Part shown: positions 1 to 64,000 of the stretch, piece after piece
Layout: the number at the start of each line of letters is the position of its first letter
How positions within the stretch are numbered: the first letter of the stretch is position 1
Source of the DNA: Malania oleifera
Lineage: Eukaryota > Streptophyta > Magnoliopsida > Santalales > Ximeniaceae
Length of the DNA stretch: 64,000 nucleotides
Direction: 5' to 3'
Assembly: GCF_029873635.1 (NCBI RefSeq)
Contig: NC_080417.1
Location: 34,894,214 to 34,958,213, forward strand
The notes under the pieces: model-generated
What the model was told of the DNA's origin: nothing
The model's input: only the letters and a program-made list of their open reading frames with translations
The model's database searches: none
Program-made: the position numbers and the translations under genes

Positions 1-380
1 GTACGTTGATTGGTTAACAACCCAAACCTATTAGCTGAAGGTTTATTTGAATTCTAATTTTTGAAAAAGTGATTGGATGTTATTTTAAAGTTCAAAGGCC
101 AACAACAGGACTTGCACATTCATATACAAGGCTGCAGAATATTGTAAATCAAATATTGATTACTTGTGTCGTGGTTGTTTGGTTTGAATAGTTAATCAAT
201 TGGTTGTGTATATTGTGGTTGTGGATTGAATAGAAGAAGTAAGTGTTTGTGTGGGTTGCCTAATCAACCATAATATAAGAAATCTTTAAAAGATTGTAAA
301 AAGTTAAGAACTCATAAAAAGACTAAGGATTTTTAAATAACCCAATTCACCCCCCTCTTGGGACTATACCTTAGGTTTCA
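1..380 (+). repeat. 3' end of an LTR (U5), truncated by the window start
   Basis: This stretch resembles the last third of the solo LTR at 9433-11733. Both share the block around TTAGCTGAAGGTTTATTTGA, then TGGTTGTTTGGTTTGAATAG-like text, then the near-terminal block CCCAATTCACCCCCCTCTTGGG, and end in ...GGTTTCA or ...AATTTCA. I infer that it is the same LTR family in plus orientation. The 5' part lies outside the window, so I cannot tell a solo LTR from a complete element and cannot check a target-site duplication. No coding potential is visible. Confidence 0.65.
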
Positions 381-1930
381 AGGTGTTTTGGAGACTTTGC
401 AGGTAAGGGTTGAGGACCCTAGAGGGTGGTATTTTAGGAACCCAGGTAAAATGATATATGAATTATAGTTTAGGAATTGTGCATATGTGGATTTGGAGAA
501 ATATGTATATGACAATTATCTAAGTGAATTCAGTTGTTTGATTGGGAAATTATACATGTGCTATTTCAGGATGTCGAAATTATGAATGTCACACACGTGG
601 GATTGTAAATAGTAGTTAGTGCTCAGGTAGTCAGGTAAGGGAAATATGCTATGCTAGGAATTTTAGTATGATTATCAATAGAAATTACATGTTTTAACAG
701 AATATTATTATTCAGATTATAGAATATTTGTATAACAGAAAATACAGATTTTAGAGCATGTGGATTTTATATATTTAAATCGTGTGGCATGAGCTTATAG
801 AAAATTTGCACAGTATTTATGCAACTATAAATACCATGTTTTACAATATATTAGTAGAAAATATTATGGGATATATATGTCTTATAGAATGATGAATCTT
901 TAGTACACATACAGATAGAAATTATATAGTATATTCATAAACATGATTTACCGTATATGTACAGAAACATATATTTTCAGCAATTTCAAAACACCATGAT
1001 TTCAAAATCATAACACCCGGATACTCAGATATTCAAACAGATATTCAGTTATACAGATATTAAATATTCAGTTAGTTATTCAGATTTTCAGGTCTTTAGA
1101 TCAGTTTTATAGGGTTATGGTTATTTCAAAATCATGGTAAAACAGTAATATAGAAACAACAGTTACATATATAGTATCAGACCATGATGGACTAGATTCA
1201 GATAGCAGAGCACGGTATCGTAACTATTTTCAGTTCAGAGTGCAATCACATAACTCAGATAGTATGTGAATTTTTCGCAATCGATCGTCTCTATGTTGTG
1301 GATAGGCTCCCCTTCAGTTACGGTTGAGGAGGCCGATATGACTTTTGGAGTTTAGTTGACTTATCCTGGTTGGCCAACCAGGATAGGTCCCGCCTTCAAG
1401 CCGCACAACCCTGTCATAAAGGGTTAAATCATGACTTTCAGTTATCCATCTAGGGAAATTTTCCCAGTTATTATATATAAATATATATATATATATATTC
1501 TGATTTACAGAAACCATAGACATACTTATAAATACTAGAAGTATTATGAATAAAATATTTAGAAAATCAGTTTATGCTAAGCAACTTACGTATGAGCTAT
1601 ATTGTAATATTTATACGTGTTTTCTTAGACTCAATTAATTATGGTATTTCTAAATCAGTTTTTACAAATATATAAACTCACCTGCCACACACTAGTAATA
1701 ACATATTTCATCTTACTGAGCGTTGTCTCATCCCAGTGATATAATATTTTTTAGGTGATCCAGTTAGGTAAGCAGATTAGGCTCGCAAATAGAGGGGACT
1801 ACAGTACTGCCCTATTTGTAGGGTGAGTGTTTTTGGGAAGTTATGTTTGAGTAGTCCCTAGGTCCAGATGAGGGTATTTTGGGAATGGATGTATATGTAT
1901 ATTTTGGGAAATATTTTGACACTCTGGTGT

Positions 1931-1965
<35 letters not shown>

Positions 1966-2137
1966 TTATGGTTGTATGTATTCTGCTTCTCGCTGCTTAG
2001 GTAGTTATTGTGTCTCAGATTCCACGGATCCTAATTGGACTGTGATGTTGGGTTGATTTGAAATTAAAAGGTATCTAAGCCGTGAAATTTTGCAGTTAAT
2101 ATGAAATATAAAAAAAAAATAGCATGTAAAATCAAGT
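381..2137 (+). repeat. Decayed Ty3/gypsy-like LTR sequence, non-coding
   Basis: No gene is visible. The text is AT-rich and contains phrases common in plant gypsy LTRs, such as a 'cttactgagcgttgtctcatccca' type block near 1715-1740 and a gggtggtattttagga block near 424. A (TA)n run lies at about 1934-1963. It ends in AAGTTGTTACA next to the following LTR, as an LTR ending in TTACA would. I infer a truncated gypsy LTR in plus orientation, but the start is not resolved and no internal domain follows it. Confidence 0.35.
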
Positions 2138-3487
2138 TGTTACACAAGAGGGGGGGTGAATTGGGTGATTAAAAATTTAAGCTAACACTTAAAATATTTT
2201 TTACCACAATATAAACAAGTGTTCTAAGTATGCAAAGGCTATCAATAATCACAATAAATGTACATGAATGCAAATGTGCTAAAATTAAAGAGTTAAGGGA
2301 AAAGAAAACAAAACTAAGTTTTTACAAGGTTCGACAATACTTGCCTACGTCCTTACCTTAAGAAAATTGCTTAAGGATTCCACTAACCACTCCATCAATA
2401 GGTGGAGATGCCTCACTCCTTCACTAGGCAGAGATGCCTTTACAATCCCTCCTTCACTAGGCAGAAATGCCTTTACAATCTCTCTTTCACTAGGCAGAGA
2501 TGCCTTTATAGTCCCTCAAGTGAAAATACCCCTTTCCTTTACAATCCCTAAAGTGAAAATACCCCTTTCGCTTGACACGATTTAGTCTCGAATCGTTAAT
2601 GTACAATGTGAAATCAAGATAATTGGTGTACAATGATTGCTCCTAAATTGAGTTGATAAGTATAGTGAAAAATGACACACTAATACACTCTCAAATGAAT
2701 AAGAATGAAGCTCAAAGGAGTAACTAAAGGTTCTCTAAGATTTAAAGAGCAAGAGAGAAAATGAACACTTGAATGATGAACTAAAAGAATGCGAAGTACT
2801 TGAAAATGATTTTCACTAAAGATCAAATTATTATCTTCCTTGCTAAATGATACCAATAATAATACCATACATAGAACAAGTTTAGAAGCCTTGTATTTAT
2901 AGGCAAAATTGGTTGTTGGACGAGTTTAACAATTTAATATTTTGAAAAACTAGCCATTTATAGCCATTAGGTTAATAATTCCCACAGGTTCGATCGGCTG
3001 GCCTAGAGTTCGATCACCTAAACTACTTGGAGTACCAATGCAAGACCAGTAGCAACTTGGTCAACTGAGTCCCTTGCTTCAAGCACTCGAACTACATGGA
3101 GCAGCAAAACCCTTAGTTTTTCATTCCAAAATTGATTTTAACACTGTGAAATAATTTTTACACTATTATAAAATGATTTTTCATGAAATTTAGAGTGCCT
3201 AGAGTCCAACTAAGGTCACCTATAAGTTTCATCACATTATCAAGGGTATTGTACTCACATAGGTCCTACTTGCAATATACATTAAAAAAAAATATCCAAG
3301 TCTTCAAGCTTGGTCTTTATAAACTCTATGATCATAGCTAAATAAAATCATCTTGTACACTTCATGGCTTCCAATTTGCATTTGTTATTGTACTTAAAAC
3401 CTGAATTCTTGTGAACACACTTAATAGCACAATTAGATGCCTTAATTTTTCATTATCAAAATGGGATGAAACCTTGATAGGCCAGCA
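2138..3487 (-). repeat. LTR (minus orientation), about 1.35 kb
   Basis: Read on the minus strand, it starts TGCTGGCCTATCAAGG. This is one change from the TGTTGGCCTnnnAAGG start of the LTRs at 9433 and 15084. It ends with the CCCAATTCACCCCCCC block and ...GTAACA. The conserved U5 stem-loop motif lies at 2322-2352. A 33-bp tandem repeat (tcactaggcagagatgcc...) occurs three times at about 2421-2519. The flanks (CAAGT on the left, GAGTG on the right) do not match. It may therefore be one LTR of a deleted element rather than a clean solo LTR. The right end is the less certain boundary. Confidence 0.55.
2421..2519. repeat. 33-bp tandem repeat, three copies, inside the LTR
   Basis: The phrase TCACTAGGCAG recurs at 2421, 2454 and 2487, a strict 33-bp period, each followed by AGATGCC or AAATGCC. 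A diverged half unit (ATAGGTGGAGATGCC) precedes it. The short ORF over this region is a by-product of the repeat. Confidence 0.8.
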
Positions 3488-4369
3488 GAGTGCATTGTTG
3501 GGGTTCCATCAGAGGAAGAAGGCCAGTGATGAGAGTTCACAAGGTAAAGGGCTTGTGATGAAGCGGAACTAGGATTGTTGGAGAAGCAAGTTCTGGAATG
3601 GACCAAGAAACAACAAGGCTCGGTCCAATTTTAGGAAGGGGAAGGACGTGCAGTGTTTTAAGTGCAGGAAAATGAGGCACATAAACCTCGATTGTCCGGA
3701 AAGGAAGAAGGGAAATACTGAAAATAAAGAGGGTTCATCAAACATGGCGAATGTAGCAGAAGAAGGAGACTCAGGGAGTGGTGATGGTGATATGCTTTTG
3801 ATTTTATCTGGTTAAGATGGTATCATGGATTCTTGGATCTTAGATTCAGCTTGCTCGTATCACATGATGCCTAAAAAAGACTGGTTCACCACTTACAGGT
3901 TGGTAAATTTAAGGTACCGATTTGATGGGGAATGATGTTTCATGCAAAATTGTCAGGATAGGGAATATCAGAATCAAAATTTTTGATGGTGTAGTGAGGC
4001 CGTTATATGAGGTTAGACACATACCAAAATTAAGAAAGAATTTGATTTCATTAGACACTTTAGACTATAACGGGTTTAGTTACAAGTCTAAAAGTGGAGT
4101 AATGAAGGTGAGTAAGCGTGCTCTGACTATGATAAAGGGGCAAAAAGTACCAGGGAATATATACACACTATTGGGTACTACAGTTGTAGGTAAAGCTACA
4201 GCGTAGAGTCTGAGTAGGATGATATGACCTTGTCGCATATGTAGTTACGAGAATATGGGTGAGTGTGGAATGATGGAGTTTCATAATAGAAATCTTCTGA
4301 AACGGGTCAAATTATGTAAGTTGAGTTTTTGCAGGTTTTGTGTTCTGGGAAAACAAAACAAGGTGTAGT
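3488..4369 (+). pseudogene. Copia retrotransposon A, left part: gag end, protease, pre-integrase
   Basis: This is the 5' remnant of a Ty1/copia (Tork/Tnt1-like) polyprotein. A CCHC zinc knuckle of the gag nucleocapsid is at about 3654-3695 (C-x2-C-x4-H-x4-C). The aspartic protease has a DSWILDSACSYHM-type motif near 3825-3865, with DSA where DSG is usual. The segment 3922-4206 matches the copia stretch between protease and integrase (NLISLDTLDYNG, KVSKRA). Stops interrupt it at about 3814, 3930 and 4204. The reading stops in the FCVLGKQ-type motif before integrase because a chromovirus inserted here. The frame resumes at 17275. The 5' LTR and most of gag are not recognisable. The element is dead. 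Confidence 0.8.
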
Positions 4370-6287
4370 TGTCACGCCCCGAACCCAGAAATGGAACCTA
4401 GGAGTGATAATGTAATCTAACCCATCTCTGTATCCAACAAAATCATCCAAAGATACAGAACAATGAATGAGGGTCCAACCCCGTGGGGTTCCCAGGCACC
4501 CTATACACATTCATATACAACAGAATATATGCAGTGGAAGAAGGTCATTCTATACATAATTGGTACCATACCAGAGTCTATACAATAGGAGTCCAAGCTC
4601 CATAGCATAAAACATAACCCAGTTATCAACCATACTTCATTCTATACATAATTGGTACCATACCAGAGTCTATACAATAGGAATCCAAGCTCCATAGCAT
4701 AAAACATAACCTGGTTATCAACCATACTCCAAAATGACAACTCGAGAACAAAAGTCCTAGCACTTACCCAAGCGCTATCCGCGGTACACCGACCACTATG
4801 CTCCTACACCAAGAAGCTAGATCCGGTTACCCGAAGGACCTAAAAATATGTACGTACAGCAGGGGTGAGACACCTTTTCATAAGGAAGAATATAGGTTAT
4901 ATCGGTGTGTGGCATTCGAGTGTTATCATGATACACAACACATACACAGTTAAATGCAGTTCCAGTACTAGTTTCACAATAGTACACACAACACACACAC
5001 ACATGATCAAGCAACCCAGTGTCGTCACACCCTTTGGCACGAAGTTGACCTGTGATACCCAGTGTCAGCCCGTAGCTGACCCACGATACATGGCGTCCTT
5101 GGTACATGGCTAGTCCCAGACTCGCATGGCATTGACCGGTACAAACTAGTGGATCCACACCCTTCGATGATTAGCCAGTAAGGCTCACGCCCTTGGATAT
5201 AGAGTTGGACACTCTTGCCAAACATGGTCTAGCGATTTCATACGCCCATGGATATAGAGCCGGACACTCTCAGTACCTGGAACAACTCAGAACCCAGTTC
5301 CAATTGCATTCCACAAAACACAACTATGCATGCTCATATAACCAAACATACCACACCCATTTAGTAATCTAAAATCATGGTTTTCCAAACATATACAGTT
5401 TAAATAAAGTCAAGACATGACCTTCCCTATTACACAGTATAAATCACCATATACATACGATTTTCAACAAAACCAATGATGCAACCCAATTCCCCCTTTT
5501 TCCAAAAATTGTAACATGAAAAACCCATAATTTTACTCGTCAGATCCCCCCAAATAAGTAACTAAAACACACACAGGACCGTGAACCACAGTTCTATTGA
5601 GTCCGATTTCAAAAATAACCGACATAAACTGAATCTTGTTACCTTTTCCCCAAATGGCAAATTCCGAACTGCAAGGCCCCTAAATAGCGAACCGAGTTCC
5701 AAAACCTACAACATATAGTATAAAATATACTCACGACTCCATTCTCTACAAAATTACTGGAACAAAAATGAAAACCGAGCCTTACCTAGATTTTATGCCT
5801 AAACACGAAAATACCCAAACCGAAAATCCGATCCGTAGAACTTATAGAGAATCCTTTCATGATCCTTGTGGTAACCTCAGATTAACGATTCTCATGATGA
5901 ACGGTGAAGAAATCTAAAGAGATAGAGAGTCGACTGAGTTTCTAGAGAGATAGAGAGAGAAAATGATATTTCTTAGCTGAGAAGAAATGAAAATATCTAT
6001 TTATAGTACCCTTAACTCAGCTGTTCTCCTCGACGAATTATGTCCTCGTTGACGAGGCCTTATAGTCTTCTCGTCGACGAGACCATAACCTCGTTGACGA
6101 GCCTGAGATTTCTAGATTTCCAAAACCCCTCGACTTCTCCTCGTCGATGAACCCCTGATACTCGTCGCCGAGTATCCTTAAGACTTCATCGAGGAACTTT
6201 AGATTCGTCGACGAGGCCTGCTTAATTTACCTTCTTACCCCTCATTTAATTAATTAAAACCCACCTATCACGAATCAAGTTCTTACA
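4370..6287 (-). repeat. Chromovirus 3' LTR
   Basis: On the minus strand it reads TGTAAGAAC...GGGGCGTGACA. It is about 1918 bp and matches 13640-17274 after removal of the solo LTR there. Two differences add length compared with its partner. One is a 92-bp tandem duplication at 4546-4729. The other is an extra copy of an 'acgccc-ggatatagag-ggacactct' segment near 5180-5270. It holds about nine copies of a TCGTCGACGA-like word at about 6025-6215 in the presumed U3. Confidence 0.88.
4546..4729. repeat. 92-bp tandem duplication in the chromovirus 3' LTR
   Basis: The segment starting CATTCTATACATAATTGG at 4546 is repeated at 4638 with few changes. The partner LTR (from about 13816) has one copy, so the duplication arose after insertion or the partner lost a copy. 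Confidence 0.85.
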
Positions 6288-6330
6288 ATCTCCTCTCCTT
6301 ACAAAAATTTTGTCCTCAAAATTTGTCATC
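6288..6330 (-). promoter_or_regulatory. Polypurine tract and upstream conserved box of the chromovirus
   Basis: On the minus strand the LTR start TGTAAGAAC is preceded directly by AAGGAGAGGAGAT, the polypurine tract that primes plus-strand DNA. Before it stands a GAGGACAAAATTTTTG phrase typical of plant chromoviruses. It fixes the internal edge of the 3' LTR. Confidence 0.85.
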
Positions 6331-6554
6331 TCTCATTCACAAAATCAACATATCAGCAAATACATACACGCAATTCTAGAAAGAAACTGGTGACTACTAC
6401 AACACAACCCCATCACAATAGATACATACCCTCACTTATGGCGAAGGAATACCGTGGTTATATATACAACCGTCTCAAGAATTCACAATAACATACACTC
6501 CCATGACTAACCACCTATCCCAACCCAAAGTAAAGAAATGTACATATACTTAGA

Positions 6555-9432
6555 ACAACCGTGGATACTTCCGGCGTATTTCCTTTTCTACTTCCCAAGA
6601 AGCTTACTCAACCTCGTGATTCTGCCACAATACCTTCACTAACGATATATCCTTGGTGCGAAGCATCTGAACTTTACTGTCCAGAATCTGAATAGGTACT
6701 TCCTCATACACCAAAGTATCCCCAATCTCCACATCCTCATAGCTAATAACATGTGAAGGATCCAATACGTACCTCCTCAACATGGATACATGAAACACAT
6801 CGTGGATCTTCGAGAGCGTTGGGGGTGGTGCAATCCTGTCGGTTACCGGACCCACTCACTCAAGAACCTCGAATGGTCTAATATACCTCGAGCTTAGCTT
6901 GCTCTTCTTCCCAAATCTCATCACTTGTTTCATCGGAGCGATTCTCAGAAATACCTTACCCCCCACCTCGAACTCTAACACATGGCGGAAAACATCTGCG
7001 TAGCTCTTCTGTAGACTCTGAGCTGATTTAATCCTCTCCAAGATCAAACCTACCTTCTCAGACGCCTGCTGCATAAGTTCAGGTCCTAACACTTGACGTT
7101 CACCAACCTCATTCCAATACATAGGAGATCAACACCTCCGATCATACAAAGCCTCGAATGGTGCCATCCCGATACTCGTTTGGAAGCTGTTGTTATAAGC
7201 GAACTCTACTAGTGGCATACACTGTATCCAGCTACCACTAAAGTCTAACACACAAGCTCGCATCATATCTTCTAATATCTGTATCGTCCTCTCCGACTGT
7301 CCATCAGTTTGGGGGTGGAACGATGTATTGAAAGTAAGCTTCATCCCTAGTGCCTCCTATAAACTTGACCAGAATTGAGAAGTAAATCTTGGATCTCGAT
7401 CTGATACGATGGACACCGGTACTCCATGCATTCTCATAATCTTATGCACATACATATCTGTTAGCCTACTCAAAGGATAGCTAACCTTCATTAGTAAGAA
7501 GTGAGCAGATTTCGTCAACTTGTCCACGAAAACCCAGATAGCATTCTGCCCGTGAAGTACTGGTAGCAATTCAGTCACAAAATCCATGGAAATATGCTCC
7601 CATTTCCACTCTGGAATAGGCAAAGGCTGCAACGGCCCTACTGACCTCTGAAGTTCAGCTTTCACTTGCTGACACGTCTAACACTACTACTCTACGAACT
7701 GAGCAATCTGCCTCTTCATACCAGACCACTAGAAGGTCTCACGCAAGTCACGAAACATCTTTGTGCTACCGAGATGTACCATATACAAAGAGTGATGCGC
7801 TTCCTCCAGAATTGTCCTTCTGATCTCGTCGTCGTTTGAAACACATAACCTGGTCCCAAACCTCAACACACCTCCCTCAGAGATGTTAAAATCCACAATT
7901 AGTCCCTGCTGCACCCTTCCCACAACCTCTGTCAACCCCGCATCACCAGCCTGTGCGACTTTTATACGCTCAAACAAAGTCTGCTGAACTACCAAGCTAG
8001 CAATGAAAGCCTGATAATCCCCAGACCCTAACTCTATACCCGAGCTTTCCATATCCTATTTGATGTGACATTGAGCTATAACTACAGATACATTCGTAGG
8101 TTCCGACTTTCAACTCAACGCGTCAGCTACCACATTAGCCTTCCCCGGGTGATAACTGATATTGCAATCATAGTCTTTAATCAACTCAAGCCACCGTATC
8201 TACCTCATATTCAACTCCTTCTACGTGAAAAAGTACCTGAGGCTTTTGTGATCAGTGAAAATCTCGCATTGCACGCCATACAAATCGTGTCGCCAGATCT
8301 TCAGTGCATAGACAATAGCAGCCAACTTCAAATTATGCATAGGGTACTTCCCGTATTCCTTCAGTTGCTGAGAAGCATACGCTATTACCTTACCTTGCTA
8401 CATAAGCACACACCCCAAACCCTTCAGAGACGCGTCGCTATAAATCACAAACCCATCATCTCCCGAAGGAATGGTCAAAATCGGAGCAGTGACTAGTCGG
8501 TGCTTCAACTCCTGAAAATACTGTTCGCAATCACTAGTCCACTTAAAATTCACTCACTTTCTGGCCAATCGAGTTAGAGGACCAGATAGTTTAGAGAAAC
8601 CTTCCACAAATCGATGATAATAACTCGCCAGTCCTAGAAAACTCCAAACCTCTTGCACATTCTTCGGCCTTACCTAGTCAACCACTGCTTCAATCTTTCT
8701 AGGATCAACTGATATACCGTCACCAGTCACCACTTGGCCTAAGAATGTAACCTGATCCAACCAAAATTTACACTTCTTCAGTTCAGCATACAACTTCTTC
8801 TCCCACTGAATTTGTAATACTAACCTCAGATGGCTTTCATGCTCTTCTGAACTCCTCGAGTATACCAAAATGTCATGAATGAACACCACTACGAACCGAT
8901 CCAGGTACTCATGAAAAATCCTATTCATAAGATCCATAAATACTGCCGGAGCATTCGTTAACCCAAAAGGCATGACTGAGAACTCGTAGTGGCCGTATTT
9001 GGTTTGGAAAGCTGTCTTCGCAACATCTTTGGATCGAACCCTCACCTGATGATACCCTGACTGTAGATCAATCTTCAAAAAGACCTACGTACCCTGCAAC
9101 TGGTCAAAGAGATCATCTATACGAGGCAAAGGATAGCGATTCTTCACAGTTACCTTATTAATCTCACGGTAATCAATGCACATCCACATCGACCCATCCT
9201 TCTTCTTCACAAACAATACTGGAGCTCCCCAGGGCGAAACTCTAGGTCAAATGAAACCCCTATACAGTAATTCCTATAACTGCTCCTTCAACTCCCAAAG
9301 TTCTGCTGGAGCCATCCAGTATGAAGCTTTAGAGATCGATGCCTTGCCAGACAGTAACTCTATAGCAAACTTCACCTCACGATCCAGAGGCAAACTAGGT
9401 AAATCATCTGGAAACACGTCCAGGAACTCACT
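6555..9432 (-). pseudogene. Chromovirus pol: RT, RNase H, integrase, chromodomain-like end
   Basis: Read on the minus strand from 9432. The RT starts with EFLDVFPDDLPSLP at about 9428-9380. The RT core lies at 9078-8674. Its catalytic motif reads FIHDIL at about 8872-8880 in place of a YxDD/FIDDIL form, so one catalytic aspartate is lost. RNase H is recognisable over about 8600-8050 (IFTDHKSL motif). Integrase follows at about 8050-6856: an LGSTKM-type zinc-binding region, the core with [21 protein letters not shown] and SFHPQTDGQSER, then the C-terminal part. The tail 6855-6555 resembles the chromodomain region of Tekay elements (ILD...LVKVLWQNHEVE). In-frame stops occur between most segments (for example near 9274, 8673, 7728, 7356 and 6856). 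Confidence 0.88.
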
Positions 9433-11733
9433 TGTTGGCCTTATAAGGCTTAACATCTTATTTTGATGCTAACAAACAAGTGGATCTTAACATACTATGT
9501 TAAGTGATGTATGTTCAGGACAAAATGAAGAATGCAAGGTTAAAGAGTTCATGAGAGCTTGTACCTTAGATGAGGATGATTATATCAAGCTTGAAGCATG
9601 GATTTAAAGTTTAAAGCCTGAAGATCATTAGAGCATTGATATTAAAGAAATAGTTTCAAAGAATGAAAGCCCAAGTCATCAACATGGAAAGCTCAAAAAA
9701 AGATGAAACAAGTATAAAGGCCTCAAGGAATTCAAGAATTGAAAAAGTCTAGGATATTTCATGTAAGTACTTTAAAGAATTTCAATATGGATGCATGAAA
9801 CTCTTAGGTAAATTTATTGGACCTAGATACCTTTGAAAATACTTGGAAAATATTTTTATAACATCAAAAATTGTTTCAAAAAGGTTAGAATCAGTTTTGG
9901 AATGAAAAGCACCAAAAAGAGGATTTCTCAAATGCTATCAATTTTTCTACATCTGCATTGATATACATTTTTCTCCATAAAAAAATCCTTATTTTAAAAT
10001 GTGTTCAACATTAAAGTATTAGTATTTTCTCTTATATTTCATTTGACACCAATATCAACAAATTTGGAGTTATACAGATAAAGTTATGATCAAAATACTG
10101 AAGGGTGCTCAAAGTTGATGGCATGACAGACGACTGCCAGTGCACTTTGAGACATCTGTGTGGGTTTGGATAAATGACTGCCACCTTTCTGCCCCTTTAA
10201 TTTAACTAGATAGATGACTGCCCAAAATGGACAGTCTACTGCCACGCGGCTGTTTTGAATTTTTCATAACGGTCATATTTTTTGAATGGGGTTGTTTAAG
10301 GCTCAAAAATTATGGAAACTTAGGGAATACTTCAAGCCACTTGGGGATCAAGTTATACACTTTTTAAAGTCTATAAATAAGCCTCAAAGATCATTGAATC
10401 AACACACCAAGAATTCAAATTCTGAAAAAATTCAAAGTCTATCTCAAATTGCTCTCAAATTCTCAAGGCTCTCTCTTGCTCTCAAGCTCACATATTGTGC
10501 ACGAATTCAACTGAGTTGTTGCTGATCTTCTTCTACTGAATTGTGCTACAAATTCTAAATCTTTCAATCATTGAAAGAATTAATCGGTGATATACTTTAT
10601 TGAGCTTCAAGTTCTATTCCATATTGTCATTTACTTTGAAGTATATTAGTTGTGCTATAATTGGTGTACTAACCAACTCTTTGAGAAGCAAGTTCTTTGT
10701 ACGCATCTATTTGATTTGTATCTTGTAGATTGATGATTCCAAGGGTTGTTTGGATTGTTGGCTAAGTAAGGGGATATTGCTTAGAGAGGCAGGTCCTAGC
10801 CTAGTTAAGGAGTGACCGGACGAGAGGATATCATTTGGAGAAGGCGGGCTCTAGCCTTACCCAAGGAGTGTTGTAAAGGTTTGTTCCGCCCTTTAAAGGA
10901 ATAGGTTTAGTGAATCCTTTGGTGGTTTGCCAAAGGCGAGGACGTAGGCTGGGTAAAAGCCGAACCTCGTAAAAATCTTCGTGTCACTCTTTCTTTCCCT
11001 ACTCTTTATTTTCAGTACATATTTAAATTACGTGGATGGTTTAAATTAAAAATCAAATATACTACACATATTTGGAAATCAAATAAACTTAAAGTTTAAT
11101 TTTGATTTGGGTTGCGGAAACTGAAAGGGAGCACATTGGTTAAACCATATCTTGCGGAAACCATATAGGAGTACGTTTCTTGGTTAAACACTCAAAGATA
11201 AATTAGCTGAAAGTTTATTTGAGTTTTGAATATTTGGAAAGAGTGATTGAATGTTATATTAAACATCATATTAAGCAAATCCATATATACAGGGCTTGAT
11301 TCAAATTTATATTTAGGGCTGACAACAAAAGCTTTATTGTGTTTGTGAAAGGATTATTGAATATTAAATTACATTCTTCACAAGGTTTTCAAATTCATAA
11401 TCACAAGGCTTATATAAACAAACAAACTATCTCAAGATTTTATATTACCAAAGTGCTAAATACTTTATATCTTGGTTTGGTTGTTTGTTGTTTAACTTGT
11501 ACTTGGCAAACAAATTGATTGTTTGGCTTGAAGATTGTGTTTAATTGATTGGTTGTTTAATTGTGTTATTGATTGAATAAAAGAACTAAGTTCTTGTTTG
11601 ATTAAATAATTAAACAAACAAGTCAAGAATTGGTTAAAATAAATAAAAGAAGTTTAAGGTATCTTAAAAGGAACTAAAAGAAATTTTTAGAATCCAATTC
11701 ACCCCCCCTCTTGGGAAGCTATTCCTAATTTCA
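9433..11733 (+). mobile_element. Solo LTR (2.3 kb) inserted between chromovirus protease and RT
   Basis: It starts TGTTGGCCTTATAAGG and continues with the LTR-like phrase TTATTTTGATGCTAACAAAC. It ends CTCTTGGGAAGCTATTCCTAATTTCA. The chromovirus reading frame stops at one edge and resumes at the other, which confirms the insertion. The left 5 bp are TCACT. The right side keeps only an eroded remnant (ATT before AACTACCC). The conserved U5 stem-loop motif is at 10940-10973. A run of GACTGCC-containing words is at about 10128-10245. No polyprotein lies inside. It is the same family as 15084-16947. Confidence 0.85.
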
Positions 11734-11736
11734 ATT

Positions 11737-12282
11737 AACTACCCGAACATCCATGAGTCTCAACTCATCCCGCGGTGGATCCTTCACACCAGCTAGGTAC
11801 CCTTGACATTTTTCCAAGAGTAGCCTCCTCGCCTATAGTACCGATAGAATCTGTGGCGTTGAGAGCACACACGATCCTATAAACTCATACTCCTGCTCCC
11901 CAGGAAGTCTGAACACTATCACCTTCCTACGACAGTCGATCACAGCATAACTGGAGAACAATCAATCCATCCCTAGTATAACATCGAACCCCAACATGTC
12001 GTATACCACAAGATTCACCGATAGTAACTTCCCCTGAATTACCACTGGGCAGTCTTCCAATATCCTCCTACAGAATGATACACTCCTAGATGGTGTGGCT
12101 ATAGACAACTCTTCATCCATGACTTGGGTCTCCACCTCACATAATTTCACAAAATTAACATAAATAAAGGAGTGGGTTGCACTTGAATCAAATAAAACTA
12201 CAGCTTTATTTAAAAGCAACATCAAAGTACCTATCACCACATTCCCTGCATGCTCGGCATCCGCTGGAGTAAATGAATACAC
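11737..12282 (-). pseudogene. Chromovirus aspartic protease region
   Basis: On the minus strand, 12282-11962 reads a retropepsin domain: AGNVVIGTL, then the active-site motif as VLFDSSATHSFI (about 12195-12181) where DSGATHSF is usual, then FDVILGMD near 11965. The glycine after the catalytic Asp-Ser is replaced. A stop follows, and the linker to RT (about 11960-11737) continues in frame to the solo-LTR junction. This domain would process the polyprotein in a live element. Confidence 0.85.
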
Positions 12283-12389
12283 TCGTGTCGGAGTTGTGTT
12301 CGCCTGATAAGTCCTCTGGGATACCTGATTACTTCCCCAATTCTGACTCGAAGAAGGCGTACCCCTTTATGGAACGTGACAATCTTGAG

Positions 12390-13302
12390 TCATGTGACAT
12401 GACTGACCACGGTTATAACAGTTACCCCCGAACGATTGACATTTACCGCTATGCCATCTGCGACACTTGGTACAACGATCACCTGATTAGCTCGCCTGAG
12501 AACTCTGACGCTCGGTATTCTGACGATAACCTGAGCCCCTGTTCCTCTTCCTCCATGATCCCTAATGAGATCCACACTGAGAACCAAAAAGTACTGGCTT
12601 CTTCTTCAGCTCCTGATCCACCTCGTCCTCTCGGATACCAGTCTCAATCACAGTGGCTTTATCCACCAAAACTGAGAACTCACGGATCTGAAGCATACCC
12701 ACCAATCTGTAGATGTCCTTCCTCAGGCCCTTCTCGAATCTTTGAGTCTTTTCATACTCATTCAAGATCAAACATAGTGCAAACCGGGATAGCTCTATAT
12801 ACCAAGCTGCATACCCCTGCACCATCATACTCCCTAGAGTTAGCGTAGAAAACTCATCTACCTTAGCATCACGTACAGAAGCCGGGAAGTATCTCTTAAA
12901 GAACACCTCCTTGAAACAGCCCCAAGACATCTCAGAGACGCTGACTCTCTGCTTCTCTAGCAGATTCACCGCAATCCACCATCGACCCACCTCCCCAGAT
13001 AGCTGGAAGGTAGCATAGAGGACTTTCTACCTATCCGTGCAGTGCAGGACCTCCAAGATCCTCTCGGTCTTCTCCACCCAATCCTCTGCTGTCATTGGGT
13101 TATGTCCCCAAGAAAACGTTAGAGGATGCATGCTTGTAAACCTCTCAATGGTGCACCCCGCATCAGTAGGAGAGCATTCGAATCTCTTGACACTTCGCCC
13201 GATCTCCCACAACACCTGCCTCGTCAATCCTCGAGGCACAGTAGGAGACTCATCACTCGCAGCCTCCTTAGAGCCACTTCCCAGGTCGTTATCCTTGGGC
13301 TC
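12390..13302 (-). pseudogene. Chromovirus gag (capsid and nucleocapsid)
   Basis: The probable start is the ATG at about 13302 (MEPKDNDLGSG). The retrotransposon gag domain is readable over 13302-13027 (MTAEDWVEKTERIL) and 12990-12562 (FKEVFFKRYFPASVRDAKVDEF). The nucleocapsid has two cysteine clusters near 12480-12390: CTKCRRWHSGKC and CYNRGQSCHMTQDC. The second is like a CCHC knuckle with shifted spacing. Stops at about 13026 and 12561 break the frame. ORFs on the plus strand over this region are antisense shadows. Confidence 0.82.
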
Positions 13303-13624
13303 CATTATGAAAACACAATAGAGTTCTATCAAGACTCCTATAACACATACAGACGTACGGTTAACACAATTATCTATCCCCCATCATGTTAACTACTCCT
13401 TGTCAAGTCCAGGTCTGTCCTATCTCACTGACACGAAAGTCATCAATGGTTTGCCCTACTTTTACTGAAATCGTTATTCTAGGAAAAACACGAAATACAT
13501 CTGACAAGTCCCGATATAGCACAGAACAACCCTCAACCAATTCTACCCACATCCAACATCCTATACTCTGGTATGTACTCACAGCTAAGCCTAACCAAGT
13601 CTACAAGACCTAACAACATGGTTA

Positions 13625-13636
13625 GCTCTAATACCA
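13625..13636 (-). promoter_or_regulatory. Primer-binding site (initiator tRNA-Met) of the chromovirus
   Basis: On the minus strand, just inside the 5' LTR end (...GTGTGACA), stands GCTTGGTATTAGAGC. It differs by one transition from the usual TGGTATCAGAGC that pairs with initiator tRNA-Met. It fixes the 5' LTR boundary at 13640 and the orientation. Confidence 0.85.
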
Positions 13637-13639
13637 AGC

Positions 13640-16600
13640 TGTCACACCCCGAACCCAGAAATGGAACCCAAGGCTGATAATGTAATCTAACCTGTCTCTG
13701 TATCCAACAAAATCATCCAAAGATACAGTATAATGAATGAGGGTCCGACACCGTGGGGTTCCTAGGTAACCTATACACATTCATATATAGCTGAATATAT
13801 GCAGCGAAAAAAGGTCATTATATACATAATTGGTACCATACCAGAGTCTATACAATAGGAGTCCAAGCTCCATAGCACAAAACATAACTCGGTTATCAAC
13901 CATACTCCAAAATGACAACCCGAGAACAAAAGTCCTAGCACTTACCCAAGCACTATCTGTGGTATACCGACCATTACGCTCCTACACCAAGAAGCTAGCT
14001 CCGGTTACCCAAAGGACTTGAAAATATGTACGTACAGCAAGGGTGAGACACCTCTCAGCAAGGAAGAATACAAGTTATATCTTTGTGTGGTATTCTAGTG
14101 TTATCATTATACACAACACATACACAATTAAATGCAGTTCTAGTACTAGTTTCACAACAGTGCACTCAACACACACACACATGATCAAGCAACCCGGTGT
14201 CATCACACCTTTCCGAAGCTAGCTTGTGATACCCGGCGTCAGCCCGTAGTTGACCCACGATACACGACGTCCCCAGTACATGGCTTGTCCCAGACTCCCA
14301 TGGCATCGACCGGTACAAACTGGTAGATCCACACTCTTCGGTAATCAGCTAGTAAGGCTTACGCCCTCAGATATAGAGTCAGACACTCTCAGTACCTGGA
14401 ACAACTCAGAACCTAGTTCCAATTGCATTCCACAAAACACAACTAGGCATGCTCATATAACCAAACATACCACACCCATTTGGTAATCTAAAATCATGAT
14501 TTTCTAAACATATACAGTTTAAATAAAGTCAAGGCACGACCATCCCTATTACACAGTATAAATCACCATATGCATATGGTTTTCAACAAAACCAGGGATG
14601 CAACCCAATACCCTGTTTTTCCCAAAATTGTAACATGAAAAACCCATAATTTTACCCATTAGATCCCCCCAAATGAGTTACCAAAACGCACACAGGACCA
14701 TGAAGCATAGTTCTACTGAGTCCGATTTAAAAAATAACCGACATAAACTGAATCCCCTTACCTTTTCCCCAAATGGCAAATCCCAAACTCCAAGGCCCCT
14801 AAACAGTGAATCGAATTCCAAAACCTACAACATATAGTACAGAATATAGTCACGACTCCATTCTCTACAAAACTACTGGAACAAAAATGAAAATCGAGCC
14901 TTACCTTGATTTTACGCCAAAACACGAAAATACCCAAACTGAAAATCCGATTAGTAGAACTTGTAGAGAATCCTTCCACAATCCTTGTGGTAACCTCGGA
15001 TTAACAATTCTCGTGACGAACGGCAAAGAAATCTAGAAAGATGGAGAGCAGGTTAGGTTTCTAAAGAGATAAAGAGAGAAAATTGAAATTAGGAATAGCT
15101 TCCCAAGAGGGGAGTGAATTGGAATCTTTTTATATTTTGATGATTTTTAATATTTTTCTTAAGATACTAAAGAAAGCACAACAAATAATTTATAAGCACA
15201 CTTTAGAATACTTATAATTTAAATGAATAAGACAATCAATAAAGCTAAAATAATTCAATCATTCAATCAAGGATAATTTTGCTTTTTTTGATTTCCCTGT
15301 GAATGTTTATCACCTTCTTTAAATTAACTTTTAGTATGTGCTTCTCTTGATTAAGATTTTTGCAGATTAACCAACGTACTCCCTTTTGAGTTTCCGCAAA
15401 CGGTTAATCGAACCATACTTTCTAAATACCAAGAGTCTTTATTTCTTTCTCTTTGAAACTTGTTACCTACGCTTTGAAATCACACAACACAGCAAGTATA
15501 GTATATAAAATAGAGAGAAAGACACAAGATTTTTTACGAGGTTCGTCTTCAACACAGCCTACGTCCTCGCCCTTGGAAAAATACCAAAGGTTTCCACTAT
15601 AGCAGTTCCGTTACTGGGTGGAACAACGCCTGTTTACAACCACTCCTTTGGTCAAGGCTAGAGCCTGCCTTCTCTAAATAATATGCCCTTGTTTGGTCAA
15701 CGTTCCAACAGTCTGGAATCGTCCAAAATCTACAAGAGAAATATTAAAATCTAGTGTACAAGAGAAGCTCACACAAAGAGCAGATTAGTACAAATCAAAA
15801 CTATGTACTTCAAAAGATAAAATATCAAGAATGAAATAAAATTTTGAAACTTTTCAAAGAATTCACCAAAATCCTTTTCTCCAGATGAGAAATCAGTAAT
15901 TCTTCAGGATTTGATGAACAAAAGATCAGAACAACAATACTTTCAGCTTTGCAAGAGATTGAGTAAAAGAGATTTTGAGAGCAAGAGAGCTTTGAGAGAA
16001 TTTCAATGCTTGGGATCAATTTTTGATTCATAAGAACCATGTATTTATAGGCTTCCAAGTAGGTTTCCTTGTTGCAAGAGTTTCCTTAAAAAGTTTCCCA
16101 AGTTGTTAGAAAATTTGGGTTTCAAACGGCTATAATTTAAAAATAAGAGTTTTAAAATTTTTGCCCGTTGAACAGTGTTCAGACGTCTGAAGTGTCGAGG
16201 TTAGTTATATGAAGTTCCTTAAACCTTTTAAAAATAGAACTGGATACAGGGTCAGATGTCTGAAATTAGAGTTCAGACGTCTGATGTCGTAGGTTCAGAT
16301 GTCTGAAGTCGCAAGTTCAGACGTCTGAACTACTACTAGAACTCTCTGTCTTGTTCTGTAAATTCTTCAGATGTCTGTACTTAATCTTCAGACGTCTAAA
16401 GTAATTCTTCAGATGTCTGAACTTAAAGTTTAGTCATTTGAAGTCTCTACTTCAGTCATTTGAACTGAAAAATTCAGTCATCTGAGCTTTTAAAAATCTA
16501 TTTTATGAAATATCTTTCTTTAAAAACTGTTTTGCTCTCACATGATCTTTATAAAAACTTAATTAAATATATTTAAATATGTCTTTAAATCTTTATAATC

Positions 16601-17274
16601 TCTTAGAAAAAACTTCAAACTATATTTCAAAGATATTTTGCCTTTTGAAATACTTACAAATATGTTTCCTAAGCCTTCATGCTTGAGTTCTCTTTGCTCT
16701 TAAGATTCTTTGAACAATTTGCTTGAGCTTCAAATATGTTAGACCCTCTTTGGATCATTGAGAAGTTATCTTCATACTTGACTTATAGTTATTCTTCACT
16801 TAAACCATACTTGAGCTATATTTGAGCTTTGCTTTGAACCACACTTGATCCGTATTTCCTGAAACACCAAAACTCAACCTTTTTCAAGTTAAATCATCCT
16901 TTGTTTGTTATCACCAAAACCAATTGAGAGACCTTGTTAGGCCAACAAAAATGAGATTTCTTAGCTGAGAAGTAATGAAAATATCTATTTATAATACCCT
17001 TAACTTAGCTGTTCTCGTCGACGAATTGCGTCCTCGTCGACGAGGCCTTATAGTCTTCTCATTGACAAGACCATGACCTCGTCGATGAGCTTGAGATTTC
17101 TGGATTTCTGAACCCCTCGGCTTCTCCTCGTTGACGAACCGCTAAAACTCATCATTGAGTATCCTTAAGACTTTCTCGAAGAACTTTGGATTCGTCGATG
17201 AGGCCTGCTTAATTTACCTTTTTGCTCCTCATTTAATTAATTAAAACCCACCTATCATGATTCGGGTTCTTAAA
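13640..17274 (-). repeat. Chromovirus 5' LTR, split by a solo LTR
   Basis: It matches 4370-6287 over its whole length once 15084-16952 is removed (about 1.77 kb of LTR). The outer end reads GTTCTTAAA where the partner has GTTCTTACA. The copies of the TCGTCGACGA-like word lie at about 17015-17205. Confidence 0.87.
15084..16947 (-). mobile_element. Solo LTR (1.86 kb), minus orientation, inside the chromovirus 5' LTR
   Basis: It is flanked by a perfect 5-bp duplication AAAAT (15079-15083 and 16948-16952). The uninterrupted sequence survives in the other chromovirus LTR near 5955, so the insertion is certain. On the minus strand it reads TGTTGGCC...CCTAATTTCA, the same family as 9433-11733. The conserved U5 stem-loop is at 15533-15566. 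An array of TTCAGACGTCTGAA-like palindromes is at about 16180-16490. No internal coding region is present. Confidence 0.92.
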
Positions 17275-19821
17275 GCAGTTCATAACAACCACACACAAGA
17301 TGGAGGGGATCGTGGATTACATTCATTCAGATGTTTGGGGGTTGGTGAGAGTAGCATCACAAGGAGGACATATGTACTTTGTGAGTTTCATTGATGATTA
17401 CTCACAGAAGGTGTAGGAGTACTTCATATGGCATAAGTCAGAGACGTTTGCCAAGTTTAAATTGTGGAAAGTTGAGGTGGAACGGGAGAAAGATTAAATA
17501 CCTCAAGTCAAGCAACAAAAATGAGTACACCGATTCAAGGTTCATGAAGTTTTGTGAGTAACATGGCATAAGGAGACATTTTTTAGTACGTCGGACACCA
17601 CAATAGAATGGTGTGGCCAAAAGGATGAACCAAACTCTAACTGAAAAAGCTTAGTGTCTCAGGTTGAATGCAGAGCTTGCAAGAAACTTATGAGCAGAGG
17701 TAGTAAATATGACATGTTTCTTGGTTAACCGATCACTAGGGGCATCACTAGATGGGAAAGTTGCAGAGGAGGTATGAATAGGTAATTAATGTGGAAGACT
17801 ACTCCAGGTTGAGAGTATTTGGTTGTCCAGCCTATGTGCACATTTATAGTGAGGAGAGATCAAATCTTGATGCAAAGTATAGATAGTGCATCTTTCTGGG
17901 ACATCATAAATGTGTGAAAGGGTTCAAGCTATAGGATCCAGAGGTAAATAAGGTGGTGATCAGTAGAGACGTGATTTTTGATGAGAAAGTCATATTGTAG
18001 CGTACTCAAGAAGAAGAAAAGAAGCAGGTGGCAGAAAAATGCAACAACAATGAACATGTGGTGCAGGTGGAGTTGGAGACTAAGGGCAGAAATATAGGGA
18101 GTTCTAGCTCGAGAGATTAGCAGGAGGTGTAGGTGGAGTTTGAGACTCAGGGTAGACATTGTTTAGAATTCAGGGAGCTTTAGCTCGGGAGACCAGCAAC
18201 ATCGTAGTATAGCTATAACAGACCGAGATGCATTGTCAGACCACCTCCTAGGTATGAATTTGATGATCTGGTGTCTTATGCTCTCTTTACCACTAGCAAG
18301 GATCCTACTAATTTTCAAGAGGTGGTGCATAGAGAGGAGAAAAGTATATCGATAGGTGCAATGGTCGAAGAAATGGAATCTTTGCATAAGAACCAGATGT
18401 GGGAGTTGGTGGAGGATCCAAAAAAAATAGGGCAACAGAATGCAAGTGGGTGTATAGGAAGAAAGAAGCAGTATTAGAAAAGGAAGGAAAGAAGTTCAAG
18501 GCTCGATTAGTAGCAAAGAGTTACTCAAAGAGGAAAGGAGTTAATTATGATGAGATCTTCTCTCCTGTGGTTAGACACACTTCCATTGAGGTTGTGTTGC
18601 GATTGGTGGCACATTACGATATGCAGTTGATGTAGACGGAAGTAAATACAATGTTTCTCCATAGTGATTTGGAGGAGCTAATTTACATGGTACAGTTAGA
18701 AGGATTCAATCAGCCCGGAAAGAAGCACTTGATCTATAAATTGAGGAAGTCACTTTATGGGCTAAAGTAGTCTCTGAGGCAGCAATACAAAAGGTTTGAC
18801 TCCTACATGATCTGGATTGGCTACATGAGGTGTGAGTATGATTGTTGCATGTAAGTGAAGAGTCTTGAGGATGGTTCTTTCATTTTTTAATTGCTTTACG
18901 TTGACGACTTACTAGTTCTTGCGAAGGATATGACTAAGGTAAATCAGTTGAAGACTCTATTAAATAAAGAGTTTGACATGAAGAACTTGGGTGCGGCCAA
19001 AAAGATTCTTGGGATATGATGGAGATTCGCAAGTACAGAGTTGTAGGGAGATTGTGGTTATCTCAAGACAGTTATATGGAAAAGGTGTTGGAGAGGTTTA
19101 GCATGGCTAATGCTAAACCGGTGAGTACACCGTTAGCGAATCATTTTAGATTGTCTACCGCACAGTGCCTAAGGACAGACGATGAGATTCGTGACATGTT
19201 AAAGGGCCCTTATGCCAATGTAGTGGGGTGTTGGTACTACAAACTATGGCATCATGTGTTGGAAGGCATCAAAGTGATCCATCATTTGTGGGATTTGTGG
19301 ATGTAGACTATTTAAGGAATCTGGATGACTGGAGGTTTACAATAGGGTATGTGTTTACCTTTGTGGGAGGGCAGTACAGTCCCTAGTTGCATTATCAACA
19401 ACTAAGTCGGAGTATATGATAGTTGCCAAAATTGCTAAGGAAGCGTTGTGGCATACATGATTGGTCAAGGAGCTGAGTGTTCAGCAAGGTGGAGTTCATT
19501 TGCGTTATGATAGTCAGAGTGTCATTTGTTTGGCAAAAAACTAGGTGTATTATGTAAAGACAAAGCACATCAATGTGCGGTTACACAAGATCAGGGAACT
19601 GGTTACTTTAGGTGAACTTTTTCTTGAAAAAGTTCACACGTCTGAGATGCAGCAGATATGTTGACAAAGTCCGTCACAACGGACAAGTTCAAGCATTGCT
19701 TGGACTTGATCAACATCTTCAGGTGATAGAAAGGAGGCAGTTTCAATCTACTATCATAGGTAGAGCAGCGAGTTATGCTTTCATATTTCCTTAAAGGGTG
19801 AATATTTGCCAAGGTGGAGAT
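17275..19821 (+). pseudogene. Copia retrotransposon A, right part: integrase, RT, RNase H
   Basis: It continues the polyprotein interrupted at 4369. The integrase core is readable as YIHSDVWG near 17315-17345 and FVSFIDDYS near 17380-17405, then decays. RT is clearer: FKARLVAKSYSKRKGVNYDEIFSPVV (18498-18577 region), LYGLK near 18755-18770, and the catalytic LYVDDLLVLA near 18893-18925 with YVDD kept. RNase H is weak; the TKHINVR and ADMLTKS-like text lies near 19560-19670. Many stops and frameshifts are present. The polypurine tract AAGGTGGAGAT (19811-19821) touches the 3' LTR. Gene order PR-INT-RT-RH identifies copia. Confidence 0.85.
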
Positions 19822-20517
19822 TGTTGGAGTCTATGGCTTATAGTGACTGGAATAAATGCTCGGGGAAAACATGGTAAAACAAAGAACAAGGAAGTAGGCT
19901 GTAGGAAGAAACCATCGACTGTTTAGTCGACGGTTTGCTCTCGATAGTTAATCGTCGACGATTTCTGGCCATCGGCGGTTTTAGTCTATAGGATTCAACC
20001 TCAGTATTAAACTATCAACAGTTGTGCTGAAACTGTTGACGGTATTGTTCGGCGCTAAACACGGATTTTGAATCGGGACGATCGAAAAATTGGAGAATTC
20101 AGAGGTTTTTCCTCCAGGGTTTGCTATAGGAGTACTTTAGATAATTTTTAAGCCCTATATATGCATAGGGTTAGCATATAAACAATATATGTAACCATTG
20201 ATGTAAGTTTTTTTTTTATGAATGATAGTGAAAATCAACCGCTTGCTTTTGTGGATATAGGCATATTGTCAAACCACGTAAATTCTTGAGTCGTATGTTT
20301 TATTGTTTGGTTAATTATGTCTTTGTGATTGTGTTTCCATATATTCATCGTTGGTTACTTGAATTGCATGATCCGATTCGATTTGTGGTTTTCGCTGTGC
20401 ATTGACATTCAACACTTTGCACAACATCAACTTTTCTTTTGCCTAAAGTTTTGTGTAAAATTTTTGTAAGGTCATTCATATTAATAATTATTTAGATTCT
20501 AACTTTGATTTCCAACA
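19822..20517 (+). repeat. Copia A 3' LTR, directly upstream of the Tm-1-like gene
   Basis: It starts TGTTGGAGTC after the polypurine tract and ends TTTCCAACA, giving 696 bp with inverted TGTTGGA/TCCAACA ends. The presumed U3 has TCGACGG/ATCGTCGACGAT-like words at 19915-20050. The conserved U5 stem-loop is at 20253-20282. It lies in the same orientation as the gene that begins at 21158, with 640 bp between. The 5' LTR partner was not found in the window. Confidence 0.82.
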
Positions 20518-21157
20518 TATCATTATATTTGTTCATGTCCATGTTTAGGACACAATCATATTCATATTCATATTTTTTTTAAAAAAATTATTTTCTTCAT
20601 AAAAGATTTGCATTATGTTTTGATATAAAAAAAATTAATAAAAATAAATAAATTTCCTTGTTATTTTCCCTCCTTTTCATTCCTCATCAAAATATTTGAT
20701 ATGCAAATAGGGCACAGAGTGAGAAATTTTTAACTTTTTTTTTTTTTAAAAAAAAAAGTAAGATTCGGAAGATATGTAGTGTAACTATAAATATTTTAAA
20801 GTCAGGGACTTAGGAGGTGTGAGCACCCATCCATATGGGAGTTTTTAATTGGATGGTAGCACCGTGACGTGGCAGTGGGGCTACCATATTTCGGAAAACC
20901 GATGGCGATGGGCAATGAGCGGATTTGTATTTTATCCCTTTTTGCCTTTTTGTCCGCAAACTGCGAAAGGTGTGGTGTCGCCGCCGCCGCTGCTCTGTTG
21001 TTCGCTGATCTTTAAGGAAGGCTAACAGAGAAGCACAGGTGACGAACATTACAAGCAATACAAAATTAGAACGCTGCGGAGGCTACACCATTGTCATCAT
21101 CTGCTCTGGAACCCTAGCTCCAACTAAAATCAAGATTAACTCCGATCAACGACAACA
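20518..21157 (+). promoter_or_regulatory. Promoter region and 5' UTR of the Tm-1-like gene
   Basis: No coding sequence. Poly-T/poly-A stretches occur at about 20570-20590 and 20735-20760. A CCGTGACGTGGCAG element (ACGT core, bZIP-type site) lies near 20868-20882. A GC-rich GTCGCCGCCGCCGCTG stretch lies near 20976. The last 130 bases before the ATG at 21158 are C/A-rich without ATG in a good context, as expected for a 5' UTR. The start of transcription cannot be fixed from sequence alone. Confidence 0.5.
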
Positions 21158-21493
21158 ATGGCGCCTCATGACAATGATGCTCGCCATCAAGTATTCTGCG
21201 TCGGAACGGCCGATACGAAGCTCGAGGAGCTCCGGTTCCTATCCGATTCCGTCCGCTCCAACTTGAACAGCTTCCTCATCTCTTCTTCTGAGGCAACTTC
21301 TTCTCATCTTTTTTCCTTCCCTAAATTCAATGATAGCAAACTCTCTGTGCTTTGATTGCCAAATGGTTGAAAATTTTCCGCGTTCGTGTTCGGTTGATCC
21401 GCTAGCTGCGAACGCAATTCGCAAATTCCATTTATTTAATCTGACGAAATCACGATTTTTAAGAGGTTTCAAAGAAAGAATCTTCATTTTACA

Positions 21494-21541
<48 letters not shown>

Positions 21542-21803
21542 GTGGGGAGTTAGATCATACCCCGCCATGAAGCATCCTAGAACCAGGAAAGCACAATCAT
21601 TGTTGGATTTGCGAATAAGGAGCTTTACGTTTAAATATAGTAATAATCTTGGATATAGTAAAAAATATAATGATGTAACCTTGTTTCTGCATCTCAAAAA
21701 TAGATAATTGAACTGCTCCTTGGCTGTTATCCACTTTAGCGAGTATGCTTCATCGCACACTGTATTTAGGTCATATCAACTAACAGAGTAATATCTATGC
21801 TGT

Positions 21804-21859
<56 letters not shown>

Positions 21860-24800
21860 TTGGTGGGGAGTTAGATCATGCCCCGCCATGAAGCATCCTA
21901 GAACCAGGAAAGCACAATCATTGTTGGATTTGCGAATAAGGAGCTTTACGTTTAAATATAGTAATAATCTTGGATATAGTAAAAAATATAATGATGTAAC
22001 CTTGTTTCTGCATCTCAAAAATAGATAATTGAACTGCTCCTTGGCTGTTATCCACTTTAGCGAGTATGCTTCATCGTACACTGTATTTAGGTCATATCAA
22101 CTAACAGAGTAATATCTATGCTGTCTTTCCTCATCCTCGTAATTCAGATAATTTAAGTCATTCCTCTTGTTCTTGCGGTTCATTCAACAAACCAAATCCC
22201 ACATTATCATCTTCATCTGATCGTACAATGAATATAATTTTGGTCATTGCAGGACACTGGGTTACGTACAAAGCATAATCTTGTTTCTGCATCTGAATAT
22301 AAAAGACAATTCAACTGCCCTTTGACTGTTATCCATTTTAGCGGGTATTTTTCATTGTATACTGTATTTAGCTCACCTCAGCTAATGGTTATATCTATAT
22401 TGTCTTTTCTCATCTCCATAATTCAGATAATTTAAGCCGTTTCTCTTGTTCTTGTGGTTCATTCAACCGTCCAAATCCTACACTACCATCTCCATCTGAG
22501 CATATAATGAATATAATTTTGGTCTTTGCAAGACATTGGGTTATGTACAAAGCACAATCTGCATTATACCTGCTGTCTACGTTACATTTAATTTTTTTTT
22601 CTTTTTTTTTTTAAAAAAAAGAAAGTTTACGTTTGCTTACAATTAGTTGTAGTTATAGGTTATTCTCTCATTGCACATGATATTGTTTTGTGCCCATGGA
22701 AAAAGAAGGTACTAGTAACGGTCGTTGATGTTTCCACGGGACCGAAGGGGATGGAGAGCTTCGAGGACTTCAATTTTGTGACAAGAAATGAAGTTTTCTC
22801 TCATTACTTTGAATCAGCGGAACGAGCTTCATCCTCCCTTCCAGATGACAGAGGCAAGGCGATTTCTATAATGAGCAAAGCACTTGAACATTTCCTTAAA
22901 AAATCTCATGGGGATCATGTCCTTGTTGGAGCTATTGGGCTTGGAGGCAGTGGTGGAACATCTCTTATGTCATATGCCTTTAGATGTCTCCCAGTTGGAG
23001 TACCTAAGGTGATTGTATCCACCATGGCTAGTGGTCAAACCCAAGCTTATGTTGGCACATCAGACTTAGTATTATTTCCATCCGTGGTGGATATCTGTGG
23101 AATTAATAGCTTAAGCAGGGTTATATTATCAAATGCTGGGGCAGCTTTTGCCGGAATGGTGACTGGAAGCCTCCAGAGGTCCATGGAACCTCGTAATGCT
23201 AATGAAAAGTTCACTGTGGGCATAACCATGTTTGGCGTTACAACTCCTTGTGTCAATGCTGTCAAAGAAAGATTGGTTAAGGAAGGCTTCGAGACCATGG
23301 TTTTTCATGCCACAGGGGTTGGGGGCAGGGCTATGGAGAATCTGGTACGAGGAGGATTTATTCAGGTATTTTTATCAACTCAATACAGTATTTGCTCATT
23401 AAGAGTTCAAATCGGGATCTGAGTTCATGCTTGGTGACTAGTCATTTGTGAGTTCACTAGGAAGCTTGAACTACAATAAGTATAATATTGTTGCATTAGC
23501 CATTTTATACTTCACGATTCACACACTAGCTTCTAAGCTGGAAATGTTTACTGGAAGTCTTTGTCTATGCACTCACATCTGAAGCTTGAATTTGTTCAAG
23601 TAACACTAAAAAGGAATATTGGAAGTAGATGTTATTGATTGGTAGAATATCAAATCCTTCCCTGATTTTAAAAATGTTGGTGAACTGATGCATTTTTCTT
23701 TGGATAGGCGCGACACTTAAATCTTGACCAACTATGTTGGAAATATATCTTTTTTGAGAGATGTTTGAGAAAGTCCAATGGAAAGCTTAAGACTTGGGAT
23801 GTGTGCTTGAGTTTGCATTGTATGCACTTAATTAATTAAACTAATACTTATTAAAGTACTTTTAAAAAAATTCATCATGTTTTTTGGTTTATGTTTGGTC
23901 ATATTAATTGTAAACTCAGGTTGTGCATTTTCATTTTGGTATATGCAATATTTCTACATCATGTTTTGCATTTGTTAATATTTTCCAAGATTTGGTGTAA
24001 ATCGAAATCACATGACCAGTTCATGTGACTCTTCATAACTGTTGGATGGTTTTAACTTTTTTGTTCTACTCAATAGTAATTATTGCATACTTCATCTCAT
24101 GCTTTATGCTCACATTCTTCTTTACTTTCTTTAGGGTGTTCTGGACATTACAACGACAGAGGTTGCAGATTATGTTGTTGGAGGTGTTATGGCTTGTGAT
24201 AGTTGCCGATTTGATGCTATCATAGAAAAGAAGATCCCTTTGGTTTTGAGTGTGGGAGCCTTGGATATGGTTAATTTTGGAGCTAAAGATACCATACCTT
24301 CCAATTTTCAGCAAAGGAAGATTCATGAACACAATGAGCAGGTGAGAGTGCTTTTCTCCTTTTTTTCTGTTTCACCTATCATTTTTTTTCAGGTTTTTAA
24401 CCAGTTCGATTTATTGCACGTATCCATGAAAATCTTAGAATGATATAATTTTTGCATTGGAATGCCCCAAGTCTCAAGCTATATGATCTATGCTTTTTTT
24501 TGGGCGCTGGGGGGGGGGGGGGGGGTGCAAACAAGAAGGATGAATTGACAGGATTGCACTTGTTTGCAGTTATCAACTGTATATATTACTCTATTAACTT
24601 TGGGATTTAATAGCTTCATACATGAAATATCAAAGTCCATAATCTGCAGGTTTCACTTATGCGAACTACTGCAGACGAAAACAAGAAATTTGCTGGCTTT
24701 ATTGCTAACAAATTGAACAAGTCAGCATCAAAGGTTTGTGTGTGCCTGCCACAGCAAGGTATCTCTGCTTTAGATGCACCGGGGAAGGCCTTTTACGATC

Positions 24801-25811
24801 CCGAGGCCACTACAACTCTAGTAAATGAATTACAGATGCTCATTCAGACAAATGAAGATCGAAAGGTACCATTGTTGCTTGCTAGATTGCATTATTGCAC
24901 ATACCAGAAACTTCAGGCTTCCTTGCTTGCTTGGTTTTATGGGCATGATTCGAATTAATGAGCATCTTGATTTATTTTCTGAAACTGGAGGTTGTGTGGG
25001 ATAATAGGTAAAGGTGTATCCCTGCCATATTAATGATCGTGGGTTTGTGGATGCGTTGATTGACTCATTTTTAGAGATGATGGCAAGGAATTCTGAAAAT
25101 ACCAGTCCATGTCAAATTGCATTTGGCAAATCCAGTGAAGAGCTAGATGAGAATACTAGTTCTGAGCCGAGTTTGTCAGGCTATGGAACTATTTGCCACA
25201 GCCCAACTGGTTTCCCTGATGCAAGACCAGGTTGTGGTTTATATTCTTTTCTATTTCTTTAATCAGCAACTTCTTGATTTGTATGTTATATTTGAATTGT
25301 ATTATACAGTGCATGCATTTATTTAATTCATTATTGACAGTTTAACAGACATTAGACATTTTGTTTTGCAATTGTAGTGGCATTGATACCCATGCTATAG
25401 TTTAGTTCATCTCAAAGCCTTTATTGCATTTTCAATATAAAAACATGTAAAATACCTAGACAAACTTTTATATAAATAAAAGGCAGAGGAACTGCAATGA
25501 AGTCATGAATGCCATATTGCAAGCTCCTTTTTGTTTAAAAGACGACTCAACTAACTACAATTTCTAGTGTTTGTGGCACATTCTTTATGTTTTGTATAGG
25601 AGAAATCTACAAAGTTAGATTTGTGTTTGTCTGACTTTGAATTGACTACAAAAGAAAAAAGGGAAAAGAAAATAAGAAGGTAACAAGTTTTCCATTTTTT
25701 TTTAATCAAATACTGTTGAATAAAAATTCATTCAAGTATGTTTAACAATTAAGAAAATTGGAAGGTCAAATGATATGTAGAGTCAATTTTCTTTTTCATT
25801 CATTTACTATA

Positions 25812-25856
<45 letters not shown>

Positions 25857-28715
25857 TTCTTTGTCTCTTTGCTGATAACCAAACATGAAAAGTGGATTTC
25901 TTCATTTTTTTTTTTTCTTAATATTTTCTGAGTTCCTAACTGAGCCTTACAAGCTTGCCTCTACGGAGGAGAAAATGAGGGATTTACCATGTTGACTACC
26001 CTGTAATTAATATACCCTTTTTATATGTATTTGTCAGAAACTTTGCAAAGAACACAGGCAATATTGCAGCAACTGAAAGATCAAATAAGTAAAGGGAGGC
26101 CTATAATAGGAGCTGGTGCAGGGACTGGCATATCAGCAAAGTTTGAGGAAGCTGGTGGTGTGGATTTGGTAGTCATATATAACTCAGGGCGCTTTCGAAT
26201 GGCAGGAAGGGGTTCATTAGCAGGCTTATTACCTTTTGCTGATGCAAATGCAGTAGTTCTTGAAATGGCCAATGAGGTGTTGCCTGTAAGTTTAAACTTC
26301 TAGCTTGTTTGACATTTCTTTAGATGGAGAGTTTATTGATTAAACAAATAACTAATTTGGTTCTCAATCCGGATTAATGACATTCTATTTCTAGTTTGTT
26401 TACTTTAAATAGGCTGGGGTAGATTCACTTCCACAATATGACCAATTGAAAATTGTAATTTTTCCTTAAGCAAAGCTGTTATAAAAACCTTAATGATCAA
26501 TTTTCAATTACCATATCATTTGATCCATTATAGGTGCTTCCTGACCATTTTGGTCTAAAGTTAGTAATTTGCTATCTTTTGCAATCTTTTGTCATGGTTA
26601 TTCCAAAAAGCTGTGACAGGATCAATGAAGCAATTTGATGCATACCTATGTTTGGTTTGTTGTTCAAATTTAATATGACTGGAAAAAGGAGGCAGAATGA
26701 GAATATTGCTGTTCTTTGCTTTACAGTTCTGCTTCATTTTCTCATATATTTTTTATTTTCACCTATTACAGTTATTAGAAGAAACGTGTGTGTCATGTGT
26801 ATGACCTAGGATTATGCACAAATACATACAAAGCAAATCAAAAGTAAAACGAAGGAGAGAACACAGCAATTTTCATGGTTCGGCAGTAAGATTACGACCA
26901 TGGAGCCCCTGCAAATAGCAATAAAAATATAGTCCCCTTGGCTACAAATGTAAATAGCCCCACATGAAACCTCAAAAATATTTTTATATTACAATAAAAT
27001 GACACTATTTCCTGGTTCAAAATGCCATACACTGTCCTCCCCCGGCTTCATCCCCCAATACACCAGTAGGCTGGCCTCTTCAAATGCAAAATGGAGCCAC
27101 TAAACACTGATTTTCAAGTGGATCACTTCTTCAAATATGCCCACAACTCAACAAGTTGTTATGGTCTAAATTTTTCGGGACTTTGTGAAACACTACTAAT
27201 TGCTACACATTATTTAAGCTGTGCAGGTGGTGAAAGGAGTACCGGTTCTTGCTGGAGTATGCGCAACTGACCCTTTCCGTCAGATGCATTACTTTTTAAA
27301 GCAGTTGGAGTCAATTGGATTCTCTGGTGTGCAAAATTTTCCAACTGTCGGTCTCTTTGATGGCAATTTTAGAAAAAATTTGGAAGAGACTGGGATGGGA
27401 TATGGGTATGTCTTAGATTCACAAATTTTCTGATTGCTTTTGAATTTTCATGCTTCATTAAATCTGTTATTTTCCTGTGTCTTGCTTAGCTTGGAGGTTG
27501 ACATGATTGGAAAAGCACATAGAATGGGTCTTTTGACAACCCCTTATGCTTTTAACTGTGATGAAGCTATTGGAATGGCAAAAGCTGGGGCTGACATCAT
27601 AGTGGCACATATGGGCCTCACGACATCTGGGTCAATTGGTGCAAAAACAGCTGTTTCATTGGAGGAAAGTGCTGTGTGTGTTCAAGCTATTGCAGATGCA
27701 GCACATAGGATCAATCCTGGCGTAATTGTGCTCTGCCATGGAGGTAATCTAGGAAATCTTTTGTTCTCTGCTATAATGTTACTGGGGCCTGCTTGTCATT
27801 AAGAATCTTATCATTGGCTTAATTTGATGGATGCTATTGAGAAAAAGTGGCTAATTCTACAAGCTTGAATGATATCAAGGATCGTGCATATTCTTTTCTT
27901 GGACATTCATCTGAGCCTTCTTCCAATGATTGGTTCAGATGCTCAGCATCATTATCGATACTTTTGCTGTAGAATTGTAGATGCTATTGGTTTGAAAATT
28001 TCCTGTTTTCATATATTTTTTAACTACATGCGTTGCATTGCCCTTTGTTCCTTCAAGAAATTTCTGTGCGCGCCATATGCTTCTCAAAAAATTGTTGTAT
28101 CTATTGTGCAGCATTTCTGCTATATGTTCATTTCTAGTTTTTACCTTAGCCAGGCCCAAACACTTATCCACTTTAATTTTTCACCTTATTATCCATAATA
28201 TTTAGAAATTTTTATCATGTTACTTGACAGTTAGATTTCATTTTAATTTTTTTTTTTTAAAAGAAGAGTTTTCCTTTTACTTCATTTTGTTTGCCCCATG
28301 CCTTCAACTAGTCAAGCACTTCCCTGTCTTCCTCAATCCAACACCTAGATTTAATCTTATCCTCACTATGTTCACTAGATTTTTGTATCTGAGATTCATT
28401 TGACATGTTATTGGTTTCTTATAAAGATATATTACGAAATATCTTAGTTGATCGCTTTCTTCTTGACCTTCAATCCATACAATGTTTTTTTCCTTTTTTT
28501 TTTTTGGGGTTTAGCTTTTGAAGAGCTAATTCTACGAAGAAGGGTCTTTGGTGTAATGTGCAGGCCCTATATCTGGTCCAAAAGAGGCAGAATTCGTATT
28601 AAAAAGAATGAAGGGAGTGCACGGATTTTATGGGGCTTCAAGCTTGGAGAGACTGCCAGTTGAACAAGCTATAACAAGCAGAGTCCAGCAATACAAATCA
28701 ATTTCCATAAAGTGA
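21158..28715 (+). CDS. Tm-1-like protein: UPF0261 domain plus TIM-barrel domain (9 exons)
   Basis: Exons: 21158-21346, 22709-23365, 24135-24341, 24650-24865, 25008-25230, 26038-26285, 27227-27405, 27490-27743 and 28564-28715 (stop TGA). Together they give 2325 nt and 774 residues. All introns are GT-AG and the phases agree. The exon 2 start could be 3 nt earlier. Residues 1 to about 480 match the UPF0261/Tm-1-like domain: [17 protein letters not shown] near the start and a glycine-rich GLGGSGGTS at about 140-148. Residues from about 498 match the TIM-barrel domain: [44 protein letters not shown] and VLCHGG. An acidic, serine-rich linker lies in exon 5. Tomato Tm-1 (about 754 residues) binds tobamovirus replication proteins and blocks viral RNA replication. 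The ancestral function of the family is unclear. Antiviral activity of this copy is not shown by sequence. Confidence 0.93.
21480..22560. repeat. Tandem segmental duplication with (TA)n inside intron 1
   Basis: A unit beginning with a (TA)n run and TTTGGTGGGGAGTTAGATCAT appears at about 21497-21806 and again at about 21807-22128. The copies are nearly identical, with single changes such as ATACCCC/ATGCCCC and ATCGCAC/ATCGTAC. The second half (TTGTTTCTGCATCT ... ATTCAGATAATTTAAG ... TATAATTTTGGTC) recurs in more diverged form at about 22268-22560. The ORFs here on both strands are repeat by-products and not exons. Confidence 0.88.
24509..24526. repeat. Poly-G run in intron 3
   Basis: An uninterrupted G run of about 18 bases. 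It is intronic and carries no splice signal. The length may be unreliable, since homopolymers are prone to sequencing error. Confidence 0.7.
25231..26037 (+). other. Intron 5 of the Tm-1-like gene, with (TA)n
   Basis: An 807-bp AT-rich intron in phase 1 with a (TA)n run at about 25811-25851. Nothing else is recognised in it. Confidence 0.75.
26815..27140 (-). repeat. LTR-like fragment in intron 6 of the Tm-1-like gene
   Basis: On the minus strand it carries the conserved U5 motif in a diverged form at 26871-26900 (CATGG...GCCGAACCATG). The surrounding GGAGCCCCTGCAAATAGC and AATAGCCCCACATG text resembles an LTR downstream region. Ends and a duplication could not be fixed. No polyprotein is near. 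A short solo LTR or TRIM-type remnant is the best guess. Confidence 0.45.
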
Positions 28716-29217
28716 AATTAATTCGATGTCTGTTGCAAGGGCAGGTTTGTCAAATAGGGCCTTTGTATTACACCTTTAACACGGCCCCTTTTTCCTATAA
28801 TTGTAGTTGCTCCCCGACCTGCCACAGCCTATCTAAATTTTACCTTTTAATGAATAATTTTGTGAAAATATTTTATGTAATATATACTTTGCCCATACAA
28901 GACAAATACATCCTATATTTTCCGAATTGTATGTATGTTGAGTATTACTTTGTTTGCTCGTTATCACTATCCATTAAACAAATTGTGATTTTTTATCGAT
29001 TTGGATCACCTTGTTCGTATAATTTGTTTCATATGCAGAAATAGAATGCAATGAAATGAAATTGATCGTTTACGTTTTCGTGTATAACTTTCTGTTTGAT
29101 TTTACTTTTAATTCATTTTATTCTTTAGTGCCAAGCATTGGGTCCTATTTCTTTACATCTCATCTTGAGGTGTTTTGATGATGTCACAATTGTTCTGCAT
29201 CAACTCCCAATTCAAGC
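28716..29217 (+). other. 3' flank of the Tm-1-like gene
   Basis: AT-rich sequence after the stop codon. Several A-rich stretches near 28870-29050 could act as plant polyadenylation signals, but none stands out. No other gene is visible. Confidence 0.45.
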
Positions 29218-29880
29218 ATGCCTTTGTTTTCGAGAGTAGTCATTGCCAAAACTGTTGATTGCGGCTCTTATACTTTAGTTTTCTTAAGCAAAGAAAGAGG
29301 AAAGAAAAACATGAAGGGGCAGCATAGTAGAAGCTTGTCGACGAATGCCCTATGTTCATCGACAAGAAGACAGCAAGAGTTCGTTGACGAATATCCTAAG
29401 TTCGTCAACGAGAAAATACCGAGAGCAGAAAAATTTCAGAGTTCTGGACTCGTTAACGAAAGTATGTTCTCGTCGACGAGTGGTCTTCTATGGATCATCG
29501 ATGAAGCCCTATACTCGTTGACAAAGGACACTTGAGTTGTGAGTTGTTTTTTTTTTTTGAATTTTTGAATTTGAACGTTGGGTGGTTGGGTAAACGGAAG
29601 GAAACCTCCGAGAGATTCTTTTATATGTCATTCTGGACATCTATTGAGTATAAGAGTGATCATTTTGAGAAGTGTATTGTATACATTGTAATTTTCATAG
29701 TGAAATTTGTGTGTTATTGTTTCCGTGAATATAGGTTTTGCCGAACCACGTAAAATCTGTTGTTCTTCTTATTTTGATTATGTTTGCATTTATTTGTTGT
29801 TTATTCTCCTGTGTTCTACTTATTTGATTCATATTAAAACAAATACCTTGGAAATTAAAATATTGAGGTACCCGCAAGCA
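29218..29880 (+). repeat. Copia LTR remnant with TCGTCGACGA words
   Basis: About nine copies of a self-complementary TCGTCGACGA-like word lie at 29335-29525. The conserved U5 stem-loop motif follows at 29727-29754 (ATATAGG...GCCGAACCACGTAAA). The arrangement copies the copia A LTR at 19822-20517. I cannot find LTR ends, a primer site or coding sequence. Short ORFs here are incidental. Confidence 0.5.
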
Positions 29881-30060
29881 AACTCTTCTTTAAGCTCTTT
29901 AGATGAAATGAAATATTATATGGAGATACTGCACAAAGAGCATGAAAAAAATATTTAAATGAAAATGGAAACTCATTTTGGTTTAATAATTGCGCCACTG
30001 TGAATTTAATAAATAATAATCTTATTATCATTTTTTGTGAATTTTTAAATTTAAATTCTC

Positions 30061-30107
<47 letters not shown>

Positions 30108-30248
30108 TTGTATTTTTAAATTTAAATTTCTCTTATTAGATTTATTTTTTTTGTGAAGAGTAGTGAGCTTTTATTATTAAGATGTATATATAGTAGAATT
30201 AGAGTGAGGTAAACTCACAAGTAAAAAATTTATATTTATGTATGTCGT

Positions 30249-30920
30249 CGAGTGTTTTCCTAGTTTATTCTTTTTTTAGAAAAATATATTAAATAATACA
30301 CTATTTTGAGAAGTGTTTCTCAGAATGACTCTGACGTAATCTCGCTAGTAGCGAGATTTGTCATGTGTCACGTCCAAAATAAACATAGGCAAATCTCGCT
30401 ACTTGTGTTGGGAATAAAGAACAAATTCTTGAAACCTGTGAGAAACAAAATAGAGGAAAAATAATATAAAAAAAAAATTAATCATACGCACAAGATAATA
30501 TTTACGTGGTTCAGCAATTTTGCCTACGTCCACGGAATTGCAGAGATTTCAATATTATCAGGAAGAAAACACAGAGAGTGCGGCGATACAATGCTCTCCC
30601 TCTCGCTCTCTCGCAGGTACAACCACACCAACCCTAATTACCCGAAAGCAATCCTTTTTATATGTTGCGCCTAGGGTTCCGTTCCAAATGGGCTCCATGG
30701 ACTAAGCCTTAGGATAGAAATCTCTAATTAAATAAAGATCGGGTCGTCATCCAAATTAAAACACAACTAGGCTCCACAAAAACCCAATAACTTGGAGTAT
30801 CGATATTTGTTTGCCACGCGTTTAGACCAGATTAGGGATGCCATTTAAATCTTGTTACTTCATGTAGCAAGATTTGTTTAAATCTCGTTACTCCAAGTAG
30901 CGAGATTTTCTGTATATAAG
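30249..30920. repeat. MULE left terminal region with AAATCTCGCTACT palindromes
   Basis: After the terminal 85 bp come imperfect palindromes of the form AATCTCGCTA-GTAGCGAGATT at about 30341-30362, 30390-30405 plus 30790-30822 (split by a solo LTR), 30847-30872 and 30874-30906. Matching palindromes lie at the right end, 41210-41425. Confidence 0.75.
30406..30789 (-). mobile_element. 384-bp solo LTR inserted in a MULE palindrome
   Basis: It is flanked by a perfect 5-bp duplication ACTTG (30401-30405 and 30790-30794). The ends are TGTTGGG and CCCAATA, the second one transition from CCCAACA. Removing it restores a palindrome CTCGCTACTTG-GAGTATCGAT-like that matches its neighbours, which confirms the insertion point. 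The conserved U5 stem-loop (30501-30531) gives minus orientation. No internal domain is present. Confidence 0.85.
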
Positions 30921-33150
30921 AAATTTTTGGTTTTACTCTTATTTATTTATTAATTATAATAATGATTAATTAAATTATTGGAGGGAAGAATCATTTATTA
31001 ATTTAAATTTTCACATAGAATAAATTACATTTTGTAATTTAGTTAAAAATATTATTTTTATCGTAAATTAATATAACAGTCATACATTATAAATATACAC
31101 TAATTATATTTAATTAAATAAGGATTCTATTATTTTATTGAGTAGGAAATATTTAAATATTAATTTAAAATAATTATTTTTGAAATTGTTAATCAATTAG
31201 AGAGACTAATTAATTGATAACAGCAACCTGAGTTTAGGCCCTATTTAGAAAATGAAAAATGAGGGGAAAAAAGTAAAAGAAATATAAGAGAATTTAATTT
31301 TTCATATTTCATATCAAGAAAATTGAGGAAGAAAAAAAGTATAGCAAAACAATGCATAAAAATATAATTTTAGAAATAATCAACATTTGAGTTTTCTGAA
31401 TTATTAATCGTATAAAATAAGTTATCATTTTTTTAATCATATATGATGTAAAGAAAAAAAAATAAATGAATATACTTTTTCTAAAATTTTTTTTTTTTCT
31501 GTGATTTATGACTCACTTCTAAAAATGAGTAACACTAGAGCTATCCTAAGTATATGAGTTACGTCGTGTAATAATTAGTCCAAATAGGCCAGATCCAAAT
31601 CGTCTCCACGGGAAATGCGGATTAGTTCTAAACTAGAGCGAAATAGATAAAGAAAATAAAAAAAAATAAATTTTACTGAACATGGTTCATATTCGAAATC
31701 TTGAGATTTTTTTTGAAAGTTTGTGATAGAATTGAAATGACGCAAAACTTAAACTATGAACCTAGCATGCAAACCAACCAAATACTCACTAATTGAATAT
31801 TCAAATAGTAAAACAAGGATAGCTAAAATAAGACTCCACAAAAACCTAAGAGTAATGAATAAACTGAACCTAACAATGACTTAACTAAATGAAAATAAAT
31901 TAAGCCAAACGATGAATAAAATCAGACTAAATAAATAAACTAAATCCAACAATAGAAAGACTCAAACATTTCCTAAATAAAAAAAAAATGACCAAATTTA
32001 GACTAATAAAAAAATATCCAACAACTATTAACTCCTAATCAAATACTTAATTTCAATATAATAACAGTAAGGTAAACACAAGAATAAAAATGTCTAACAA
32101 GTATCAATCCCTACAATGACCTTAAAATAAAATAAATAAACTGAGCTTAATAATATAAATAATCCAACAGAATTTAAATTCAATCAACTACAAGAAGAAT
32201 AAACTGAATTTAATCACTTAAATAATCTAAGCAAATGTTTAAATGGAGAGAAAGAGAGGTTAAACAAACATTAATCTAATAAATGACACTTAATCTAAAT
32301 AAGTTCTATTAAACAAATGTTAATCCCAGTTTTAAATGAAGCAAACTAAAAGCTTAGTAATAAAATAAAATAACTTAACAATGTTACAACAATACAATAC
32401 AATACAATACAATACAAGGAGAGAGAGAGAGATGGAGTGGCCGTGAGAGGAGAGCCTCTGCGTGCGGCACTGCTTCTTCTCTTCAATGCTACACATGGAT
32501 TTGTTATTGTCCTCTCCCCATTCTGCCCTGCTGCCCTAGCTTATTCCCCAAAATGAAACCTAAATTGATTTCCTATTCCAGCTATGTACAGCCCACAAAA
32601 TCCCCATGGCAGCCTAGCTTTGTCATTAACCGAATGCCCCTTTACTTTTCTTCATTTTGGGTCCAGCACTCCTCATTTTGTCTCCTTGTTTTCAGCTGCC
32701 CTCAAGCCCTTAACGTCCAGCCCAAATAATTCCTCTTAAGTTGCATGTGACCCGGCCCACATCTTTTTTTTTTTCCTCTTCAATTTCTTATTTTGTTTGT
32801 TCCATTTTGAGTTTTTGTCCCCTAACAAACAAGTTTGATTTCGATCATATTAAAACTTGTATCTCTCAAAACTCAAAACACGAAAGTTGTAGATATCCTT
32901 CTCAGCTTTTCCCATAATTTTGAATCGTCTCGATCGGAGCTTGGAAAGAAAAGTTATGTGCGAATTATGAATTGATACCGGTTTTGGCTCTCGAGAATTT
33001 TCCTGTGATAAGAAATTGCCAAAAATTCATAAATTGTTCAATGAAATTCAGAAATAATAAATAGGGTAATTTTTTAAAATATTGAGAGTAATTAAACATT
33101 TAATTTAAAATATAAGTTCTAATGCTCGGATTAAAACGTCTAATTACACA
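30920..33150. other. Unassigned interior of the MULE
   Basis: No gene seen. AT-rich, with poly-A stretches, a GA run near 32419-32432 and an (AATAC)n microsatellite at about 32385-32416. Phrases near 31560-31640 and 32700-33130 resemble plant gypsy LTR text in minus orientation, but I could not find LTR ends or a duplication. Confidence 0.4.
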
Positions 33151-33660
33151 GTTTAAGCGTAATCAATTTCCTTTTCTTTTTTAATACAAAATCTTTTATT
33201 GAAATGAATCTTAAAACATACCCTTGTACTGGAGATCAACAAGCTTAATCCGAAAAAGGAAAACCCGATTCCACAGTAAATGATAATTACTTGGGCTGAT
33301 TTGATAGTCAAATAGGCACTAGAAAACCTTTTAAAATGCTCCTTCAGCAACCTCTTGGGAAGGGAATCTTCTTGCAAGCCATTTCACCACCTTTTTCCAC
33401 AAAAAAAAAAAAAAAAAAACCACCAAGAAATGAACCCCAATACACACTGATTCGCATTACGAAACAGGTCTACCGAGTTCCCCAAAATAATAAAACAAAA
33501 ACAGTAGAACCAATGCAGACACCGATTAGAACAGAAATCAGAACCACAAAACCCTCCCAACACAACGAAAAAGCAAAGATCGAAACTCAAGAGAAATCGG
33601 AAGATGAAGTAATGAAATTACCGACAAAAGAGAGAGAGAGTGGGAAGTGATGCAAAGGCC
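33150..33660 (-). pseudogene. Captured 5' gene fragment, unidentified small membrane protein
   Basis: On the minus strand 33660-33385 looks like a plant 5' leader (CT-rich, then T-rich). An ATG at 33382 follows (MACKK...), but its frame stops after 12 codons. A second frame over 33377-33153 reads KRLLKEHFKRFSSAYLTIKS and then a hydrophobic stretch of about 25 residues (IIIYCGIGFSFFGLSLLISS). The change of frame suggests a small indel in a captured exon. The AAG|GTATGTTTT after STRVCFK could also be a splice donor. I do not recognise the parent gene. The alternative is a chance ORF. Confidence 0.35.
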
Positions 33661-33762
33661 TTCAGGGAGAGATTAGGAAGTGAGATTGAATTCAAGAATT
33701 GAGAAGATGGGCTTGTTTGTTACCATATTAATAGGTGGGCTTTATTAGTGTTACGAGGAGGG

Positions 33763-33908
33763 TGTTGGGATTTCTGGTGTGGAATCGTCGGCAGCAACAC
33801 CTCCCCATGCAGCTTATGTTGAAATGAAGACCAGCAGCCAGCAGCCCTCCACCTACTCTGCAGATTTTGTTGAAATCTGCAGCCATCAACTTTGAATTTA
33901 GCTCCCCT

Positions 33909-33939
<31 letters not shown>

Positions 33940-34241
33940 GTGAGAGAGCTGTGATGCAGTGTGCTGTGTGTGTGAGTGTATGGAGCTGTGAGCTGCGTGA
34001 GTATTGTATTTTGGTGTGCTGAGAGTGCAAAGAGAAGTGCAGAGAGTAAAGAGTTGTGGTGAGAGAGAGTTGAGCAGTGACTCCTCCTTGTATTATTTCT
34101 CCCAGTTTATAGTGTAATGATGTGTGCTCCAGTGGACGTAGGTCAGTTTGGACCGAACCACGTAAATCTGGTGTTCCAGTGTGGATGTGCTTTGAATTCT
34201 TCTTCGTGTGTGATTGTTGCTCCAGGTTTTATCTCCCAACA
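33763..34241 (+). repeat. Copia C 5' LTR
   Basis: TGTTGGGATTTCTGG...TCTCCCAACA. Direct partner of 36929-37434, with only scattered changes apart from the TA run. A (TA)n tract is at 33917-33938 and the conserved U5 stem-loop at 34134-34166, 75 bp before the LTR end. Confidence 0.93.
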
Positions 34242-34255
34242 ATTGGTATCAGAGC
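34242..34255 (+). promoter_or_regulatory. Primer-binding site of copia C
   Basis: ATTGGTATCAGAGC immediately follows the LTR end. It is complementary to the 3' end of initiator tRNA-Met, the usual primer of plant copia elements. Confidence 0.92.
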
Positions 34256-34379
34256 TTAGTTGGAGTAAAATCGCCAGATCGAGAAAAATTCGGGATTTTG
34301 AGCCTCTGTCCAGTAGCTCAAATTTTGATTTTGAGGCTACCATCAATCTCTCCTCGCCAAGACGAATCCAACGAAGGTA

Positions 34380-34800
34380 ACCGGAGCTCAAACAAAGCTC
34401 GGACGAAGCCGCACGCGCCCACACACGCAACCGGTGTAAATCCTGCCTCGCCACGCGCCTTCACATGCCCTCACGCGTCGGCACCTGGTCGGGAGAAATC
34501 CTCACACGCGCCCACGCGCCGGAGAAAGTCCGGGGAGTGTTTCAAAGGTTGAAGACACTGGCGTCAGCGTCCACGTCAGCGTTGCGTCAGCTAGATCCCG
34601 CCACGTGAACGCACCACACCAGCGCTGCGTCAGCCGACCAGTCAGCGCCACGTGGTGCCGAGTAAGCGCCTAGTCATCACGCACGTCAACGGCAGAGTCA
34701 GTCGCCATGTCAGCCCCGGACCCACGCCACATCTGTGCCACAACATCAAGTGGGCCCTAGTGCCACATCAGCAGTGGGCCCACGTGCCACGTCAGCAGGG
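34380..34800 (+). other. GC-rich leader with repeated CACGTCAGC-like words
   Basis: This untranslated stretch between primer site and gag is much richer in GC than its surroundings. Words such as CCACGTCAGC, GCGTCAGC, GCCACGTG, GCCATGTCAGC and GCCACATCAGC recur more than ten times. Many contain ACGT cores. No protein reading is convincing. Confidence 0.6.
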
Positions 34801-34964
34801 TTGACCGATTTTGACCAATTTGATCGAAAGTTTGACTTGGTTTTTCAAAGCCATTTTGGGTCCGTTTTTCGAGCGACTTAAGCCATTTCTAGGGTTTTTT
34901 GCCGTTCTAGATCCAATCGTGCTGTCCGATTGAGCTAATTCCATCTCTAGATCAGTGAATTGAG

Positions 34965-36860
34965 ATGTCGAACCAAAAGGGCTCTCACATTGAGATGTTT
35001 GACGGCACAAACTTAGGTTTCTAGAAAATGCAGATCGAGGACTTCTTATTTGGTAAGGAGTTGCACTTACCACTGATGGAGAAGCCAGAATTCATGAAGG
35101 AGAGCGAGTGGGAGTTGCTTGACCGAAAAGCCCTCAGAGCCGTAAGGATGACGTTGGCAAAGTCTGTTGCCTTTAACATCAAACACTTGACAACCACCAA
35201 GTCCCTTATAGATGCACTATCTAACATGTATGAGCAGCCATTAGCCGCGAACAAGGTACATCTCATGAAAAGACTGTTTACAATGAGCATGTCTGTAGGT
35301 AAGAGTTTCAGCAGGCATTTGAATAATTTCAACGAGCTGTCGGATCAACTCGCCTCGATCGGGATTACCTTTGACAGTGAGATCCGTGCCCTATTAATTC
35401 TCAGTCAGCTGCCTGAGAGTTGGAAAGGTATTGTCACTACGATCAGTAGCTCTGCAGGAAAATCGAAGCTGAAATATGATGAGGTTATCAACATGATTTT
35501 GACAGAGGAGATCAGAATGCAGCTTTGAATGTGGAAAGCCGAGGAAAGGGAGGCGGGCATGGACGATCTAATAATCGTGGTAGATCCAGGACCAGGCGGT
35601 CCAAATCGAGAGACCCCAGAGGTTCCCAGGGCACAAAGAATGTTGAGTGTTGGAACTGTGGAAAGAACGGACATTTCAGAAACCAGTGTAAAGGTTCGAG
35701 AAAGGAATCTGAGGCAAAGACAGAAGCAAATATTGCTTTCGAGAATGATGAGATGTTGATATGCTCTTTGGAGAGCAAGTAGGAGTTTTGGGTCTTAGAC
35801 TCCGGAGCCTCATATCATGCCACATGCTGCAAAGATTGCCTAGAGCAGTACACACCAGGTGATTTCGGTAAGGTGTACCTTGACAATGATCAACCTTGCG
35901 ATGTAATCGGCAAGGGAGTTGTGAAGATCAAAATGAACGGGTCAGTATGGAAGCTGAAGAATGTTAGATATATTCTAGACCTGAGAAAGAATTTGATTTC
36001 AGTTGGTCAGTTGGCAGATGAGGGATACACAACGAAATTCATTGGCGATGAATGGAAAGTTTCAAAGGGTGTACTTACGATAGCACGAGGTAAGAAAAGC
36101 GGAACACTTTTTCTAACCTCCAATGCCTCCATGTCTATTTCAGTTGCTGCAGGAAATGACGACAGCAACATTTGGCACCAACGACTTGGTCACATGAGCG
36201 AGAAGGAACTCAGGGTGATGTACTCAAAGGGAAAATTGAGTTGTCTATAGTCAGTGTAGATTGACATGTGTGAGGATTGCATAGTCAGGAAACAGAAGAG
36301 GGTCAGTTTCCAGATAAACACCCGTGCCCCAAGGAAGTGTGTCGGGACACAACAGCAGAATGCCGAGAATCCTCAGGTGGAGAAACCAGTGGAGCAGATC
36401 GTTGCACCACCATCTCCTACTCTAGCACCGGAGCTTAGGAGATTTACTCGGCCTCATATACCAGACGGAAGGTATATAGATTGCTTACTTCCTACAGATG
36501 GAGGAGAGCCTGAATGCTGTGATGAAGCATGTCAGGCAGGAGATGCGAGCAAGTGGGAGCTTGCAATGAAGGACGAGATGAAGTCCCTCACCTCCAACAT
36601 AATTTGGAAGTTGCCCAAAGACCTTCACAATAAGTGGGTGTACAGAATTGAAGAAGAGCATGACGGCTCCAGAAGGTACAAGCCTCAATTGGTAGTCAAA
36701 GGCTTTGAGCAGAAGAAAGGGATTGACTACACCGGCATTTTTACACTAGTTGTGAAGATGACAGCCATCAGATTAGTTCGCAGAAATCTAATAGATAGGA
36801 AGGTGGTGACTAGAGAGAAACTGAAGTTGTACTCAACTTCAGTTGGTCTTCATGCTTGAA
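34965..36860 (+). pseudogene. Copia C polyprotein remnant: gag, protease, partial integrase/RT
   Basis: Start ATG at 34965 (MSNQKGSHIEMFDG). An in-frame TAG at 35022 stands where copia gag normally has Trp. Gag continues to about 35525 (FNELSDQLASIG, LPESWKGIVTTIS). It then shifts frame and reads a basic stretch and a CCHC knuckle (CWNCGKNGHFRNQC, about 35647-35690). The protease motif FWVLDSGASYHAT is at about 35785-35822 with the active-site DSG kept. The GAG-pre-integrase part has WHQRLGHMSEKEL near 36173 and CEDCIVRKQKRVSF near 36267. It then jumps to RT-proximal text (NKWVYRIEE, about 36637; GFEQKKGIDYTGIF, about 36703). RT catalytic and RNase H parts are deleted. Confidence 0.85.
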
Positions 36861-36928
36861 GACAGATATGAGCACATCATTTGTCTATACACTGGTTGAG
36901 ATGCTGCCTCCATCTCCAAGTGGGGGAT

Positions 36929-37075
36929 TGTTGGGAGTTCTGGTGTGGAACCGTCGGCAGCAGCACCTCCCTATGCAGCCTATGTTGAAATGAAGACCAG
37001 CAGCCAGCAGCCCTCCACCTACTCTGCAGATTTTGTTGAAATCTGCAGCCACCACCTTTGAATTTAGCTCCCCCT

Positions 37076-37135
<60 letters not shown>

Positions 37136-37434
37136 AGAGAGTTGTGATGCAGTGTGCTGTGTGTGTGAGTGTATGGAGCTGTGAGCTGCGTGAGTATTGT
37201 ATTGCAGTGTGCTGAGAGTGCAAAGAGAAGTGCAGAAAGTAGAGAGTTGTGGTGAGAGAGAGTTGAGTAGTGGCTCCTCCTTGTATTATTTCTCCCAGTT
37301 TATAGTGCAGTGGTGTGTGCTCCCGTGGACGTAGGTCAGTTTGGACCGAACCACGTAGATCCGGTGTTCCAGTGTGGATGTGCTTTGAATTTTTCTTCAT
37401 GTGTGATTGTTGCTCCAGGTTTTATCCCCTAATA
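36929..37434 (+). repeat. Copia C 3' LTR
   Basis: Direct repeat of 33763-34241 with a longer (TA)n run at 37082-37132. The conserved U5 stem-loop at 37327-37358 has CGTGG where the 5' copy has AGTGG. Confidence 0.92.
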
Positions 37435-37439
37435 GAGGG

Positions 37440-37837
37440 TACCTATCCCAAACCTCTTTGGCAGAGTTTGATCTATGACCATGGTCGCAACCTCAATAAG
37501 CCGCTCTCTGTTCTTCGAATATGCCCAAAAGGTTTTGGCATTCTGTCTGAATTCAAGCTCTATTGAATCACTTTAATCTCGTACGCCATGGAAATGGCTT
37601 CCAGTCCTCGAACTGTAGAAGAGATCTTCAAGGATTACAGCGATAGACGAGTTAGTCTTGTTCATGCCTTAACCTATGATGTTGATGATTATTATGGCCT
37701 CTGTGATCCAGATAAAGAGAACCTGTGTCTGTTTGTACAACCAATGAAACTTGGGAAATTACTCTTCCAGCAAAGGAAGTTCCACTTCCTGAACCTGTGT
37801 TTGTTTAGGGATAGGGTTAGCAAGTCTTAGTTCAACC
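37440..37837 (+). pseudogene. Alfin-like protein gene fragment (N-terminal domain)
   Basis: From the ATG at 37588 the reading matches the start of Alfin-like PHD-finger proteins. These are plant nuclear proteins that bind H3K4me3 through a C-terminal PHD and carry an N-terminal Alfin domain. [14 protein letters not shown] and [10 protein letters not shown] are clear. After 37738 the match continues in another frame ([14 protein letters not shown], about 37742-37790) and ends at a stop near 37808, so there is a frameshift. The rest of the Alfin domain and the PHD finger are missing. About 150 bp upstream may be the captured leader. It sits inside the MULE and is best read as a transduplicated fragment rather than a working gene. 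Confidence 0.75.
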
Positions 37838-40800
37838 AGGTTTTGAACATTGAGTTGGATCAAATTATAGAGGTGTTTGTGCTTACCCAAGTCCTTTTTT
37901 TTTTTTTTTACACTTATTACTCACACTATTTTCTTGGATTAATTTGAAATAGATATGTGATCATAAATTTTTTTTAACAATGTTTTATATGTGTAGGCAT
38001 GTTGGCTAACAAAGATAGTCTTTTGGTTTTAAATTTGACTTCGTTTGGTACATGCTTGAGCATGCATGTTGAGTTTTGGGGGGGGGGGGGGGGGGGGGAG
38101 ATATAGGGTTCAAATTTTAGGAACAAAGTTCAGCCCTCTAATTATTGTCAACCTTCATGTATGCAGTTGCACTGATATGTTATGCTCATTTGGCAGTTAC
38201 TTTCATTCACAATTCATGAAGTTTGATGTCATCTTCTTTTTTCTTTTATGGTATGTATGCAGTTTTTGACTTACTTTGCAGACATGAATTGTTTTCACAT
38301 AAACCATGGTATATGTCCAATGAGTTAGTGTATATTTATAATGTATAACTGTTATATTGAGTTCTTTAGTTGTTGTTGACCCAATATTCTATAATACGAA
38401 TAATAGTAATCTGATTATTGGAACTCAAAATTTGATATACATTTAGCGTAGTGTGGGCGTTCAGTATGTTCACAACGTTACATTCACCATTTTCATACAC
38501 ATCCAATGTATCAAATTAGTATAAAAAATTCGGCAGAGTCCCCTTTAAAAATTGAGTATATCCATCCATGCATTTGTTCAAAGAAAACATTTATCCAAAA
38601 TTGTATGTATAAGTGAGCTTCCTGCCATTTAGATTGGCACTCGGGAAAGAAAAAAGACCTACGCAAAACAAAATTATATGTATAAGTAATATGCGTTACT
38701 TATAGTAATCAACAATTAATTTCAAAAATATTTTTATATGCATTTAATTGTTTTCATCTTAGTACATAGGAACCTTTTTAGGAAAAGTTCTACCGAAATT
38801 TCAGGTATCCGTTATGATATTGAAACCGATAATGAGTATGAAAATATGCAAATGATTATGCAATGGTTTCGCCAGTGACGGTCATAGCTTCATTAAACCA
38901 GAGGTTAGACTTCTAACGCCAGTTTACAGGTATTCGCTATGATATTGAAACAAATAATGAGTATGAAAATATGTTCCTATATGTTCATGAGCATGCAATC
39001 TTACCTATATGTTTCACTCATCATTTTAAAAAATTTTTTGCATGCTTTTAATTGTTTTCATCTTAGTACATGGTTACTTTTTTGGGAAAAGTTCTACCGA
39101 AATTTCGGCAGCATACCGTCTGTAATTTGAATATTTGTCCATTTTACCATGTCCCTAAAATGTTTGCAAGCAATGTAATAATTAAGTCTGAGCATGCGAG
39201 AACCTATAATATCTACCAGCATGCAATCCACATCAATGCATCAGTCATGCAGGAGACACTAAGATCAAATTGTCACCCGATTTTCAAATCAAATTGCAAT
39301 AAACTAGTAAGTGACAAAAAAAAAGTTATATAGCATCACTACATTTTGTTGCTAATCCACATTTGTATCAGTAAACAAGGTTAAATTTACATGTTTAGAT
39401 AAAGTTACATTATATACATTAAAAAATTTTTTTTAATTGTTTGATAACTTAACACTATAATGTGTATTAAATTTTGTTAAAGCATTATTTCAAAATTTTT
39501 GTTAAAACATTAAATTTGTAAGTCATGTTTAATTTTTACTTTATGCATCATTTTAACAATTATTTATATAATTTATTTTTAATATTACTTAATATATAGT
39601 GTTCTTCTTATGCATTTTTTTACAAATTTACAATAAATATACCCATTTATTGATCTTAGGTTTTTTTCTTAGTTTTTTACATTTATTCATTTTGTATATG
39701 CTAATTATAATGTCATTCTAATTTTTGAAATATATATTTTCACTGTATATACGCAGTTAATTTTAATTCAATACATTTTTTTGTAATGTTTTTTCAGGTC
39801 ATATTATTGATAAATTAACATCATATTCAACGTCAATTGCATTTCAATTTATTTAATCACAAGTACGATGTTCAGATATTTAATTTTATGCTATTTTTAT
39901 TATCATATATTCACCATTCATATTTGTTTATAAAATTGCATAGTTCTTCATATTATTTATAATATTATTACATTTCATTAAATATTATTACTTAATTGCA
40001 TCACATTATTATACTTACATACGCACTTATTCAACATATTTATTTTATCTATTCGTATTTATTGACTGATTTTCTACATTTTAAACAGTTATTTTTAGTA
40101 TAATTTTAATTTCTTTACTTTCACACTATTTCAAGTACGTATTCATTTTTTTTCACGATCATTACATTACTAATTATTCATATGTTATGTTCATTCAAAT
40201 ATCTTTGTGGTTGATCAACTTAACATCATTCGTAATTTGACAACAATATCATAAGCATATTTATGCTTTCATTTCTAAAATATTTTTTATTAGCATTTAT
40301 AAAACTTTATTATCTTCACCACTTAATTATTATTTTTTCTGATTATTAAGTTTAGGTAATCAATATTTGATAATTATTTTATACATAACACAACACAATG
40401 CAATATAAATTAAATTGAATTATAAAACCTACATTACACAAGTAATACAACATCACTGAATTTATCAAAGTATATTATTGCTAAAAATAAATGTGTGTGT
40501 GTGTGTGTATACCAAATATGATTTGAATCAAATAACCCATCACAAGTAGCAAATAATCTATGATTTGTAAGTATAATTTTTTTTTTTTTACCAAATGTGA
40601 TTTCATAGCATAATAATTGAAATTATTTTTGAAATTATAATGACAAAAGAATTAAATATTTAATAACTAAACATACAAGTATAAATTTATTATAAAACCA
40701 TTCCTTAAATTATAAATATTTCTTGATACATTAAGCGGTGTAAGATTAAACTATTAAAGATATGCAAATGCACACAAATGTTATAGTGTGATTTTTTAGG

Positions 40801-41200
40801 TATATATATATATATATAAACACAGCTTGCAAATAGTAGCCCAAGGGTTTTTTTTTTTTTTGGTAATATAATAAAATACAAAAAATTTAAATAAAGGTCT
40901 TACCTCAATTGGGTTCTGGATGCAGCTTCCAAAAAATCAAAACCAAAATAGTAAACTTTGAATCTTGAATGGAGAAGTATTTCAAGTAAATTTGAATAAT
41001 CAATGAAAATACTTGGGATTTTGGATTAGAAAAACATATCCCATTCTTACGAGTTTTATACGTTACTCTATCGAACTCAAACGCCAACGGTCACTTGCTC
41101 AACCAATGGCAACCTGCTAGCCTTTGACGTCCTCCTCCTGCCATAAGCCTACTCTTTGCAACATCCGTTCACGAATGAAGAAAAGGAGAAAGGTTTGCGT
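37838..41200. other. AT-rich MULE interior without recognised genes
   Basis: No gene seen. A poly-G run lies at about 38079-38098. A duplicated segment at about 38740-38850 and 38920-39100 shares ATTGAAACnnATAATGAGTATGAAAATATG and GAAAAGTTCTACCGAAATTTC. (GT)n is at about 40493-40509 and (TA)n at about 40801-40818. The scattered short ORFs have no recognisable content. Confidence 0.45.
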
Positions 41201-41500
41201 GAATAGTCAAGGCAAATCTCACTAGACGAAGTAGTGAGATTTGCCACGGATAAGACAGCGAACGACTGTTCCATTTCCTAAGCAAATCTTGGTACTTCGT
41301 CTAGGGAGATTTTCCTTAACACGCATTAACACCTGAGTGTTTGACACTTTTAAATCTCATTACTTAAAATAGTGAGATTTGTTTAAATCTCACTATTTTA
41401 AGTAACAAGATTACGTTAGAGTCATTCTGAAAAATACTTTTCAGAAGAGGATATTATTTAATATATATTTTTTTAAAAAAATAAAACGAAAAAAAACTCA
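41200..41500. repeat. MULE right terminal region with palindromes
   Basis: Palindromes AAATCTCACTAGACGAAGTAGTGAGATTT (about 41214-41242), AAATCTTGGTACTTCGTCTAGGGAGATTT (about 41283-41311) and AAATCTCATTACTTAAAATAGTGAGATTT (about 41352-41380) are described here by position. They mirror those at 30340-30910. The terminal part mirrors 30249-30345 in inverted orientation. Confidence 0.75.
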
Positions 41501-41509
41501 GTATATCAT

Positions 41510-41603
41510 ACTCACAACATAAGACGCCGTGAAGTGTTTGTTGGAGTCTTTAGACGTCAATACAACAGTTTTATATACCAGGTGACAGTTGCACTGTCAT
41601 TTG

Positions 41604-41635
<32 letters not shown>

Positions 41636-44225
41636 GAGAGAGAGAGAGAGCACCAAAGAAGCTGCTTTCATAGAGAATAGAAAACGCGTGGCCTTGGGAG
41701 ACCAATAATCCATGGTTTGGTTTGGCTTGGCCTTGGGTTTGGTTTTTTCTGACTTTGTCTCTGAATTTTTGACAATTTAATTATTGCATTCCAACGCCTT
41801 CTTTGGTGCAGACTTCCCCCAAACATTTAATCCGTCGCGTCAAACTGAATATAATAATAGTTCATACGTATAAATTGACCAGCCTAGCTTACGCTTAATG
41901 TAAATTTTTAATTGGGAAATTTTGTCTCCTTTCAACCAGTTCCCAATTACAGTGTTTAGTTTGAAAATATTAAAATAGAAATACAGGACCTGTTGCTCAT
42001 AAGAGGTTAACCTGGCCGACGATTAAAACAAAAATGCCCTTAATTTTATTGGGCACCCCAAAGCCAGAATGACCAAATCAACCTCTTAATTACTGTTTCA
42101 CGTCTTCAGTGGCATGGAAAATTCACTGCCATCAATTCAAAGTCCGCCATGTCCAATTCAATTCAGACAAAAATGCCCTTAAAATGGAGGATTTTTTTTT
42201 TTTTTTAAAGAGCAATTAGGGTGTCCACGTGCCTAATTTTTATAAGATTTTTTTTTCTTTCCTTAATATTTTTAACTATTCCAGTGAGTATTTCAGTTCT
42301 GCTTCTTTTGAAAACGTCCCATAATCTTTTCTCTCAATTTTTCAAGTAATAATAATAATAATAATAATAAACTCTAGTGTTAGGGTCTTAGAGTTCGGCA
42401 ATCTTAATACATGATTTTGATATGTGTGTATGAATTAGGAAGTATGGCCGGTTAACTTGGATGCGACTATGCGGATGTCATAGGGATGTTTTTAGTACAT
42501 CTCTACGACATTTTGATTTGTTCAGATAGTTTTAATTGTGATGCTCTCAACTCTAATGCATAATCATTAGATCCCTAGTGGTTACTATATAGTATGTGAC
42601 CGAGACTACTTTGGAAAATGAATCTTAGGGATACATTAGATGAGTGTCCCTACCTCCTCCAATTTCTTGATGGGTACTAAGCGAGCGATCATGAGGATTG
42701 CTTAGGGGCAGACTCTTGATATCCTTGAGGGATGTATTAGGTTTTCATATAAATTGGGAGCTCCATGAAGGATCCGTTTGGGAATGAGATCGCACGAGTC
42801 TCTTTGGTATGGAGGTTCAAGTGCACATCCTCCTTAGCCGTCATCTATACAGTTAGGCAGTGTCATCTAAGACCCTTGGTTGTGCTAAGAGGATGAGAGT
42901 TATCTTTAGTACTAGTGGAACATAAATTATATCCCTTACCACTCAAGTTTGGGTTCCTTACAGTTGATTACTAGGTTGGATACTTGAGTATTTCTTTGAT
43001 TAAGGATGAGTACAACTAGGCTGGACTCGGCGTAGTCTTGCCACTGCACAAGTGTGACACCATGCTACTTTAAGAGGATTTTAGTAAGGGTGATTCCTTT
43101 TGACCATTAAGAATTCTACGTCCATGAAAGTTTGTATTATGGCATATCTCTCGATCTTGAATGAGAAAATATACAGATATGTACTCATAATCATGTAAAT
43201 AAAAAACATAGTTTCATAAGCTTTGATATCATTTCTCATACTTATAATCATAACCTATCATTTCTCATAATCATATACATATACTTTCATTTCTCAAATC
43301 ATATTCATATACTTTCATATCTCACCTTTAAATTCATACTCTTTCATTTCTCATATTCATTTTTACATTCTAGCCCATGCGTATCCACTAGCATATTGCA
43401 CAACGTGTCTATAACCCATGGCTGTTCATTTCCCAATTTTATAATCTAACTCATGAGTTTCCGCTAGTATAGAATCCACAACGTGTCTATAACTCATGAC
43501 TATTCATTATTGTGTCTGTAATGAGTAACCAACCCGAGGATATTCTCATTCTCATCGTCATGTATCTCCCCATGACCAAGTTGTGCGGCTCGAAGGCTGG
43601 ACCTAACCGCGGTTGGTCTACCCGGTTAGATCAAAATAGGGAACGTGTCTATAGTACGAATGGCCTACCAATCCTGGTTCAGACCCTAGGGGGTAACACA
43701 ACCTTTTACATACACATTCGATTATCACGCCACACTCTCCATGAGATGTGTGGTTGCACTATCACTATGCTAGCAACGGTACCGTGCTCTCTGTACAACT
43801 ATGGTACATCAGGGTTCTCATTTTCACATTTCATTCCATCTGTATATCTCATCATATCATTATCATTCTCGTAATTTATGTATCATTTCCATTATATCTG
43901 TATTCATTTCATCTCATATCTGTATGTATCTCAATTCAACATTTCTGTATAAAACACATCTGTGTGCATATCACGTATATCATCATTTCAATAAAAACGT
44001 ATCTAGAACTCACATTTTACCATTTCTCAGAAAAACATATCTTTATGTCACATTTCATTATTTCCCAGTAAAATACACATTTGTATATTACATTTCATCA
44101 TTCCTTTATAAAATAATTATGTATTCCACTTTTTATCATTTCCATATAAAAATCTCATAGCACCACAAATATGTATATAAAACATATATGGGTTTCCCAT
44201 ATCTTCATTTCTATATAAAACATTT

Positions 44226-44263
<38 letters not shown>

Positions 44264-44571
44264 TAGTCTCATTTTCTCAGTGCAAAACACATATCTCAAT
44301 TTCAATTACATTCCTAGTATAAATCTGTTATTTCATATTCCTCATGTCACACAATTTTATCTGATATTCATAATATAATAACCACAGGAAAAATATCATA
44401 TTCACATTTTCACATACTTTAAATCAACCAATTCATTTCCCAAAATAGTTGTTATAATTTATTCCACTTACCTGTTTACTAAGAGTCCTGCTAAAAACCC
44501 TAAATATACGCTCGCGGCATTCGGAACTCCATACCTTGAAATCGCATTATCCCCAGTTCAATCAACTCAGT
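41510..44571. other. Non-coding stretch, possible gypsy LTR text
   Basis: No gene seen. A (GA)n tract is at about 41607-41650 and an AAT microsatellite at 42346-42369. From about 43200 the sequence is rich in 'ttcatttctcatattcat' phrases and a (TA)n run at 44228-44261. A CCTGGTTCAGACCCTAGG phrase near 43673 recalls gypsy LTR text near 1300-1450. Ends could not be placed. ORFs at 43512-44160 have no recognisable domain. Confidence 0.4.
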
Positions 44572-46243
44572 TGTTGAATTTTTGAGTCCTATCCTTGTTT
44601 TGATGCTGACAAAACACATGTTTCTTATGTGTGTTTTTGGCATGTGAACAGGTCCATTAATTTAATACACACATAAGGAAAAGGCGATGGAACTTTGTAG
44701 GACTTAAAACCTATATGATTAGGTGCATTCCATGAAGTTAGAAGAGTGAAGAAGAAGACATATTTGATTTAATTTGTATATGCATTTAGGTTTTTATATT
44801 TTGGCCTGTAATAAATGCATACATCATGCATTATATGACTTAATGCTCAGATAGGCCATAGATAGACCTTATAACAGACTTTGGTTGACCTTCAGTTGAC
44901 CGACGTTGAGTTTTTGGGCTTAATTAAAAAGTCTAGGCCATAGAATGACAATAGGAACGATGACCCTTACACTTGAATGCCACATGCCTTTTCACCGGTT
45001 CTCCCCACGGCCAATCAAACCCAATTTTGGCCAAGAGTCTGTTCAATCAACTGATCCTATGAACCGGTCGACCGAACCTCTCGGGTTGCAGTATGTTTAA
45101 ATGCTAAAATGGGTTCAAAAATTAATTAAGCTTTTTTTAATAATATTTAGCATGTCCCCAATGGTAAAAAATCTCCCAATCCTTTATATATACCCCTTTC
45201 ATAACTTAGATTAGTAACTTTGATTAACCAATTTTTCTCTCAAAATTATTTTCTTAATCAAAGTTCCTCCACTTACATTTTTAATTGCAAAATCATTTTG
45301 AGGTAAATTTTTACACTCTCCAACTCTCTTTATTATTCTTTGGAAAATCTTTTGAAAGAGAGTATCTTTATTTTAGGGCATTTATTTTCACATCAATGCT
45401 TTCATAGAAAAAGTTTCATGTTGCAAAAATTATTTGAAAAACCAAAGCCCTAGGTTCTCCTATTTCTCATTGAAAATATTTATGGAGAAATATTGCATAG
45501 GGTTAAGATCTTTGAGCATTTTATCATGTACATTATTTTTCAAAGATTGAAAATGTTATTTGATAGTACCCTTACTCTATTAAGCATAATGCATATCATT
45601 AGAGAGTGCATGTATTGAGCTTAAACGTGTACATATTTGCTTGTATTTTTAAAAGCATATTATGTGTACAAAAACTGTTTTCATGTATCGGTTGGGTTCA
45701 GTCTGGAATTGAGCTGGGGAGTCTCAGCCCCGTACGTAAGACCGGTTGGGTTCAGCCCGAGAAATTGAACTGGAGAGTCTTCGCGTAAGAGAAACAAGTT
45801 GGGCTCAGCCTTACAATTGAGTTGGGGTTTACCTCACCTCATAAGGAGAGGTTGTAACGGCTTCTGCTCTGCCCATTTAAGTGAGCAAGAATAGTGTAAT
45901 CCTTGGGGGGTATGCCCAAGGCGGGAATGTAGGTTGGTTTGGCTAAATCTCAATAACAAATATCATGTGTTACTCTCTTTCTATCATATTTAAATTCCCG
46001 CACTTTAATTTCCACACGTGTATGCTTGTCCATATTTATTGTCATAACAATTTGCATACATCCATTTAATTTAAATAAGATACTACAAATGTGTGTGCTT
46101 GTTTTCACTGCTTAAATTATTTTACATACACATGTACATTTTGAATGAAATATGACATGTGGTGAATCAGCAAAAGTTTAAATTAGTCAAAAAGTTTTTA
46201 AAAGCCAATTCACTCCCCTCTTGGGATCAAACTAATTCCAACA
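44572..46243 (+). repeat. LTR (1.67 kb) of a mostly non-coding element
   Basis: It starts TGTTGAATTTTTGAG, has a TTGTTTTGATGCTGACAAAAC phrase typical of this LTR group at about 44594, the AATTCACTCCCCTCTTGGG block near 46208, and ends TAATTCCAACA. A diverged form of the U5 motif is at 45924-45953. The word GGTCGACCGAACC is near 45067. The next bases, AGTTAGTATTGGAGTC, look like a decayed tRNA-Met primer site. The matching 3' LTR was not found before 62732. Confidence 0.7.
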
Positions 46244-46262
46244 GTTAGTATTGGAGTCTGGT
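46244..46262 (+). promoter_or_regulatory. Decayed primer-binding site
   Basis: GTTAGTATTGGAGTCTGG aligns with the usual TTGGTATCAGAGCCTGG at most positions, directly after the LTR end. Confidence 0.5.
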
Positions 46263-47891
46263 TGCAATAAACTTAACCACATTTGCATAAAGATTGCAAC
46301 AACTTATTTTTCAGTGTATCCCTGTTTTGAAGGTCAACTCTTTGCTAATCCTCCACTATTTTCATTGCGTAGATTTTATTGTTTGAATATTGAAAATGCT
46401 TTTGTAAAATCAATTGATTGGAGTGTTTGGAAAAGGTTTTGGCAAAATTTTTCATATTCCATTGAAAATGTTTTTAATATGCAAAGTTTCCCAAACCTAA
46501 AATTGATTTGAATTTTCATGACATTGTTTTAATGCATATCATTTGAGTGTTGTGTTTATCTTGTGCCTTAGTTATTAATGCTCTTGAAAAGAATTATGTT
46601 TTATGGTAATACAAAGGGATATTTGGGAACTAAAAGAGGTATGAAAAATTCGAGAGAGAGGAAGACACCACTTTGAGCTCAAACGTCTAAGGAGTAAATT
46701 GACATGGTATATTTCCTCCTACTTTGTTGCTGATCCATATATTGATTCATATGTTATATCTTGTATTAATTTTATTTGTGAATCATATGATGAATCTAGC
46801 GTTGAATTTATGTTATGATTCATAATGCATATACTGTATTAATTTTGTATGGATCATGTAATTTTTGCATGCCATATTAGGAGAAGCTAAATAGGAACAT
46901 TTCTTTAATACTCATAAGATCTTTATTAGGATATAATATGTAAAGGGTTTTGATGCTTTAAATGCTTAAATAGTGTTTGCGCATAAAATTCATAATTTTA
47001 GTATACACTATTATCAAACTGAGAACCCTAAGAAAATCTAGCCAATATGTGAGTCTTATTGAAACATCCAATCTAAGCTTAGCATATATGTCATTATGAT
47101 TGGATAAGCTATATCATGCTTATACAAAACTATCAATTCTTAAATTTAAATCTCATAAGCATGTTTTAAATATAATCCCCTCCAAATGGACAAAGATGGT
47201 TTATCTGTGGAAATAATTCTTAATGCTACATATGTTTTAATATAAAAATCTTAAATATAGCATAAATTGTCCATCACATAGTAATGAGTTTTAGGAAATC
47301 TATCTTATGGTATGTAATGTAAAATCCTAAACTCATCATTGAGCTTAAATGATAGATCTTTTTAAAATGACAAATTTAATCTAAGAAATCTTAAGCTCAT
47401 CACCACATCAAAGAATATCAGTTATGCCAATTACTATTAATTGAACATAAATTCTTTTTTGGCTATATAACTGAGGGGGAGCAGAGAACTTATATTGAAC
47501 TACAAATCACTATCCATATATTATGGAATGTTTAAACTCTTGGTGGATAGTTAATCATAATAATTACTGCACTGAATGCTCACAATCCATCCTTCACTCT
47601 AAAATTAATTACATTTGATTGATGGATTATATTCTTAATAAAAACTACTTTAAGGTGAATGCCTATTGTCCATTCTTCACTTAAATGATAATTTCATTAA
47701 ATGGACAAATATTTTTGCCTGCTCTACTTATATGCATGTTTGTATTGAACGTCTCTTGCATGATTGATGCAGTGATGTGAATTGCATGTTGGTAGTGGAT
47801 ATAGGTTTTCGCATACTCAATCTGAATTGTATCTATATGATACAGATTATTTTAAACTGCTTGCGTGAATCTATTAGGTTTCAGGTACATG
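46263..47891 (+). other. Non-coding body of an LTR element (first part)
   Basis: No polyprotein is detectable. AT-rich text with one phrase typical of retroelement bodies (AACTGAGGGGGAGCAGAG near 47470). It may continue at 51768-52178 and 60790-62731 once the two younger insertions are removed, about 4 kb in all. Confidence 0.4.
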
Positions 47892-47896
47892 GTAAG

Positions 47897-48012
47897 TGTT
47901 AGTATGTCTCCCTAAAATACCCTTGTACTTTTGTACCCTTGTATGTCTCCTCGTATCCTATAAAAAGGATGCCTATGTATAGTTGTATTGTACAAAAGAT
48001 TTAATCTTAACA
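47897..48012 (+). repeat. Ale-type copia 5' LTR
   Basis: 116 bp, TGTTAGTATGTCTCC...AATCTTAACA. It contains CCTATAAAAAGG, a good TATA-box context, at about 47956-47968. The LTR thus still holds a recognisable core promoter. Confidence 0.95.
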
Positions 48013-48137
48013 TGGTATCAGAGCCAAGTTAACCCTAATTTCTTTTTTTTTCTTAAACCCCTTGCTTGCTACCGTTCTGGACGCCATCGGTGTCATCGTT
48101 GGTAGCCGTTCCCTCTTCGTTACATCGCTTTCCTCTT

Positions 48138-51100
48138 CCTACACTTGAGGTTGCTCTTACAGAGCTCATTTCTAAGGAGACACGCCAACAAACTCGTTGG
48201 GCTCATCTACAGATATGGTTTTAGCTACTGCCCCGTCTAGTTCCTTTACTCCGGCTACTCCTACTACAGCTGTTGCATCTTCTAAACCGCGTCGTTTCCA
48301 TGGCCAGTGTCACTATTGTAAGGAAGATGGTCATCGTATTTCTGATTGTCCTAAGAAGAAGGCCAAGGATGCTAGGGATGCTCTTAAGACTAGGGCCTCT
48401 TACTCTTCCAAGCTCGTTGCTGCTGTCTCCACTAGCTCCTTAATTTCTGCTTCATCTTCTGCATCTCCTTTGTCATCTCTTTCTGCAGCTAACCTTGAGG
48501 CAATTATCACCCAGGTTCTATCCTGCACTTCTACTGCTTTATCAGTCTCCACAGGTACCCCAACACCTTGGTTTATTGATTCTGCCTGTTGCAATCATAT
48601 GACCTCTGATTCCTCTTTAGTGGCACATAAGCAATCTTTAAATCCTGTTCCCTTAATTTATACTGCTGATGGTTCACATATGTCTGTTAGTCATCTTGGT
48701 CATATTTCTACTCCTACTTTTTCCGTGCCGGACACATATGTTGTGCTTAACTTGTCTCTTAATCTCCTTTTTGTTGGCCAACTTGTTGAATGTGGTTTGA
48801 TCTTAACATTTTCTCACAGAGGTTGTGATGTGCAAGATCTAAAGATGGACCAGATTTTTGGGACCAAGCGTAAAGTTGGTCGCCTTTTTGAGCTCACATC
48901 TCTGCATTTGCCTCGTTTGTGTTCTCCTCCATCTCTTTCTGCTGCAGTGTCTTCCAGTGTTTGGCATTCTCATCTCGGTCATGCCTCGTTGTCTCGTATT
49001 CAGTCTTTAGCTTCTAGTGGTTTCTTAGGACATGTTAAATTTGATCATTTTGATTGTATGCCTTGTCAACTTGGGAAACAGAAAGCTTTACCTTTTAATG
49101 AAAGTAATTCTTTGTCTTCTGCACCTTTTGATTTGGCTCATTCTGATATTTGGGGACCCACTCCTGTCCTTACTAAGGATGGGTCTCCTTACTTTGTCAT
49201 TTTTATCAATGATTACTCTCGGTATACATGGATTTATCTTTTGCATGATCGCACTTGGTTTCTTAATGCTTTTCATGACTTTAAGTAGATGATTGAAGCT
49301 CAGTTTGCTCGCATCATTAAAGTCTTTCGGTCCAATAATGCCCTAGAATATACTTCTACCTCTTTCATTGAAGAACTTTGAGAGGTCGGCACCTTACCCC
49401 ATCGATCCTGTCCATCCACCTCCTAATAAAATGGTTGCCCCGAACATAAGCACCGTCACATTCTTGACACTGTTCGCTCTCAGCTCTTCTCTGCATCCCT
49501 CCCAGAATCCTTTTGAGGTGAAGCTACTCTTACTGCTGTTTACATTATTAATCGAGTTCCCACCCCTACTCTTTCCAATAAATCTCCATATGAGGCTCTA
49601 TATGGCACAGTACCTGATTATTCTCTTCTCAGAGTCTTTGGTTATGCTTGCTTTGTTTTTCTTCCACCTCATGAACATACAAAACTTGAACCTCACTCTC
49701 GTCTCTGTTGCTTTCTTGGTTATTCCTTTGAACACAAGGGTTATCGGTGCTATGACCCCATAGCCAAGCGTCTTTGCATCTCTCGGCATGTTCAGTTTTG
49801 GGAACACAAAATTTTCACTAGTATATCTCCATTTTCTTCCGATTCTCTCTCATACTCCCCCATTTTCACTGATCCTGCCCTTGATCCCTCTACCGCTTTC
49901 TCTTCTAATGCTGGTCCTCCCAGCTCATTAGGTGATCCCTATGCCTCTGCTGCTCCTAACTCTGGACTGTCTGATGATCCTGCTGTCTCTTCCACACCGC
50001 CTGCGTCCACTGATTGGGATGTCCGTCTTTTAAGTCGGGTAAGGGCACCTCCTACCTATCTTCGTGACTTTCATTATTTTTCTACTCTTGACTCCCTTCA
50101 CGAGCCTTGCAGTTATTGCAAAGCTTGTTCTGTTCCTGTTTGGCAGCAAGCTATGGCTGAGGAACTTGACGCCTTTCATAAAACTTATACTTGGAACCTA
50201 GTTTACCTGCCTCCTGGTAAGACTGTAGTTGGGAACAAATGGGTGTATAAATGAAAAACAAATTCTGATGGTTCTGAAGTACGACATAAAGCTCGTTTAG
50301 TGGCAAAGGGCTTTACTCAGGAATATGACATTGATTATGAGGAGAGATTTGCCCCTGTTGCCCATATTACCTCCGTTCACTCACTTTTGGCTATTGCCTC
50401 TGCTTGGCGGTGGCTTTTATTTCAGATGGACGTCAAGAATGCCTTCTTACATGGTGATTTGGCTGAGGAGGTATATATGCAACCCCCTCTTGGGTATCCT
50501 CATTCTCCTTGTCAGGTTTTCGTCTTCGTCGTGCTTTATATGGGCTTAAGCAAGCTCCTCATGCTTGGTTTGCCAAGTTTAGCTCCACTATTGCCCAGTT
50601 TGGGTTTACCTCTAGCCTCTATGATTCAGCTCTTTTTACCCGTCACATTGCTACTGACATCACCATTCTCCTACTTTATATTGACGATATGAGCATTACT
50701 GGTGATGATACTTCTGGTATTCATGAGCTTAAGCAATTTCTGTGTCGGAAGTTTGAGATGAAAGACCTTGGTTTTCTTCACTACTTCCTTGGCTTAGAAG
50801 TGTCTCCAACCTCTAATGGCTACTCCTTAACCTAGGCCAAATATGCCTCTGATCTTCTCACACGTGCTGGTCTCACTGATTGTAAGATAACTGATAGTCC
50901 GCTGGAACCTAACATCAAACTCCGTCCTACTGATAGGGAGCTCCTTCCCAATGCCATTCGCTACTGACAGCTTGTTGGGAGCTTGATTTACCTCACTATC
51001 ATTAGACCGGACATTGCCTATGCGGTGCACCTTGTTAGTCAGTTTATGTCAGCTCCTCGGTCTGTTCACTATGCAGTTGTTCTTCGCATCTTACGATATG

Positions 51101-51632
51101 TGAAGGGCACCTTATTTCATGGCCTTTTTTTTTTTTCCTCTCACTCATCCTTGACGTTACAAGTTTATTCTGATACTGATTGGGCAGGGGACCCTACTGA
51201 TCGTCGGTCTACCACTGGTTTTCTTTTTTTACTTGGTGACTCTCTTATCTCTTGGTGGAGCAAAAAGCAGACTGTTGTTGCTCGCTCTAGTACTGAGGCT
51301 GAGTATCGGGCTCTCCCTGATACTACTTTTGAGCTTCTTTGGCTTCATTGGATTTTCCACGATATGGGAATTCCTCAGCCCTCGAGCACTCCTCTTTATT
51401 GTGACAATCATAGTGCTGTCCAGATTGCTCACAACGATGTCTTTCATGAACGCACCAAATATTTCGAGATCGACTGTCATTTTGTGCGTCATCATCTTCA
51501 GGATGGGACACTTCGCCTCTTGTCAGTTCCTTCGGCTGATCAGTTGGCTGATATCTTCACGAAAGCTCATCCACCTGGTCGTCATCGTGCTTTAATCTGC
51601 AAACTCCTAATGTCATCTTCGATACCACCTTG
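48138..51632 (+). pseudogene. Ale-type copia gag end and pol (protease, integrase, RT, RNase H)
   Basis: The longest frame is 48197-49288. It has the CCHC knuckle CHYCKEDGHRISDC (about 48310-48350), protease TPWFIDSACCNHM (about 48563-48600, DSA for DSG), pre-integrase WHSHLGHASL (about 48961) and the first integrase core motif DLAHSDIWGP (about 49132). A TAG at 49286 and several stops around 49378-49520 break integrase. Its end reads YGTVPDYSLLRVFGYACF near 49600. RT starts near 50155 with a TGA at about 50252. [27 protein letters not shown], a frameshift near 50517, then YIDDM (about 50677-50691) follow. RNase H at 51168-51560 has DTDWAGDPTDRRSTTGF and ADIFTK. The 50983-51633 block is open throughout. 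Confidence 0.92.
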
Positions 51633-51646
51633 AGTTTGAGAGGGAA

Positions 51647-51762
51647 TGTTAGTATATGTCCCTAAAATACCCTTGTATTCTTGTACCCTTGTATGTCTCC
51701 TCGTATCCTATAAAAAGGATGCATGTGTATAGTTGTATTGTACAAAAGATTTAATCTTAACA
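51647..51762 (+). repeat. Ale-type copia 3' LTR
   Basis: 116 bp, the direct partner of 47897-48012, with the same TATA context CCTATAAAAAGG. Confidence 0.95.
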
Positions 51763-51767
51763 GTAAG

Positions 51768-52178
51768 AATGAGAAAATATTTAATTTATGGACGACATGC
51801 TACCGAAATTTCAGTAGAACTTTTCCTAAGAATAAAACCATATATTAAGATGAAAATTATTTAAGGCATGCTAAAATATTTTTGAAAGGATGAGTGAATC
51901 ATAAAAGAATATTGTTTTTTCATCCTTAGTTATAGGTGCATGTTGAACTGTCCGTTAGTGCATGTTGAATTTTAAATGTTATATGCGAAACTGAAAAACA
52001 TGCACAATCTTCATATTTATTTCCTAGGATGTCCTTCATCATATACACTTCTTTTTGTCTTGGGATAACTTAGTTCATGGACACCATTTGGTCAAAATCT
52101 TTGGGTTATGTACTCTCACTTGGGACCTAAATGGTAAAGCATCATCCTTGAAATTAAAGGTCATATGTTATGATGATG
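51768..52178 (+). other. Non-coding LTR-element body (middle part)
   Basis: No gene. Near 51795-51870 it carries, in inverted orientation, the GAAAAGTTCTACCGAAATTTC repeat seen at about 38784-38806 and 39086-39108. Confidence 0.4.
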
Positions 52179-52189
52179 CATTACAAAAA

Positions 52190-52770
52190 ATAAGGTTATT
52201 AGTGACGGTTCAAAATCACTAATAATCACAAAATCGTCACTAATAGTATTAGTGACGGTTTTATGAGTATTAGTGACAGTTTTGAACTAGTTGCTATATC
52301 TGCCGTTACTAATACTTATTAGTGACGAATTTTTGAAACTGTCACTAATAATAGAGTATTAGTGACGGTTTAAACCATCACTAAAAAACTTAAGAAGTCC
52401 GTCACTATAAATTCTACACCGGCTCCATCAAAATCATCACTAATGCCATAGTATTAGTGACAGTTTTAAATTCGTCACTAATGCTCTATTATTAGTGACG
52501 GTTTGAAAATCGTCACTAATGCTCTATTATTAGTGACAGTTTGAAAATTGTCACTATTGCTCACAGGCAACTATTAGTGATGATTTTCAAATCGTCACTA
52601 ATACTATAAAATTGTCACTAATACTATATTATTAGTGACGGTTTGAAAACCTTCACTAAAACTCTTTTAAAAAAAAAGGTAATTATTAGTGACGATTTTG
52701 AAACCTTCACTAATACTTAAATTGGACAATTAGTAGTGACGGTTTTAAAATTGTCACTAATAATTTTTAA
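52190..52770. repeat. CACTA left subterminal repeats
   Basis: About twenty copies of TAGTGACGGTTT or its reverse complement, mostly arranged as inverted pairs around AAAAT or TCAAA. Spacing is irregular. Confidence 0.9.
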
Positions 52771-52859
52771 TTAATTTTTTTCCAATTATTAATTTCTGTA
52801 AAAAATTATAATTACATTTTCGTATACGTAACATTAAACCATAATTGCTAAAAAATTCA

Positions 52860-53080
52860 TAAATTATTCAATATTCAAATTCAAGTTTAAATAAAAATAC
52901 AAATATATTATACAAATTCAAATTCAAATTCAAATATATTATACAAATTCAAATTTAAATACAAATACATTATACAAATTCAAAATTCAAAATTCAAATT
53001 CAAATTTAAATAAAAATACAAATATATTATACAAATTCAAATTCAAATACAAATATATTATATAAATTCAAATTTAAATT
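52860..53080. repeat. Low-complexity AAATTCAAATTCAAATA tract
   Basis: Several tandem copies of an 'ATTCAAATTCAAATAnAAATATATTATACAA' unit. It has no coding meaning. Confidence 0.8.
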
Positions 53081-53320
53081 GAACAATTAGTAGTGATGGT
53101 GATGCGAGCTTCGACAGTAAGAGACCATGGCAACATGGGCAGCTATGGCTTGCTGCAGCGTCATCCTCGAGGGTGAAGTTCTCGAAAAATAAGGCTCAAT
53201 CTGTAATCTAGGGCCCAACTTCAGAATCCTCGACCTTGATGGTGATGGAGCATACGACGAGGTCATGGAGGGTGATGAAGGACAATGAGGTCTCGGATGA
53301 CAGAGAAGGACGACGGGGCT

Positions 53321-56255
53321 GTGGATGGTGGTGGTTGCATCAACGATTCTTTATCTAGTTTACCTGGAGTTTCTTTTCAAAATTGATTTGAAATGCGATA
53401 AGCCTGCCCATGTAGACAAAATGAGTTTTAGCCTTTCATCTGATATGTTGTCGCTTATAGTTAAGGTTAGACCTCGCAAAATGGATAAAAATCCGTTAAT
53501 CCGACCCGCATCCAACCCGTTTTAACCGACTCATAATCAACTGCTTGCTAAATGAGTCGAATATGGTTTTCAATTTTCATATCCGCCTTTTTAGCGAGTC
53601 GGGTCAGTTTTATATATTCGCTAAACCGCTTAAAAACCCATTACTAGTTAACCCAACCCAAGAAGTGCCCATAGCCCACTGCCCAACTATGGAAAGCCCA
53701 GTGCCCCAACATTGTCCACACGGTCCATTTGGCCACGTCTTCACAGTGGAGTCCCACTCCAAGACCAGCCCTATTCGATTCAAGCCCTAGCCCTAATGCC
53801 TTATTCGATTCGACATTCGATCCAAGAGACAGCCAGCACGAGAGACCCTTCTTCTTTGACCCTTCGAAGCCCTCTGCCCTCCGACCCTTCACGAGTCCAT
53901 CTTCGATCCTTTGAACCAGTGGGAGCTTCGTGAGTTCATATTCAACACTTCGAACCAGTAGGAGCCTTTCGTGAGTTCTTCATCAACCCTTCGAACTAGC
54001 AGGAGCTTCATGAGTTGGTCTTCCACACTGCGAACCATCAGAAGCCCTTCGCGGGTTCGTCAAGAGCTTCGTGAGTTCATCGTGGACATTTCAAACCAGA
54101 AGCTCTTCGCAAGCTCGTCTTTGAGCCAAAGTGATTTCATCTGCTTCGAAGTTCGAATTTGTGAGTCTTCTTCTTCTTCTTCTTCTTCTTCTTCCACTTC
54201 TCTGTTATTGCATATTAGGACATTACATATTTCTACAAAATTTTCTGCTTCTAGACTAACAAAAAGGTAAGGCAATGAAAAATAATTCCTTTGCTGGCCT
54301 TTATAATTCATAAATTTCATCTTTTATTCTTGTTGGATGTTTTGGTGATACATGACATGGCTTTAACAATTTACCAAGTGCAGAACTGTCCATGGTTGTA
54401 ATCTATGCTAAATCATCTTATTGTATTAAATTGGGTATCTTGGAAGGGAGAATGAACTCTCTTTAGGCTTCAAGTTAATAGTAGGAGATAATATGGAGAG
54501 GCCTGCTGTATCTTGCTCTTTGTTACCCACATTCTCTTTGTTCAGATAAATCCTGCAGAAGAACATGACCAATAATAGAGATTGTCAGTTTGGCCAAAAA
54601 AATGAACAGATTGAACTAATGAAAAGGCCATTTAATGATCAACAATTGTTGTACAAAGTTTGTATTTTCCCACACCACTCCTACATAAATTTTTTAATCC
54701 AGGTTAATCTGCATCATAAGATAATTCAATCCTCCATGAGAAGGAATACTAGCCACTTTCTCAAATGCAGAGATGAAAAAGAAAATATACATTTTACTTT
54801 GGAGTAAAGGGTAAGTAAAGTTGTGCATGTGGTTCCAAGCCACACCAATGTACATGCCATCATTGCCATGAATGAATTCCAAAAGAGAACATATGCCAAA
54901 CAAATAAGACATTATCAATGTCCATGACCATGCGGTATAATTGCATTTTTTTCCACTTGTTGAGTTGGGTTGCTGCAGAAGGATTAAATGTACTGCAAGG
55001 CTGCAAATTCTTAGCATCAGCAAGATTGTTGATGTATATGTATGTCCATATCTGTATGTAGTACATGTACAAATTCTTTATGGTATATATATGTAAATGT
55101 ATGTCTGTATCTGTATGTAGTACATGTACATGGTCTCTTTCAGAGTTTCAGGATACTTCTAAAGACTATGGAGTCTGATTCTGAAGTTATATCAATATTG
55201 AAATTTCTTCTCATTCTTACGTATAAAGTTTTTTTGACAGAACCAAGAACTATATTAAATATTAATTAGTCCATGACCCATGGCAATGGTATGAGGTGAT
55301 GGTTGGATTATGGTCGTTTTCTGTTCTTTCTTTATATGCATAATGACAACTTTTTGACTTGGTCAATCAAATTTCAATATAAATGTTGTGGTCGTTTGAC
55401 TTATTTCATTATGTTCAATATGGATATAAAATGAAAATATTTAATCCCATTTTTCTATTTTTTACAGTGCATTATAAGGATTAGGAGAAAAAAATGTCTC
55501 AGTTAATAGCGAATTGATCAAAATGATGAAATAGTGGTGTTTAAAGAAACTCACATGCTTTAAGAACAGTTGTAATGTTTGTATTTTAGAGACTCACATG
55601 AGTCACACGCTTTAAGTTTCTATTTTGACTTGGATTGAGATTAATTTATTATGTTTTATTGCTCTTATAATTTTACTTGCTTGATTTAGGAGTTGTTAAT
55701 TAATATAAACAATTGAATGGTTGATATAGTTACTAAAAAAGTTAATACACAAACTAATTGCAAGTTATCGTATACAACTTAATATATTATGACACAAAAT
55801 AAATTATTAATAAAGTTATATTTGAGAATGGCGGATTATCCGCCCATCCACCATGAATTATCCGACCCGAAACTGCTTAATCCGCCACTTAAACGAGTCG
55901 AATATGGATTATGATTTTTTCACCCGATAATCCGCCTTATCCGTCACGGATTATCCGACCCGATCCGCTTTGCCAGGTCTAGTTAAGGTATGATTTAAAT
56001 ATTAATTTTATTTCTCTTGAATCTTGATGCCCTTCTTGTGGATGCAATATTAATGACTGCAAGAAGGGCATCAAGATTCAAGTGAAATAAAACTAATATT
56101 TAAATCATACCTTAACTATAAGCGACAACCTATCAGATGAAAGGTTAAAATTCATTTTGTTTACATGGGCAGATTTATCGCATTTCAAATCAATTTTGAA
56201 AAGAAACTCTGGGTAAACTAGATAAATAATCGTTGATGCAGCCACCACCATCCAC
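53321..56255. repeat. Long inverted repeat (fold-back) inside the CACTA element
   Basis: The left arm is 53321-53467 plus 55990-56038, split by the hAT element. The right arm is 56060-56255. The arms are about 196 nt with few mismatches, and the loop is 21 nt (56039-56059). Before the hAT insertion this was a compact hairpin. If transcribed it would give double-stranded RNA. Confidence 0.88.
53468..55981. mobile_element. hAT transposon, non-autonomous, 8-bp duplication GTTAAGGT
   Basis: The perfect 8-bp duplication GTTAAGGT is at 53460-53467 and 55982-55989. Inverted ends are TAGACCTCGCAAAATGGAT on the left and TAGACCTGGCAAAGCGGAT on the right strand, with subterminal GGGTCGGAT-type text. 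The 2.5-kb body has no transposase. It holds a cluster of imperfect 'CTTCGAACCAG-AGGAGC-TTCGTGAGTTC' repeats at about 53890-54130 and a TTC microsatellite at about 54168-54196. ORFs in it are short and unrecognised. It is nested in one arm of the fold-back. Confidence 0.92.
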
Positions 56256-57592
56256 CCTACTATAAGAGTACCTAAACCTCCTGATTCTTACCTCCATGTC
56301 CATCATAAATTCCAAAGAATAAAGTGGAAGCATCCAGAACAGGATATGCAGCATGCTAGCAAATCAAACATTCATAGTCAATAACAAAACATTCATACTA
56401 TTAGTTAACACCTTTAACTTGAAAGTTCGAAGTCTCATGTCATAATTAGGATATCCCTTTTAGGATAACAAGAAAAAAAAAAATTAATATAATAAATGCA
56501 GGAACTATGTTGTAGGTAGCCTATTTATGCATTAGTTTGCATATTTGTAAACCCTAGCATGGATTAGTTCATCTATGTACAAGGAATCAACCCTTTAGTT
56601 AGACAATTTCTCACACTTATTCATAAGTAGGGCTGATTTTTTGGGCAACTATTTCAGAAACCGATTTAAAAAAGCTTTACCTAAACCTCGTTCATCTCAA
56701 AAAAATAAAATAAACATAATAAATAATATTATTTTAGGGTGCCCGAAGTTTGACCTCTATAAAGGAAATGTCCCTAAGCTTAGTTACGAGCTACAAAATT
56801 TAACAACCAACTCCTTTTCTAACCATTATTTTTCTTTATCTTAAATGTCGTTAATAAATATGCTTATTAAAGTATTGTAACACTTAAACTATATATTCAC
56901 TTGATAGTCATTTACTTTTTGTCTCATTAAATCACGATAATAGTTGAAATTGTTAGATTCCTTAAGTTACTTTATGGATTATTCATTGTTCGTGATAACT
57001 TCATTAAAAGAAGATTGTCATGATCCAATAACAATTACTTATATTACAAATGATATCGATACTCTCAGAATAAATATATTAACAATTATCTGGAGTATCT
57101 ATTAAAACTTGAAAATGTAAAGACCTACGGACTAGTGACATCACAAGTTCTGACTTTTATCATTACTCATTCAAACCAGTTTTACAAACTAGACGCACTA
57201 GAGAAACAATCGCCCTAAGTGCATTATACTTTGAAACCAAATTGACATTTTCAAGGATGTTGCTTCAATTATAAGGACTTTCTTTTTGACTCGTACCTCT
57301 CAAGGTCAAATTTTTCAAGACATGTATACCAAATTAGGTGTTCTAGTCAAATTATTTGAAAGCCTTATTTTCAAATTATCTCAATTTGTGCTTATTTATC
57401 AACTTGTGGGCCCAGATGTCGACCATCACTAGAAGAAAATTTTAAAAAAATAAAAATAGATTTGAGTCCCCAAACCAATAAACCAACCAAAATGAAAATT
57501 AAAATTTGGAAAAGGTGAGACTTTTAGAAGGACAAGATCCATACCTGGAAGAAATCATGTGTGTGGAGATCTGGAATTGAGTGTTGCACCAT

Positions 57593-57640
<48 letters not shown>

Positions 57641-57922
57641 GGTATAAACTCTCGTGACTGACGACCGAAGAAGGTGGATTTTCAAATCTTGCATGTTGTT
57701 GAAATCAAAAGAATCCAAACATCTAACGATATGCAGACACGTAACACAGAATAATAAAAAATCTAAAATCTAAAAGCGATTCAAAATAGAGGCAGGGACA
57801 CAGACATAGACAAACCTTTGCTGATATCGTTGACATTAACCACAAACACACACCTTTGCTGCATCCAAACAAATCATTTGGAAAAGACCCTTCTACCTGC
57901 GCAGATCATGCAACATTCTCAC
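56256..57922. other. CACTA body, non-coding
   Basis: No gene seen. AT-rich, with a (TC)n microsatellite at about 57595-57638. The ORF at 56641-56844 has no recognisable domain. Confidence 0.45.
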
Positions 57923-59350
57923 CCTAAAAATATGGTAATAATCTCTGATGGGTTTGCTTCCAGAAACCCTTGAATCTCTTTCAGCACATTAATGGTTGGT
58001 TGCTACAAGTAACAGTTAGCACTTGATCAAATCGAGGAAATTGCCCTCATAGAATTAGGTATTGAAGCACTTACAAATGTTGTGTAGTTGTAACAGACAC
58101 CACCATAGGAGTGACATAACCAGATATCATTGGCGAAGTCATACATATCAAGCATTAGACCTCGAACACCATTCTACAATGAGCACATATTTCACAGCAA
58201 ATTGTTAAAAAAAATATCTTAACAGAAACAATGCCCTAAATATTGGATTATATTGTGATCAATGTGCCATTCTATAGAGTGACAAACGATCAAAATAGTT
58301 CATTGAAATGATAATTTACATTAGAAATACTTACTTACAGAGTAAATAAAAAGTTCAAAAGAAATATGAATAAACTGAGTTTCTTAGATGTTTTGATCGT
58401 AAAAGAGTATGCCATGAACAATGTGCAATGATTTAGGTAAGGAAACATCCATGTGAGAAGTTGTGCAAGTGAGAGTGGCATAAGTGGATTGTGTATGAAG
58501 TGTTTATCAGGGGAAAAAATTTGTTTTTACGCGACAAATACTCATAATGACCAAAACACTTCTTGAAAATTGAAAAATAAAAAATTGTCATTGATTGAAC
58601 AAAAGTGTAAAAACAAGCATAATGCAAAGTAGAATAGATTCCGAGGGGCATATATTCCTGAAACAACTAAAGAAAACAGTTGAAATTATATAAAAAGTTT
58701 GCTTTCGGAAGCATAAAAATACTTCCAAAAAGCAACCCAGATGGCGAAAAACCAAAGGAAGAAAAACGAATATTACATTGAGCTGATTGGTAACTGAATC
58801 TTCTTGGTTCCTGGGAGAAACAAGAACAGGTCCCATCGCGGGCTTTGCTCCCAAAAGAGAGTAGGAGTTGTGAGTTGTCAGCCATGAATACTGATTGAAA
58901 GGTAGACTGTTCACCTAATCAATCATCTGACCACCCATATCAATACAACCCGCTCATAAACAAAATATTCATCACGGTTCGTGCATTAGATAATCAGAGA
59001 TTGAGATCAGAACATAGAGAAATCACAGACCTTCGATGTGGGTTCCAGTGGCCGGATCCGAGTACATCTGGCCCTAGTATTCCCGTTTGCATCACACGTT
59101 TCGCAACGCAAGCCAGCGTCGCAGTCGCCGTCCGAAGCACATGTCTCTCCCAACTGATTTAGGGACGATAACCATGAGATGAAAATTATAAACTTAAAAA
59201 AAATAGGGCAAAAAAATTCAAGAACTGATGAAGAGAAAGATGGGAGATGACAGTGATACCTTGAGAGAGGACGAAGAACAGGGGAAGAGACACAGTGCGA
59301 GAAACAGGAGTTGGGTGGGGAAATTCCTCAGGAATTGATTAGGTCTCTGC
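57923..59350 (-). pseudogene. Captured 5' part of a PI-PLC X-domain-containing protein gene
   Basis: Minus-strand exons with GT-AG borders. Exon 1 is about 59350-59260 (hydrophobic PTQLLFLALCLFPC, a signal peptide). Then come 59153-59031 (LGETCASDGDCDAGLRCETC), 58914-58777 (FNQYSWLTTHNSYSLLGAKP), 58173-58075 (NGVRGLMLDMYDF, WLCHSYGG) and 58002 to about 57923 (INVLKEIQGFLEANPSEI). These match the secreted or GPI-anchored PI-PLC X-domain proteins of plants (At5g67130 type), including the two histidines of the phosphodiesterase site (THNS; CHSYGG). The gene stops after the fifth exon: the reading ends at a stop just past ITIFL, and the rest of the X domain is missing. The start ATG is not clear. 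It lies wholly inside the CACTA element, so capture of a genomic segment with introns is the best reading. Confidence 0.85.
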
Positions 59351-59369
59351 AAATAAAGAATGCAAATAC

Positions 59370-59372
<3 letters not shown>

Positions 59373-59416
<44 letters not shown>
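59373..59416. repeat. (GA)n microsatellite
   Basis: A run of about 44 bases upstream of the captured exon 1 (leader side). The RERER/SLSLS ORFs across it are artefacts of the repeat. Confidence 0.9.
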
Positions 59417-59424
<8 letters not shown>

Positions 59425-59659
59425 AGAGAAAGATAAATATAACAAGGATGATGATATGCTTGCATTTTTTATTTTCTATGATCGGAGACGTAGTTAGGGG
59501 CGGCGATGATGGTTTTCCAGGAGGGTGGCGACGGAGTAATGGAGTGGGACGGTGGGAATGGTGGGAGGAGCAGAATGAAAGTTGGGGAAAGAAGAGATCG
59601 CGCAAGGGAGAAAGAGGCGGGAGGAGAAAGAAGAAATTTGGGGAAAGTTTGAGAATTTA

Positions 59660-60780
59660 AGATTTCGAGCATTAGTGATGGTTTCAAAACCATCACTAAT
59701 ACCCCATTATTAGTGACGATTCTCCCGAACCGTCACTAATACCTTTAACTATTTATTTTTAAAATTTTTTTAAATAAAAACACTAGTAGTGTCGGTTTTA
59801 AAACCGTCACTAATACCCTTAACTATTTCTTTTTTAATATTTTTTAAATAAAATACTAGTAGTGACGGTTTCAAAACCGTGACTAATACCCCATTATTAG
59901 TGACGGTCCTCCCGAACCGCCACTAATACCCTTAACTATTTCTTTTTTAATATTTTTTAAATAAAATTACTAGTAGTGACGATTTCAAAACCGTCACTAA
60001 TACCCCCTTATTAGTGACGGTTCTCTTGAACCGTCACTAATATCCTTAACTATTTCTTTTTAAAAATTTTTTAAATAAAAATGCTAGTAGTGACGGTTTC
60101 AAAACTGTCACTAATACCCCCTTATTAGTGACAGTTCCCCCAAACCGTCACTAATACCCCTAACTATTTTTTTTAATATTTTTTAAATAAAATCACTAGT
60201 AGTGACAGTTCCAAACCATCACTAATACCCCCTTATTAGTGACGGTTCTCCCAAACCGTCACTAATACCCTTAATTATTTCTTTTTAATATTTTTTAAAT
60301 AAAAACACTAGTAGTGACGGTATCAAAACCATCACTAATACTCCCTTATTAGTGACGGTTCTCCCAAACCGTCACTAATACCTTTAACTATTTTTTTTTT
60401 AAATTTTCTAAATAAAAACACTAGTAGTGACGGTTTCAAAATCGTCACTAATAGTATCGTATTAGTGATGACTGCTAAAACTGTCACTAATGCTTAGACT
60501 ATTAGTGACCGTCACTACTAATACCCCCTTATTAGTGACGATTTTCCTAAATCATATCTAATACCCTTAATTAGTTTTTTTTAATATTTTTTAAATAAAA
60601 ACACTAGTAGTGATGGTTTCAAAATCGTCACTAATAGTATCGTATTAGTGACGACTGCTAAAACTGTCACTAATGCTTAGACTATTAATGACGGTTCTTA
60701 AAAACCTTCACTAATACCAACTTTTAGTGACGAATTTGAATTCGTCACTAATACTTTTGTCACTTAAAACCAGTTTTTTT
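59660..60780. repeat. CACTA right subterminal array, 113-bp unit
   Basis: The word CTAGTAGTG starts at about 59783, 59854, 59970, 60083, 60195, 60307, 60421 and 60603, giving a unit near 113 bp. Each unit has two inverted pairs (TTAGTGACGG...CCGTCACTAATA) separated by an AT-rich spacer containing CTTAACTATTTC and TTTAAATAAAA. Confidence 0.9.
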
Positions 60781-60789
60781 GTAGTAATG

Positions 60790-62731
60790 GTCCATAAACT
60801 AGGAGAATTGCATGACTTAGGGGGACTTTTTCATTTCGCACACACTCATTGTATTCTTGAATTATATCACCCTTTTTGAACCCCTATTGCATAATCTTGA
60901 GTAATAGGCTTGATTGGACATCTTGTTTTAAATTGAAATGCAATATGTCATGCACATAAGCTGAATGATCAATATTTGTTGTATACTGAAATCCCTTAAG
61001 AATGATGAATATTTGATGAGTGTCCTTTAATGAACATCATCCTTAAGCTTAATTCAAGTATGTATGCATGCAAATATACAAGGGGAGTTTAAGCCCCACT
61101 CTGAGGAAAATGAACATAAGCTTAACGTCTATATTCTCTTGTATGCTAAGTCTTGTTATGAAGGATGAACATAGGTTGAATTTGCTTGAATGAAATTCAT
61201 CCTTGAACGTTAATACACTTATGTATGCCTGAGACTATACTGGGGAGTTTAAGCCCCATCCTTGAGAAAAGGATTAAAAGTCACCGGACTCATGGACTCA
61301 CATTTTCATTGTTACTACTTTTTTAGTCCGAAATTTTAGGTACCTTGAACATCATATCATGTTTTCATTGAATTATCTTTCATATGGATTGTTCCTGGTA
61401 CGCATGAACACCTTGTACATGACTCAATTTCAATTTTTGGTGCATGTGTGTTCTGAATTAGTTTTACTGGTGGAAAACGAATGATTTAACCTATACCCAA
61501 TAAAATTTGTTTTAGAATGAAAATAGGACTTATACTGTTTAAACACTTAATGATTTTTTTGTACCAGTATAAGTAATTAAATGAATCTAAGTACACAGTC
61601 AAATTGAAAGGGGGAGAATCTAGAAATAAAGTTTCCATCTTGTGTTGCTCACCAGCATTTTAGGCTTAGATTTATTTTTTTGAATTTTTCGTGGCTTGTG
61701 CTTAAATGTGATAATTTTATTGAATTTTTCTTTTTCAAATTGAAATATACTACTTAGCCACAGTGTCTTAGGTTTGGCCATATGATCCTTGTCTAAAATT
61801 TCCTGTCATTGTTGGGATCTATATGGTAGTTTTTATGGTTATATCCTTTTGGAATATGCTTAAATGTTAAACCCGAAAAACATTGCTCGCATGAAATTTA
61901 AAGTCTCTTTTTTGGCAAGCATTGCTCCCTATAATTTATTGAAAATCATAAGGGAGATACATATTTATCTATTTATATTATATATATAATTTTAAAAGCA
62001 AGAATTGAACTTATATTGAATATATTTCATGTCTTGCTTGTGTGCTGAAATACCTTCATGACTTATGCTATTCTATGTTCAAATTTTGTGTCATGAATTT
62101 TCAAATTTTTAAGGGTATTGCATAATTGGTTCATCGATCATATATGAAAATACATGCGAACCAGTTAGATTACTTTTATGCTCAAACTAATTTTTTATGT
62201 GCCGCATGCTTTTAAATTCCAATCTTTTGCGGGGTCTTATGTTGTGCTTAAATTGAAATAGTTTATGCATATTTCCGATCTGACCTTGTTCATCATGTCA
62301 TTTTTATCTCTTTGATGACCAGCTAAACTGTTTTGTGTGCTTAATTGCTATTTTTTTTTTTATAAAAAAATTAGTTTTAAATTTTCTATGCTCAAATCCT
62401 ATACCAAAAAGAGGAGAGTCTTTTACATAAAATCAAATTATTTTAAAAGGGGGGGGGGGGGGGGGGGGGAGAGAATTCTCTTTGCTAAGTCTGTTTTTAA
62501 ATGATAAAATTGTTTTCTACTTAATTTAGCCATTTTTGGTGATACCAAAAGGGGGAGAACTTTTACGAGTAAAATGTTTATGACCGAAAGGGAAATTTTT
62601 TTTAAGGCAAAAATATAGGGTAAAATATCTCAGCTTAAGCTTTAACGCAAAATTTAAATGCATAATTTCTTGTAATGTCTTCTTTCGTGAATATGCTTGA
62701 GCTTTATTATTTATTTTTACATTATGCATAT
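60790..62731 (+). other. Non-coding LTR-element body (last part)
   Basis: No polyprotein. Two copies of GGGGAGTTTAAGCCCC lie at about 61082 and 61233. Purine-rich AAGGGGGAGAA-type tracts at 61608-61618, 62444-62474 (with a long poly-G run) and 62549-62560 resemble sequences that precede the polypurine tract in plant copia elements. The element's own 3' LTR is not found. Confidence 0.45.
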
Positions 62732-64000
62732 TGTTAGAATTGGTGTATTCCCAAGAGGGGGGTGAATTGGAATTTTAAACTTTTCTCCTAAGTTGAACTA
62801 GATGTTAGCAGAATATTACAACCTAGGGTTTTTCTATGCAGTTCCAAATACGCCAATAAATATAATATATAGAAATTTACATCAAGTGCATCATTCACAT
62901 AATAACATACACATGCGGTAAATATAAAGTGCAAAAATATAAACAAACACATGATATGTTATCGGGGTTCGGCTAATTGTGCCTATGTCCCCACCTCTAA
63001 CTCGCAAGTCTGAGGTTTTCACTAATAGCTTACTTAAGGGTGGAGCAACATCGATTACAACCAGGTCAATTAGCACAGGGCTGACCTCAACCTTAACCTG
63101 GTCAATTAGTGGGGTTGACCTCAACCTACACGCCTTAATAGGATGGCGCACCTAGCTTTCCTAACAAGGTCTAAGCCAAGCCGGGACTATTTTAAAGAGC
63201 TAGTCTCCCTTTTCAGGACCGTGCTTGGAAATACAACAGTATTCACAATATGATAGGTATGGTGATTGTGCTTTTCAAGTAAAGCAAATATGTACCCAAA
63301 TATGTACAGTATACTCAATCAACCACACATAAACAATGTAGGTAAATGTAAGCTTAGTGATATGTATTTTTGTGCAAGCTACACTCAACAAGATATGATC
63401 GTTAACATGCTCAAAATTTTTCTAATTAAGCTATTTCTTTGAAACAGAATATATCAAGTCTCAATAATAATCAAGGTTTCAAAGATGCTGCAAATATTCA
63501 AAACAAGTCAAAATAATTTCTTCAATAATATATGCTCAAGAGTTGCTTGAAGGAATACTATAGCTTGTAGAAAAATATTTTTGCACAACAAAATCACGCT
63601 ATTGGACACTTGCAATAATAATGCAAATATCCTCAAGCCTATGAGTTTATCCCAACACAAGATTTACTATATTCAAATCTATGAGATAAACTTTGGTAAA
63701 CTCCCCAAAATAATATCAAACAATCAAGCAAAGTAAGGGAGTATTAGCACCCTCTAATAAACACTAGCCCCCTCAATATGCTCTCACACTATTAAAATGT
63801 ATCAAGGAAATAAAGATATGAGAGTACTTGGACATGAATAGGAATTTGAGATAGAGAGGATTTTGTAAATGATTTTCTACTAATCTTATATTAATCCTCA
63901 CAAATGAACTCATATTTATAGACCAAGGTAAAACTATAACCGTTTAGGACATAGCGGTTATAATTAGAATTGTTTTAAAACCAATTAAGAAAATTAACCC
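62732..64000 (-). repeat. LTR, minus orientation, cut by the window end
   Basis: On the minus strand it ends CCAATTCACCCCCCTCTTGGG...CCAATTCTAACA at 62732. The conserved U5 stem-loop is at 62959-62990, with GGGG/CCCC as outer stem. GGTCAATTAG...TGACCTCAACC repeats lie at about 63063-63130. No primer site is seen to its left, which suggests a solo LTR, but the far end is outside the window. Confidence 0.65.

What the first reader, a model, noticed from the sequence alone, without database searches (positions are those of the whole stretch)
2322..62990. A stem-loop motif with compensatory changes shared by about nine different LTRs
Ten clear sites, written in sense orientation, fit NNGG-ACGTA-GGC-loop-GCC-GAA-CCN'N', mostly followed by GTAAA. 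Sites: 2322-2352 (-), 10940-10973 (+), 15533-15566 (-), 20253-20282 (+), 26871-26900 (-), 29727-29754 (+), 30501-30531 (-), 34134-34166 (+), 37327-37358 (+) and 62959-62990 (-). Weaker ones are at 45924 and 47797. The LTRs around them are otherwise dissimilar. The outer stem varies but stays paired: AAGG/CCTT at 2322, CGAGG/CCTCG at 10940 and 15533, GTGG/CCAC at 20253 and 34134, CGTGG/CCACG at 30501 and 37327, GGGG/CCCC at 62959, CATGG/CCATG at 26871. The inner stem also covaries: GGC/GCC, GGTC/GACC at 34134, GGCAA/TTGTC at 2322. This supports a conserved RNA structure in U5, the 5' leader of the element RNA. A role in packaging, priming or translation is inference. I cannot tell whether it is already described.
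Basis: partly seen in the sequence, partly recalled or inferred. Interest (0 to 1): 0.85.

Follow-up and report, generated by a model that had tools for sequence, protein, structure and literature searches.

The report
Shared RNA hairpin in plant retrotransposons
Otherwise unlike plant Copia-type retrotransposon repeats in this window carry the same small hairpin, with paired changes that keep it able to fold, so it is probably a working control element of their RNA that I could not find described.

Summary
All ten strong sites are present and their outer stems can pair (one mismatch each at 29727 and 34134). Nine are independent: 34134 and 37327 are two LTRs of one element. Weak site 45924 is a decayed true copy; 47797 is false, outside its LTR. 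The outer stem covaries between families (0 of 500 shuffles as high for pairing or covariation score; swap test p 0.00015 on nine families), but hardly within either group of LTRs. Models trained on one group recover the other.

New here: (1) Five sites lie upstream of a Sirevirus-type poly-C signal; the others do not, so two kinds of LTR share the hairpin. (2) Those five carry a second covarying hairpin just upstream. (3) A box like TAGTGAAAT and a TGTA lie at near-fixed distances upstream, each in 9 of 10 sites. (4) The internal loop (UA opposite [G/A]AA) resembles the loop E/sarcin-ricin motif. (5) Four of 14 published Citrus LTR primer pairs contain the motif.

The hairpin lies in the last quarter of two complete LTRs, so it is probably transcribed; R or U5 is unmapped. 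Function is inferred: most likely a protein-binding module at the poly(A)/R-U5 region; packaging is the main rival.

The parts
2321..2355 (-). P2 hairpin (the finding), Sirevirus-type LTR
   Evidence: 45.5 bits with model R1; stated fold is the MFE
2356..2376 (-). P1 hairpin upstream of P2
   Evidence: alignment A4 and pair counts
2377..2385 (-). upstream box TAGTGGAAT
10937..10973 (+). P2 hairpin, Sirevirus-type LTR
   Evidence: 40.9 bits; stated fold is the MFE
10916..10936 (+). P1 hairpin
15533..15569 (-). P2 hairpin, inside a solo Sirevirus-type LTR
   Evidence: 42.7 bits; MFE keeps the outer stem, not the inner one
15570..15590 (-). P1 hairpin
15084..16947 (-). solo Sirevirus-type LTR, 1864 bp, 5-bp target duplication AAAAT, nested in a Gypsy LTR
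   Evidence: poly-C signal at 15102, 18 nt from the LTR end
20250..20282 (+). P2 hairpin, no poly-C signal nearby
   Evidence: 42.0 bits; found by the Sirevirus-only model at E 1.2e-4
26870..26902 (-). P2 hairpin, most diverged of the ten (outer stem CATGG/CCATG; inner stem not formed)
   Evidence: 36.1 bits; found by the Sirevirus-only model at E 0.063
29724..29754 (+). P2 hairpin, no poly-C signal nearby
   Evidence: 40.4 bits; Sirevirus-only model E 0.0096; MFE is another fold
30501..30534 (-). P2 hairpin, no poly-C signal nearby
   Evidence: 48.6 bits; Sirevirus-only model E 9.8e-7
34131..34166 (+). P2 hairpin in the 5' LTR of a Copia element
   Evidence: 41.6 bits; Sirevirus-only model E 1.2e-4; MFE is another fold
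37324..37359 (+). P2 hairpin in the 3' LTR of the same element
   Evidence: 37.6 bits, not used in building R1; stated fold is the MFE
33763..34241 (+). 5' LTR (479 bp) of the Copia element, followed by PBS TGGTATCAGAGC at 34244
36929..37432 (+). 3' LTR of the same element (end decayed)
62959..62993 (-). P2 hairpin, Sirevirus-type LTR
   Evidence: 39.9 bits; stated fold is the MFE
62994..63015 (-). P1 hairpin
45922..45956 (+). decayed P2 hairpin, Sirevirus-type LTR
   Evidence: 16.8 bits, E 0.067; context
45901..45921 (+). P1 hairpin
46205..46225 (+). poly-C signal of the 45924 LTR; further copies start at 342 and 11694 (+) and 62750, 15102 and 2143 (-)

Best explanation
The sites are one conserved RNA module in the downstream part of the LTRs of Ty1/copia elements. 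Its core is a hairpin (P2): a 5-bp outer stem that varies but stays paired, an asymmetric internal loop (consensus ACGUA opposite GAA), a short inner stem, and an apical loop free in length and sequence. The invariant part, UA opposite [G/A]AA, is what a loop E/sarcin-ricin (bulged-G) fold would require, so P2 most likely presents a rigid protein-binding surface. Upstream at near-fixed distance lie a box like UAGUGAAAU and a UGUA, while the distance to the LTR end varies widely. UGUA plus an A-rich element is the recalled layout of plant poly(A) signals. I therefore think it most likely that the module sits at the 3'-end-formation/R-U5 region, that in the 3' LTR it helps set or regulate the cleavage site, and that the same hairpin is carried in the 5' leader of the genomic RNA. 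Shown: sequence, pairing changes between families, fixed spacing to box and TGTA, place in the last quarter of two complete LTRs. Inferred: transcription, the loop E fold, protein binding, the role in 3'-end formation.
For: P2: 92.1% of 63 cells paired, 6 double-change cells; pairing, double-change cells and covariation score reached by 0 of 500 shuffles. Own against swapped strands of the outer stem: 43 of 45 pairs, p 0.00015 (nine families); 47 of 50, p 2e-5 with 45924; p 0.00064 without 45924 and 15533; p 0.0049 also without 62959. By my count the two double-change pairs need at least four events (no tree made): pair 2 G-C to A-U in 2322 and in 26871; pair 3 U-A, A-U and G-C. Cross-group models: R2, built from 4 Sirevirus-type sites, ranks the 6 other sites (5 independent) directly after its training sites, E 9.8e-7 to 0.063, then 45924 (0.70), first non-site E 2.1; R3, built from 5 other sites, finds the 4 strong Sirevirus-type sites at E 5.6e-6 to 4.2e-4, then the false hit 39386 (0.11), with 45924 at 1.9. 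Box within -36..-12 in 9 of 10 and TGTA within -76..-38 in 9 of 10, each reached in 0 of 20000 samplings of neighbouring places (intervals set after seeing the data). Flanks from -200 to -45 are 39% alike on average (ten sites, maximum 61%), the motif 71% (nine sites). Internal loop: UA 10 of 10, last AA 10 of 10. In the complete LTRs the hairpin starts 1378 nt into 1864 and 371 nt into 479. Citrus: 4 of 14 LTR primer pairs hold parts of the motif, two of them both inner-stem strands with different loops.
Against: Covariation inside each group is weak: swap test p 0.079 (4 Sirevirus-type), 0.031 (with 45924), 0.20 (5 others); shuffles 24 and 204 of 500. In one search the number of pairs with double changes (228 of 500) and of pair types (270 of 500) is not special. 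Folding energies are unremarkable (z -0.1 to -2.4, 45924 +0.7) and the MFE is another fold at 26871, 29727 and 34134. The TATA evidence is thin: TATAWA lies within 1000 nt upstream of 5 of 5 Sirevirus-type sites, but 75% of random places have one too; within 230 nt of 4 of 5 others against 29%. ACGUA has one base more than the AGUA strand of the loop E motif, and the bulge position is A in 3 of 10. No transcript, poly(A) site or protein was seen; the box is not AAUAAA. Benachenhou et al. put a very short R beside the TATA box in Sire LTRs (passages), which would place this module in U5, away from the poly(A) site.
Confidence: 0.4

Rival explanations
1. Packaging/replication signal: the hairpin is in the 5' leader of the genomic RNA and is bound by the element's Gag or another replication protein to select RNA for particles, as retroviral leader stem-loops do.
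For: It lies 77 nt before the PBS in the Copia element. Shared across divergent elements as a trans-recognised site would be. The BARE paper PMC3735527 (passage read) says BARE2, which cannot make its own Gag, keeps conserved dimerisation and packaging signals; it does not name this hairpin in the passages seen.
Against: Spacing to the LTR end varies (75 nt at 34134, 449 nt at 15533), while spacing to TGTA and box is near constant. Apical loops are not conserved; 3 of 9 hold a 4-nt palindrome, none a longer one, against a kissing-loop dimer site.
Confidence: 0.3
2. Translation control or RNA stability element of the 5' untranslated leader (for example a host protein that binds loop E folds).
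For: Loop E-like internal loop; probable position in the leader.
Against: No relation to a start codon was tested; nothing ties it to one.
Confidence: 0.13
3. DNA-level element: an inverted-repeat transcription factor site (ACGT cores) in the LTR; pairing reflects a dimeric site, not RNA.
For: ACGT occurs on both arms in several copies, and at 34134 the MFE pairs these ACGTs. The sense-strand wobble bias is small (6 G-U, 2 A-C).
Against: Outer-stem bases differ between families while pairing is kept; the conserved ACGTA and GAA parts are not complementary to each other; loop length varies 3-9 nt.
Confidence: 0.1
4. Only shared descent: remnant identity among related LTRs with no constraint on structure.
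For: Within-group covariation is weak; only nine independent LTRs.
Against: Flanks are 39% identical while the motif keeps 71%; double changes occur in both groups; P1 covaries.
Confidence: 0.07

Closest known systems
Sirevirus LTR motifs of Bousios et al. 2010 (PMC2829016; abstract and sections 9, 11, 12, 13 read)
   Same: Conserved non-coding motifs in Copia LTRs; a C-rich signal near the LTR end as they describe is present in five LTRs here.
   Different: Their repeated motifs are CGG-CCG palindromes in many copies upstream of the TATA box; this hairpin is single, near the 3' part of the LTR, differently built and shared with LTRs lacking the C-rich signal. It is not described in the sections read.
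LTR profile models of Benachenhou et al. 2013 (PMC3601003; 12 of 26 passages read)
   Same: Looked for conserved features in plant Copia LTRs (Retrofit, Sire).
   Different: They report TATATA, a CAA-type poly(A) motif and terminal repeats; this hairpin is not in the passages read.
Loop E / sarcin-ricin (bulged-G) RNA motif of 5S rRNA, 23-28S rRNA and viroids (recalled; no paper read on it)
   Same: AGUA/GAA-type asymmetric internal loop between two short helices.
   Different: Here the longer strand is ACGUA with C/U and G/A variation; no structural data.
HIV-1 poly(A) hairpin (PMC2645353, start of abstract seen in a search listing only)
   Same: Hairpin in the terminal-repeat transcript next to the poly(A) region.
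   Different: No sequence relation; in HIV the hairpin holds AAUAAA itself, here the A-rich box is upstream of the hairpin.
Cassandra TRIM LTRs with 5S-like sequence (passage in PMC12786077)
   Same: A structured RNA within plant LTRs.
   Different: 5S-like sequence and Pol III transcription; here the window had no Rfam hit at gathering scores and none overlapping these sites among 55 hits at E up to 10.

Membership tests
Ty1/copia LTR retrotransposon (element 33763-37432) | paired LTRs, PBS for initiator Met tRNA, copia-type gag/pol | tested here: met
   LTRs about 90% identical, PBS TGGTATCAGAGC, Pfam Retrotran_gag_2 3e-23, gag_pre-integrs 3e-10, RVT_2 5e-9; pol is incomplete
Sirevirus LTR (sites 2322, 10940, 15533, 62959, 45924) | C-rich integrase signal about 21 bp before the LTR end | tested here: met
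   CCAATTCACCCCCCTCTTGGG-like signal downstream of 5 of 5 on the same strand, 18 nt before the end of the one LTR bounded by a target duplication; query letters came from the window, the paper's consensus is in a figure not seen
Sirevirus LTR (same sites) | CGG-CCG repeated motifs and multiple PPTs | not tested
   no full-length element examined
Sirevirus (element 33763-37432, site 34134) | C-rich integrase signal | tested here: not met
   none in its complete LTR; yet its LTR/PBS junction CA-ATTGG-TATCAGAGC equals the Sirevirus junction given by Bousios, so its lineage is open
Sirevirus (sites 20253, 26871, 29727, 30501) | C-rich integrase signal | tested here: inconclusive
   none nearby, but their LTR ends were not fixed and may be lost
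Loop E / sarcin-ricin motif | UA opposite GAA with bulged G | tested here: inconclusive
   UA 10/10, last AA 10/10, G/A 8/2 at the sheared position, G 7/10 at the bulge, one extra base in strand 1
Loop E / sarcin-ricin motif | non-canonical pairs in a solved or probed structure | not testable with these tools
   no RNA 3D tool or probing data
Retroviral-type dimer initiation stem-loop | palindromic apical loop of 6 nt or more | tested here: not met
   no palindrome over 4 nt in 9 loops
Known Rfam RNA family | covariance model match at gathering score | tested here: not met
   0 matches in the window
Plant poly(A) signal region | UGUA-type far-upstream and A-rich near-upstream elements before a mapped cleavage site | tested here: inconclusive
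   TGTA and box in place in 9 of 10 each; no cleavage site mapped

The most novel reading that the evidence does not exclude
An ancient RNA family, present before Sireviruses split from other plant Copia lineages, whose loop E-like hairpin is read by one host or element protein that ties 3'-end formation of the element RNA to its entry into replication; Sireviruses added a second hairpin to it.
Probability: 0.22. Interest if true: 0.82.

Novelty: new variant of a known kind. Interest (0 to 1): 0.6.

Why it matters
The LTRs compared here are close to unalignable outside the motif (39% identity). A shared hairpin with compensated changes in two kinds of Copia LTR would give a handle on cis-acting RNA signals of plant LTR retrotransposons; a 2025 review of their life cycle has no occurrence of hairpin, stem-loop, secondary structure or dimeri- in its main text. 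It can be turned into a model for finding and orienting Copia LTRs and solo LTRs, and into a defined target for probing, pull-down and mutational tests.

Tried and rejected
A closing helix joining the upstream box region and the GUAAA side looked good in some MFE folds but failed a swap test over ten sites (own -3.8, cross -4.1 kcal/mol, p 0.67); dropped. A third hairpin further upstream in the five Sirevirus-type LTRs is 84% paired but not better than shuffles (110 of 500); unproven. Kissing-loop dimerisation: loops not palindromic. Kink-turn and tetraloop-receptor readings of the internal loop were set aside from recall; no call. tRNA-primer pairing beyond the PBS was not tested.

Relatives outside the window: core patterns gave 47 loci (4 viral contigs; 43 genome contigs; context printed) and 32 loci; one search found none. 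I take them as chance matches in bacterial and phage DNA from titles, composition and missing outer stems; I did not annotate them. Model R1 on the first 47 gave 5 hits at E up to 0.1, best 28.5 bits in L007, higher than decayed site 45924 and preselected by the pattern; on the next 32 it gave 19 hits at E up to 1, best 23.8 bits. A pol-region frame of the second Copia element (no Pfam match; RNase H-like by recall) found no relative in viral contigs. No plant collection is held, so Citrus primers in a paper are the only outside evidence.

Literature: ten searches were answered; two found nothing. No listed title or abstract start describes this hairpin, but one search listed 20 of 368 papers and one search listed 15 of 389, and most subscription journals are not held. 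Passages of PMC10760457, PMC3362945 (a reference entry only) and PMC4032725 concern other things; Bousios et al. 2016 is not held.

Errors of mine, mended: site 45924 was typed in a shifted register, which made the outer-stem wobble count 5 G-U to 1 A-C; one search gives 3 to 1 without it and 6 to 2 for all seven pairs of nine families. An earlier count said 6 to 1 and is wrong. A chance control for TATA boxes was added and weakens that argument; odds of the best reading and of the novel case were lowered slightly and those of the DNA and descent rivals raised.
Full report
Observation. All ten strong sites exist at the given coordinates. The whole motif is specific: a covariance model from nine sites (34 positions, 7 pairs) gives the ten sites 36-49 bits; then come 45924 (16.8) and 39386 (13.0, AT-rich, false). 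37327 was not in training but is the second LTR of the 34134 element.

Independence. 33763-34241 and 36929-37432 are LTRs of one Copia element with PBS at 34244 and copia-type gag, gag-pre-integrase and RT pieces. 10940 and 15533 share 79% over 189 nt; no other pair of sites is joined at the motif by a blastn match of 45 nt or more at E 1e-5. Flanks from -200 to -45 are 39% identical on average (maximum 61%), the motif 71%. So there are nine independent LTRs plus the decayed 45924.

Two kinds of LTR. Downstream of 2322, 10940, 15533, 62959 and 45924, on the same strand, lies CCAATTCACCCCCCTCTTGGG or a near copy. Bousios et al. (PMC2829016, section 13) found a C-rich signal of about 19 bp, on average 21 bp before the LTR end, in 17 Sireviruses; their letters are in a figure I could not see, so the match is to the description. 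A sixth copy at 342 has its LTR mostly outside the window. One such LTR is complete: 15084-16947 on the minus strand, TGTT...CA, 5-bp duplication AAAAT, inserted in a Gypsy LTR, signal 18 nt from its end. The other five independent sites have no such signal near them. For 34134 the LTR is complete, so it truly lacks it; for 20253, 26871, 29727 and 30501 the LTR ends are not fixed. Against a clean split: the 34134 element's junction CA-ATTGG-TATCAGAGC is the one Bousios gives for Sireviruses, so its lineage is open. A further Copia element (LTR 116 bp at 47897-48012 and 51647-51762, PBS at 48013) has no R1 hit in its LTRs: the hairpin is not universal in Copia. The Gypsy element around 4367-17272 has no R1 hit in its LTRs better than E 5.

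Structure of P2. Outer stem: 5 pairs, 95.6% of cells paired; pair 2 GC 7/AU 2, pair 3 UA 5/AU 3/GC 1. Whole structure against 500 shuffles: pairing, double-change cells and covariation score 0 of 500; number of double-change pairs 228 and pair types 270 of 500, that is, not special. Slid partners give at most 44% paired against 92%. Swap test on the outer stem: p 0.00015 for nine families, 0.00064 without 15533, 0.0049 without 62959 as well; within groups 0.079 or 0.031 and 0.20. So the signal is mostly between groups and events are few; I count at least four. In 25 distinct matches to the core from viral contigs the three outer pairs form 25 of 75 times, all three in 1; in the nine families 26 of 27, all three in 8 (Fisher p 4e-6), with the caveat that the families were picked for pairing. 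Sense-strand G-U against A-C cells: 6 to 2, a thin sign for RNA. The inner stem is weaker: 83% paired, one-sided changes only. Single-sequence energies are modest and the stated fold is the MFE in 6 of 11 sites.

Internal loop. Strand 1 is ACGTA (5), ATATA (2), TCGTA, ACATA, ATGTA; strand 2 GAA (8) or AAA (2). UA and the last two A are invariant. From established knowledge (recalled) the bulged-G/loop E motif is AGUA/GAA: U pairs with the middle A, the last A with G, G is bulged. The match is in the right places but strand 1 has one more base, so I call it loop E-like, not a member.

Context found here. (a) Box TAGTGAAAT (2 changes allowed) at -36..-12 in 9 of 10; (b) TGTA at -76..-38 in 9 of 10; neighbouring places give means of 0.44 and 1.6 of 10 and never 9 in 20000 (intervals chosen after looking). 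26871 lacks the box, 2322 lacks TGTA in the interval. (c) In the five Sirevirus-type sites a 7-bp hairpin P1 lies between box and P2, with UA, AU and GC exchanged at one position and double changes at four of seven (slid partners at most 66% paired against 97%); loops vary.

Position in the element. P2 starts 1378 nt into the 1864-nt solo LTR and 371 nt into the 479-nt LTR, in the last quarter of both; Bousios puts the Sirevirus TATA box near the middle. TATAWA lies upstream of 9 of 10 sites, nearest at -76 to -930, but this is weak: 75% of random places have one within 1000 nt and 29% within 230 nt. So P2 is probably, not certainly, in the RNA. Distance to the LTR end is 75 nt at 34134 and 449 nt at 15533; spacing to TGTA and box is near constant. 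That is why I prefer a role at the poly(A)/R-U5 region over one tied to the PBS; but no transcript end is known here, and the published estimate of a short R beside the TATA box in Sire LTRs speaks for U5.

Outside evidence. A Citrus marker paper (PMC7876178, one passage read) lists 14 LTR primer pairs; four contain pieces of this motif: GACGTAGGCTAAAAGCCGAACCA, GTAGGCGGGGATTGCCGAACCA, AGGTTGGCCGAACCACGTAA and CGAACCACGTAAAAATCCGCGTG. The passage lists them as primers only. The window's own plant is not known to me, so I cannot say that Citrus is another genus.

Known or new. No Rfam match. No title or abstract start that my ten searches listed describes it (limits under tried and rejected). 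I rate it a new variant of a known kind: a structured cis-acting RNA element in a retroelement's terminal repeat, with its own consensus, shared across two kinds of LTR. Interest 0.60: surprising for LTR specialists and directly testable, but function is unproven and the case rests on nine LTRs of one window plus primers.

Noticed in passing
4367-17272: Ty3/Gypsy element on the minus strand (RVT_1, Retrotrans_gag) whose LTR is split by a solo Sirevirus-type LTR at 15084-16947; the 10940 LTR also lies within it.
   Followed up: partly
47897-51762: Copia element with very short LTRs (116 bp, 95% identical), PBS at 48013, several long open frames; no R1 hit in its LTRs.
   Followed up: partly
22592-23422 and 27434-27802: Exon-like frames of a host gene: UPF0261 N- and C-terminal domains, then a phosphoenolpyruvate hydrolase-like domain; the 26871 site lies between them, perhaps in an intron.
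   Followed up: partly
55978-56120: Inverted repeat (88%) scoring below gathering for MIR7504 (E 3e-10) and MIR447; possibly a MITE. 53321-53467 is an inverted 93% relative of 56109-56255.
   Followed up: no
59614-60695: Tandem array of about 113-nt units, with similarity to 52231-52780.
   Followed up: no
41206-41412: Short inverted-repeat element (75-87%) with relatives at 30268-30342 and 30844-30907, on either side of the 30501 site.
   Followed up: no
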